Of a DNA stretch of 64,000 nt, positions 1-64,000 are shown one piece after another (positions within the stretch are counted from its first letter, which is position 1; each line of letters starts with the position of its first letter). The stretch is from positions 8,797,758 to 8,861,757 of the forward strand of contig NC_069134.1 of assembly GCF_026914265.1 (NCBI RefSeq), in the 5' to 3' direction. A model generated the notes under the pieces. The model was given only the letters and a program-made list of their open reading frames with translations. It ran no database searches and was not told the DNA's origin. A program made the translations under genes and the position numbers. The stretch comes from Mya arenaria (Eukaryota > Mollusca > Bivalvia > Myida > Myidae).

Positions 1-134
1 TCCCAATACACGAGATGCGGCGGGAGACTGAAGCTCGAACCCAGAGTGTTCGAAGTTTGAAGTAAACACTGTCAAAGACCGGAAGTCACGACACACCCAG
101 TCGATAGCCCTCAACTGACTCTAGACATGTAACT

Positions 135-1028
135 GACAAGTAGCAGTCATCTTGAAGGATACAAAACCTAGCATAACGGACAAGTAGCAGCCATCTTAAT
201 GGATACAAAACTTAGCATAACGGACAAGTAGCAGCCATCTTGAAGGATACAAAACGAAGCATAACGGACAAGTAGCAGCCATCTTGAAGGAAGTAGCAGC
301 CATCTTGAAGGATACAAAACCTAGCATAACGGACAAGTAGCAGCCATCTTGAAGGATACAAAACCTAGCATAACGGACAAGTAGCAGCCATCTTGAAGGA
401 TACAAAACCTAGCATAACGGACAAGTAGCAGCCATCTTGGAGGATACAAAACCTAGCATAACGGACAAGTAGCAGCCATCTTGAAGAATACAAAACCTAG
501 CATAACGGACAAGTAGCAGCCATCTTGAAGGATACAAAACCTAGCATAACGGACAAGTAGCAGCCATCTTGGAGGATACAAAACCTAGCATAACGGACAA
601 GTAGCAGCCATCTTGGAGGATACAAAACCTAGCATAACGGACAAGTAGCAGCCATCTTGGAGGATACAAAACCTAGCATAACGGACAAGTAGCAGCCATC
701 TTGAAGGATACAAAACCTAGCATAACGGACAAGTAGCAGCCATCTTGGAGGATACAAAACCTAGCATAACGGACAAGTAGCAGCCATCTTGAAGGATACA
801 AAACCTAGCATAACGGACAAGTAGCAGCCATCTTGGAGGATACAAAACCTAGCATAACGGACAAGTAGCAGCCATCTTGAAGAATACAAAACCTAGCATA
901 ACGAACAAGTAGCAGCCATCTTGAAGGATACAAAACCTAGCATAACGGACAAGTAGCAGCCATCTTGAAGGATACAAAACCTAGCATAACAGACAAGTAG
1001 CAAGCATCTTGAAGGATACAAAACGTAG
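135..1028. repeat. 44-bp minisatellite, about 20 copies
   Basis: A 44-bp unit beginning gacaagtagcagccatcttg is repeated head to tail. Successive starts at 135 and 179 give the period. Copies differ by a few substitutions (tgaagga/tggagga), and one truncated copy lies near 290. The short reading frames on the minus strand here are periodic products of the repeat, not genes. Confidence 0.95.
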
Positions 1029-1179
1029 CGCTTTGCTCATTATTTGGCACTTGTGGAATAATTAGTGAAGTTAAACTTTGATTATACACTGGTGCCAAGT
1101 AACTAACGGCGCTTTTCAACGGAAGAAGATCGTTCATTCTCTAGGCAGAAATGTAACGGCCACTTATTCAAATTCATAT

Positions 1180-2200
1180 TTGTACTTTGTTGCCAACCGA
1201 CAGAAATCAGCAGGCCCCGACATGATACCAGCGATCAACAGTGCGCTTCATTTCTCCGCGTGATATACAGAAAATGCGTATCCATGTTTGACAGAGGTAT
1301 CTGGCAGCTTCTAAAATGGTGAACGCTTCGAAGCAAACAACATAAGATCTGTCCCCCTCACGTATATCTACTGTAAACTTCTACAGTCATACAGTGTGTG
1401 TATACCACGTGATAAATTGCGTCATAAATGCTACGTCTGAAGGCAGTATTTTGCTTGGAATACAGATTAAACAAAGATAACTTTCCTATTTATTCACCAT
1501 TTAAAATGAAACATAGCGCAGCCTTCGGTCTTTTACCAGATTTTGATTGAGAGTGTAGTTTCTTAAAACACTTCGACAAACCTTTTTACAATACGGCCGT
1601 CTGTCGGAGCACTGTCAAAACATAATTTTAGAAACAGGTTTAGCGAAGTGTTTGATGAAACTAACTTCGGTAGAAAAAACGAAGGCGGGGCTTTTAGAGC
1701 GGCATGTCGTTTGTTTTATTTAAAATGATGAAGTTGAAGAAAAGTTATCTTTGATTTAAGTCTTTATTTTAAGCAAAATGTTGCCTTCTGATGTAGCATA
1801 TTTGACTTAATTTATCACGTGGTATACACATACTGGCTTAGTAAGCAGCCTGCTTATTCACTAGGACCAGCAGTAAAAGACTTTCCCAAATCCTTCGACC
1901 GGGCCTTGCATGTTCATCTTCTCAAAAAGCTTGATCACTATGGTGTTAGAGACAACACATTAGCCTGGATTTAAGCATTCCTGTGTAACAAGATCCCGAG
2001 AGTAGTTGTTGGCGGCCGGTACCATTTCCGAGTCTGAGTCTGTAATCAGCGGCGTCATTCAATGCAGTGTTATCGGCGCAAGCCTGTTGCTGGCGTTCAT
2101 AAACGTCCTCCAAAATTATTTCTCAACAACCGTTCAAATAGGAAAAGCCGAAGTGAAGCACTTCGTTTCATCCAGGTAAAATTCAGTATTCGTCTGGCCC
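1180..2200 (+). pseudogene. Non-LTR retrotransposon reverse transcriptase relic
   Basis: Translated fragments match the usual order of a LINE (Jockey/CR1-like) reverse transcriptase. Near 1200 there is KSAGPDMIP, which resembles the family's K-x-AGPD-x-IP block. At 1878-1960 a D-F-x-K-x-F-D-like block is followed by a VHLLKKLDHYGVR-type helix. At 2030-2110 SVISGVIQCSVIGASLLL resembles the P-VTSGVPQG-VLGP-L block. There are stop codons and frame changes, and the catalytic YADD box is not visible. A MITE at 1392-1835 splits the relic. It is dead; the subfamily is uncertain. Confidence 0.75.
1392..1835. mobile_element. Foldback MITE, family A, copy 1
   Basis: The left end cagtgtgtgtataccacgtg and the right end cacgtggtatacacatactg are inverted copies. 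The inverted similarity continues inward past a TACGTCAT-like box and a shared ATTTTGCTT block. Two other copies lie at 26346 and 30902. I see no clear target duplication here. It has no coding capacity and sits inside the LINE relic. Confidence 0.85.
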
Positions 2201-2960
2201 ATAGAAACCGAATTAGTTAACTTATACCTGAAAGGCCTTTCTATAAGCGGACACCAGTGGCGGATCCAGGATTTGACATTCGAAGTGGCGCACTCGGTGG
2301 CTACTTTCCGCAGGAACCGAACAAAGGAGGCTCCCAGTGTTGTGTGGAGGAGGGGATGGTGAGCATACACCCCCAAAGAATTTGGTTATTTTCAGTCTAA
2401 AATGGTGCATTCTGATGCATTTTGTTTGTTTTTATTTGGGGGAGGTGATACACCAAGACCCAGACCCATAAACGGTAGATATGGTAGACAGAAGAGCTGC
2501 AATGTACACCACCAGCCGTAACCATCCCAATGGCAGCATCACATTCATGCTGAATCAACTGGAGTGGCCGGAAACACTGGAACCCACAGCTGAACATGCC
2601 CTTCAAGATATACAATGGTTAGTAGTAGACATCCCCCCATTACGTATAGGCTTATATCGACATCAACATGAACAGTATTATGCGCCTAAGAATGATAAAA
2701 TGGAAGATATTTATAAATGAATAAAATCATAGAAATAAAGGTCCCATAAAAAATAAATGTTATTATATCTGTCATTGCTCAGGTCTGGTCCCATCTTTAT
2801 TAAATATTTGAAACAAATCAACAGCTTGGATAATAATGATTAATTTTATTCCAACGTAGGATAGAACTTTTGCTGGAAATGCACGAGAAAAACGCCTAGA
2901 TGTGTACAGTAGGGTATGGTATTTTAGTCGATTATCTCCCTTGGATAGTTTGTTTACAAC
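2201..2960. other. Upstream flank of the GNAT-ART gene, no recognised gene
   Basis: There is an open frame at 2481-2720 (+) and an overlapping one on the minus strand at 2397-2615. I recognise neither, and both overlap repeat-like sequence (agtggcggatccagg near 2270). No TATA box is evident ahead of the start codon at 2961. The promoter of the GNAT-ART gene should lie in or near this interval, but nothing specific can be pointed to. Confidence 0.4.
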
Positions 2961-4353
2961 ATGGCGGACAGCAAAGGTGAAAACATTCCATTGGAACAGG
3001 CAAACGGAAAACAAGAGCATGCACCGAAATTAGCCATGGACCATTATGTAGAATTGGACCATGAAACATTCACTAGACCTGGCGCTCAAATTTCAGACAA
3101 ACAAACATTTACAAATAAGAAAGGCGAAACAATATCTGGATATGCAGTCATTGTAGATTTCAGGAGACTTCTTCTGCTTGCGGCTGATTTAAAGGATCAT
3201 GGAATTATTCCAGGGGTAAAACAAAATTGTATTAAATTTATATTTGATTTTTATACATATATGTACATGCATGTACTAGCTGATTTTGAGATGGCGCATC
3301 ACCCACCTAAATTTCCAATCATCTTACTCTATCAATATGTCAAATAAATTTGTAGAGCAGATTACACCCACCAAAACCCAATGCACCATTTTTAACTAGT
3401 AGTGCCTAGTGGTTTAATGTTCCCCAGATGGCCGGGATATGGGCACAGGGTATGTACTAATACATGTAGTGATGTACCTGCACGGCAACACCTTACATAG
3501 GCACTGTAAGTCTGCAGGCTGCACATCATTTTCTAAAACTATGCTGCTTTAGTCATAGAATTAGATATTGAAAATTATCCCAGTGGAACATGCACTTTTT
3601 TATTTAATTCGTATACCTCTAACACTACACTTTCTCAGCTATTAAGGAGTCCTGTGCCTGAAGTTATCATTTCTTTGCGCTACTTTCATACCAGCAATCC
3701 AGTCTCTGGTCGAACTTTGTAGACTGTCAAGATGTTTTTGGAGTTTGTGCTTTTGTATGATTGCTTTCTAAAACTGACAGCCATCAGCTAAGAAGACATA
3801 CAAAGGACTTGACTCTGTCAGGAAGTTATTCATTCACATATAGTAAAACTCTAGGCCACAATTAAAAAATAGTTTGTTTGTTAGCTCTTTCCTTATCCAC
3901 ATTTTAAGGTGTGGGTATGTTTTCTTTTACTTTTTAATCCTTAATTCTGTAATGAAAAACTGAAAATTCATATGAACTAGAGAGGCTTAAAAAAATGAAA
4001 GTTGCATTGGAAACACAAAACAAATTGCGGCCCTATTATTAAGGTGGGTTATGAACTTTTCATAGATCACTGCAAAAAAACTCCTTTTCTATGGTCAAGG
4101 GATTGAAGTTGAAAAATTGAGGGTAATCAAATGGTGAAAATGACTTTATTTGCCAGCAAGTTTGTTTTTTCAGTGACATTAACTTTTTGTAGATCTATCA
4201 CTTACATGAATGTTCAGGTATCAAATCGTGACCTGCTGCATGCCTGTATCGGTTTGTACGATGTTTCGCTGTCCGAGATGACACCTGATGTTCTGTACTC
4301 AACTGTGTGTGAGAAGTGGGCACGGACAATCATTCTCGTCAGGGATCTCCATG
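2961..4353 (+). CDS. Exons 1-2: unrecognised N-terminal module of the GNAT-ART protein
   Basis: Exon 1 (2961-3215, 85 codons, phase 0) starts MADSKGENIP and ends GIIPG before a gtaaaa donor. Exon 2 (4218-4353, phase 0 in, phase 1 out) begins VSNRDLLHAC after a ttcag acceptor and ends RDLH before gtaaat. Residues 1-130 are mixed alpha/beta in character (VIVDFRRLLLLAADL, WARTIILVRDL). I do not recognise the family. Reading straight through the exon 1 donor extends the frame to 3347, but that extension is intron-like low-complexity sequence. Confidence 0.8.
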
Positions 4354-7300
4354 GTAAATTGCAATTTCTCAAATAGCTTAAGTCCCTTTTAACAGGATCA
4401 AGCTCATACACTTTTTTTATGTAAAAATTGTGCAAAATGATGTTTAAGCAAGTAATTTAAGTAAATGAAATATGATACTTATTACGGTTTTGCTTAAGAT
4501 GTTTTGAGTAATTGGGGCCAAATTATTATTCAATTTACAGTCATTTGCTACTTAATTATGATGATGTATTTTTTGTAGTGTGCCTTTTTTATTTACATGT
4601 AGATAAATTAAAAGCTTCCATCCCACTTATGATAATGTGTAGCATTTGTATTTAATAAACTAGATAAACTAAAATTATTGACTTTTTAAGAAACTCTGAA
4701 ACAGCTTTTAGTACTAGGGTGCGAATCAAATGTAAAATAGAAGTTCCAACAGTCCACCGTAACGAAGATGGCATCAATACAATTATGTATATGGACTAAA
4801 TTTGATACCACTGTATTTTCATATGAAAAGAGCTTGTTAATAATGTTTGAAATGAGCACAAACTTTCAAACCCTTTGAGGCTTCTCAGGTCAGTATAGTT
4901 TGGCTTCTATAAATTTGGATTTTGCCTACACATTTTAACAATTTCTTTATCAATGTATATAGAGAGAGAGTTTGTAAGTTGTTTGTCAAAAAACCTAATT
5001 TTCATGACTGTGTGGTAGTCTCGGAGAACTAACCATGATTGTGTTGCAGAGTGTTTGGACGAGTATGAGGGTCGACGTCAGCGTGAGCCGCGGGAGGAAA
5101 AGGAGGAAGTGGAGGAAGAGGAGGCCGGCAGTGTCAAAGGTCAATGGCATATTCATGATACAGTTTTGTTCTACTGAGTTGAGAATTATCGCCTATTAGA
5201 TCATGATAGATTTTTAGCTTGATTATTCGAAGAATAGGTGGGCTATACTACTCGCCCAAGCGTTGGCATCGGCGTCGGCGTCCGGTTCAAGTTTAAGGGC
5301 AAGTTGGGATTTTCACTTATAAGTCCAATACTCTACATTCAATTTACTTAATACTTCACGCAGTTGTTCAGGGCCATCACATGATGAAGTTAGATAACTC
5401 CATATTATTCTTTACACAGATTATGGCCCCTGATTGACTATGGAACTTAGGTTAAAGTTTTAGGGCAAGTTGGAATATTTATTAATAACTTCTATATCCT
5501 TTGTTAAATTGACTTATTACTTCACACAGTTGTTCAGGACTATCACACAATGAGGTTACATAACTCCATATTATTCTAAATACAAGTTATGGCCCCTGAT
5601 TGACTTAGGTTAAAGTTTTAGGGCAGGCTAAAGTTTTAGGGCAAGTTGGGATTTTCACTTAAAACTCCAATACCATTCATTCAATTGACTTAATACTTCA
5701 CACAGATGTTCAGAGCCATCACATAATGAGGTTAGATAACTCCATATTATCTTTTATACAAATTATGGCCCCTGATTGACTATGGAACTTAGGTTAAAGT
5801 TTTAGGGCAGGTTGGGATATTGTTTAATAACTTCTATACCCTTCCTTCAATTGACTTAATACTTCACACAATTGTTCAGGACCATCACCCAATGAGGTTA
5901 CATAACTCCATATCCTTAATACAAGTTATGGCCCCTGATTGACTTAGTTTTAGGCAAATAAAAGTTAAGGGCAAGTTGGGATTTTAATATAAAAAACTTC
6001 TATACCGTTCATCAAATGCACATAATAAAATTCAAAATTATTTACGACCATCTTACAGCAAGAAGCATAACTCTCTTTTAAGGCTCAATACAAATTATGG
6101 CCCTTGAATGTTTTTTTTTTGTTTTTTTAATTTCCTTTGAAAGGCATATTTGTATATTCTTAACCACATTTTCATAATGGGAAATCAAGTTATTTGAATG
6201 ACTTGTCATTGTTTGGGCGGGCTGGTGGGAGGGCAGCATCAAAGTCACCTTATGTATCGAATAATTTTAGTTAGGTTTGACATAAAGAGACCAAACTTGG
6301 TATTATTACATTGTAATTGTATTCTAAGTCAAAGCGGCGTAGTCGAGTCCGTTGTCTTATGACGGCTCTTGTTAGATCAAGTTCTAGTGTAAGATACAGC
6401 CAGAGAATGCCAAATATTTTTTGGATGCACCTTAACATGGATACACTATTTCCCACATCCCTTGAATCATGAAATGTAGAAAAAGATGAAGGGGCTCATT
6501 AGATGAAGGGGCTCATTAGATGAAAAAAAATAAAATTGAAAGATGAAGGGGCTCATTAGATGAAGGTGCTAATTATCAAATTTTAGTGTATGAAATAAGT
6601 GCTGTTTACACTGTCCAGAAAACCAACAAATCTGGAATTTCTAGTTATCAGATAAAAAAACAACAACCTGTTCATACATGTAGTGTTGGTGTGTAGTAAA
6701 TTAACATGCAGCTTGTAGTTTGCTATAGATTTTTGAATTTGTCACAGAAATGTTTGGTTTTCGATTGAATGTTTTAAATGAAACCCCAAATGGCCATGAA
6801 ATGTAACGTTGTATCCTGGTGTTGATGACAGGGAGTGAGATAGACGAGGATGTGTACGAAGAGGAGGAAGGGGCGAGCAGCAAGTTTGCAGAGGTGTACA
6901 GTGACACAGAATCAGAGGACGCCGATGAGGAGGATGAGTACGTTACCCAACATTGATCGTTAGGAGTTTGAATTCTAGGGAAATTTAGAGCAGAGGAATC
7001 ATCTTCTGTGGTTGCATACTTGGAATATATTTTGTGTTTCAAAATTTATCTGGCTTTAATAGATGAAACACTTGAAGACGCACTCTTACTCCCAAATAAG
7101 ATTTACCACAATTTATACAATTGTTTGAATACACCAAAAAGGATGAATAAATGTCAATGACAATGGTTCTTATGAAGGATACTATGTTAAATTTCAAAGA
7201 AAGGTGCAGAAAACACAGTATTTCTACCTTATGAGACGATAGTTGATCACAGTAAATCTTTTAGCACTCACCAATTAATTTATATTTTTGCATTTTCATC

Positions 7301-10300
7301 TATTAAATACATGGTTACAATCTTGTTATAAGTATTTAATATTTCCCATAAATGCATTATTTAGTAAGTAGTTAAACGTTTACACAATGTATCACTCAGA
7401 ATTTGTATTTGTTATACATGTGTATGTATTGATTTTGAATAAGAGTGTCACTTTAATAAAAAAATATTCTGATTTCTCCCAGCTAACCAGCCCTTATAAA
7501 CAACAGTTTAATACACCCACGTTACTTCAGAAATAACAGAATCATTGATCTCTAATATGAATTTAAATAGCCTATAGTATATATAACTTCATTTATACTC
7601 GCATGGGAAAACCCAGTTATGTTATTCCAGGTTACATTTTTTTTCTTTTGAGTTTGCAAATCTCATTACGCAAGATAGTCCCGTCAGTGTAAATCCGTTA
7701 GTGTAAATCCGTTAGTCCCGTCAGTGTAAATCCGTTAGTCCCGTCAGTGTAAATCCGTTAGTCCCGTCAGTGTAAATCCGTTAGTCCCATCAGTGTAAAT
7801 CCGTTAGTCCCGTCAGTGTAAATCCGTTGGTATTGGCGTTGATGTTGATTTCTCTTATGATAGACTTGCTCTTTTAGTGATGATGAGGAAGACTTTTCCA
7901 AAGGAATAAACACTTTCATCTCGAGTGTGACAGACCGGAGAAAAGCCCGTAAAACATGCGATGGACCCGTCACTGAAGACATTTTAGGCATTGAGAACAG
8001 AATTATTGGTTGTGCCACTTTTGAGAAAAAATATGTGTAAGTATTTTGTAAAACTAGATAAACAAATATTTAGAAAGCAAAACAATAATTGGAAGAGTGC
8101 ATGTATCTCTTACTCTTTTGTAAACCTGCTCATCTGGTTTCAGTGGAAACTTGTTATTCTCTGATGTTGTAGCTTTAATATATTAGCTTAATAACAATTT
8201 GTTAATAATGGCTGAATAAAAAAGTAAATAATTGCTTTATGAAAACAAGTTAATAGTAGCTTGATAACAATAATGATGATAATTATCTAATGGTACATGT
8301 ATGTTTTCAGTAACTTCAAGCCTTGTTTAGTTTAAACTCACACTTGTATGTATGTATATGTTCTTTTCTCAGGCAGGGGAAATATAAAAGGTTTGCTTTT
8401 TATGAAACTTTCCCCATTACACTGTGGAAACATTCAATTTAGCATGACCTTCAACGACAAAACAATTAACACTATAACGTTATTTTGGCAAACATATTTT
8501 GGTTTGCCATTCTTCCATAAGTGGAGCTCAGCGTTTTATAATGTTTTAGCTGTAAGTTATTAGTAAATAAGTATACAAGATTTGAAGGTTTCACAGTCAA
8601 ATGTTTTTGGTTTTTAAACTGTCTTTCAATGATAATTATATCTCTGCATATAATTATATTTCTGCATATAATTATAATTCTGCATATAATTATATTTCTG
8701 CATATTATTATATCTCTGCATATAATTATAATTCTGCATATAATTATATTTCTGCATATAATTATATTTCTGCATATTATTATATTTCTGCATATTATTA
8801 TATTTCTGCATATTTCCTCTGTTTTTGTTTCACTGTTTACAGTTTAGTGTATGTAAATACCAAACTTCAAAAACTTGTTCAATATTTAGATTGTCTGAAT
8901 CACTTACTGTAAGGTTTAATGTTTTGGTAGTTTCTATCTGATGAATTTCCCAGTTTAGGGCTTTATTTCAGAGTTTATGGTTTTATGTCATAAAATTGAA
9001 ACAAATTATAACTATTTTCACATTCTGATCCTTCTTCCATCAGATTATGCTACTGTTTGCAAATTAACTTAGCAATTCAAGGTTTGGAAGCATTGAATGA
9101 TTGTTAGTTTTGATTCAACTGCATCATCCATACCATGTTGAAGGACTTCACACATCAAAGTTGCCAACTGCCAGGCTTTGCAATTTGGCAAATGTTTTTA
9201 TTTTTAAATGGAACTAACTACTGAAGAGGCGAGCACATACCTTCGTAAAGCATCAATATATGTACATTTTGAATTGGTTTCACATCAACCAGCCAATTAA
9301 AGTGCAGCTTTAATTTATGCTTGCAAGAATCGGGAATAACTGTTCAAAGCCACTGTTGGTACGGTACAAATTGACCATCTCTTTAAAATGACATTTTGAT
9401 CAAGCTTTGTTAAACTTGATTGACGAGCCTGTTTCACTGAGTTTATTTGCAAAACAGTAGTAGAAGATATTTTATTGCAAGACTTTAAAGTACTGGCCCC
9501 AATTTCTCAAAACTTCTTAAGCTTAACTGACTTAAGCTGCTTATTTCAATAAGCCAAAATACATAGTTATAGTGATTTTTTATGAATGAAAAATGGTTTA
9601 TTGTGATAATCGTTACGATAATTCCTATTTAAAGTATTACAACTTTTAAGGAGTATATCAAACGCAAAATATTGAAAGACGAAAATAGTGGGTTTAGCTT
9701 AATCCTGTTATAAGGAACCTAAGAAGTTTCGAGAAATTGGGGCCTGTAGAAGAACTTTCATTGCAAGACCTTGAATGTTCCAACCCAACCCAGCCACAGA
9801 CTGACTAATCAGCCATTAGGTGTGCAAATACTAACAGCCACAAACCCTTCAAACATTGTTAATAGTCAAAATGTGATGAGGGCAAGTTCACTTTGTAACG
9901 CAAAGTTTGAAAATATCTATGAACATGATTAAAACGTGTATTGTGCCATTGTTTTGGTCACATGATTGATTTTTTTTAAAGTAAGGGCATGCAGAACAAT
10001 CTGATTTCTAGTATAAATCTCCCTAGCTCCAGGTTATGTGTGACTTCTGGTTTTCTGTTGTGTGGATAAATTGTTGTAGATAAACATGTTCTTTCAGTCA
10101 TTGTGGGTGACATCCTGTTCTTTATTTCCAGCAAACATAGGGACAGGGTGATTCATCTCACTATAGTCAGTGTTCGCAAACGATGCAGGGGCTTTGGAGT
10201 TGGCCGATACTTGCTATCAGTAAGTTTGAATGGTTTCCACTGGAAAAACTTATTGTTGTAATGCTCATTAGATGCTGTAGAATTTTATTTCAAGTTTCAT

Positions 10301-13300
10301 GTTAAAAAATGACATCTTTGAGATGGTGTGGAAAAACTATGTGGTAAATAATAGCTTTAAAGAATTTTAGTTATCACATTTTGTAAGGGTCATGCATTTT
10401 ATGAAAATATGCTGCGACAATTGAAAAAAAAGAATTTCATCCAATGGGCAAACTTAGTAATGTAAACCTACAGTATTTGTTTTATTTCCCATTTTCAGCA
10501 AGTGGTAGAGCCAAAAGTTGTTGGTAACTATGACGCGGTGGTTGTCCATGCCGACAATGAGGCGGTGGATTTCTTCCAGAAGTTTGGTTTCTCAGATGAT
10601 ATCGTGCTCAACAGTAGATGGAAGTAGGTCTCATGGTCTCATACCAATATACCAGGGATGTGATTTGTCCGCGGAATTCTGCGGATCTAATGGCCCCAGA
10701 GACCCCCCCCCCCCCCCCAAAAAAAAAAAAACCTGAAAAAAAATATTTGGTTGCTTTCAGTTGTTTAGGTTAATATTCCAGTTTGCTTCAAATTAAAAGT
10801 CAGGAGAGCCCTCAAAAGAGCTGCTAAAAAGCCATTTTTTCTTCTACAGTAGTGCACTTTTGATCCAAAGAGCACCCCTTTAACCCATGGCCGAAAATGT
10901 TTCAGCCCTCCAGCTGCCAGGTCAGTCACATCCCTGAATATGCTCTCAATAAGAAAAGCATTAGGAATTATTTGCGCACTTTAAAGTGCAATAGTTTTAT
11001 AAAACTGTAGGGAGCAATTTACTGAAAACCCATTACAAAAATATATATTATATATATTGTATATATTGCGATTCTGAACATTAAAATTTGATATTTCAAG
11101 TAAGCTATATTTAAATTTTGAAGATAACATACAGTCTCACATAAACAAGCATGTATTTGTGGTGTTCCAGAGAGCTAGCTGAACAGTTTACCAACTGCAC
11201 CTTGATGTGTTACCTGCCAGGGTTCTCAGGTCTGTGGATTTACATTTCTTCCATTTCAGTTTTCACGTATAAACCCTGTGGTCAGTTCCTCGAATATGAT
11301 GGGCATACCCTTAATTATAATTGTTTTCCACTATTGCAGGTCACCGGTTATTGAGTGCCATCAAAATTCCTGGTGTGGAGATGTTTGAACTGGAACAAGA
11401 GCTTCTAAAATGGTAAGGTGTCTTTCCTCCTTGTCATATGGACAAGTGGCCCTTCATCCTTGCCTTTCTTTGCAAGGTTCATAATAATTATGTCACATTT
11501 GACATGAACATTTTCCCTTATTGTTTAAAAGCCCTTATAAAGCATTATTTTACATTGTTTGCAAAGATGTGCAGTTTGATAGTTAATCATGTTGGTGATA
11601 TATGTCATAAGATAGATTCTGAGACAAAAGTTTCCAACATGATAAGACATGTTCAAACTCATGTCTATGCAGAACAGATGCCAAAATCGGGCATTACACA
11701 ACCTTCTTAAACACGAAGGAACAGATTTCACCAGAATGTTGTGTCACTGTTATGTAATGTATCTCAAAATATTTCTGCATTTTACTACAGAATTTAAGAC
11801 AAAATTGTTGAGAGTAACTTGAACTATTTATTAGTGGAATGTCATCACAAACTTCTGTGTGTATATTGAAAGAACAAAGTCTATACAACTGTTCAAATTT
11901 TCATATTATTGCTGTTTCTTTAAAACAGGCCAACTTGACATACAACCTTTTTAAAGAAGCCTAGGTCTTCAGCAGCAACAAAGTGTCTTGCAAAACTATT
12001 TGTGTTTGCCATAACTTGTATATCATTTCAGATATCAACATATTCATTATATGCATATGTCATGTATAAGGGATGTTTGTAAAGTTTGAGGACAGCAAAT
12101 TCATTCCACCAGTTATAAATGTTCACAATTTAACATAAACAACATATTGTATGATATATTGGGAAGATGTATTGAACATTTAAGCTGAAAATACTGATTG
12201 GAAGTCCTTATATGTGTAGTTTTTACCTACCACCCCTTTCAGCACGGAGGATTTTGACATGTCACGGCGTCATGTAAAAAAAGCAATTTATTTCAAGGAC
12301 TGTAATCTACCAATTTCTTCACTATGTTGTATCTTATTATGTGAACGTCAAGTTCAAGGCTTTTAACCTTTTTATTTTCACCCATGAGCTTCTCAATCCC
12401 ATAAAGTTCTAATACCGTTTATGATCGCATTCAAATTTTGTACAATGTTGCAAGAGGTATATGGGTAATTAAATGTAAATTTCATGTTGAGTTTTGTTTT
12501 GTATGAAATTCGTATTATCATGCAAACTTTGTTTTTAGTATTTAACAACTGAAAAAAACAAAGCGCGAAGCGCTGAAAGACTATCTGCGGGCAAATATGT
12601 GAGAGTTGCAAATTTTATTCACCCATGGGAATGGGTGAAGGGCACATAGATAAAAGTGAAAATGTGCCGAGGGCCAAGAGCGCTTGTGCCCAAACTGGGC
12701 GAGGAAGCAAACATATCTGTATCTATTATATGGCGTCTTGTGTCATTTTGTTTATGTAAATGTCACTTCAATCGTCGTAACACCCCTTCCGCATGTATAT
12801 AATGTTACAATGCACGCCCCTTTCAATATTTTCTAAAGGTTTTTCGTTGCTTTGATTAAATATTATACGATTGGAAAATACAATACATCATATATATCAT
12901 TTCCTTTTATAAACATACATGTTTTGTTTAAGGAAAATCATTTTTTTTACAAACAACTTCAGCAATAATTCCATTCAAAATGCACAGCGTATCACTTCAG
13001 TCGACGTATCCCCATGTATTTAAAGTTACAATGCATGCCCCTTTCAATCGCTTCTAAAGGTTTTTCGGTGCTTTGATTAGATATCATACGTAAGGCAAGT
13101 TTTCAAGGGCAGTAATGTCAGGTGTGTCCATGCTTCCCGGTTCATTGTTTTGAGTGGAAAACGTCCTCGATTCGGTGAGTATTATCACTGTTTTCTGTAT
13201 GTTTCAACGATAATTTTTCACAATACAATAGACTGCCCTTTGTTTCATTTAAAATGGTGTAGTGATTGAAAAGTTATCTTCGATTTACGTCTTCATTTTA

Positions 13301-16300
13301 AGCAAAATGTTGCCTTCCGACGTAGCATATATGACGTAATATATCACGTGGTATACATACACTACCTGTACAAAATTACCCTTCTTAGACGTTGTATAGT
13401 ACATACTACATATACATGAATTTTTTTAAAAATCGACGCCTTTTATTAGTTATTTTAATGTGCCATAGATCTTCCAGATTTGGGATGAACCTAGGTTCTA
13501 AAAATGTACAGAATGAACCAGCAAGCATTTTCGTAAATGAGGCGATTTAACTCCAAAATTGGCTGTCTGCATTCGAAAAAAAACAATAGCAATACTGTTT
13601 TTGCCCAGAACAAAGCATCGGGTGGGGTTTGTACGCAAGAAAACGGTATTAAATAGTTTTTTTGAAGCAAAAAATGCATTGAGTGAGTCGGGAAGCCTAG
13701 TAAGAACTTGCATTGTTTTCACGAGATATTTTAATACAGACATTATTTTGATCTAAAACAAGCGTCTTCGTAAACGAGCAATTGCTCTTCATTCGGTGCA
13801 CAAGTTCGTTTCTAAAAATTATCGTTGAAACATATAGAAAACAGTGGTAATACTCACCGAATCGAGGACGTTTTCCACTCAAAACAATGGACCGGGAAGC
13901 ATGGACGCACCTGACATTACTGCCCTTGGTTTTATGAACATACACATTTTAATTGTTTAAGGAAAATGATTTTATTTTTACGAGCAACTTTAGAAATAAT
14001 TCCTATCAAATGCAGAGCTTATCAGATGGGTCGTTTTCCCGCGTTGAGGACAAACATGTGGTAGTTAATGTATGTAAACTATTTTTAGAAAATCTGACAG
14101 TTTATGATGCTGAAACTATTTTTAGATTATCGGAAATTGTCTGTTTTAAGAATGGGAATATGATTGTGCTTTTTCAAGTTTTGTTGATAAATAAATGTTA
14201 TTTATGTGTAACGTAAGTATCTGTGTAGAAATAATACTAGTGGTGTTATGAAGGCTTCGCACACTTTAGGTGTTTTACAGGTTAAATCTGAACTACTTTG
14301 CTTCATCATGTATGAATGACTCAATGTCGTATCAGGGCATGTGTGTTAGAATAAATTGAAAGCCTTATGTCCAACAATGGCAAGAATACACCAGAACGAA
14401 GCTACTACGCAAAAAAATTGAAAACATCTTAATAGAAAAGTATACGCCTAAAAATCATAGAATGAATAGTATTTTGTAATTGTATAGCAGGCAAATTATA
14501 GTATTTGAAGCATTAGCAACGCGAAACCTGATATACAACTATTTTGACTTCCAGACAATCATTTTTGTTTCTTATCTCATAAAACGGTAATATCAAAGAT
14601 ACACCATTACAAATAAGCGTGCCTCAGGATCACACCAGCTAGGTTATAATAACAAACCATGCAGGCGATGGGACACTTGCGGTCGGTTATACATCTTGGG
14701 CTAAACTCAGAGTGGATATCAGTTTGTTAACTGCCTACCAGAGCCACCATTATTTTGACCCATTAATCTTGTAAATATAACGATCTACAAATAGTTATGT
14801 CCTGCTAAAAATAAAACGCCGGGATACAGAAATACAGCGCGGAAATAGCCGACCAAAAAGAACTCATACTCCGAACGCAATACAACTAATCTATTTTTAT
14901 GATTTTGTCGTCATTCTGCTAAACATAGAGCGCATTGAGACAAAAAAAAATGGGTTTAAACGAGATAAATAGAAGTAGTTCTTTGGAATTTGCGGTCTTA
15001 AGACTACCTGCGCGCATGCGCAGATAGTCTAAAAATCAAAGTGCTTCTTGTTCCATACTCTTAGTTTCCTTAGCAATGTTTACCTAAATACTATATGGTC
15101 ATATCTACATAATCTGTGTCTTTAATTATCCGAAATAGGATTTTTTTTTTGAAAATTTAGATCAGCATTACATAACTTGTATATTGATATTTTAATAAAC
15201 AAAGCCTGTTCAAGAACTTTACAAACAGCCGTCCTATATGTATGATTATGTACATAATTCCCCTTGATTCTGAACTAAATATTTGTTGGTCAAGGAAGAA
15301 TAAAGTGCAAGTGCTAGCATCATATGGCACTGCTCTAACATTTGAATGACCTGCTGTTGTTGGCGGTGGCATGAGATAGATACTTGTGTGGGTAGTTTGC
15401 AGGCATGCTGCGTGACATCTTGTTAATTTTACAACCTTCTTACCAGTATTTTTGTTTGTTCTGTTTCCATGGTAACAGGAAGGAGAAGACATTGGAGGTG
15501 TACCAGCAGCAAGTCACGTGCATGATGCGCATGAAGCACGAGATCATTCAACTCAAATACACCGTAAGGGAGCTTTTGTCTTCATTTAGTTTTACAAAGA
15601 GTAGCTGCTTTCTCTCATCTTTAGGCCTAACATTTATAATTTTGTTGGATAAGATTTTTATGATCCCTTTTAAAAAAAGAGGGCACAGGTATGCAGATGT
15701 TTCATGGTAGGTCAGTCTGCTTGACCACACAATAGCTCATTAAGGAGTTGATGACAGTGAAACTTCAGTGGTAGTTTTCCATTAAAGCATGTATTTGAGT
15801 TCAGAAGGTCTAAAGTCAAAGTCACATCAATACTTTGTAAACACAATTATTGCAAACAGTTTGATACTAGGAAGATAACATTTTAGTTGTAGTTTGTCCC
15901 TTGCCAGTGGACTACTACTATTATTTTTTCGGGTCAGTAGGTAAAAGGTAAAGGTCACTTATCCATGCTAACACTGTCAAATGATTTAAACTAGGACCAT
16001 AAAACTTAGATGGTAGGTTGCCTTTGGCCAGTAGATGACCCCTATTTTTTCTTGGGTCAGTAGGTCAAAGGTCACAGTCAACAGTTTTTAGCTCAACTAT
16101 TCGAAGAATATGGAGAGCTATACTACTCACCCAAGCGTCGGCGTCTGCGTCTGCGTCGGCGTCACCCCTTGGTTAAGGTTTTGCAAGCACACATAGGTTA
16201 ATATCTCAGCAACTACTTGAGGTATTGCATTGAGACTTTATACAATGGTACTCAACCATCCAACCTACTTAATTAACCAAGTTTGGTAACTCTACTTTGC

Positions 16301-19300
16301 ATTTAATGCCAAAAATAGGCCTTTAATATTTGACTTAGAAATTCTGGTTAAGATTTTGCGTGCAAGCACACATAGGTTAATATCTCAGCAACTGCTTGAG
16401 GTATTGCATTGAGACTTGATACAATGGTACTCAACCATCCAACCTACTTAATTAACCAAGTTTGATAACTCTACTTTGCATTTAATGCCATTAATAGGCC
16501 TTTAATATTTGACTTAGAAATTCTGGTTAAGGTTTTGCGTGCAAGCACACATAGGTTAATATCTCAGCAACTACTTGATGTATTGCATTGAGACTTGATA
16601 CAATAATACTCAACCATCCAACCTACTCAATTCACCAAGTTAGATAACTCTAGTTTGCATTTAATGCAAATAATAGGCCTTTATTATTTGACTTAGAAAT
16701 TCTGGTTAAGGTTTTGCATGCAAGCACACGTAGGTTAATATCTCAGCAACTGCTTGAGGTACTGCATTGAGACTTGATACAATGGTACTCAACCATCCAA
16801 CCTACTTAATTTTCCAAGTAAGATAACTCTAGTTTGCATTTAATGCAAATACTTGCCTTTATTATTTCACTCAGAAATTCTGGTTAAGGTTTTGCATGTA
16901 AGCACACATAGGTTAATATCTCAGCAACTACTGGATGAATTGCATTGAGACTTTATACAACCACCCAACCTAATTGAATAATCAAGTTAGATAACTGTGT
17001 TTTGCAAATAATGGCCCTTTATTATTACACTTAAAAATTCTGGTTAAAATTTTGCATGTAACCACATTTATGTTAATATCTCCGCACATCATGTATTGCA
17101 TTGAAATCTAATCTAACAGTGATCCATGCATGTTTCGCCAAAACTTTTCAATCCTTACACTTTAAAGCAGCGGAATAGTCGAGCGCACTGTCTCTGTGAC
17201 AGCTCTTGTTTATGGATAAAACAGCACAATAATTTGAGAACTGTTTTACCTGGGACCATCAAATTTCAGTTTTAGGTTGTCCTCAACTTAGTCAATGGTC
17301 ACAGTCAATAGTCTTTGACCCAGTTAAAAGTTTAAAATGTTTATCTTAACTTTCAGGAACACTGTGCAACCATTAATGATTAATGCATATCTTCTTAAAA
17401 CATCTCAATTAAATCTACCACATGTTTCTGACAAACAGCGCTAAGAGGGCATAATATTTGACAAACATCTCATGATTTGCAAAGGAGAAAAGCATGAATT
17501 GAGGTGAACTTTCATACAGATATACAAAGCTCCTGCTTCATTGTGAGTAGTCAAAGTAAGGGGTTTCTTACAATTTCTTTTTGTTGAAATTGTTGGCAAT
17601 ATTGTTCATTGAAATATTGCTAAGAAGTCCCTGTGCTGTTCCATGTTTCAGGCAACCACCCAGGACAAGTTTCTGAAGGCGCTTGTTGAGGACAATGAGA
17701 TGTTGAAGACAGAAAAAATGTTGGCAGGTATGAGAGACAAATGGATAAATCTTACTCTTTGGGGTAATGCAGTCAAGTCTTTATTGTTTTTGTAATAGTC
17801 TTAAGTTTGTCAAATTTAAAGGCAGCGTGGAATTCCGATGGGGTAGTATGTCAAGAAAGATTCATCAGACTGAAAAAAAAATCTTTTGTGAGGATTTTCA
17901 TGTGTTAGGACTTTTGTGTGTAGAATTTGCAAGAGGAATTAAGCGATGATGCGTCTAATCTTTTAGTAGGAAGCAGAAAGGCAGAATCAGAAGTCCTTGC
18001 TTTATCAATATCATGACTGAGGTTTGCAAACTTTTGGAGAAAATATTGTCAAGAAATAATATTTCCCTTTTTGTCACTGAAGTGCTGGGATTGAAATAGT
18101 TTTGTGTATGCTATTCTGGTTACATGATGTGATGCATAGAATAAGAGACATCATACCAGTTAATTTGACATATTTAGGAGATTCATTGCTTACATGGTTC
18201 TTTTATACATGCACATTTTTATATTCTCTTTCATTATGGGTGTTTGTCATTTTGTCATACTTTCTGTCAACTTTAATCAATGAGTTTAGACTAAATTAAG
18301 CAGACCATACAGTAATATATAAGTGCTTTCTGTAGACTTGGATTTCCCTTTATTATGAATTAAATAATATAGTTTAATGTTAAGTAAACAAATTATTTGT
18401 GGATATTTCTTTAATGCCCTTTTCATATGGCATGACCCAGTTAACCCACAGAGGAAATCAATTTATTATAGGTACTGAAAGTGCTCACTCATTGAATGTA
18501 TCCCTGTTTACTTATTTGTACTTCTACTTGAGTAAAACACAATTAGTATTGAAAGATTTATCTTAAACCAATGATAAATAATATCTTAATGTTTAGTTTA
18601 ATTGATAGCTTATAAACGTAAAGGAAAGGTTTCCTACTGTGTTGATGGAATGCATGGATAATAACATAGAAAGAAGGTTCTCTAATTCAAGTTAATCATT
18701 TAGGTCAAATTTAGTGTTTCTTTTATACCTTGTTATTTAAATTTCTACTTGCATTTGAGAAGAAAAATATCTTTTCAATCTTTATTTGAATTTCTGCTCA
18801 TGACTTGAGGAATAAAAAAGATATTAAAATAAATATTGATATTGGTAAGAGTTCAGAATTATATGGTTGTTAAGTTAAGCCATTACAACATTGGTGTGAA
18901 AGATAAATAGAAGTGGCTAAGCCTAAGGTATGTTTTTCTTGAATTTATTAATATATTATGTTTAGAATCAGTCATTACCTAGGTATAATAAATAGTCCAT
19001 GGTTTTGAAGAAGGTTTATTTTTTTTAATTTGTCAAGCCTGTCTTCGAAATCTTCCACTTAACTACATAATTATTTAAAATAACCATTAGTCCTACTGTG
19101 TGTGATAATGCTATGTATAATGAGTTTTATTTAGAAGTTAAATAATAAGATTATATATGAGATCGAGTTTATTGCATTTATTAAATTGTGTGGTAGTCTT
19201 ATATGATAATTATAGACGTATAGTTATAGGCTTTTGGCTGGTGATGCAGTTGTTGAATACAATTTTTATGCCCCCTTTTGAAAAAAGTGGGGTATATTGT

Positions 19301-22300
19301 TTTGCACATGTCGGTCGGTCGGTCTGTCTGTCTGTCGGTCGGTCGGTCGGTCGGTCGGTCGGAATACCAAATGGTTTCCGATCAATAACTTGAGAACGCT
19401 TTGACCGAGGGACCTCATACTTGGTATGTGTATTGGTCATCACCAGCAGATGAACCCTATTGATTTTGAGGTCAGTGGGTCAAAGGTCAAGGTCAGTGTG
19501 ACCTTTACATGAAAAACGGTTTCCGATCAATAACTTGAGAACGCTTTGACCCAGGGACCTCATACTTGGTAGGTGTATTGGTCATGACCAGCAGATGAAC
19601 CCTATTGATTTTGAGGTCAGTGGGTCAAAGGTCAAGGTCAGTGTGACCTTAACATGAAAAACGGTTTCCGATCAATAACTTGAGAACGCTTTGACCCAGG
19701 GACCTCATACTAGGTAGGCTTATTGGTCATGACCAGCAGATGAACCCTATTGATTTTGAGGTCAGTGGGTCAAAGGTCAAGGTCAGTGTGACCTTTACAT
19801 GAAAAACGGTTTCCGATCAATAACTTGAGAACGCTTTGACCCAGGGACCTCATACTTGGTAGGTGTATTGGTCATGACCAGCAGATGAACCCTATTGATT
19901 TTGAGGTCAGTGGGTCAAAGGTCAAGGTCAGTGTGACCTTTACATGAAAAACGGTTTCCGATCAATAACTTGAGAACGCTTTGACCCAGGGACCTCATAC
20001 TTGTTTCTTAAATGTTCATTTCTTACATGATTTTAAGTGAAATTATGAATTTTGTCAGTGTCATAGTTAGTATTCTTTAAACCATATTATGAACACTAAA
20101 CTTTTATCGCAAAATAATCATTTCTTTTCAAAAAGTTCATGGTCAAATATTTATTGTTAAAAAATCAAAGTACCAATAATTGTTTATACGGGAAATTGTT
20201 GTCATTTTTCAAACGTTGAAAGCTGAATGCTGGAATATTTGCTTGTTTGACAAAGATCAAAATCATAATAAACATAATAAAACAAATGCTTGAAAATAAA
20301 TTGATGTTATATCTTATATTTAATTAGTCGGAAAATAGCTCATTGAGCTAATGTTTCTTGTTAACACATACCTGACTTTAAATAAAGATTCTTGTATCTT
20401 GTAATATCTTTTCAACCTGTCTAACTTTGCAATACAAACTTTCCAGAAAATCTAACATTGACTCTGAAACACTTAAAATGTCAACTACAAAAGTGTGAAC
20501 TTCAGCCAAAATGAACCCATCAACAAGCAATCAGACTTATTTCTGACAGTAAAAAAGATTGAAATTTTATAGCCATGAAACATAATCAAATGTTTGGAAA
20601 AATGCTGTTAATTCACTATAAGTAATCCATAAGTCTTTAATTTACACTGCTGACTGTTCAAATGTTTCATTCAGTAAATGGCGACCAGTGTAGGTAATTT
20701 GATCAAATATATCAATGCAGTGTTCAATTTTATTTGTTTTGTTTATTAACTGGTATTATTTGAAACATGAGTGCATAAATAAATGAGTAACATTCCACTT
20801 TAATGGCAATATATTCTTGGCATGAAGGACTCCACACGGTAGCTTGATTGTCGAGGTGAAATGCAAAAGGGGATATTTTGACAAAAAATCTAAAATGCCA
20901 ATAAATCTCAGAAAATAAGCGCTTAAGAAGTAAGTGGAATGATTTCATGATCTGTACCACTTGTGAAAATATGTTTTTTAATGACACTTAGGAAATAAAA
21001 TCCAATCTTACATTGAACACAACATATAACATATTTTTCCATGTCATCCCAATCATTGCCAAGGTTATTGGCTTAAAAAAACTTAGTAAATACTAAAATA
21101 AATAGTGTACTTCTAGAAATGTCAAAATGTTAACTTCCAAATGCCTATAAAATGAATTTGTTGAGGAGGTTAAGTTGCCAACATATCAATCAAATTTAAT
21201 CTAACTATTAATATTAATCTTAATTCTTTAAATGAAATGGAAGATATGAAAGATTCAAATTCTCTCTCAATATTCCTCCTGTAATTTTAAGCAATTAACA
21301 TATTTAAATAAGTGCTCAAAGAGGTTGTTCTTGGTAGATGATACAATAATGTTGTATTCATAAAAAGGGCGTTCACAGAAATAAGTAGAAAAGGTATTCA
21401 CATGTCATGATAGAAGATGGCTTTAGTGTCTCGTGAAATATGGAGGGTGAGCAACCTAGGTTAATGTGGCTGGATTAATCAAGGAATTAAGGCTTAGATT
21501 TGAACTTAATGAAGGGTGAATGCGATTAAACACCTACTACTGAGGTAAATGTCTTTGCATAAATTGAAGTGCAGGTCTTTTAGTTATGATTTCAATGTTT
21601 ATCAGGGTAGATTTCAAAGTTGCAAGGATATTTTGTGTGTGTTTTTTTAGAGCAGAGGGAATATTAAATACTCATGGTAAATTGTATTTTTCTTTAAGCC
21701 AGTTAACAAATGTTCAGCCATTTGTAGGAGTCAGTGTCTTGTATTTCAGAGAAAGAGTTGCTGGATTACAGACTGTCCACAGCCAAAAGTGCTTTTGGAA
21801 GTGAACAAGGTAACCTCAATAATATTGTTATTTTAATATTGCTAATTTTAACTTTTTAAGAATACCCATGCAGTACCTGTCTTCACTTTTGAATGTTTCT
21901 GACTTTTATACTGGTACTCTAATTCAAAAATCAGGACATATGATGGTGTGCAGGCAGCTGTTCTGGTAGTCCACTATCTTACTTGACCAATTTTAGCTAA
22001 ACAATATGGAATGCTATACTACTCACCCGGGTGTCGGTGTCCAGTTGAAGTTTTAGGGCAAGTTGGCATTTTTTACTTATAACTCTAATTACCTTTATTC
22101 AATGCACTTCATTCTTCTCACAGTTGGTCAGGGCCATCACACAATTAAATTTTAAACTTCATAGTATCCTAATTACGAAATATGATCTTAGGACTTTAAG
22201 TTTAAGTTTGAGGGCACATTGTGTCTGACTAAAGTTTTAGGGCAAGTTTGCATTTTCACTTCTCCAATACTCTTAAAACATCACACAGTTGCTCAGGACC

Positions 22301-25300
22301 ATCCCATAATTAGGTAACATGCCTCAATTTAATCCAAAGTTACAAGTCAGGACCATCACACAAGTGGGTTACATTGCTCCATTTCATCTTTATTACAAAT
22401 TATGGCCCCTGACTGTCTTAGGAACTTGAGTTGAAGCTTTAGGACACATTGTGTCTTGTTCAAGATTAAGGACAAGTTGGGATTTTTCACTAATAACTCC
22501 TATATCCTTTGTTTAATTGACTACATACCTCACACAACTGTTGATGGCCATCATACAATTAGGTTACATAACTCAATGTTGTCCTAAATACCAATTAAGG
22601 CCCTTGATTGACTTTAAAAGTTTGGTCTGTTCGGTTTTTGGGGTTTTAACTCAGATCAAATATTCTGTTCATTTCATGGACTTCATACTTCACACCCTTG
22701 TTCATGCCATCACTCAATTAGGTTACATAACTCAATATTAACCTTTATACTAGTTATGGCCCTTTATGACTTTTTCTACTATTTTATTGTTTTTGACATG
22801 CACATATTACAACACTAATGCATTTTTTTCTAAGAAAAACTGTGTATAGTCGAGGGCACTATCCTACAACAGCTCTTGTTTATTCAATTATCACCAACCT
22901 TGGTCACAAAGTTATGGATATCTTTTAAGTGTGATGACTGGCTGGATTGCTGCTGTTACTCTTATATTTTGTAAAAAAATGCCTAATTTGACTTTAACCA
23001 TTTACCATCAGTTCCATGCCATACATGGCTACAGTGTTATTGGCCATAATATCTTGGATGATAAAAAAAATGACTCAAGGGTAATTTTTAAACTTATGAC
23101 ATTTTATCACTAATTAGATATTATTGCATAAAATGACTGTGTGTTTTTGGTTTGTTATCGTGGTGTGTTAAAACGCAAAACCCCGGGCGTTATTGATAGA
23201 AAATGTGCATTATTCAGTAAATTCACATGCCGTTGTTGACTGGCTTTTTGTTTTACATAAGCGCAATCATGGCTCGCATCATAACAATGGCCGCTAAGTG
23301 ACCTGGTTTCTGACTGAAAGTGGGTCAACGATGCCAACTATGCACAAAAATTAAATTTCAGTATATATAGCTGTATACAAATATCGACAAATGAAATAAA
23401 CTGCATTTAACTTACATATTTTTTTCCGAGTCTTTTCCTGGCAAGCTGATGTGTGTTTACTAGAAAGTACTTTCTGCAGTTGATTTGACTATTTGTTTGC
23501 TTTAAAAACACTAAATTAAGTCTAAAACATATAACTTGTCCGAACTTGAGTTAATTCTGTCGATTTTATTCAGAACAAACGACTTATATGGACATGATTC
23601 CATTACGTCGTATGCAATGAACAAAAAAAATAAAATAAAAAAATTCTCTGATGTTGAAGATGCTGTCCATTTTCATCAAGAACATGTGAACATTTTTTTT
23701 TAGGCTTAAATTAGTTGCCAAAACAAATAAATGTTAAAGTAGGAATATATTGGTTATTAATCGATTACCCAATAGGTATTGTGTGTAAAAAATGCAAGTA
23801 ATCCAGTCAATTTAAAAAAAAAACACACTTTCCAAACAAATGAACACTGCAAAAAACGAAGTCGAAACAAAAATGCAACTGCCGTAATCGAGCTTAATGT
23901 AAAACTTTTTCAATGATGTCACTCGTGACGTCACACAAGTACCTTTTATGGGGGTTATTTTTAACTAACTGTTTTTGCATTTTTGTGACATTTAACAGCT
24001 TTTTTAAACACAAACATTTCTCATGGTGTGTATTTTATGCAATAAAAGCTATGAATTCGGGCTGTAAAACATTTTGCGGGCCTTTGCAGATGGTAACGAC
24101 CTCAAAAAGGTGTATTAATCCTATATTAATTTGATGTGAACTAAAATTATAATTATTTGATTTTGGCATTCAGACGATGACCTGTCTACCCAAGAGCTTA
24201 TAGACAGCCTGCAGCGTGAGCTAGAAAAGATGGACCTCCGGATCAAACACAAGCGAACATCATCAAGAGACCTCATGGAAGCATTTGCTAACAAACCTAA
24301 TGGCTCGTGTACTGTTGTTGGTGAGTTTGGAATTATTTTTCAAGGAAACAATGAATTGAAAAAAAGGAGTTTAATCAGGAAAACAGCAGGATTTGATCAA
24401 GAGATTTTTATATGTAGAGTTGCTAATAATCATTTGAGAAATGTTTGTGTTTTATCAACAAAGATTATCCGAAATAGAGTAAATCAGTATTTTCAAGCTT
24501 GTAAAACATCTAGCTTATTTTTTATAAAAAAAACCCCATATCTTCCATAACTCACTGTAGATAGCCTTAAATTCAGTAGGTTCTTTCACTTTTGTTATGT
24601 TTTTGTTTTGACGACCATTCCAATAAAAACATTGGTGATGCCAGGATGAAATTAATCATTTCCATACAACTGTCATACAGTTTCTCATTTTGTTTATTAT
24701 CTAGTAACGTCTTAAATTCACTGTGTAAATGAACTGCACCCCATAAAGGAAAACAATTTAAATTTCCCGAGTCCACTGTATTAATAAAAAGGGAGCAGTG
24801 TTTTGAAAGTGAAGCTAATAAATCATAAAAGCAGCAAGAGTTAAAACTGACATCTGGTCACACAGCCAATATATCTTTGATATAGCATAGATAGGACGCA
24901 GGCAAAAAAATTGTTGAAAAATCGGTAAAAACCCTTAATATATAAGATAGGACGCAGCGAAAATATGTCAAAATTGAGGTTGGTAAAGTATTTATAACAT
25001 ATATTGAAGTAAAAAACAAACAAAAAATTGTATATAAGCATATTTAGATAACTGTCTTGTGTATTTCGATAAATATCGTCGTATTTCGGTAATTTAGCGT
25101 ACACAACAATGATATAAGTCTTGACATTGTGAGAACATTCAGGCATATTATAAGACTTATACAAATAGCGTAATAGTCCGACAGTCAACTGTTGCAACCG
25201 TTGCAATAGTTCCAACCGTTGCAATCGCATCAAAACTGATGATTGTTTTGATAAGGCTTGTCGCTGCGCGGATTAAAGCATTTCGTCATAATTAATGCGT

Positions 25301-28300
25301 GTCGGTAATTAGCCTTGCCAGCGGAAGGCACGTCAGGTAAAGTGCGAACAAACAACCATACGGTATTACCATCGCAACAGTTGGTTCTATTGATCTTTTT
25401 CTAATGACAGACAGCGGGTGTTTTTCACACCTTCGCACATTTCAAAAGATTTGATAGTGACAATAATGCTACTTTGCGTTATGCACATTCCTTTATTATT
25501 TTTTTAAAACAGTAACATACAACAAAATGTTTTGTTAAATATCGAAACATTCAAATCATGAACAACGATTAATTGATATTTACCTCCTTTTCCGATTTCC
25601 CGTTGCCGTTATAACTCAATCCAGTTAAAGTGCTGACTCACATTGAGTTTTTGTGAGTAGCGTCCCTTTTGTATAAAAGTAAACACACATGTTTGTTTTC
25701 AATTTATTGAGAAATAAATCATTTTAAAGTAAACATTTTTTATATTTCTGCGTGTGTTAACTTGCGTGATTTTACCTATGTCAGTTGTTCTCTTCGGTGG
25801 ACACAGTATCGGTACTTACCATTACTGCGTTCATCTCCGGTCCTGAAATGGAAACAGACGAAATTCTTATAGTATAGAAAGGACGCAGGCAATTTTTAAG
25901 ACGATAATTGGGTGTAAAAAAGTGCGTCCTATGCATGATATAATACGGTACCAGCAACTTGTGTATTCAGATGAGAGTCGGTATGTGGCGTTCTCCCAGG
26001 GGGGCAGCAAATTGGAGGAAGAGCCGTATGATCACATCAAGGACTCTGCGTTCTTCTATGACGTCACAGAGCAGTTCAAACAGCAGATGATCCTCGACAC
26101 ACTGGCGTGTAAGAAGTGCGAGGTCACAACAATATCAAAGGTAGGGATTGAGGTTTAAGCATGATATCTTATTAGTTATAATATGAATGAATGAAAGGCC
26201 TGATGCTGTCTAAGCGCACTGCCAATATCGAGGTTACGATGTAGTTACCATGATAAGTTTCTAGTTTCAAGGATTTAAAATTGATTTCTTGTATGATATA
26301 TGAAAAAAGTTAAGGTATTGTCATAGCTGCAGTTGTTGGTATTGTCAGTGTGTGTATACCACGTGATAAATTACGTCATATATGCTACGCTGGAAGGCAA
26401 CATTTTGCTTAAAATAAAGACTTAAATCAAAGCTTTTCTTTTACTACACCATTTTGAATAAAACAAAGGGCAGTCTATGTCACTTAAAGAGCCCCACCTT
26501 CGTATTATTACCGGAGTTCGATAAGGTGATTAGTTTTATCAAACGCTTCGACAAACCTGTTTCCAAAATAATGATTCGACAGTGCTCCGTCAGATGGCCG
26601 TATTGTGAAAAGGTTTGTCAAAGTGTTTTACAGAACTAAACTCTGGTAAAAGATCGAAGATGGTACTCCGTGGGCGTAGACTGCGCTATATTTCATTTAA
26701 AATGGTGAAGAAATAGTGAAGTTATCTTTGTTTAAAGTCTTCATTTGAAGCAAAATATTGCTTTCGAGCATTTATGATGCAATTGATCACGTGGTATACA
26801 CACACTGATTGTTGTGAACTTAAATCTTGCCATAAATAAAATAAAACACTCAAGATATTCAAATGAAACTTTGTAGACATGTTGCCAGATTGAATATGCA
26901 CATGCAAGGCCCATAACTCTGACCTTAATAGTTATCTAGTTAAGCCCCTTTTGTCCACTGCAAAAACAACAGATGATTGATGGTATTCGCTCAGCAACGC
27001 TCTTGTTCAAATTGAATTAATACTATTTTTGTTAGCTCACTTAAATCATTGTGTACATGGTAGTACAAAAAGGTGGAATAGTTATTATTGCTAACTTACA
27101 AATTATTATATTTTCATCAACATCAATTAGACTAAGGTAAAAGCTAAGGATTTTCCAATACTTCACCTTCTGGAAACCTCCTTTGTTCAGATGTTTCTTT
27201 GTTTCCATGCTTGTAGGCATTGGTCCCTGAGAAGACAAAGAAAGCTTACAAGGAGCGTATCAAGGGGCTGGCGGACCCGACCATGGTGCTTGACATGTAC
27301 TTCTGTGGCACACTCGAACACCCAGAAAGGATCAAAGACATATTGAGGCAGGGGTTCTCTGAAGGAGGTATGGGTCATGTAGTTATTCAATAGAACCACT
27401 GTGCACTGGAGAGAAAACGATGATTATGGGTTGTTGAAAATTGATCATTCAAGGCTGAGTTCACTGATGATAAATTCAAAATTTCGGAATGAATTTTCTC
27501 TATGAAGCAGTTTTCTCTAAAAATAGTCAAGCGCAACAGTATAATTATCAGTGTTAAACTAAAGCTTAAAGTGATCAATGAAAAATTACTTCTTCTTAAC
27601 ACAGCATTAGATTTTGCATTCATGTTTATTTATTGTAATTTTTTATGTGTACTTGTTAATATCAAAATGCAGCTTTTATTCTTTTAACCACTAAGTAATT
27701 TTTATAAATTTTTGATTGCATAATAGAAATTCATTGAAATGGCATGACTAATTATTTCCAATGATCGTTTATTGCAGTGATCAATAATGATTTGGGACGA
27801 AGTTTTTATATCTTCTTTGTGCTTTAAAAATTTTTTTGGTTCCTATGGAAATCTGGAAGTATAACATCCTTTATGGTCCTAGGGGCTTTAATGCTTGTGA
27901 AATCCAGCCGTTCAAAAAATGTAAGGGCATTAACTTGTGTTGTGGTTCACATTTGCAGTAGATTGAGTTTGTCTGCCGAAGGTATAAAATCACACACAAA
28001 ATGACAAACATCTACAGTCATATTATGTTATTATTGCGACATGGTTCGTCAAGTTTAAAGTAAAATATATACATGTTGAAAGGTCACAGGTTATCCAATT
28101 TCATAAAATACTTATTCTGAATTACATTCTTAATTAAAGAATTACGAGATAGTAACTAAAAATGGTATGGGTGTAGTATATCTTTTATGCACTTGTCAAG
28201 ATGAAAAATATTAAGGACTTATTTGCATAAAGCCATGACTTTGTTGTAGATAAGACAGGTTGATAACATGATAGCAATCTCAGACTGATGGATGAGTTGG

Positions 28301-31300
28301 TAATGGGATCTAGAGTTTTTTTGGTGGCCTAGGTGAAATTAAATAGCAATAGAAGTACATTGCCAAGTACATTGCCATCCATTTACATAATTTCCAAATA
28401 TCAAGGCAAGTATACAAAACCTTGATTCTTGCAGTTTTTTTTTTCTGGATTAAATTTATATTGGGACATTGATACCATTTGAATACCTTAGACAAACTGG
28501 CAATTATCCATGTAGGGAGCGTTATACCTTAACTGGGGAAGGAATAGGCAAGTGTATACTTGGTGCCTAAATATCCGGTATATTTGAGGAAGAAGTCCTA
28601 GACAGTGTATGAATTATTTTTCCATTCATATCAACATTTTCGCCTAAGGCAATACATTGTATGATCTTTATATGTTTTTTCAGTTTTGAATTACATGATA
28701 TTTTAATATCTTTGATACAATCTCTAGTGTTCATAAACCAGCGGGCTATACAGCCTTTTGAAAAGATGATGTCATTAGATTAACACTATCAAGGAATTGC
28801 TGTCAGAGAAATCATGATAGCTTTGAAAATATAATTCAATCATATTCGGTTGATATGAATGGAACAAAACTGAAATGGGGATAAATAGAATCATGATAAG
28901 CGTTAGCAGTTGACATAATATTTTGGTGCATGCCTTCTTTTCAACCAATCATAATTTGTTGATTGTGAAAAGAAATCTTGTACTGATGTTTATTCAAGAA
29001 TCTGATGAAAGGATATTTTATTATTGTTCCTTATTGAAATTCATATTGATTTTAGTGACACAGGCGTTATGATTTAATATCTAGCTTTGAACTAAAAAGG
29101 CATAGCATTTTATTTATTTCATACCAATGAATTTGTCTGTGGTTAAGTGGTAAGAAGGTCAGTCTACAGAGCAGGAGATCAAAGGTTTGAGCATCACTAG
29201 GGCATTGTTCTGATATGGCTGGTTGCTGACCCATAAGCAAGTTAAATAATGGGTACAGATTGCCTTCCTGTAGGGTGTCCGGCCAAATTACACCAGGCCC
29301 ATACCTTCTGGCTGAAAATCCAACCAATTCACACTAGGCCCATACCTTCTGGCTGAAAATCCAACCAATTCACACAAGGCCCATACCTTCTGGCTAAAAA
29401 TCCAACCAAATCACACCAGACCCAAACCCTGAGGCTGAAAATCCAACCAAATCACACCAGCCCCATATCCTGTGGCTTAAAAATTAACAAAATCACACCA
29501 GGCCCATACCATGTGGCTGAAAATTCAACCAAATCACACCAGACCCATACCCTCTAGCTTAAAAACCAACCAAATCACACCAGACTCATTCCTTCTGGCT
29601 TAAAATACAACCAGATCACACCATGCCCATGCCCTCTGGCCTAAAATCCAACCAAATCACACCAGACTCATTCCTTCTGGCTTAAAATACAACCAGATCA
29701 CACCAGGCACATACCCTCTGGCTTAAAAAACAACCAAAACACACCAGACCTATACCTTCTGGCTTTAAATCCAACCAGATCACACCAGCCCCATACCCTC
29801 TGGCTTAAAAAAAACAACCAAAACACAACAGACCCATACCTTCTGGCTTAAAATCAAATCAGATCACACCAGACTCATTCCTTCTGACTTAAAATCCAAC
29901 CAGATCACACCAGCCCCATACCCTCTGGCTTAAAATCCAACCAGAGCACACCAGACTCATTCCTTCTGGCTTAAAATCCAAGTAGATCATACCAGACGCA
30001 TACCGTCCGGCTTAAATACAACCAAAATCAAACCAGGTCCCAATCCAAAGGCTGAAAATCTAACCAAATCACATGAGACCCATACCCTCTGGCTTAAAAT
30101 GCAACCCAAATCACACCAGGCCCCAACCCAGAGGCTGAAAATCTAACCAAATCACATGAGACCCATACCCTCTGGCTTAAAATCCAACCAAAATCACACC
30201 AGGCCCCAACCCAGAGGCTGAAAACCTAACCAAATCACATGAGACCCATACCCTCTGGCTTAAAATCCAACCAAAATCACACCAGGCCCCAACCCAAAGG
30301 CTTAAAATCCAACCAAATCACACCAAGACAAACCCTGAGGCTGAAAAATTCTACCAGCTGACGATCTACTTTTGAAGATTTACTAATGATTTTGAAAAAA
30401 CTTCATTTACAATACAATATCTTATCATTAATTGGCACTTGATTTTTTTAAAGAACAAAATATAGAGACCAAACAGTTAATGAACAGTTTTGTCAAAACA
30501 CTCTTTTAGTTTATACGATACAAATCATCATGAAAATTGGTTTCCTTAATTCTACACCCTCTCATGAATGTTTAGGAGTGAATGGTTTTCATTAGGTCAA
30601 ATATGGTTTGTATTAAATAAAAAGAACACATCAATTTTATAACATGAGCCAGTAGGAGGTGCTGGAGGTCCTAGGTGTAGTTCTCAGTTAGTTTATAGGA
30701 TAATATGATTGTTACACCAGTGACTTAATGGAGTACCAGAAATTCTTGAAATTATTGAGTTCTCTGTACTGGTAAAAAAAATTCCCTTCTAGTATCTGCT
30801 TTTCACACAGAGCAAGTTGAAGAACCAATGGGTCTATTTGAATAAAAAGTTAAGGTTGTCCATTTGGACCTGCTTGAATGTCTTTCTGTCGCCTCCACTA
30901 TTAGTGTGAGTATACCACATGATAAATTACGTCATAAATTTCTTTTTCTCAACCATTTTTAATGAAACAAAGAGCAGTCTATGTGGCTTAAAGAGCACCG
31001 CCTTCTTACCAAAGTTTGATAAGGTGAGAAGTTTCCTCAATCATTTCAACAAACCTGATTCCAAAATAATTTTGCGACAGTGCTTCATCAGGCCGCAGTT
31101 TTGTGCAAAGATTTGTCAAAGTGTTTTAAGAAACTAAACTCTCAATCAAACTCTGGGAAAGGCCGAATGTGGGGCTATGTTAGCGGCATAGTCTGCGCCA
31201 TGTTTCATTTAATATGGTGAATAAATAGTAGGGGTTATCTTTGTTTAATATCTTCATTTAAAGCCATATATTGCCTTATGACGTAGCATTTATGACCCAA

Positions 31301-34300
31301 TTCATCACATGGTATACGCACACTGACTTTGCTGTCCAGTAGTCAAATACCACAAGATTCAAAATAGTGCAGAGCAATTATGTGCAGTTACTAAAAAAAT
31401 GTGAATAAGACTCTATTAACTTACAAATAGAAATGAGAAGCATACTGTCTTAATTCTTACAATTGCTTTTGTTTTGCGTACATGCCTTGTCCATTTCCTT
31501 GCATGTGAATATTTGAATAGGTTCAGCTGAGGGAATTTAAAAAAAAAATCCTGTAGAATCTGTTCCTGTAATCAGATATTTTGCATTGACAGAGTAATTG
31601 TCACGTTCCTTAAGTGATGGGGTATCAACAAATTGCACAGACAAGTTCTGTAAGCAGATCTCTTAAAACTTACCGTTTGAAATAAGCTCTTGGCATTCAA
31701 AAAGTAATACACAATTCTGCTTAAATATGAGAATATTGAATAACATATAATAAGATAAAACAACCAAGGCACTGACTTGAAAAGAAAAAGTATTTTGTTT
31801 GCTAAAATGCTGGTGGAAACCTGGATAGTAAATAAGCTTTAAGCATTTTAAAAGTAAAACACAATATTAAATTCTGTAAAATAAGAAAAGCCAAGGCACT
31901 GACTTGAATAAAAAAAGATGTATTTTGTTGCTTATAATGCTGGTTGAAGTTTTTTATGACAAGGAGTCAACATTATGATATCAACTATAAAGTGATTAAT
32001 GTTCCCAGCATTATTATGATGTCATAGATAAGATGTTTCCAGTTTATCTTAGTTTCTATTTAATTTTTTGCATTGACTTACAGTGATTTTGACCTATATT
32101 TTATAAGTGACTTTTGGGACCAGGCACTTGAGAAAGCAAGAAATCTTTTTTTAGGCTGCACATAAGGGTAGCATTAATGGTAAAATGAAATGAATTATTG
32201 GAAGTTTTTTTCAATGACACTTAAATACAGTAAAACTGCGATCGTTCGAACAAGCGTTGTTTAAGAACCGGCAGTCCCTCGAGGTCAGAGCTTGGTCCCT
32301 AACATTTTTCGTTTCATTTTCATATAAAATATACTGACGCTGCATCGAAACCTAAATTAGTCGAGGAGTCAAGCAATATTGCCGGTCCCAAATACACAAA
32401 TCATGCACAAAACCTTATGGCTCCCTCGAGGTCATAGGTTCACACTTTATCCCGAACGAGTGTTCCAAAATTAACAAACAATTGCTAGGTTTTTTCGCAA
32501 GTTGTAAAAATTGTAATGAGAGTTTAAAGGAAATTTGATAGGGTGTGAAAACCTGTTTATCACTGTTTACGCATGACCGATGATAGTTATGAACGATCGC
32601 AGTTTTACTGTGGCTCTATTCAAGAGACATTGCTCAGTTTCGTCTATCATTCCAGTTAAATTACTACATGTGTTAAAGGGACTAGACACCAGATGGTCCA
32701 AAAATTGGCAAATAAAGTATTTCCTCAAAACGAGCCTAGAATTGACAATGCGAGCTAGTAGGAGGCCGATAATACTTAATTTCACATGATTTAAAGAATA
32801 CACGCAAGAATCATGTTGCTGTCTCATCTCAGTTTCTCCGTTTTAAAATAGCATATTGTAATAACCCTGTCATTATGCAGGTTACTCACCTGGACATGTA
32901 TTTGCCATCTTTCTGTGGAACTTATATACAATACTCAGATATATTTAAAAACTATGATATGTTTTGTAAATTTGCACTTACCTTAGGTCATGCCTGTTTA
33001 AATTCCATCCAATCATATAATTCCTGTTGCTATGTACATACAAGGGGGGGTTCTCCACCCACCTTACATATACGTGTTGAATGTATTTGAACTGATAAGT
33101 ATAACTGTTTAATCATCTTCGTAATAAGATAAACATTATTTATTAATAGTTGTCATATAATAATCATTTATATTTTGAGCCACTTCATTAGTGCTTAATT
33201 TTATGTCTTGAAGTTGTATTTCAATATTGTAAACAAACTGTCATGGCTGCCGGACTGGTGGGCACTGTGAGTACCGCCCTACCGGTCCTTCTGTTCTGTC
33301 AGAGCGGTCCTCCGGTCCTTCGTTGATTGGTTGGACGTTTGACCAGTCTGGCCGCCATTGGTCAGTTTTGATCATGTGGGCATCTCCCGTTTTCTATATA
33401 AACAGCGTTCCTTTCAAGATCAGGAGCTTGATCTTTGACGTCGGATAGCTCGTTTTGGGTAAGGTTACCCTCGTATGTTTGAGCTGGGTTTTTGATGTCG
33501 CATAGCTCGTTTGGGTTAGAAAACACCCGTAAATCTGATCTATTAGTCTAGTACTTTGACATTACTTTAATATTTATAACAAGTTGTTTTAACAAAAGAT
33601 AATTAATAGTTGCCAAATATAAAAAACTAGAGAGCCCATGCAACTTAAACTGATATCTATTGACTACACATGTGTTTGATATTCATGATTCAAAGTTAAA
33701 GAATACACTATAAACCGTTAAACGTTCAACTTGGTGTTCGTTGTATTTCAACATCTTCCCTTACAAGTAAGGAAGTTTTGCCTCGACTGTTTAGGTCGTT
33801 ACAATATAATAGTTTTTTTAGCTCTACTGGCCAAAGGCCAGAAGAGCTTATGCGATGGTAATGAGTACGTTGTATGTTCGTCCGTGCGTCTGTAAACAAT
33901 TGCTTGTGAACACGATACAGTCCTAAGTTTTGATTGTATCTCGATGAAACTTGTACAGTATCTAGATATCCATTAGAGCTCGGTTCCTTTCGAAAACCAG
34001 CCAGATCCGCCCATGCATGCCTAGATTATGGCCCTTGATAGTATAAAAAAAAAGCTATTGTGTAAACAATTGGTTGTGAACACGATACAGTCTTCAGTTT
34101 TGATTGTATCTCGATGAAACTTGTACAGTATCTAGATATCCATTAGAGCTCGGTTCCTTTCGAAAACCAGCCAGATCCGACCATGCATGCCTAGATTATG
34201 GCCCTTGATAGTATATAAAAATGCTATTGTGTAAACACTAGCTTGTGAACACGATACAGTCTTCAGTTTTGATTGTATCTCGATGAAACTTGTACAGTAT

Positions 34301-37300
34301 CTAGATATCCATTAGAGCTCGGTTCCTTTCGAAAACCAGCCAGATTTGCCCATGCATGCCTGGATTATGGGTCTTGAAAGTATATAAAATGCTATTTTAA
34401 GCTAAGTCTATTTTTAGCCTAGACTGCATGAGCGAAGTCTATTTTTAGCCAAGTGTACATGTAAATTCGCAATTGCTTGTGAAGGTTTGTTCAAATTATG
34501 CCCCTGGGATCATTACTGCCTTCCCCCCCCCCCCCCCCCCCCCCCGGGATATTGGTTGTTCAAATTATGTTCAAAACTGGCACTGCCTTGGGTGTCACAA
34601 TTTTCCCTGAGACTTATTTAAGAAATATTTTCAAAATCTTCTTGTTTCAGACCACAAGGCCCATACCTTTGATATTTGTTGTGGAGCATCATATGATGCA
34701 ATTGAAAACATTTGAAATAATGCCCCTTGGGCAAAAGCTGGCCCCACCCCTTTTGACTTGCTTATTAATTTTTAAAGCTACAGTAATGAAATTTTGACCA
34801 TGTGAACGGTTTTGCAAACAAGCATTAATGTTGTTCTCGGATGTCCTTGACTTTGACCTTTGACCGACTTTTTATTTTTTAGGCTACAGAAATGAAATTT
34901 TGACGATGAGTACAGTTTTAAAAGCAAATATTTCTTACCCTCAGAATACCTTTACTTGGCAAATATTAAAATAGTTCATGCAACTAATCTGCTTACAACA
35001 CTTCCTGTCCTCAGATGTTGAACGTGCAGCGTTTTCAGCTAACCCAAACACTAGAAGTGAACTATATATTTGTTGCCTATTACTCAAACCTACATGCTCT
35101 GGATTGAAAATGACCACAAGAGCCATGCCAGTAGAGCATAGGCCCTTTTGGGCCTCTTGTTGTTGGTGAGTATACTGATGCTAATACTTACTGTTAATGA
35201 ATTAATGTTAAAAACCCTATATGATATAAGTTGTTGATTGACCATTTTGGTAAGATCGATGGTTTCAAAATTATTAAATCGGAATTCTTCCAGCGATACA
35301 ATTGGTACAATAAAGCACAATCACTTATGTATTATGGTGTTCTAAAATGAAGCTACATCACATTGCCAGCACAGCATAGGCCCTTACTAACAGTTTAAGA
35401 AAAATGCATAAAATATCAATTTTTGAACTTATATATATAAATCTGTGGTCAGCAGTCTTTTATCTTTGGTTTGCAGATATTTACGTACGCATAAATTTGC
35501 TCTTTCCAAGACAAAAATAAAAAAGTTGTCAAAACGTTCAATCTGTGAGAGTGCAGCTTTAAAATACAGGTCTAGTTCTACTTTGGTTACAATCCATATA
35601 TGTAAAATGGAGTTTAGTTTGCCATTACCGATCCAGGCAGCATCTGGGGGCATTTGCCACTGGGGTATGACAGTTCTAGTTCACTTCATTTGTTTCTTGA
35701 ATGAAAATGTTTGAATGAATAATAAGCCTAAATATTGTTTCAGATTTTACATGTGGGGAGTTTGGAAAGGGCCTGTACTTCTCCAAGTTTCCGTCCAAAG
35801 CTGCTCAGTTTTCAAAGGTAAGCAAGTTCATCCACGGGGGCAGGGGTGTCTCTGGTTCTGAGTAAGGCCCTGTACTTTTGGGAAATTGCTTGAGAAGAAT
35901 TGTTTGAACTCTCAAGCTAAATTCAAAATTTTGGAAAATTGCATGATTTTTATGAAAATATCATAAAGGAACAGGATTAAGACCCATTAGCTACATTTTT
36001 TATGTAGTAAAAATTATAACATTTGAAACTTTTGAAAAAATACTTTGAGGGAAACAAAACTATCACAAGTTAATGTCAGGACCAGGATTCTCCTTTTGGG
36101 TCTGTAGTCAGTGACCTTATCAACTATGCCACTTGCTATTTTCCTTGCTACTGTTTTCAAATGAACAAAGCATCTCAAGTCCTTGATACATTGATGCATT
36201 GAATGTTGCCCGAATCTGTCAATTAAATTTCTAATTAAGTGAAATATTTATAGCCTGTTGATGGACTTCCAACTTCAAAGAAAACCAACTGTAGTCATCA
36301 GCGATTTGGCATATACTTGACATATTTCACACCTTCTAATGAGGCAAGCTCATAACACCGCAATGCGTCACACAGGGACAATTTGTAATGGTTTGAAATC
36401 GTATTCAATTGTAGCTTTAAAAAAGACAGCACAGTAACAAACAAATATTTTTGAAGTGCTGAAATCTTACTGCTCGAAACCGCTTTTGGGGCAGTACAAA
36501 TAACCTGTCTCTTTGTTGCAAACGACATTATGAACATGCTTTCATTGATCAATTGCAAACCATAGTAAACAAATAGTCTATACTGCGGTGACAGTGCATG
36601 CTATCAGCTACTGGGGTAAAAAGGAGTGTTCAATTCTACCTTTAATTTATGCTCACAAAGACAGCACAGTAACAAACAAATATTTTTTAGGTGCTAAAAT
36701 CTTACTGCTCAAGACCACTTTTCGAGAAGTACAAATCAACAGTCTCTTTGTTGCAAAGCGACATTGTGAACATGCTCTTATTGACTGACTAATGAGTATC
36801 TTTTGCTAATTTCAATTGCAAACCATAGTTAAATAATCTTAACTGCAGCGACATTTCTTCCTATCAGCTAGTGGAGTAAAAAGGAGTGTTCAAGACCGTG
36901 ATTACAAAGAAATAATATTGCCAATTACTGAATAAACAGTAATATTACCCTTACTCAAATACCTATTATATAATGTCTCTCTAAAATAGCATTATGATAA
37001 GGATTTACAAATACGCAATTAAAGGTGCGAAGTACAATGTTCTTCCTTGTTACATTTCATTCTCATTGCTCAAGGACCACATGTTTTTGGCAAAAGGGCT
37101 TATCACCCTTCTTATTTCATATATGAATAGGTCCTTTTTGCAGTCATTAAGCATGTGACTATCAATTATCATGTTATTATTTTGTTTTCTTGTTTGCCTC
37201 ATTTAACATAACTCACAACTAAGCCATTTCAAATGAGTCAGTAATTGATATCTTACTTAATTGGTAAATGCTGTATTTTATGCAGGTATGAAATTTTATA

Positions 37301-40300
37301 CTTCACAATGACTTGCATGGTTTTTAGCTCGACTATTCGAAGAATAAGGAGAGCTATACTTCTCACCCAAGCGTCAGCGTCGGCGTCACCCCTTGGTTAA
37401 GGTTTTGCGTGCAAGCACACATAGGTTAATATCTCAGCAACTACTTGAGGTATTGCATTGATACTTTATACAATGGTACTCAACCATCCAACCTACTTAA
37501 TTAACCAAGTTTGATAACTCTACTTTGCATTTAATGCAAATAATAGGCCTTTATTATTTGACTTAGAAATTCTGGTTAAGGTTTTGCGTGCAAGCACACA
37601 TAGGTTAATATCTCAGCAACTACTTGAGGTATTGCATTGAGACTTTATACAATGGTACTCAACCATCCAACCTACTTAATTAACCAAGTTTGATAACTCT
37701 ACTTTGCATTTAATGCCAATAATAGGCCTTTATTATTTGACTTAGAAATTCTGGTTAAGGTTTTGCGTGCAAGCACACATAGGTTAATATCTCAGCAACT
37801 ACTTGAGGTATTGCATTGAGACTTTATACAATGGTACTCAACCATCCAACCTACTTAATTAACCAAGTTTGATAACTCTACTTTGCATTTAATGCCAATA
37901 ATAGGCCTTTATTATTTGACTTAGAAATTCTGGTTAAGGTTTTGCGTGCAATCACACATAGGTTAATATCTCAGCAACTGCTTGAGGTATTGCATTGAGA
38001 CTTGATACAATACTACTCAACCATCCAACCTACTTAATTAACAAAGTTTGATAACTCTACTTTGCATTTAATGCAAATAATAGGCCTTTATTATTTGACT
38101 TAGAAATTCTGGTTAAGGTTTTGCGTGCAAGCACACATAGGTTAATATCTCAGCAACTACTTGAGGTATTGCATTGAGACTTGATACAATGGTACTCAAC
38201 CATCCAACCTACTCAATTAACCAAGTTAGATAACTCTAGTTTGCATTTAATGCAAATAATAGGCCTTTGTTATTTGACTTAGAAATTCTGGTTAAGGTTT
38301 TGCGTGCAAGCACACGTAGGTTAATATCTCAGCAACTGCTTGAGGTATTGCATTGAGACTTGATACAATGGTACTCAACCATCCAACCTACTTAATTTAC
38401 CAAGTTAGATAACTCTAATTTGCATTTAATGCAAATAATAGGCCTTTATTATTTGACTTAGAAATTCTGGTTAAGGTTTTGCATGCAAGCACACATAGGT
38501 TAATATCTCAGCAACTGCTTGAGGTATTGCATTGAGACTTGATACAATACTACTCAACCATCCAACCTGCTTAATTTACCAAGTTAGATAACTCTAGCTT
38601 GCATTTAATGCAAATAATAGGCCTGTATTATTTGACTTAGAAATTCTGGTTAAGGTTTTGCGTGCAAGCACACATAGGTTAATATCTCAGCAACTACTGG
38701 ATGAATTGCATTGAGACTTGATACAATGGTACTCAACCATCCAATCTACTTAAATAAGCAAGTAAGATAACTCTAGTTTGCATTTAATTCAAATAATGGC
38801 CCCTTTTTATTCAACATAGAAATTCTGGTTAAAGTTTTGCATGTAACCACTTTTCAGTCAATGCTTCAGCAAAATTACATCATGTGTTGCATTGGAACTT
38901 TACACACAGGCTCCCAACCATTTAATCTTCTTATTAAATCAAGAAAGATAACTCTATCTTTCATATTATATAATTTTTGCCCCTTTATTATGCGACTTAG
39001 AAATTCTGGTTAAGGTCTTGCATGTTAGCACACATAGGATAATATCTCAGCAACTGCTTGATGTATTGCATTGAGACTTTATACAATGGTATTCAACCAC
39101 CCAACCTAATTGAATAATCAAGTTAGATAACTGTGTTTTGCAAATAATGGCCCTTTATTATTACACTTAAAAATTCTGGTTAAAATTTTGCATGTAACCA
39201 CATTTATGTTAATATCTCCACACATCATGTATTGCATTGAAATCTAATCTAACAGTGATCCATGCATGTTTCGCCAAAACTTTTCAATCCTTACACTGAA
39301 AAGCGGCGGAATAGTCGAGCGCGCTGTCTCTGTGACAGCTCTTGTTATTGAAATTCTTTGCTTTGTCATAAAAAAGTTTCCTTTTGCAGGATGGTAATTT
39401 ATTTATTTTTTATCGTCTTCTGTAAATCAGGATGGAACTTAGGCATATTAAGATCAGTTTCATTATCCCCTGTCAAATTAAAAGTTTCGGGAGGGGTATA
39501 CTGTTTTGAAGTTGTCCATCGATCCGTCTGTTCTTCTGGCCCCACATAAAATGGTACCATATTTTGTAGTGATTGGTCAAATAATGTTCTATTGTCTGAA
39601 CGGAAGGTTTCAGGAAGGGGATAATGTTTTGGCTCTGTTTATTGCCTTTTGCCTTCTACCCTTCCGTCTGCTCGTCCGCCACATTTTTTTCTGTTGGGAA
39701 CCATACCTTGGTAGGGATTGGTCAGATAATATTTAAACTTCGTCAGCTTGTTCCCTTTGATGAGGTTTTCCTGCACTCTTCTTTTGCCATTCTGTGATAA
39801 GGCAAAGCCAATGATGTAAACCTTCTGTGTTTTTTTTTCCAGCTTGGTTCATTGCTTCGTGTGGAGGTGGGTATCGGTAAAGTGGAGACAGTTGTCAAGC
39901 AGGATCGCACACGGAAAGCACCTTCCGCTGGACATGACAGTATCATTGTAAGTAATAGAACATGTAAGATTTATTCTTTATGATTAAGAGGGGAGGAGTG
40001 AGCGTAGAGAGTGAGCCCTTGTTATTCATTAAGATAAAACCTTAAATGTTCTAAATGTCTTAGATTATAAACTGTTTTCAACAGGCAGGGAACCAATTAG
40101 GACATCATGTTTTTAATTTTAACAACAAATCTCAATTAAGCATGGTACTTACTGAGGGTTGATAGGCAATTTTTCTGACTGGAAATGCAGGTTAAAATTT
40201 AAGTACAGGCAAGAAAAATAGAAAAATAGAAAAATTTTGATCAAAAATATACTTCAAAATCTGATGACTGATTAAGGTCTTCTGAGCACAAAGCAAAGAT

Positions 40301-41425
40301 TGTCAGCCTTAGGAGTAGGAGTTACTAGACTGTTTATGTCTTTGCACAATGTCTATGAATGTCTATGAATTTTTGAAATATCACTTTTAATAAGTATGTT
40401 CATCTGTATATTCGTCACTAACCCTGTCAAAATTGTGTTATTGTTATAGGTACGTCATCATAACATGTAACAAAATCGTTTGAAGAACAAAGGAACATTA
40501 AGTTGCCTTAAAGAAATGAAGATATTTCATGTTCATGCTTTTACTTAAGCAACAAGTGATTTAAGAACCTGTCAAAATGATTCATGCTTTTTGAATTGTA
40601 CACATAAAAAAAGTTTTTTCCCCCACTTACTTCAGTAAAGGAATACTGTAATTGTCCTATTAATCGTACATGCCCTAGTAGACGCTCCAATGGTATTTAT
40701 TGTGGGTCTTTTTTCTGATTTTTCGTCAACTCTAAAAATGCAATTTATTTCGATGAAAAGCATTCCATTGGCCGCCACTTTATCACTCCTGCATTTACGG
40801 AAAAAACATACTCTATTGTATACTATGACAGGTGCGATAAAATTGATGAAAGATTTGTTTTGATATATTGAAGCCATGTGTTCAGTGGACCATTTAAGTG
40901 GTTTACACAGGAGGGTGTGTATACAGCTACGATGCAGAGGATACTGATTTTTTTCCATGTTTTTTACTCAAATTTAGCATTTTTTTAAAAGTTTCTGGAT
41001 GGGGAAAAATGATATTTTTTAGAGTGCAAGGCAAATAATGCATTACAGTTAAAAGGACACTCACAGGGTGCGTTTGAAAGGACATTTATGGTATTCTATA
41101 TTGTTGAAACTTATTTGCTTACCCTCATAAATATGCTTATATTTAAAGTTAATTTAAACAAAATAATTATTGGTCCGTAAGGATGGGTTGTTTCACAGAA
41201 GTTGATGATTTTTTTCAAGGTACATTTTGTTCACATAGTAGAACATAAAATATGTGAAAAATGTTTATGATTTATTTTGTAAATGAACATTCCATCATAT
41301 TTCAGACTCCGGGAAGGCTTTCTCACATGCTTGGTCAGGGAGATGCGTCCATGAACCAGGAATATGTTGTGTTTGATGTCAATCAAGTCCTCCCACAGTG
41401 CTTGCTCTATTATGAGACCAGCTAG
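2961..41425 (+). CDS. GNAT acyltransferase / PARP-like ADP-ribosyltransferase fusion protein (18 exons, 692 aa)
   Basis: Exons: 2961-3215, 4218-4353, 5050-5139, 6832-6937, 7878-8036, 10132-10219, 10499-10623, 11171-11229, 11340-11412, 15479-15563, 17652-17727, 21750-21809, 24174-24320, 25971-26140, 27217-27367, 35744-35817, 39843-39947 and 41306-41425. All junctions are GT-AG, the phases agree throughout, and the total is 2079 nt with the stop. The start is the first ATG of exon 1, in the context aacATGG. Predicted order: N-terminal module (1-130), acidic hinge (131-205), GNAT domain (about 235-340), coiled coil (about 350-480), PARP-like catalytic domain (about 545-692). By family knowledge, GNATs transfer acyl groups from acetyl-CoA and PARP-type domains transfer ADP-ribose from NAD+. 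Substrates are unknown. No signal peptide or membrane segment is seen, so it is probably cytosolic or nuclear. I know of no named protein with this architecture. Confidence 0.88.
4361..4517. mobile_element. Short MITE of the GGCCCCAATTTCTC family, degenerate
   Basis: The left end (aatttctcaaatagcttaag) and right end (cttaagatgttttgagtaattggggcc) are imperfect inverted copies and match the better-preserved element at 9495-9744. The left end lies within 10 bp of the exon 2 donor (4354). Confidence 0.6.
5050..6937 (+). CDS. Exons 3-4: acidic hinge of the GNAT-ART protein
   Basis: Exon 3 (5050-5139) and exon 4 (6832-6937) encode about 65 residues dominated by Glu and Asp, with an EEKEEVEEEEAG run and a Ser/Glu/Asp stretch (YSDTESEDADEEDE). 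The acidic run continues into the first codons of exon 5 across a phase-2 junction (ga|t). This is probably a disordered linker that separates the N-terminal module from the GNAT fold. SDTESED-like sites fit the casein kinase 2 consensus (inference). Confidence 0.82.
5211..6373. mobile_element. HINE/Helentron-like non-autonomous element 1 (intron 3)
   Basis: It starts TTTTTAGCTTGATTATTCG and ends tagtcgag..ccgttgtcttatgacggctcttgtt, where CCGT/ACGG can form a short hairpin just before CTCTTGTT. The interior holds three to four degenerate repeats of a unit containing gttaaagttttagggcaagttgggat. Ends and layout match the elements at 16085, 21991 and 37321. Confidence 0.65.
7679..7829. repeat. 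23-bp tandem repeat upstream of exon 5
   Basis: The unit cccgtcagtgtaaatccgttagt is repeated about 6.5 times with almost no variation, ending about 50 bp before the exon 5 acceptor at 7878. Confidence 0.9.
7878..11412 (+). CDS. Exons 5-9: GNAT acetyltransferase domain
   Basis: Exons 7878-8036, 10132-10219, 10499-10623, 11171-11229 and 11340-11412. The core is visible as a strand IIGCATF, then VIHLTIVSVRKRCRGFGVG. In the latter, R268-G-F-G271-V-G273 fits the Q/R-x-x-G-x-G/A pyrophosphate-binding loop of GNAT motif A. A helix (RYLLSQVVEP) follows, then the motif B pattern HADNEAVDFFQKFGF, with N298, A300 and the G308-F309 turn. The tyrosine often found before the GF turn is Phe304 here. The remaining strand (CTLMCYLPGF) and a helix lead into the coiled coil. 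Family placement is firm; the acyl acceptor is unknown. Confidence 0.88.
8636..8815. repeat. 18-bp AT-rich microsatellite-like array
   Basis: About ten copies of tctgcatataattatatt. It gives spurious open frames on both strands (ISAYNY and MQKYNY repeats). Confidence 0.9.
9495..9744. mobile_element. MITE with GGCCCCAATTTCTC terminal inverted repeats
   Basis: The left end ggccccaatttctcaaaact and the right end agtttcgagaaattggggcc are near-perfect inverted copies, followed inward by tcttaag/cctaaga. It lies between exons 5 and 6 and is non-coding. Confidence 0.85.
10700..10740. repeat. Homopolymer run C then A
   Basis: A run of more than ten C residues is followed directly by a run of A residues. 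This is low complexity and a likely site of assembly length error. Confidence 0.8.
12540..15035. mobile_element. Repeat-rich block in intron 9, possible composite element
   Basis: A motif agactatctgcg(g/c) occurs near 12580 and, inverted, near 15015-15030. The latter is itself a palindrome around gcgcgcatgcgc. A large foldback element (13104-13928) lies between them. Neighbouring segments at 12780-12900 and 13010-13090 are diverged direct repeats (caatgcatgcccctttcaat and ttctaaaggtttttcg). Whether this is one nested transposon or several is unclear. Confidence 0.4.
13104..13928. mobile_element. Foldback element with about 115-bp terminal inverted repeats (copy 1)
   Basis: The left arm 13104-13218 starts caagggcagtaatgtcagg. 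The right arm 13814-13928 is its inverted copy at roughly 95% identity. The interior contains half of a family A MITE (cacgtggtatacatacacta near 13340-13357). The segment 13255-13928 reappears inverted at 48445-49102. Open frames on both strands over 13490-13950 belong to this element and have no recognised product. Confidence 0.85.
15479..24320 (+). CDS. Exons 10-13: coiled-coil linker of the GNAT-ART protein
   Basis: Exons 15479-15563, 17652-17727, 21750-21809 and 24174-24320. The sequence is rich in Glu, Lys, Gln and Leu with heptad-like spacing (KEKTLEVYQQQV, HEIIQLKY, FLKALVEDNEMLKTEKMLAE, ELIDSLQRELEKMDLRI). This suggests a long helix or coiled coil over about residues 350-480, which could dimerise the protein or space the two catalytic domains. 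Exon 12 is only 60 nt and was placed by phase (g|ag in, g out) and by continuity of the heptads. Introns here are 2 to 4 kb. Confidence 0.8.
15650..16084. repeat. Fragment of a dispersed ggtcaaaggtcac-type repeat
   Basis: Diverged pieces of the sort ggtcagtaggtcaaaggtcacagtc occur several times, similar to the array at 19371-20004. No coding sequence is seen. Confidence 0.45.
16085..17210. mobile_element. HINE/Helentron-like element 2 with 179-bp core repeats (intron 10)
   Basis: It starts TTTTTAGCTCAACTATTCGAAGAATA and ends ggaatagtcgagcgcactgtctctgtgacagctcttgtt. The end holds the subterminal inverted repeat GAATAGTCGAGC and a CTGTC/GACAG hairpin just before CTCTTGTT. The core is about 5-6 tandem copies of a unit near 179 bp that begins ggttaaggttttgc (starts at 16171, 16346, 16525). 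Confidence 0.75.
17211..19260. other. Intron sequence with exon 11; otherwise nothing recognised
   Basis: Apart from exon 11 (17652-17727), this is AT-rich sequence with scattered short open frames that show no family signature. Confidence 0.5.
19262..20004. repeat. CGGT microsatellite plus 145-bp tandem repeat
   Basis: A (cggt/ctgt)n tract at 19308-19361 is followed by an exact 145-bp periodicity, with ggtttccgatcaataacttg starting at 19373, 19518, 19663, 19808 and 19953. Copies are very similar, so the array is young. The head (atgcccccttttgaaaaaag) looks like the 5' end of another dispersed element. Confidence 0.92.
20005..21749. other. Intron 11, no recognised feature
   Basis: AT-rich sequence with no recognised exon, RNA gene or repeat family before exon 12 at 21750. 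The short open frames are not supported. Confidence 0.5.
21991..22880. mobile_element. HINE/Helentron-like element 3, diverged (intron 12)
   Basis: It begins ttttagctaaacaatatggaatgctatactactcaccc and ends tatagtcgagggcactatcctacaacagctcttgttt, matching both ends of element 2 with decay. The core holds degenerate repeats with atcacacaattaggttacataactc. Confidence 0.6.
22881..24173. other. Rest of intron 12, no recognised feature
   Basis: AT-rich sequence with A and T runs. I see no exon or clear repeat boundary between 22881 and the exon 13 acceptor at 24173. Confidence 0.45.
24868..25955. mobile_element. Foldback element abutting exon 14
   Basis: The left end near 24880 carries atatagcatagataggacgcaggcaaaa. 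The right end near 25870-25955 carries aaaggacgcaggcaattttt and, inverted, gtgcgtcctatgcatgatata. The ends are therefore complementary around GGACGCA. The element stops about 15-20 bp before the exon 14 acceptor (25970). It is about 1.1 kb with no recognised gene inside. Confidence 0.55.
25971..41425 (+). CDS. Exons 14-18: PARP/tankyrase-like ADP-ribosyltransferase domain
   Basis: Exons 25971-26140, 27217-27367, 35744-35817, 39843-39947 and 41306-41425. The blocks run in PARP order. MYFCGTLEHPERIKDILRQGF corresponds to the LxHGT...I...GF NAD+-binding strand. FGKGLYFSKFPSKAAQFSK corresponds to FGxGIYFA..SKS.QY. Next come LLRVEVGIGK and a KAPSAGHDSII block like the tankyrase APPGHHSVIG. NQEYVVFDVNQVLPQCLL corresponds to the NEYIVYD..Q..P.YLL C-terminal strand. 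Of the H-Y-E triad, Tyr605 and Glu672 are present, but the His position holds Cys573. The domain is at the exact C-terminus, as in tankyrases. Glu would permit chain formation in principle; the loss of His argues for altered or lost activity. Confidence 0.87.
26346..26807. mobile_element. Foldback MITE, family A, copy 2, with target duplication
   Basis: Ends cagtgtgtgtataccacgtg and cacgtggtatacacacactg are inverted. The flanks carry a 5-bp direct repeat ATTGT (26341-26345 and 26808-26812). It lies in intron 14. Confidence 0.88.
26980..27010. mobile_element. Possible truncated 3' end of a HINE-like element
   Basis: ggtattcgctcagcaacgctcttgttc resembles the CTCTTGTT terminus of the other elements, but no matching 5' end was found. 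Confidence 0.25.
27368..29125. other. Start of intron 15, no recognised feature
   Basis: Low-complexity AT-rich sequence. Short open frames such as 27502-27687 have no family signature. Confidence 0.45.
29130..29205 (+). repeat. tRNA-derived SINE head (relic)
   Basis: gtggttaagtggtaag resembles a pol III A box, and ggtttgagcatcact about 40 bp further on resembles a B box (GGTTCGAnTCC) with changes. The 41-bp satellite follows about 70 bp downstream. It is not a functional tRNA gene. Confidence 0.4.
29270..30345. repeat. 41-bp tandem repeat, about 26 copies
   Basis: The unit ggcccataccttctggctga...aaatccaaccaaatcacacca recurs with a 41-bp period (starts at 29296 and 29337) and 5-15% divergence between copies. 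Confidence 0.92.
30902..31325. mobile_element. Foldback MITE, family A, copy 3 (diverged)
   Basis: The left end tagtgtgagtataccacatg and right end cacatggtatacgcacactg match copies 1 and 2, with the CACGTG core mutated to CACATG on both sides. Interior blocks (gtttgtcaaagtgtttta and others) also align. Confidence 0.82.
32227..32611. mobile_element. MITE with perfect 21-bp terminal inverted repeats
   Basis: acagtaaaactgcgatcgttc at 32227-32247 is exactly inverted at 32591-32611. The interior has further imperfect inverted similarity (ccctcgaggtca occurs twice). TACAGT-like ends recall Tc1/mariner-type MITEs, but no clean TA duplication is visible on the right. Confidence 0.85.
33239..33803. 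mobile_element. Possible solo LTR
   Basis: The segment starts TGTCATGGC and ends GTTACA, carries a TATA-like ctatataaac near 33397, and has a raised GC content. It includes a pair of near-repeats (gatgtcgcatagctcg and gacgtcggatagctcg). No target duplication or adjoining gag-pol is visible, so this is only a candidate. Confidence 0.3.
33824..35163. mobile_element. HINE/Helentron-like element, second family, with 170-bp core repeats
   Basis: The 5' end is TTTTTTTAGCTCTACTGGCC. Near the 3' end is the exact inverted subterminal repeat GCCAGTAGAGC (35127-35137), then a GGCCC-TTTT-GGGCC hairpin (35141-35154), then TCTTGTTG. The core has three tandem copies of a unit of about 170 bp (gtaaacaattg starts at 33892, 34062 and 34231). 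A C homopolymer lies near 34524. Confidence 0.75.
35450..35580. mobile_element. Partial copy of the MITE seen at 56244-56570
   Basis: The block tttgcagatatttacg...tgctctttccaagacaaaaat...ttcaatctgtgagagtgcagcttt matches one arm of the foldback element at 56244-56570. It is one-ended here and lies in intron 15. Confidence 0.6.
36070..36136 (-). repeat. Possible tRNA-derived SINE relic
   Basis: On the minus strand gtggcatagttgataaggtcactgactacagaccc is followed by aaggagaatcctgg. This recalls the A-box and B-box region of a tRNA-derived SINE head. It is short and degenerate. Confidence 0.3.
36418..36895. repeat. Direct duplication of about 240 bp
   Basis: 36418-36655 and 36659-36895 align from aaagacagcacagtaacaaa to aaaaaggagtgttcaa with about 85% identity. 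It lies in intron 16 and is non-coding. Confidence 0.8.
37321..39346. mobile_element. HINE/Helentron-like element 4 with about ten 179-bp core repeats (intron 16)
   Basis: The 5' end is TTTTTAGCTCGACTATTCGAAG. The 3' end has GGAATAGTCGAGC, which inverts GCTCGACTATTC over 12 bp, then ctgtctctgtgacag (hairpin) and CTCTTGTT. Core unit starts at 37395, 37574, 37753 and 37932 give an exact 179-bp period. The same family as element 2, but with nearly twice as many core units. Confidence 0.85.
39484..39740. repeat. Fragment of a dispersed mollusc-type repeat
   Basis: Two related blocks (gtttcgggaggggtatactgttttg and gtttcaggaaggggataatgttttgg) resemble the head of the element at 19262. No gene is supported here before exon 17 (39843). 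Confidence 0.45.
39948..41305. other. Intron 17, no recognised feature
   Basis: AT-rich sequence. A minus-strand open frame at 40632-40958 has no family signature and no splice support. Confidence 0.45.
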
Positions 41426-42970
41426 AGTGATTAAGAGGCTTTAGTTTCACATTGGCATTGAACTACAGCAAAAAAGCATGGTGGTTTTAGCAATTGATTG
41501 ATTGGGCTGTAGCGGAGTATTTACAGTCTCATATCCCACATGAATTATGTGATTGTGTTACATTGTAAAGAAATTCTAGTGGTCTGTGTTCAGTTTCTTT
41601 TCACCATCCTCAAAGTTATTCAGCAAGGTTAATAGTCCTTTGTCACATCTATAACAGCTTGGGAAAAATATTTGACTGTCATATTTATAGCAGGTTTACA
41701 ATTCATGCTCAAAGATTTTCGTTAAAAACTGAAACATATTGATTCAATATGTTTTGATTTATTAGCTATAAAGTACTTACATTTTATTTATGAATGATGT
41801 TCAGACCGTCATGTTTTGTACTGAAAGCTGAATGTTATTTTTTTATTATTGAAATGATGTTGTTTTTTGTATTATTTAAATATCTAAATATAAGTGTGAT
41901 TTACTATTTTAACATCTATTATCTTGAATACAACTTGGTCTTTTGAAGTGTGATATTGAATACATACAGGTATTATTTTCTAGTCGAAATCAAAATTTAT
42001 TTGAGTTAAGTGTCATGTAACTCCTGTTCAATGATTTTGAGAATACATGTATCCAGGTATTTAAATATTGTATTTTATATACATGTATATAAGATTTTTA
42101 AATCACAATGTTTGCTAATTGACTACACTGTCTAAAACAAATTAAGGTTGAAAGTGCACTAATTCCCTTCATAATTCAAAAGTAATAATAAGTGCCTATG
42201 CAAGTGTTTGTTGTTCGGAGGTATGTACTATGCTTGACTGGTGGCCAGAAATGACCTATGCTTTATTGTGTATAGTAGTAAAGGTCAGTGGTGGTTCTAT
42301 AGTAATCCGTCCTTGATAGATCTGTTATTATATTCAATATGTTATTATGCAAACTTCTGATAAAATGGAGATATATTACCTTGATAGATCTGTTATTATA
42401 TTCAATATGTTATTATGCAAACTTCTGATAAAATGGAGATGTATTACCTTGATAGATCTGTTATTATATTCAATATGTTATTATGCAAACTTCTGATAAA
42501 ATGGAGATATATTACCTTGATAGATCTGTTATTATATTCAATATATTAGTATGCAAACTTCTGTTCAAATGGAGATGTATTGCCTTGTAGTAGTGAGATG
42601 CATAATATTGACAGAGATTAAGAGTTATATATTATTTTATTTAAAAAGGAAGCTGTTGCCATGATATATGTTCCAAAAAGAATACAGCCAATCTTGAGCA
42701 AAATGATGACTATTCCAGCAAGTACATGATAGGTGTGCTGCAGTGTTACTGTGATTCTCACTGGAAATGTAATCTCTTCATATCTATAATAGAAATTGAT
42801 GTAAACACTGTATATATTACTGGTCTGTGATAGAAAACGGCATTAACATTCCTTTCTCTATATGCTCAGCTGTGACAAATGGTTTTAAAAGTTAACTATT
42901 CTAATCAGATTGTTATGTAATTTTAGTAATCTGATAGAAATGTAATAGAATAAACTTTTACGAATCATTT
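41426..42970 (+). other. 3' flank and probable 3' UTR of the GNAT-ART gene
   Basis: No further exon is seen after the stop at 41423-41425. An AATAAA hexamer at 42949-42954 is a candidate polyadenylation signal. The true end of the transcript cannot be fixed from sequence alone. Confidence 0.45.
42311..42580. repeat. 68-bp tandem repeat, four copies
   Basis: ccttgatagatctgttattatattcaatatgttatt...atggagatatatta repeats with a 68-bp period. The first three copies are nearly identical and the last is diverged. It lies in the probable 3' UTR. Confidence 0.9.
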
Positions 42971-44190
42971 TACCTAGAGTTGTAACTTGTATGATTGATG
43001 TTACTCAGTTTCTCCTTTGGGATTGTAGTCAATTCAAGGACATCTTAGAAGGCTTGTAAATAATTAAATCACTTGTAACCGTACACTGATTTTAATTTTA
43101 AACTCTTAAATCTTAGATTATAACCTACATTAACAGCTACTGAAATTGCCTATTGTACCATTGTAATTGTTAAAATGACCCTCTTATTCAAAATCGATGA
43201 GTACCATGCTTAATTGTTAAGATTTGTAGTTTTACAATGTAACAGACAGGACATCATAATTTGGTTCCCTGCCTGTTGAAAAATGTTATTATCTAAGACA
43301 TTTAGAATATGTTTGCCAATATCTTTATGACTAACAAGATTTTGCTCTCTTTGCTGTCTTCACCGTACTTACTCATTCAGATTTAACCTATGTATTTTAA
43401 CTATTACTTATATTAAAATGTTACCCATTGTTAAAGAAAGACCAGTTATTTTAACAAATATAATAATTTTGAAGGAAAAAAAAAGTTATTCCAAAAGAGA
43501 AATTCAAAGCACCTCATTTCTAATAGAGTAAATATTTTTGTATAAATATATAGTATTTGCACACGATATTTGAAGCAGAGAGTGCAAGGTACTGTGTACC
43601 GGGTATATCATTTTCCGGTGTTTAAATGTGGGGTAATTTTATCAGGTTTTAATAGACAGAGGTGTTTGTATCACTTCGTTACTCTGTAATTGTGCCATGA
43701 TGTTTAAACAACCATATCTCATCAGATTCATTGAAAATACGTATAATTATGTATATTTAATTCCATTGTCACATGACAATTCTTTTGCGAGAAAACTATG
43801 AAGAAATTAAGTAAATACGAAATTTAAAAAAAATGTTGACATCATTTACAACAACACAAACAACAACAACATTAACATTGACTTTTGGATATAATAAATT
43901 GTATATGAGATTTTTAATTTTAATTACTATGACAACTAAATAAGATAAACAACATTCAAAACACTGTAATTACTGTATAATTTAAGTAAACATGTTCTAT
44001 GCAGTATAATTATATGAATATGTAATAATATGTAAATTTTTATAGGACCACAAAAGTGCTTTTAAGATGTGATATTAAATTTTGCAGCATTCTAAGGTAA
44101 AATGTATTATTTTATTTATAAAAAGCTGCTGTTCAGCTCAGAGTGTTGTGCATGCGTTTGTTTGAGGATTATAAGAACCAATCTATAAAC
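42971..44190. other. AT-rich intergenic sequence, nothing recognised
   Basis: Runs of A and T with no exon, RNA gene or clear repeat boundary. Confidence 0.5.
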
Positions 44191-44213
44191 AATCATATTT
44201 ATCACACAATTTC

Positions 44214-44440
44214 AGGAGTTTGATTTTGATTTCTATCTAAGATGTGTTCAGAATACGGGAAGTAACGAGAATAACCCTAACTGCATGATCATAATTGTAG
44301 GATTTACTGTGTACAAACCACCGACCCGCCATCTCACTTATTTTCAGTTGTATGAAAAATTATTATACCTTAATTTAAATATTTTCAAAACATGCGGTGG
44401 TTACATCCATATGTCGCAACTCCTACAAATGTGGCAATAT
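44214..44440. other. Conserved duplicated island, copy 1
   Basis: This segment and 57084-57300 are nearly identical, with only a few mismatches over about 150 bp, while the sequence around them is far more diverged. A plus-strand frame stays open through it (FDFDFYLRCVQNTGSNE onward) in both copies after a tttcag. I do not recognise the peptide. A minus-strand or UTR function is equally possible. Confidence 0.4.
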
Positions 44441-45039
44441 GTTAATATGAAGCTTGTTTTGATATATAATATTGTTAAAAAGGTTTATACACTCTCATAT
44501 GTGATATCAGTTTTTAATTTTGTTGTGTGCAGTTTTATATTTATGTCAATAAACAGGATTATAAAATGCATGTTGTTCTGTCTTCTATAAACACTTCTTG
44601 CACATTTAAACAACATCAACAATAACAACAACAACAATGATGACCTTCATGTGTATTGCATTGGGTATTACAAGGTCGTAACAGCAAATAAGTTAGACAA
44701 CACATAGGTAAGCAATGTGTGTTATAATCATTTGTGTACAAAAATGGCAGACACGAAGTTTAATGAATATAGTAATTATGAATTTTTAGGAGTGAGTATG
44801 GGATTTTGTTTACTTTGATCATTGCTTTATTTCAATTCCTTTTCAACATTAACACAGCCACGACAAACCAAATATTATTCTTACTGGCCTTCAATAAACC
44901 AGCCTCATGAGCCGAAATTGAATATGAATGAAATAGTTCGTAGACTACTAGTGATTCATACAAGTAATAAAAGATTTTATGTTAATAACCTGCGTTAGGT
45001 GAGCGATACATAGTTTTCATAATGGCGGTTCTGTGTATG

Positions 45040-45560
45040 TGTGGCGTCCATGCATCAGCCTGGTAGTGCATCCATTCGGACTGAACTTTGTCCAGACTGT
45101 AGTGTATCTTGAGCATATATTATTAGATTAAAAAAATGCCATGAAGGTTCTCAATGGTGTCGTGCACAAGACCCAGGTCTGTACCTTAAAGGTCAAGTGT
45201 TAAGTTGATCCTTGTCCGAGCTATATCTTGACCATGCTTTTAGGATTTCAAAGCACTTGCCATGAAGGTTCACACTGATGAGGTGGCATGTCGCGCACAA
45301 GTTCCAGGTCTGTACCTCAAAGGTCAAGGTCACGCTTAGAGATCAAAAGTTGAAATGATCCTGGTATGAGATGTATCTTGACTGTGTATGATACGGTGTT
45401 TAAAATACTTGCTATTAAGGTTCACCATTGTGAGGTGGCCCGTCGCACACACAACCCAGGTCTGCTCCTTAAAGGTCAAAGTCATCCTTAGAGGTAAAAG
45501 TTAAAATGATTTTTGTCTCGGCTGAATCTTGACAATGCATTATAGGATTTCAAGGCCACC
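45040..45560. repeat. Degenerate tandem repeat of about 110-120 bp
   Basis: Blocks of the kind ggtggcatgtcgcgcacaag..ccaggtctgtacctcaaaggtcaaggtcacgcttagag recur about four times with heavy decay. Related copies occur at 57800-58370. Confidence 0.6.
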
Positions 45561-46189
45561 CGTTAGACTAATCAATTGTTCAAGATATCTAATACATACT
45601 TTTTCAACTTCCTCACAGTGACAATACCACTAGCGGTTCGGGGTGGGGTGGGGGGGGGCTTTAATCGTCCAAGTTCACTTTTTATTTTAATATAGGAGAA
45701 AAAAGTAATAAAACGCGCTCACAATGCACCATTTTGAACTAGATATTGTTTGAATTATCTTGGGTGAGTGACAGCACTTTATACTAAATAAATTTCGGTT
45801 ATGAGGGAGAGGCGCAACTCAAAGGGGTACGCACCTAAGTTACGCCCGCTCCTGGATCCACCTCTGAAAACGCTCCTTTGTGACAAGTTTACTATCGAAT
45901 GCTTAACATGGTTTTGTTAATAACTTAAAAACTGTTCAAGATATTAAGTTCATATTAATTTACTTCCGCACTGGAGGACAACACACAGAAAGTGCACAAT
46001 TACGAAAACACATTCATACTAAATGTTGAATTTATTGTTCATGATTGCACGCACATACATTAAATACTCATGTCGTTCAACAGTATTACACGTGCACATA
46101 AAACCATTAAAATGTTTTACATATACATGTCACGGTGAAACATAGCGGCGACATGAACATACGTGAAAAATTATGGTAAAGGAGTCTCC

Positions 46190-46410
46190 AAAATGTTACA
46201 ATTATAGGCTTTACAAAACTGGTTGAAAAGGGTCAATGGTTTGGTATTGAAGGAAATTACCGAAAATGTACTTCATGTAACCAAAATGACATTGGCGATG
46301 TATTCCACTATGTTGTGCAATGTACCTGAATTTATAATGCAATGAGACAGTATTTACCAGCTTTACATAACACCAATACCAAGATTTTTATTATTTCGAC
46401 TGGTAGGTAC
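46190..46410 (+). pseudogene. LINE 3' end relic (C-terminal zinc-ribbon segment)
   Basis: Translating 46204 onward gives GFTKLVEKGQWFGIEGNYRK, then C-T-x-C and IGDVFHYVVQC. This is the C-x2-C...H-x4-C pattern seen at the C-terminus of many mollusc non-LTR polymerases (IGDEFHYLxxC). A TGA follows at once, and the element continues as non-coding relic. The same fragment is at 59230-59400. Confidence 0.65.
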
Positions 46411-46519
46411 AGTTTTTAATCATGTTCAGATGATGACTGATATTAATTTTGCAGATAAACACGTATCCCTTTAGCAGCAGTGAATAAGTAAATATGACGT
46501 TAATTTTAATGATCGATAT

Positions 46520-48050
46520 GAGTTCGTGTTTCAGATTTTTAGAAGCTTTAAAACTATATGTGCACATTCCTTGGACACAAATTTTGTCGTTGGCTATAAC
46601 AAAACGTTAATACTTTTGAATATGGATGTGCCTCACAAATGTCAACACGATGTTGTTTTTATTTCCCGAACTGTGTGCTTATTTTTTATACAGGCTCAAG
46701 TCAATTTCACTCAACTTGTAGTATAATAATGGAACTATGCCAGAAAGCTAATTTCAATTTACGACTAATATCTTCATTGACATGCCTCATCAGAAGGCGG
46801 TTGACACAATGAACTGGTTTTCAAGTCCAGCTATCTTTTTTTAACTAAATGTCGATATTCATTGTACAGTTATGGTATATATATATGTGTCACATCTATC
46901 AATACTACAAAAAGATGAGTGAAGTCTCTTGGGTTGATAAAACTATTCGGGCATATTATATATCGGTGAAATAATACATTTAATTATTAAGTCTATCAAT
47001 TGAAATGTTAAAAGTCAAAAGAGAAAACACGAACACGTCACGAAAATCGAGCTTATTTGCCTTGCCGTGACGTTGTATATGTATTTTGCCTTGTCGTGCT
47101 GTTGTCTGTACATTTCGCATTATGTGTTCGTCTACACAGTCTATTTTGTCAAGTTCAGTTTTGTGATTTTCTTGTAAAAAGTTTTGCCTGAAAGGCAAAG
47201 TACGTTTTTTGTCTTAATTATAACTTTGCATTATTCCATAACATTGATATTTGATAATATTACACCCGAATGTCCACTTTAGACACTGCCACCGGATTTT
47301 CAAACTCGATCATTTTTATTTAAAAATTAAAAAAAAAATTGATCCTTTAATTCCAAATTTAAATTTACAATATCAAAGTTGTGAAAAAATAGTTAAAGCT
47401 TTTTTTAATTTTATTTTAACTAAAAAGATTGAGTTTGAACGTCCGGTGCCAGTGACTTTAGGCTTCCATAGTGGGTTTATACACGACCTATCAAAAAGTG
47501 TAACATAGTTATAAACCATAAACCATTAACCATGTTAGCTTCAGGTACTGGAAGACATAATTATCTAACAGACAAACGCCTTATATCAGATTTTCTAAGA
47601 AGAATGCTATTGCTATACTTGGCTACGTACTAGATAATTATTTTGTTAGATATTCACATTTGAGAACAGTTCCATTTACATCACAAAGTCATGATGGATA
47701 TCAGTGGGCAAAATCCATGCTCGGTAGTTGTTACCATTTAAAATGGTGACAAGACAATACTAGCACATGAGTCTTTTATAAATACGTTTATTACAAATAT
47801 ACAGATTCCAAACGATTTATTGGGTGTACGGAACGCTTTAATTTACTGGGAATCCCGATGAAGCAACATTGTATGAACTAAAACGTTCAGAGGCTATGTG
47901 TAATATCACAAGCATAAACATTTATTTAATCGTTCATGTATCATTTAACTACCATACTGGACAAAACGCTCACAAACAAAATCATGAGCGCAAGTCAAAC
48001 ATCTGAAAAATATCTTAATGTGCATTGTTTAGTAGGCCTACTAGTCCAGT
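46520..48050. other. Sequence downstream of EF-hand copy A, no recognised gene
   Basis: Several short open frames (46526-46726 +, 46980-47198 -, 47251-47508 +) show no family signature. Parts of 47450-48000 align to 60470-61080 downstream of copy C, so this is the old duplicated flank. Confidence 0.45.
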
Positions 48051-48318
48051 TCATATGTACCTTTTTGGCTCTAAAACAACAACAGAACTGCTACAAGTGT
48101 TTGAGGACATAACCGGACATGGTGGCAGTAGCACGTGAAATTGTTTTGTTCCGTTAATAAAATCGAACTCAGAAATCTTGTTGCCACCGTCTCTGTCTAC
48201 GGCCGTAAAGATTTGGTCGACCATTCCTTCTACTATCGTCTACAAAGTCATGGTTGAAGCTGTTTTGGTGGATGTTCCCTTTGTTGCTGACACTCCGCGT
48301 AGCTATCTTGAAGATCCC
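48051..48318 (-). pseudogene. Terminal EF4 exon of NCS-like copy A, frameshifted
   Basis: After a ctttccag acceptor the exon reads GIFKIATRSVSNKGN, parallel to AINKMISQNNKRSASDKGN in copy C. Between the conserved histidine-aspartate codons (HD) and VEGMV this copy has 13 nt where copy C has 9, a net +1 shift. The phase-0 frame therefore leaves the EF-hand and stops at 48169. The EF4 loop VDRDGGNKISEFDF is still legible in the other frame, which stays open to a TGA at 48051. This is either a decayed gene or a base error in the assembly. Confidence 0.7.
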
Positions 48319-48444
48319 CTGGAAAGACATTAATTTTAGGTCGTCTGTTCTTTGAATCAATTAAGCCCAGTTATTGTCACAGCCTTGGTGTCGTCTTAAA
48401 AGGCTGTGTCAAAGTGCAAATTATAGAAAGCATTCAAGATATTT

Positions 48445-49103
48445 CAAGGGCAGTAATGTCAGGTGCGTCCATGCTTCCCGGTTCATTGTTTTGAGTGGAA
48501 AACGTCCTCGATTCGGTGAGTATTACCACTGTTTTCTATATGTTTCAACGATAATTTTTAGAAACGAACTTGTGCACCGAATGAAGAGCAATTGCTCGTT
48601 TACGAAGACGCTTGTTTTAGATCAAAATAATGTCTGTATTAAAATATCTCGTGAAAACAATGCACGTTCTTACTAGGCTTCCCGACTCACTCAATGCATT
48701 TTTTGCTTCAAAACAACTATTTAATACCGTTCTCTTGCGTACAAACCCCATCCGATGCTTTGTTCTGGGCAATAACAGTATTGCTATTGTTTTCCGAATG
48801 CAGACAGCCAATTTTGGAGTTAAATCGCCTCATTTACGAAAATGCTTGCTGGTTCATTCTGTACATTTTTAGAACCTAGGTTCATCCCAAATCTGGAAGA
48901 TCTATGGCACATTAAAATAACTAATAAAAGGCGTCGATTTTTTAAAAATTCATGTATATGTAGTATGTACTATACAACGTCTAAGAAGGGTAATTTTGTA
49001 CAGGTAGTGTATGTATACCACGTGATATATTACGTCATATATGCTACGTCGGAAGGCAACATTTTGCTTAAAATGAAGACGTCAAAGATAACTTTTCAAT
49101 CAA
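48445..49103. mobile_element. Foldback element copy 2, truncated at the minisatellite
   Basis: It matches the reverse complement of 13255-13928 over its whole length at about 95% identity, from caagggcagtaatgtcagg to the family A end tagtgtatgtataccacgtg and on to aacttttcaatca. There it passes abruptly into the 32-bp minisatellite. The second arm seen in copy 1 is missing. It lies in the EF3-EF4 intron of copy A. Confidence 0.85.
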
Positions 49104-49775
49104 GACCACCAAGAAACCCACTTGTACACCATCAAGACCACCAAGAAACCCACATGTACACCATCAAGGCCACCAAGAAACCCACATGTACACCATCAAG
49201 GCCACCAAGAAACCCACATGTACACCATCAAGGCCACCAAGAAACCCACATGTACACCATCAAGGCCACCAAGAAACCCACATGTACACCATCAAGACCA
49301 CCAAGAAACCCACTTGTACACCATCAAGACCACCAAGAAACCCACATGTACACCATCAAGGCCACCAAGAAACCCACATGTACACCATCAGGCCACCAAG
49401 AAACCCACATGTACATTATCAAGACCACCAAGAAACCCACATGTACACCATCAAGGCCACCAAGAAACCCACATGTACACCGTCAAGGCCACCAAGAAAC
49501 CCACATGTACACCATCAAGACCACCAAGAAACCCACATGTACACCATCAAGGCCATCAAGAAACCCACATGTACACCATCAAGGCCACCAAGAAACCCAC
49601 ATGTACACCATCAAGACCACCAAGAAACCCACTTGTACACCATCAAGACCACCAAGAAACCCACATGTACACCATCAAGACCACCAAGAAACCCACTTGT
49701 ACACCATCAAGACCACCAAGAAACCCACATGTACACCATCAAGACCACCAAGAAACCCACATGTACACCATCAGG
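49104..49775. repeat. 32-bp minisatellite, array 1 (about 21 copies)
   Basis: The unit ccaccaagaaacccacatgtacaccatcaagg, with occasional 31-bp copies (catcaggcc for catcaaggcc). A 32-bp unit without stops reads open in all three plus frames, which explains overlapping frames of 321, 243 and 197 codons (KKPTCTPSRPPRNPHVHHQ). It lies in an intron of the minus-strand gene. I do not regard it as coding. Confidence 0.93.
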
Positions 49776-50011
49776 CTAAACTATTGTTGGAAAGTCTTAT
49801 GCGTTAGTATCATATCATATATATGTATCAAATATCAATATTATCTCAAATAGGATTTCATTTCCCGCCGGAAAAAGAGACTATTCGAAAAAGTTGTACC
49901 AAAACGAAAATAATGTACTTTAATAGTATTCGAGCAATTGATGCCAAAAATCATATTCGATGTTAAAATTAGAGTAACTGTGATTCCAATATCCCCTCAT
50001 ACCTCCCTTAC

Positions 50012-51040
50012 CTTAAACATGATGGCCACTTCCTCTCTCGAAATCTTGCCAGTGCCATCTGTGTCGTACATAAGGAACGCCCAACGAAACGTCCGGTCCG
50101 CGCTCTCAGTGCCAGTGCCATACACGCACACACCCACAATGAACTCTGGAATAGTAGTTAAAAATAGAGCATTAATTTCGTTGTAAAGGAGCTCGGAAAC
50201 AATTGTTATCTTATAGATTTTTTATAAGAATATCAAGAATGATAACATTGTGTGTGCCTGCAATCGTGAGATCCATGAGTCTTTGCAATCGAGTAATAAT
50301 AAATAAGAATATAATGGACAAGAAAAGCAAGATGTGGTGACCTTTAAAGTCAACGTAGCCGTCGTTGTTCGGGTCGAATATGCGGAAGGTGTCGTCGACG
50401 AAATCCCGGGGGTTGTTGGCAAAAACACTGTAGAACAGTTCCTGGAAGTCGTCATGGGTAAGGCGATCCATTATCATATCCTGCAAATATTTAGATAGAT
50501 CAATTCTTTGTCCTCGCACACCACACGCACGCGCTAAAAGTAATGAAATTCTAGAAATTATGAAGTAACTCTATTACATTAACTTCTAAATTAAGGGTAT
50601 ATCGAAGCCATGTTTGAAGCAATTGGAAAGGCCGTGGTGAATGAAGTAAGTATGTTATTTTCGTTCAAAATGATTAAGCATCACTACCAGAATATACTTC
50701 ACAAAATTGTTTACATACTATTCCTATGGTATTGACTCATGCCACGTTGTAAGAGGGCTACACAATTTAGAGTATATAGGTATATTTTGAAAAAGCCTTG
50801 ATTAACCACTCCTCGTGAGCACATTTTATTTTTCAATTAATTATCTGAAATGATCACACTTGTCATTAAAAATGGAAAATGCATTTTTAAGGACTTACCT
50901 TGGATCTTAATAAATCGCAGTACCATTTTTGAATCTCTTCCTTTTCGAAAGCCATGTCCACGATCGTATATAACTCAAACAGAGTCGTTGGGGCCTCGTC
51001 AGCCCAGCACGAGACCTCCCCGTACCCATACTTCCGGTAC
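50012..51040 (-). CDS. NCS-like EF-hand protein, copy A, three exons (partial)
   Basis: Minus-strand exons: 51040-50899 (phase-2 acceptor, ends RSK), 50480-50342 and 50145-50012. Together they give 138 codons in one frame. The order matches neuronal calcium sensors (NCS-1/recoverin type): LFELYTIVDMAFEKEEIQKWY is the EF1-region helix, then FDPNNDGYVDFKEFIVGV (EF2 with D1, N3, D5, E12), then WAFLMYDTDGTGKISREEV (EF3). By family knowledge these are Ca2+ sensors that dock on membranes. The N-terminal exon with a possible MG myristoylation start is not resolved. The last exon (48318-48051) is frameshifted. An upstream minus frame at 52427-52248 (59 aa, begins MNMKRVDVVD) could be a 5' exon, but its donor phase does not fit. 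Confidence 0.78.
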
Positions 51041-51935
51041 CTGTGTTGTCGTTTTCACTGCTGATAAGCGCGTCCCTACTCAGGATCACTTATATCGAAC
51101 AGACCTTCTCGGTATCATCTAGATCGTTCAGTGATGGCTTATATATTTGTTATAAAGATGTCACTTCCTTTTTCAATTATTCCACTGCTAGATATCAATG
51201 ATTTCCACGAAAATGTAAAACGTCTTAAGCGTGTGTGTTAGTCGAATCTCAATAACATTCAGGTAACAAAAATATACGACCGAAAGTGAATTAATTGTTT
51301 ACTATATGTATCATAGAGTACACGAACACATTTTTTATAATTCTCAGACCAAGAGATCACCCAAGGGACCGAATCGCCCCAGTCAGATAGCTCGACTGGC
51401 CACAACTGCAGTCCAAATACCAGGTAACTGTAATCTATGGTGACATATAACTGCTGTAATATAACCTGTTAACGTTCGCGAACTGTTTCCTGTTAACCAC
51501 TTAATTTTCGTAATTATCTAGCTATCTAGTTAATATTCGCGAAACCTTTTCGGTAAGATAAATAGCATTAGACTAAAAACTGGTTTGAAAGTGCACAGAA
51601 CTGTAACTTATTCAGTGGAATTCGCTAACCATAATTAGTTAACCTGTTAGTGTTGTATAGCTCAAAAAGGTATTAGGTGGCAGTTGTTGGCATTTTCAAG
51701 CCTGTCTTATGATATTTATCGTACCAAAAACGTATCGCGAATATTAACTCGATAGCTAGATAATTATCGGGAAAATTAAGTGGTTAACACGAAACAATTC
51801 ACGAACGCTATCAGTAATATGCTAACATACGAACGCTATCAGGTTTTATTTCACCTCCCACTAGTTTCTGACCTTTTCATTGGATAAGAGAAGTAACATG
51901 GTGACCCTCTATTTTTCTACAGTGGATCAGTAAAG
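50610..51935 (+). CDS. Possible small spliced gene antisense to EF-hand copy A
   Basis: Three plus-strand segments have good splice signals and fit in phase: 50610-50645 (MFEAIGKAVVNE, donor gtaagt), 51348-51423 (TKRSPKGPNRPSQIARL..., acceptor ataattctcag, donor gtaact) and 51923 onward (acceptor ctctatttttctacag), which reads V-D-Q-stop. The 40-residue product is not recognised. The same structure is repeated in unit 2 (53768 onward), which adds no independent support. It may be chance. Confidence 0.28.
51462..51850. mobile_element. Foldback MITE in duplication unit 1
   Basis: The left end aacctgttaacgttcgcgaactgttt and right end aaacaattcacgaacgctatcaggtttt are inverted. The inverted match continues through taaccacttaattttc, attatctagctatc and ttaatattcgcga for about 110 bp. 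Confidence 0.8.
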
Positions 51936-53169
51936 TCAAGAGGCGACAAAAATGGCCGCCATTCATCGATTCTTAAATTATAGTTTTAACACTTTTGCTC
52001 ATGAGAGGTGGTCGATGAAATAAATCAGTTATGTGGTTTGTAACTGACCCACTACGGAAAAATGGGGGGGGGGGGTCAGTAACAGACCAACTAACAATCT
52101 TACGGCAGTTATATGGCACCATAGTTATCTTACAGTATCACGACGTATCATAATTTATATCTCGAATAGCAAACTGCAAGCAAAAAGCGTTCGTATTATG
52201 TACAAACGAAGCATTCGGATGAAAAGTCATCGTCTTCAATTTCAGCCTTACCATATCAACTTTCCTTGGTATTTACCATAGTTCCTTAAAACCTTCTTAG
52301 TTTCCGCATTCTTAAATGTACCGCTAGGAAATGTATTTGGGCTCAACGGAATGGTCACGTGGAATGACGTCCAGAATGAGGCCATTTCTGACCACTTGTC
52401 CACAACATCAACACGCTTCATGTTCATTTTAAAAGTGCTTTTTCTTTAAAAGTAGTGATATTGCTGCACAAAAATTGAAGAGTTTCACAATATGATATCA
52501 AGTATGTTGACTGATAAACTCATGCTCCTACACCAAAGCGATGATGATATATGCACATCGTTAGATCTATCATTATTAATGAGAATGATGAAACAGGGCT
52601 TCCATTTTTTAGTTAACATTACGTTGCTTTGCAATAAAATAAGCTTAAGAATACTTCAAATTTCAGGACATTCTACACCAATGCAACTAAAATGCAGAAG
52701 TCAATCCATCCCTTATCTTTTATGGCCTACGCCTTTGCATTGTTCAATGTTCAACCATTTTTGTGCCTTTAAAGGCGTACACTAAAAGTTGATGCAAATA
52801 TTTACATTTTTAATGCATTATAATGTTTAAATCATTTGACTTAATGATGAGAAAAGCATATGATTAAGGTACAAATAAATAAATATTAGCTATATTTTGG
52901 TGCCTTTGAACTGGGGAATTTGTGGCCACGTAGCTTTATGCTAAAAACATTTATAAATGTTAATATTTTGTATCTGTTCCTTAACTTTATGCTTTTTTGT
53001 TGTTATCATTAGAGTCAAATTAATTAAAAATTAAAATGCATAAAAAAATGGTACCAAACTGTATTGAGGGCCTTAAAATAATAGTATTCGAGCAATTGAT
53101 GCCAAAAATCATATTCGATGTTAAAATTAGAGTAACTGTGATTCCAATATCCCCTCATACCTCCCTTAC

Positions 53170-54198
53170 CTTAAACATGATGGCCACTTCCTCTCTCGAA
53201 ATCTTGCCAGTGCCATCTGTGTCGTACATAAGGAACGCCCAACGAAACGTCCGGTCCGCGCTCTCAGTGCCAGTGCCATACACGCACACACCCACAATGA
53301 ACTCTGGAATAGTAGTTAAAAATAGAGCATTAATTTCGTTGTAAAGGAGCTCGGAAACAATTGTTATCTTATAGATTTTTTATAAGAATATCAAGAATGA
53401 TAACATTGTGTGTGCCTGCAATCGTGAGATCCATGAGTCTTTGCAATCGAGTAATAATAAATAAGAATATAATGGACAAGAAAAGCAAGATGTGGTGACC
53501 TTTAAAGTCAACGTAGCCGTCGTTGTTCGGGTCGAATATGCGGAAGGTGTCGTCGACGAAATCCCGGGGGTTGTTGGCAAAAACACTGTAGAACAGTTCC
53601 TGGAAGTCGTCATGGGTAAGGCGATCCATTATCATATCCTGCAAATATTTAGATAGATCAATTCTTTGTCCTCGCACACCACACGCACGCGCTAAAAGTA
53701 ATGAAATTCTAGAAATTATGAAGTAACTCTATTACATTAACTTCTAAATTAAGGGTATATCGAAGCCATGTTTGAAGCAATTGGAAAGGCCGTGGTGAAT
53801 GAAGTAAGTATGTTATTTTCGTTCAAAATGATTAAGCATCACTACCAGAATATACTTCACAAAATTGTTTACATACTATTCCTATGGTATTGACTCATGC
53901 CACGTTGTAAGAGGGCTACACAATTTAGAGTATATAGGTATATTTTGAAAAAGCCTTGATTAACCACTCCTCGTGAGCACATTTTATTTTTCAATTAATT
54001 ATCTGAAATGATCACACTTGTCATTAAAAATGGAAAATGCATTTTTAAGGACTTACCTTGGATCTTAATAAATCGCAGTACCATTTTTGAATCTCTTCCT
54101 TTTCGAAAGCCATGTCCACGATCGTATATAACTCAAACAGAGTCGTTGGGGCCTCGTCAGCCCAGCACGAGACCTCCCCGTACCCATACTTCCGGTAC
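53170..54198 (-). CDS. NCS-like EF-hand protein, copy B, orphan exons
   Basis: Minus-strand exons 54198-54057, 53638-53500 and 53303-53170 encode exactly the same residues as copy A over the EF1 to EF3 region, with intact splice sites. No EF4 exon lies between 53169 and copy A. The EF3 exon ends in phase 0. The first exon of copy A needs a phase-2 partner and would be out of frame, but the EF2 exon of copy A (50480) starts in phase 0. Splicing B-EF3 to A-EF2 is therefore possible in principle. Otherwise copy B lacks a C-terminus and is probably a non-functional duplicate. Confidence 0.72.
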
Positions 54199-54617
54199 CT
54201 GTGTTGTCGTTTTCACTGCTGATAAGCGCGTCCCTACTCAGGATCACTTATATCGAACAGACCTTCTCGGTATCATCTAGATCGTTCAGTGATGGCTTAT
54301 ATATTTGTTATAAAGATGTCACTTCCTTTTTCAATTATTCCACTGCTAGATATCAATGATTTCCACGAAAATGTAAAACGTCTTAAGCGTGTGTGTTAGT
54401 CGAATCTCAATAACATTCAGGTAACAAAAATATACGACCGAAAGTGAATTAATTGTTTACTATATGTATCATAGAGTACACGAACACATTTTTTATAATT
54501 CTCAGACCAAGAGATCACCCAAGGGACCGAATCGCCCCAGTCAGATAGCTCGACTGGCCACAACTGCAGTCCAAATACCAGGTAACTGTAATCTATGGTG
54601 ACATATAACTGCCGTAA

Positions 54618-55012
54618 GATAACCTGTTAACGTTCGCGAACTGTTTCGTTTTAACCACTTAATTTTCGCGATAATTATCTAGCTATCTAGTTAATATTCG
54701 CGAAACCTTTTCGGTAAGATAAATATCATAAGACTAAAAACTGGTTTGAAAGTGCACAGAACTGTAACTTATTCAGTGGAATTCGCTAACCATAATTAGT
54801 TAACCTGTTAGTGTTGTATAGCTCAAAAAGGTATTAGGTGGCAGTTGTTGGCATTTTCAAGCCTGTCTTATGATATTTATCGTACCAAAAACGTATCGCG
54901 AATATTAACTCGATAGCTAGATAATTATCGGGAAAATTAAGTGGTTAACACGAAACAATTCACGAACGCTATCAGTAATATGCTAACATACGAACGCTAT
55001 CAGGTTTTATTT
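54618..55012. mobile_element. Foldback MITE in duplication unit 2
   Basis: Duplicate of the element at 51462-51850. The left arm here (ttttcgcgataattatctagc) retains bases missing from unit 1, so unit 2 has the better-preserved left arm. Confidence 0.8.
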
Positions 55013-56243
55013 CACCTCCCACTAGTTTCTGACCTTTTCATTGGATAAGAGAAGTAACATGGTGACCCTCTATTTTTCTACAGTGGATCAGTAAAGTCAA
55101 GAGGCGACAAAAATGGCCTCCATTCATCCATTCTCATATTATAGTTTTAACAATTTTGCTCATGAGAGGTGGTCGATGAAATAAATCAGTTATGTGGTCT
55201 GTAACTGACCCACTACGGAAAAATGGGGGGGGGGGGGGGGGGGTCAGTAACAGACCAACTAACAATCTTACGGCAGTTATATGGCACCATAGTTATCTTA
55301 CAGTATCACGACGTATCATAATTTATATCTCGAATAGCAAACTGCAAGCAAAAAGCGTTCGTATTATGTACAAACGAAGCATTCGGATGAAAAGTCATCG
55401 TCTTCAATTTCAGCCTTACCATATCAACTTTCCTTGGTATTTACCATAGTTCCTTAAAACCTTCTTAGTTTCCGCATTCTTAAATGTACCGCTAGGAAAT
55501 GTATTTGGGCTCAACGGAATGGTCACGTGGAATGACGTCCAGAATGAGGCCATTTCTGACCACTTGTCCACAACATCAACACGCTTCATGTTCATTTTAA
55601 AAGTGCTTTTTCTTTAAAAGTAGTGATATTGCTGCACAAAAATTGAAGAGTTTCACAATATGATATCAAGTATGTTGACTGATAAACTCATGCTCCTACA
55701 CCAAAGCGATGATGATATATGCACATCGTTAGATCTATCATTATTAATGAGAATGATGAAACAGGGCTTCCATTTTTTAGTTAACATTACGTTGCTTTGC
55801 AATAAAATAAGCTTAAGAATACTTCAAATTTCAGGACATTCTACACCAATGCAACTAAAATGCAGAAGTCAATCCATCCCTTATCTTTTATGGCCTACGC
55901 CTTTGCATTGTTCAATGTTCAACCATTTTTGTGCCTTTAAAGGCGTACACTAAAAGTTGATGCAAATATTTACATTTTTAATGCATTATAATGTTTAAAT
56001 CATTTGACTTAATGATGAGAAAAGCATATGATTAAGGTACAAATAAATAAATATTAGCTATATTTTGGTGCCTTTGAACTGGGGAATTTGTGGCCACGTA
56101 GCTTTATGCTAAAAACATTTATAAATGTTAATATTTTGTATCTGTTCCTTAACTTTATGCTTTTTTGTTGTTATCATTAGAGTCAAATTAATTAAAAATT
56201 AAAATGCATAAAAAAATGGTACCAAACTGTATTGAGGGCCTTA

Positions 56244-56570
56244 AAAGCTGAACTCTCACAGATTGAACGTTTTGACAACTTTTTTTATTTTTTGTCTTGG
56301 AACGAGCCAATCCATTAGAACCAGTTATATAAGAGTGTGACAAAAAATTAGATCGCAGATTTTTACATTTAAGTTCAAAAATTGAAGTTGTATGCATTTT
56401 TCATTAAACATTAAGTTTCGAACGGAAATATGAAAATCTACGATCTGATTTTTTGTCAGCAATCTTATATTATTGGTTTGCAGATATTTACGCAAAAAAT
56501 TGCTCTTGCCAAGACTAAAAATAAAAAACAGTTAAAAAATGGTAAATCTGCGAGAGTGCAGCTTTTAAAC
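56244..56570. mobile_element. MITE with GCTGCACTCTCACAGATT-type ends
   Basis: The left end aaaagctgaactctcacagattgaacg and right end gtaaatctgcgagagtgcagctttt are inverted. Inner blocks ttttgtcttgg/ccaagactaaaaat are inverted too. A one-ended copy is at 35450-35580. Its left end forms the boundary of the 3.16-kb duplication. Confidence 0.8.
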
Positions 56571-57083
56571 AAATACTGCAAAGAAGAATGACAATGGAAG
56601 TATGTGAATAAATCAGAGGAACGAATAAGATTTACATAAAATTAAATGAAATAAGAGTCAGTTTAGCAGCATTATAAAACAAAGACTTCCTGTTTTCGTG
56701 TAACATTCATTTAAAGTAACACTCGTATTTAAAATCAATATATAGGCATGTATACAAAAGTAAATTTTGAGTGATAAACCTTTAACTACATACTAAAAAT
56801 GCATTTTTACACTCTAATTATTGTATAATAATAGTTAACATTTTGTATGCAGTAAATAAGCGGTATATTCAACATGTTTTTAAAATATTTTAATAAACGA
56901 AAAGTAGCTTTTTATAGGATCACAAAGGTAAATGTGATATTAATGTTGCAGCATTCTATTGGAAAAAAGTATTTTTTTATCTATAAAAAGCTACATTTCA
57001 GCTCAGATTCTCGTACATGCGTTTGTTTGAACATTACCTAAAAGAATAAATCTATAAACTATCATAAATTTTCACACGATTTC

Positions 57084-57300
57084 AGGATTTGGATTTTGAT
57101 TTCTATCTAAGATGTGTTCAGAATACAGGAAGTAACGAGAATAACCCCAACTGCATGATCATAATTGTAGGATTTACTGTGTACAAACCACCGACCCGCC
57201 ATCTCACTTATTTTCAGTTGTATGAAAAATTATTATACCTTAATTTAAATACTATCAAAACATGCAATAGTTGCATCCATATGTCGCAATTTAAACAAAT
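57084..57300. other. Conserved duplicated island, copy 2
   Basis: Counterpart of 44214-44440. The plus frame is open here too (FDFDFYLRCVQNTGSNE onward to MSQFKQM), with almost all differences in the flanks. Function unknown. Confidence 0.4.
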
Positions 57301-57699
57301 GTAATACGTTTATATGACGCTTGTGTTGATATACATGTATAATATTGTTAAAAAGGTTCACACACTCTCATCTGTGATATCAGTTTTTAATTTTGTTGTG
57401 TGCAGTTTTATAATTATGTCATGATAAACAGGGTTATAAATGCACGTACTTCTGTCTTGTTAAACAACTCATTGGATTTTGTTTACTTTGATCATTGCTT
57501 TATTTCAATTCCTTTTCAATATTAACTAAGTCACAATAAACCTGATATTTTTCTTATTGGCCTTCAATAAACCAGCATCAGAAAGAATTTCATGTGCCGA
57601 AATTGAATATGCATGAATGAAATATTTATTACTACTAGTAATGAATACTAGTAATAAAAGATTAAATGTTAATAACAAATACACCTGCGTGAGGTGAGC

Positions 57700-58430
57700 G
57701 AGACATAGTTGTCACAATGGCGGTTCTGTGAATGTGCCCGCGTCCATCCGGACTGAACTTTGTCAGGACTGTATCTTGACAATGCATAATTGGATGTTTT
57801 TGTTGTTTTAAAAAAAACCAACTTGTCATGATGGTTCATAATAATGAGGTGGCATGTCGTGCACAAGACCCAGGTCTGTTCCTCAAATATCAAGGACGCC
57901 CTTAGAGGTCAAAGGTTGAGATGATCCTTCTCCGAGCTATATCTTGACCATGTCCTATATGCCTTTCAAAAAACCTTGCCATAAATGTTCACGGGATGAG
58001 GTGGCATGCCGAACTCAAGTTCCAGGTCTATACATCAAAAGTCAAGGTCACGCTTAGAGGTCAGAGGTTGAAATGATCCTGGTCTGAGATGTATCTTAAC
58101 TATAAATGATACAATGTTCAAAATACTTACCATTAAGGTTCATCATTATAAGAGTGTATGTCTCGCACAAGGCTCAGATCTGTGCCTAAGAGGTCAAGGT
58201 CATGCTAAGAGATCAAACATTTGGAATGATCATTGTCCAGGATATATCTTGACAATTTGTGCTATGATTTAAAAAAAATGCCATTACAGTTCACCATGAT
58301 GAGGTGGCGTGTCGCGCGCAAGTCCAAGCTCTGTACGTCAAGGGTCAAGGTCATCCTAATAAGTCAAGAGTTGATATAATCACTCCTTTGTGACAAGTTA
58401 ACTAACTAATGCGTATTTTTTCAGATTATG
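57700..58430. repeat. Degenerate tandem repeat, counterpart of 45040-45560
   Basis: Four to five decayed blocks containing gaggtggcatgtcg.gcacaag and aggtcaaggtcacgcttagaggtca. This belongs to the old duplication of the region. Confidence 0.6.
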
Positions 58431-59225
58431 GCCCTTTGTATACTCATTAATAATGACTATTTCATGGTAATGTTAATAACTTAAACACTTTTCAAGATAT
58501 TATGTTCAAACTTAATTTACTTCCTCACTGAAATAAAACGTCCTGTGATGACAAGCTTTATATTTAAATATTGTCACACTTTAATGTCTTGGTATACTTA
58601 GAAAATTGTCATTTTTTTGTGATTTTGTTAATAACTTAAAAACCTTTCAAGATATTAAGTTTAAACATTCTTTACCTGCTCACAGTAACATGAGTAATAA
58701 TAAGCTCTTTTAAGTTATGTAACTTTTAAATGCTTCATTTATTCTTTGCTCTTAATAGCTTTCATTTTTTATGTGAAATATTAATACTCCAAGTCTCATT
58801 AAAATCCTTCTTAAACTTTTCAAGAAATGAATAATAAAGTCTTGAAAGGGCCAAAAATCAGATGAAATTTGTGAGGGAGTTATGCTACTTGTCACAAAAT
58901 GTTGTAATCTTGTGTCTGTATTAAAACGAATGAAGTTTGAGGTTGATATCTTAAATGGTGTGAAAGCTGTTAAGAACAAAGGATAAATGCAACTAATTTA
59001 TCAACTATAATATATTTTGATTGAAGGGGCTATACTATCCGTAATTTGACGGTGCTTTAGAAAATACCTAGCAAATAAATATAACAAGAAGAAGCAGGGC
59101 ATGCTCAACTTTACTGCTGATGTGAAACATGACGCTAAAAAATATATAACATAAATCCGTAGAAGAATGTTTGTTTGTTTTACATACATCTTAAGGTCAA
59201 AAATAGCGTAGACATGTACATATGT
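58431..59225. other. No recognised feature
   Basis: AT-rich sequence with two diverged repeats of gttaataacttaaaaacctttcaagatattaagttcaaac. Minus-strand open frames here are unsupported. Confidence 0.45.
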
Positions 59226-59229
59226 GTTG

Positions 59230-59400
59230 AGTTATGGTAAAGGAGTCTCCAAAATGTAACAATTATAGACTTTACAAAACTGGTTGAAAAGGGTCATTGG
59301 TTTGGTATTGAAAGAAATTACCGAAACCAAAATAACCAAAATAACATTGGTGATGAATTCCACTATGTTGTGCAATATACCTGAATGCAAGAAGGCAGTA
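59230..59400 (+). pseudogene. LINE 3' end relic, counterpart of 46190-46410
   Basis: FTKLVEKGHWFGIERNYR...IGDEFHYVVQ is legible, but the cysteines of the zinc-ribbon pattern are lost (Asn-rich here). It is more decayed than the first copy. Confidence 0.6.
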
Positions 59401-59876
59401 TTTAACAGCTTTATCTAGAAAAGAACAGAACAGAACAGAATTTATTGCACGTAGACTATACAGTTGTTTTGTTTTCATATACATATTAAATATATTTCAA
59501 TTACAATTATACGGTGCAGTGTGAAATATTAAATCAATATTATAATCAATCTATGTTTAAGGATGAACTGGAATAGTAAATCACAAATCTATCAAACTAT
59601 AATAGTATACAATACAATAACCAATATCAAAAGTTAATGTGTTCATGTGTCATAGTGATTGTCAATAGCTTAATCCATTTTGGTTGTATTCAAAACTCAG
59701 AAGAAACCAATGCAGCCTGGCCTGATCTGATTGTCTTTATGTGTTTTATGTCTTCTTACCCAAATACTAATATCCTATAATAACTGACCCGATAGCTTGG
59801 TGTATTAGGTTATTAGTTACGAAATATACATGTATTATAATTTGTCATCATGTCTACATGTATTCACATGAATATG

Positions 59877-60184
59877 CAGTGTGGACATACCACGTGGTTT
59901 GTGACGTCACATTTAGTTATAACGTGAAGTAAAATACCGCTCGCCCCAAAAAGGATTATCGCTGTAAGTGCGTTATTTTTATAGCGGAGGCTAAGCGGAA
60001 AAATGTACACTACACTCGGTTACTTAGCGACATGTTAAGTAATTTATAGTTTTTTAAAAAATCGTGGGCAAATGCTGAAAATGGACAAAATATTGTTTGT
60101 TATGACGAGAAGCAAATTAAGTTTCTGGTTACTTCACGTTATAACTAAATGTGACGTCACAAACCACGTGGTATGTCCACACTG
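59877..60184. mobile_element. MITE with perfect 56-bp inverted repeats and 6-bp target duplication
   Basis: 59877-59932 is exactly inverted at 60129-60184 (starts cagtgtggacataccacgtg). The insert is flanked by AATATG on both sides (59871-59876 and 60185-60190). Each arm carries CACGTG and TGACGTCA palindromes. It is related in its first bases to MITE family A but otherwise different. It is a young insertion. Confidence 0.93.
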
Positions 60185-60189
60185 AATAT

Positions 60190-61206
60190 GTGTTGAGCGT
60201 AAATAACCTTGAACACTGGTCATTTTGAGTGGGTCTTCGCGCTTGGCGTAAACGTGTGTGTACATGAATGACAACTCAACTCCACTCAACTCAGTTCATG
60301 TTTATAAATGAGGTAAATTTCTTCCGGAGACCATGATTTGTTTAGTGGTTTCAAGATATGCATCAACTATTATCTTTTTTAAAAATGCCATAACTAAATA
60401 TATTTAAATAAATCGTCGTAAAAATGCATTTTTAACACTATATTGACATTAGAGTGTCCACTTTAGGCTACCATAGTTTGTTTATACACGACTTATCAAA
60501 CATTGTACATGTTTTAAACCATTTTCAACAGACATTTGCAGCATAATTATCTACCAATCAAAATTCTTCTATCAGATTTTCGAAGAAGAATGCTATTTTT
60601 ATGCTTTGCTACGTACTAGATAATTATTTTGTTTGATATTCAGATTTGAGAGCAGTTCCATTTACATCACAAAGCCATGATGGATATCAGTGGGCAAAAT
60701 CCATACACGGTATTTGTTCAAGTGAACTACATATAATATTAAGCATTGTAAGAGCTATATTCGCTTGTTCCTGTTTTTTCTTACAAAATGTTACCTGCAT
60801 GGTGACAAAACAGTACTAGAACATTTGTCTTTTACAAATACGCTTATTACACATAATTACTTTGGTCCCCCTGGTACAGATTCCGAACCTTTCGTTGGTG
60901 CACGGAATGCTAACATTTGCTGGGAATCCCGATGGTGCAACATTGTATGAACGAGCACATACTAATATAGGTATATACATAACATCACAAGCATTTGATA
61001 AACACGTAATCTTACATGTAGTATTTAACTACCACACTGGACACAACGCTCATAGACCATAAAAAGAGCATAAGTAATAAGATGTTTAGAAATATCTTAT
61101 TGTGCACTGATTAGTATGCTTACTATTCTTGTTCATATGTACTATTTTTGGCTCTGATAAAAATAGCAAACTGCTAAAAACGTTCATTTTTGAGGACGTC
61201 ATCGGA
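60190..61206. other. Downstream flank of EF-hand copy C
   Basis: No gene is recognised. 60470-61080 aligns with 47450-48000 downstream of copy A, so this is the older duplicated 3' flank, which may include the 3' UTR of both genes. Confidence 0.45.
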
Positions 61207-63883
61207 CTAAGCAGAATCTGGGTCCCACTCCAACAAATGCAGAAACACGGGCATGTGTTTTGTTCCTTCAATAAACTCGTCTTCAGTGATCTGGTTGTCA
61301 CCGTTCTTATCTGCGGACCTAAAGAAGGTCTCAACCATTTCTTCTACTGTCGCTGAGTCATGGATGGAGTTGTTTTGGTGGCTGTTCCCTTTGTCGCTGG
61401 CGCTTCTCTTGTTGTTCTGCGAAATCATCTTGTTGATCGCCTGTAAAGAAATTAATATTTAGCACGTCTGCTTTTCGAAGAAATTAAGTCCAATTATTGC
61501 CATAGCCCTGGTGTCGTTTTCAACGTCTGTGTCATAATGCAAATTAAAAAAAACCTTCAATATATTCAATAAATGCTACCAGTGACGATATGCACGTGCT
61601 AAGCAAGAAACGTAACTCCGGCTTGAGTCATTATTGAGTTATGCCCATTTTCGACTGAAAACAACAGACGAGCGATGGCGTGTGCTCCCTGGTACTTTTG
61701 TGATTGGTTGATTGAATTTGTCTCCGTTTGTTTCTTTTGTACAAAGTTATTAGAATTGCAGCCGTCGATGACGTTTCAAACTAAACCACTTTTACGTATC
61801 TGACCTTATCTGGAGGACTTCTTATTATTTTTTTTAAAGCGCGAAACAGTTTTTGCTTCATTCGTATAATCATGTAATCTAAAATCCATTTATTTTGTAT
61901 TATATCAAACGGTTTGTCAACAAAGCATGTTTTCTGACGAAGTGATTTAATTTTTTGGAAAGTATTCAATATCACATTATATATTCAATATTATAAGCAT
62001 GTTTGAAATAATAATTTAACGATTCATTTATATTAATGCGAATGCAATGAGCATGCACGTATGTGTTCATTTAACGTGTGCATCATGGCACGTACAATAC
62101 ACACCGACTTCAAGGTGTGTTCAATAATATGTTACGAAGGTCAATCTTATGGTCATACACCATTGACTTCATTCTCTGTATAGTAGCCTAATAGGTCCGT
62201 TATCTGTATCAAGCAATCCGACTACCTACATCGTTCTTAGATCGAATTAAGTCCAATATTGAATATCACCTCAATTATGATTTCCAAGAAACCCACATGT
62301 ACACCATCAAGGCCACCAAGAAGCCCACATGTACACCATCAAGGCCACCAAGAAGCCCACATGTACACCATCAAGGCCACCAAGAAGCCCACATGTACAC
62401 CATCAAGGCCACCAAGAAACCCACATGTACACCATCAAGGTCACCAAGAAGCCCACATGTACACCATCAGGCCACCAAGAAACCCACATGTACACCATCA
62501 AGGCCACCAAGAAACCCACATGTACACTATCAGGCCACCAAGAAACCCACATGTACACCATCAGGGCCACCAAGAAACCCACATGTACACCATCAGGCCA
62601 CCGAGAAACCCACATGTACACCATCAAGGCCACCAAGAAACCCACATGAACACCATCAAGGCCACCAAGAAACTCACATGTACACCATCAAGGCCACCAA
62701 GAAACCCACATGTGCACCATCAAGGCCACCAAGAAACCCACATGTACACCATCAAGGCCACCAAGAAACCCACATGTACACCATCAAGGCCACCAAGAAA
62801 CCCACATGTACACCATCAAGGCCACCAAGAAGCCCACTTGTACACCATCAGGCCACCAAGAAACCCACATGTACACCATCAAGGCCAACAAGAAGCCCAC
62901 ATGTACACTATCAGGCCACCAAGAAACCCACATGTACACCATCAAGGCCACCAAGAAGCCCACATGTACACCATCAGGCCACCAAGAAACCCACATGTAC
63001 ACCATCAAGGCCACCAAGAAACACACATGTACACCATCAAGGCCACCAAGAAACACACATGTACACCATCAAGGCCACCAAGAAACACACATGTACACCA
63101 TCAAGGCCACCAAGAAACCCACATGTACACCATCAAGGCCACCAAGAAACCCACATGTATACCATCAGGCCAAACTATTGTTGGAAAGTCTTAAGCGTTA
63201 GTATCATATCATATATATGTATCAAATATCAATATTATCTCAAATAGGATTTCATTTCTCGCTGCAAAAGGAGACTATTCAAAAGAGTTGTACCAAAACG
63301 AAAAAAGTGTACTTTAATATTATGCGAGAAATTGAGGCCAGAACTCATATTCGATGTTAAAAATAATGTAACTGTGATTCTTAACATTTAAATATCACCG
63401 CATAACTCCCATTATACCTTAAGCATGATGGTCATTTCCTCTCTGGTAATGGCGCCACTGCCGTCTGTGTCGTACATCCGGAACGCCCAACCCAACTTCC
63501 GGTCTACGCGTTCACTGCCAGACACGCAAAGACCCACAATGAACTCTGGAAAAGTAATTGAAAATTAGAGTATTATTTTGTATTTATAAGAGCTTAACAG
63601 AAACAGGATATAATTTATTCAAATAAAACTCAAAAGAAGATCAACAGTGATTACTTTGTGTGTGCCTGCAACAGATCAACGAGCCTTCACACTCGAGTTA
63701 TAATAAATAAGAATATAATGGACAAGCAAAGCAATTTGATTGACCTTTAAAGTCAACGTAGCCGTCGTTGTTCAGGTCGAATGTGCGGAAGAGGTGGCCG
63801 ACGAAATCCCGGGAGTCTCCGACAAAAACACTGTCGTACACTCGCTGGAAATCCTCCCGGGTAAGGCGAGTCTTGTACCTACC
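61207..63883 (-). CDS. NCS-like EF-hand protein, copy C (5' end outside window)
   Basis: Minus-strand exons 63883-63745, 63545-63418 and 61440-61207 join in phase to give 166 residues plus stop. EF2 loop: FDLNNDGYVDFKEF. EF3: WAFRMYDTDGSGAITREEM. A Ser/Asn/Lys-rich insert follows (SQNNKRSASDKGNSHQNN), then EF4: SADKNGDNQITEDEF, and a tail ending in DPDSA. All three loops keep the calcium ligands at positions 1, 3, 12 and a usable 5. The upstream exons lie beyond position 64000. The intron between EF3 and EF4 holds the second 32-bp array. This is the copy most likely to be functional; a recoverin/NCS-1-like calcium sensor role is inferred from family. Confidence 0.82.
62284..63171. repeat. 32-bp minisatellite, array 2 (about 28 copies)
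   Basis: Same unit as 49104-49775, at the same intron of the paralogous gene. Variants aagaagccc and aagaaacac form blocks, and several copies are 31 bp. All three plus frames and parts of the minus frames are open (up to 316 codons) purely because of the unit sequence. The right flank ccaaactattgttggaaagtctta is shared with array 1. Confidence 0.93.
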
Positions 63884-63936
63884 CTGAAAATATGTGGACG
63901 GATAGATTCGTTTTATTTATTTACTGTATTCTCAAT

Positions 63937-64000
63937 CTGACGAAGTCCCTGGAGTCGTAGACAAAAAAACACTGCCGAACATTCACTACGAGTCCTCCCG
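63937..64000 (-). pseudogene. Decayed duplicate of the EF2 exon
   Basis: The minus strand reads cgggaggactcgtagtgaatg...ttcggcagtgttttt..gactccagggacttcgtcag, a close but broken copy of the EF2 exon of copy C (cgggaggatttccagcgagtgtacgacagtg). In-frame TAG and TGA occur at once. It is cut off by the window edge. Confidence 0.6.

Follow-up and report, generated by a model that had tools for sequence, protein, structure and literature searches.

Can a single animal polypeptide join a GNAT acyltransferase to a PARP-like ADP-ribosyltransferase (ART), and would both of its active sites still work? The question is raised by a locus of the soft-shell clam Mya arenaria, whose genome comprises 1.2 Gb in 18 contigs, within the 64,000-nucleotide stretch that was analysed as a whole and is referred to here as the window (C13:8797758-8861757; positions below are those of the window). 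Acetyl-CoA and NAD+ are two main metabolic cofactors reporting to protein modification, and we know of no described animal protein with domains for both. As detailed below, the gene model and both domains hold, the fusion is conserved from hexacorals to molluscs, and both active sites are altered.

Gene model and genomic context

By means of a coding scan, splice sites and reading of the sequence, the GNAT-PARP gene of M. arenaria was placed on the plus strand with its start at 2961 and its stop at 41425; its 18 exons join to 2079 nt encoding 692 aa, and rebuilding from the raw sequence returned the same exon number and protein length as the original prediction. All 17 introns are of the GT..AG type, and the GC content is 0.473 in the coding part vs. 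0.341 in the introns. The NCBI model LOC128214809 isoform X2 (667 aa), which begins at Met26, shows 100% identity over 96% of the 692-aa model, and bivalve proteins match along its length (Dreissena with 77% identity over 100%, Mactra with 77% over 96%); therefore, the clam frame is not a chance one. The ATG at 2961 is supported by the MAD... start common to Dreissena and other members. Comparison of the protein with the 1.2-Gb genome, in which 18 candidates were scored, revealed no second copy of the gene: 17 of 17 matches lay inside it. Two neighbouring genes misread as one, as well as a chance fusion in a single genome, could be ruled out by the 17 canonical introns, the NCBI model with the same joins and collinear relatives in several phyla. 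In a second Mya annotation (P0007, MAR_036662, 528 aa) the region of exons 15-16 is read otherwise and the ART is hidden; this reading was rejected since the one used here for these exons is that conserved across other species. Two full-length relatives sit on short contigs, P0012 (703 aa) on 2513 bases and P0019 (701 aa) on 2876 bases, which would fit spliced mRNAs and lends indirect support to a single transcript, although their source carries no cDNA label.

Tandem arrays with units of 41-179 bp occur in the window at, among others, 130-1029, 5284-6027, 16182-16960, 29283-30325 and 37394-39218, the last four of which lie within introns of the GNAT-ART gene, and a 179-bp unit is common to the arrays at 16182-16960 and 37394-39218. 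An intronic inverted repeat at 13104-13928 (115-nt arms, 97% complementary, 595 nt apart) is possibly a transposable element; a similar open frame recurs at 48365-48676. Downstream of the gene, the segment 50000-51400 is repeated at 53158-54558 (offset 3158, 100% identical over these bounds), each copy with EF-hand exons on the minus strand, which represents either a recent duplication or an assembly artefact. With further, diverged EF-hand exons on the minus strand at 61210-63910, the genes form a small EF-hand cluster. Tandem arrays with a 32-bp unit at 49099-49773 (21 copies) and 62284-63172 (28 copies) keep plus-strand frames open and thereby give long spurious ORFs of up to 327 and 350 aa.

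Domain architecture

Exon 1 with the start codon (2961..3215, aa 1-85), where relatives start alike, and exon 2 (4218..4353, aa 86-131), with the conserved LLHAxxxLYD...KWARTIxLVRD, encode an N-terminal domain. Exon 3 (5050..5139, aa 131-161) encodes an acidic linker, exon 4 (6832..6937, aa 161-196) a family-conserved acidic FAxVYSDTESE segment and exon 5 (7878..8036, aa 196-249) the end of the acidic region together with the GNAT strands ahead of the P-loop. The GNAT core follows in exon 6 (10132..10219, aa 249-278; beta4, where H257 takes the position of the GCN5 Glu, and the CoA P-loop R268-G273), exon 7 (10499..10623, aa 279-320; HADN at 295-298 and FFQKFGF) and exon 8 (11171..11229, aa 320-340; GNAT end with CTLMCYLP). 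A long predicted helix starts in exon 9 (11340..11412, aa 340-364), continues as a coiled coil through exons 10 (15479..15563, aa 364-392) and 11 (17652..17727, aa 393-418) and ends in exon 12 (21750..21809, aa 418-438). Exon 13 (24174..24320, aa 438-487) encodes a partly helical linker and exon 14 (25971..26140, aa 487-543) linker and ART start. The ART comprises motif I in exon 15 (27217..27367, aa 544-594), where YFCGT has Cys573 at the site of the catalytic His, motif II GKGLYFSK with Tyr605 in exon 16 (35744..35817, aa 594-618), the ART core in exon 17 (39843..39947) and motif III QEYVVF with Glu672 in exon 18, which includes the stop (41306..41425). All exons lie on the plus strand.

Pfam profiles detected both domains past their curated cut-offs in the assembled protein, the GNAT spanning aa 204-311 and the PARP domain aa 550-690 (PF00644, 41.7 bits vs. 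a cut-off of 26.7), as the original prediction had implied; the Acetyltransf_10, _7 and _1 profiles were each past cut-off. Among 51 family members scanned with Pfam (E<=0.001), Acetyltransf_10 was present in 50 and PARP in 42. The GNAT landmarks first pointed out from the sequence correspond to residues 268-273 (RGFGVG) and to the N of HADN (N298), and the proposed order of GNAT, coiled coil and C-terminal tankyrase-like ART was borne out by Pfam, by a long predicted helix and by structural comparison covering the ART, in which the match list was filled by tankyrases, in agreement with an ART fold. The N-terminal region, previously left unassigned, stayed so: with 12 N-terminal segments of the family, neither Pfam matches below E 0.12 nor PDB sequence matches below E 0.55 turned up. 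A search for orthology of annotated function found no NCBIfam model at cut-off in the five proteins scanned.

Distribution and evolution of the fusion

Three protein searches, each scoring about 7990 candidates, retrieved 74 different proteins, with the second search adding none; these are proteins, not species, and grouping at 95% identity reduces them to 65. Their sources are bivalves, gastropods, a chiton, nemerteans, a brachiopod and annelids, and furthermore echinoderms, a hemichordate, hexacorals (Oculina, Acropora, Desmophyllum, Stylophora and Nematostella), spiders and loaches. Given that about 7990 candidates were scored per search, we do not claim that insects, nematodes, tetrapods or sponges have lost the family. 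By alignment coverage, 55 proteins possess N-domain, GNAT, coil and ART, four possess GNAT, coil and ART, and 15 are without ART; with the misread clam model P0007 discounted from the 59 ART-bearing proteins, 58 truly carry GNAT and ART. The initial observation is confirmed and extends further than first stated: the family is old and widespread, and no description of it was found. Cnidarians and bilaterians alike carry the fusion, among them the tractable marine animals Nematostella, a sea urchin and oysters, whose members bear source names that are 'uncharacterized' or domain-based.

GNAT and coil are kept without ART in P0072 and P0074 (Triplophysa) and in the spider proteins P0068-P0071 and P0073, the N-domain being kept as well in P0068, P0069, P0072 and P0074. 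It was a profile of the whole protein that connected these spider and loach sequences with the family (E 1e-101 to 5e-65), and in the four scanned with Pfam (P0068, P0069, P0072 and P0074) the GNAT scores were under the cut-offs. The five spider and two loach proteins, known as gene models, may be real ART-less forms; the rest of the 15 look like fragments or truncated models. P0074 is named si:dkeyp-50b9.1, a zebrafish-type name, hence a zebrafish gene may exist.

The tree of N-domain and GNAT recovered Ambulacraria (support 0.915), placed the two fish on long branches beside the spiders and away from the deuterostomes, set Owenia, an annelid, within the nemerteans and put limpets beside mussels. 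The ART tree was poorly resolved and did not recover the echinoderms (0.721). Cnidaria were non-monophyletic in both outputs, which we put down to root placement. Both trees are only roughly species-like, and the simplest reading would be a single fusion ahead of the cnidarian/bilaterian split with separate ART losses later; repeated, independent fusion of GNAT and ART is not favoured.

The ART active site

Residues of the ART were counted over the 57 rows matching the motif II pattern; this count replaced one over 74 rows, in which the spider Cys was a misalignment. The 17 rows left out are P0007, P0019, P0026, P0048, P0049, P0050, P0055, P0062, P0065, P0066 and P0068-P0074; among these, P0019 is a real ART with C-Y-E that the pattern missed, and P0026 terminates within the ART. 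At the motif I position (Cys573 in Mya), Cys was found in 53 proteins, Ala in three, a gap in one and His in none. The Ala belongs to the slugs Elysia crispata, E. chlorotica and Plakobranchus (P0030, P0032 and P0033), and the gap to a truncated Elysia model (P0047). The Tyr605 column of motif II holds Tyr in 55 of the 57 and His in two (nemerteans), and the Glu672 column of motif III holds Glu in 55, with gaps in P0042 and P0063, models without that stretch. The HMMER alignment likewise set the family LYyCgs opposite tankyrase MLFHGS, with Cys opposite His. Opposite PARP1 Ser904 the residue is Ala in 56 proteins and Gly in one, and opposite Tyr907 it is Phe in 52, His in three and Tyr in two.

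Thirteen pocket columns, chosen by us with the PARP1 structure in mind, showed a mean entropy of 0.48 vs. 1.62 for the ART core in 39 non-redundant ART members; among 20000 sets of columns drawn at random, one reached this degree of conservation. Part of this conservation may reflect the fold core; even so, the pocket is, as judged from the alignment, under constraint with or without the His. The retention of Glu and Tyr argues for some catalysis, as a reader role would need less. A true bifunctional writer, acetylating through its GNAT and ADP-ribosylating through its ART on common or linked substrates, with Cys573 functionally standing in for His, would accord with Glu and Tyr each in 55 of 57 ART proteins, with the highly conserved pocket columns and with Pfam scores past cut-off for both domains. 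However, the motif I His is absent from all 57 proteins, the three sea slugs with Ala indicate that a catalytic Cys is not needed family-wide, 56 of 57 have Ala at the position aligned to PARP1 Ser904, and the GCN5 Glu is missing from the GNAT; moreover, exchange of His to Ala in PARP1 substantially lowered activity according to work cited in the available part of PMC7955679. We consider such a writer unlikely; the residues tend to speak against an ADP-ribosyltransferase of the ordinary type.

At the other extreme, the ART might be degenerate, with a structural or protein-binding role and the GNAT as sole functional unit. A precedent for such a role would be PARP13, which is an inactive PARP. 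The absence of the ART from the retrieved spider and loach models and the motif I Ala of the three slugs speak for this, as does the lower mean pairwise identity of the ART (0.47) as compared to GNAT (0.57) and the N-terminal domain (0.54) over 54 rows, which include the spider rows with misaligned motif I. Contrarily, conservation in the pocket columns, Glu672 among them, far exceeds that of the remaining ART, which is unexpected for a purely structural role; we regard a degenerate ART as very improbable.

The GNAT active site

The P-loop Q/R-x-x-G-x-G/A is present in Mya as R268-G-F-G271-V-G273. Within the family (n=74), the first position is R or Q in 73 proteins, the last G is found in 73 and the middle G in 61, the latter being altered in 13. 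Since 597 of 20000 random sets were as conserved as the P-loop set, its conservation is moderate and less distinct than that of the ART pocket. The column of the general base of tGCN5, E122, holds His in 45 of 72 proteins, Gln in 21, Tyr in five and a gap in one, and Glu in none, as seen in sequence alignments made with MAFFT in two modes and gap-free between this column and the P-loop. The single-sequence alignment disagrees locally, being shifted at the P-loop with Ile opposite E122; here, the family alignment was followed.

With the ART His and the GNAT Glu replaced family-wide, cnidarians included, and the ART pocket residues conserved, the protein might be a double pseudoenzyme that performs no catalysis and instead acts as a two-ligand sensor or scaffold, reading acyl-CoA along with NAD+ (or ADP-ribose) and signalling via the coiled coil. 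This would be in line with the lost Glu being the confirmed general base in GCN5 (PMC4964394, available text). However, a conserved Glu base was reported for 36% of characterised GNATs in the same text (PMC4964394), so that many GNATs work without it and the missing Glu is no proof of inactivity; furthermore, with the middle Gly of the P-loop changed in 13 of 74 proteins, CoA binding may be altered in some lineages. Loss of catalysis in both domains appears improbable to us.

A proposed function

The initial claim that acetyl-CoA and NAD+ are used jointly is not established from the sequence, given that the motif I His was found in 0 of 57 and a GCN5-type Glu in 0 of 72 proteins; one enzyme using both cofactors is possible. 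Taken all together, we propose with moderate confidence an anciently fused, single-copy animal protein in which the GNAT arm is acylating and the ART is either weak or altered or serves as a binding module. Its five parts would be a conserved N-terminal alpha/beta domain, an acidic linker, a GCN5-like GNAT, a long helix, probably a rod that oligomerizes as a coiled coil, and, at the C-terminus, a tankyrase-like ART. By way of the P-loop, which is largely retained, the GNAT arm would bind acyl-CoA; it would probably transfer the acyl group to protein lysine or another amine, with His (in spiralians) or water (in the Gln lineages) possibly serving as base in place of Glu. In the ART arm, strong constraint would preserve an NAD-type pocket made up of G, Y, E and the columns around them; with Cys for the NAD-anchoring His, this arm would more likely be a weak or altered transferase, or a module binding NAD+/ADP-ribose or protein. 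Conceivably, it could tune or target the GNAT arm; if the retrieved spider and loach models are truly ART-less, this is in keeping with a module assisting a core of N-domain, GNAT and coil.

Rather tentatively, GNAT and ART on their coiled-coil rod might also form a two-cofactor sensor, in which the balance of acyl-CoA vs. NAD+ (or ADP-ribose) would decide if, and at which place, a target is modified or bound; the proteins would then constitute an undescribed eumetazoan-wide family with C-Y-E for H-Y-E in the ART and His or Gln for Glu in the GNAT. Both domains are of known kinds; what is new, in our judgement, is that they are combined and that an animal protein has a C-Y-E pocket. Moreover, a His-to-Cys exchange kept family-wide in an otherwise strongly conserved pocket offers a sharp test of the role of the PARP His.

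Comparison with known systems

Tankyrases are defined by ankyrin repeats and a SAM domain ahead of the ART, and KAT2 enzymes by a C-terminal bromodomain; neither ankyrin or SAM nor bromodomain was matched among the eight Pfam families listed for the clam protein up to E 1. Tankyrases (TNKS/PARP5) and other H-Y-E ARTDs possess the motif I His, whereas the clam family has Cys or Ala there and is fused to a GNAT. GCN5/PCAF (KAT2) were the best, though remote, PDB sequence matches of the family GNAT (best E about 1e-4), with P-loop, ADN motif, YF/FF and the W...TLM segment alignable; in contrast, their general-base Glu on beta4 is replaced by His, Gln or Tyr in the family. As for the fusion itself, no paper describing a GNAT-PARP family or architecture was found in the open-licence literature searched, in agreement with the initial view that no named family has this order: 'PARP' and 'ADP-ribos' are absent from a eukaryotic GNAT classification (PMC7790372) and 'GNAT' from the text of PMC10450202, and 'gnat' and 'acetyltransferase' occur zero times each in the text of one further paper.

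The closest likeness in the pocket is to plant PARP3 (clade 1D), in which, according to the available parts of PMC2964712 and PMC6701155, AtPARP3 has Cys for the motif I His and retains Glu. Plant PARP3 differs in carrying Val for Tyr in all but moss (PMC2964712, part available), whereas the clam family retains Tyr, and AtPARP3 has BRCT, WGR and PRD/HD domains (PMC6701155), none of which was among the Pfam families listed for the clam protein, which has GNAT instead. The His-to-Cys and Tyr-to-Val changes in AtPARP3 go along with loss of both activity and NAD+ binding; with H-Y restored, NAD+ binding was regained and activity was not, and AtPARP1 changed to C-V-E bound NAD+ and was inactive (PMC6701155, available text). 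The plant precedent is therefore imperfect: AtPARP3 lost the Tyr that the family keeps, and AtPARP1 with C-V-E is inactive yet binds NAD+. Among the human ART triads tabulated in the available part of PMC7955679, none has Cys. ART-like domains with altered triads within large multi-domain proteins, as in the clam family, are described there for LRRC9 and TASOR-type proteins; LRRC9, however, has lost most of its triad and is missed by the Pfam PARP model, as far as the available text goes (PMC7955679), whereas the clam family is hit by that model, and its Glu and Tyr persist.
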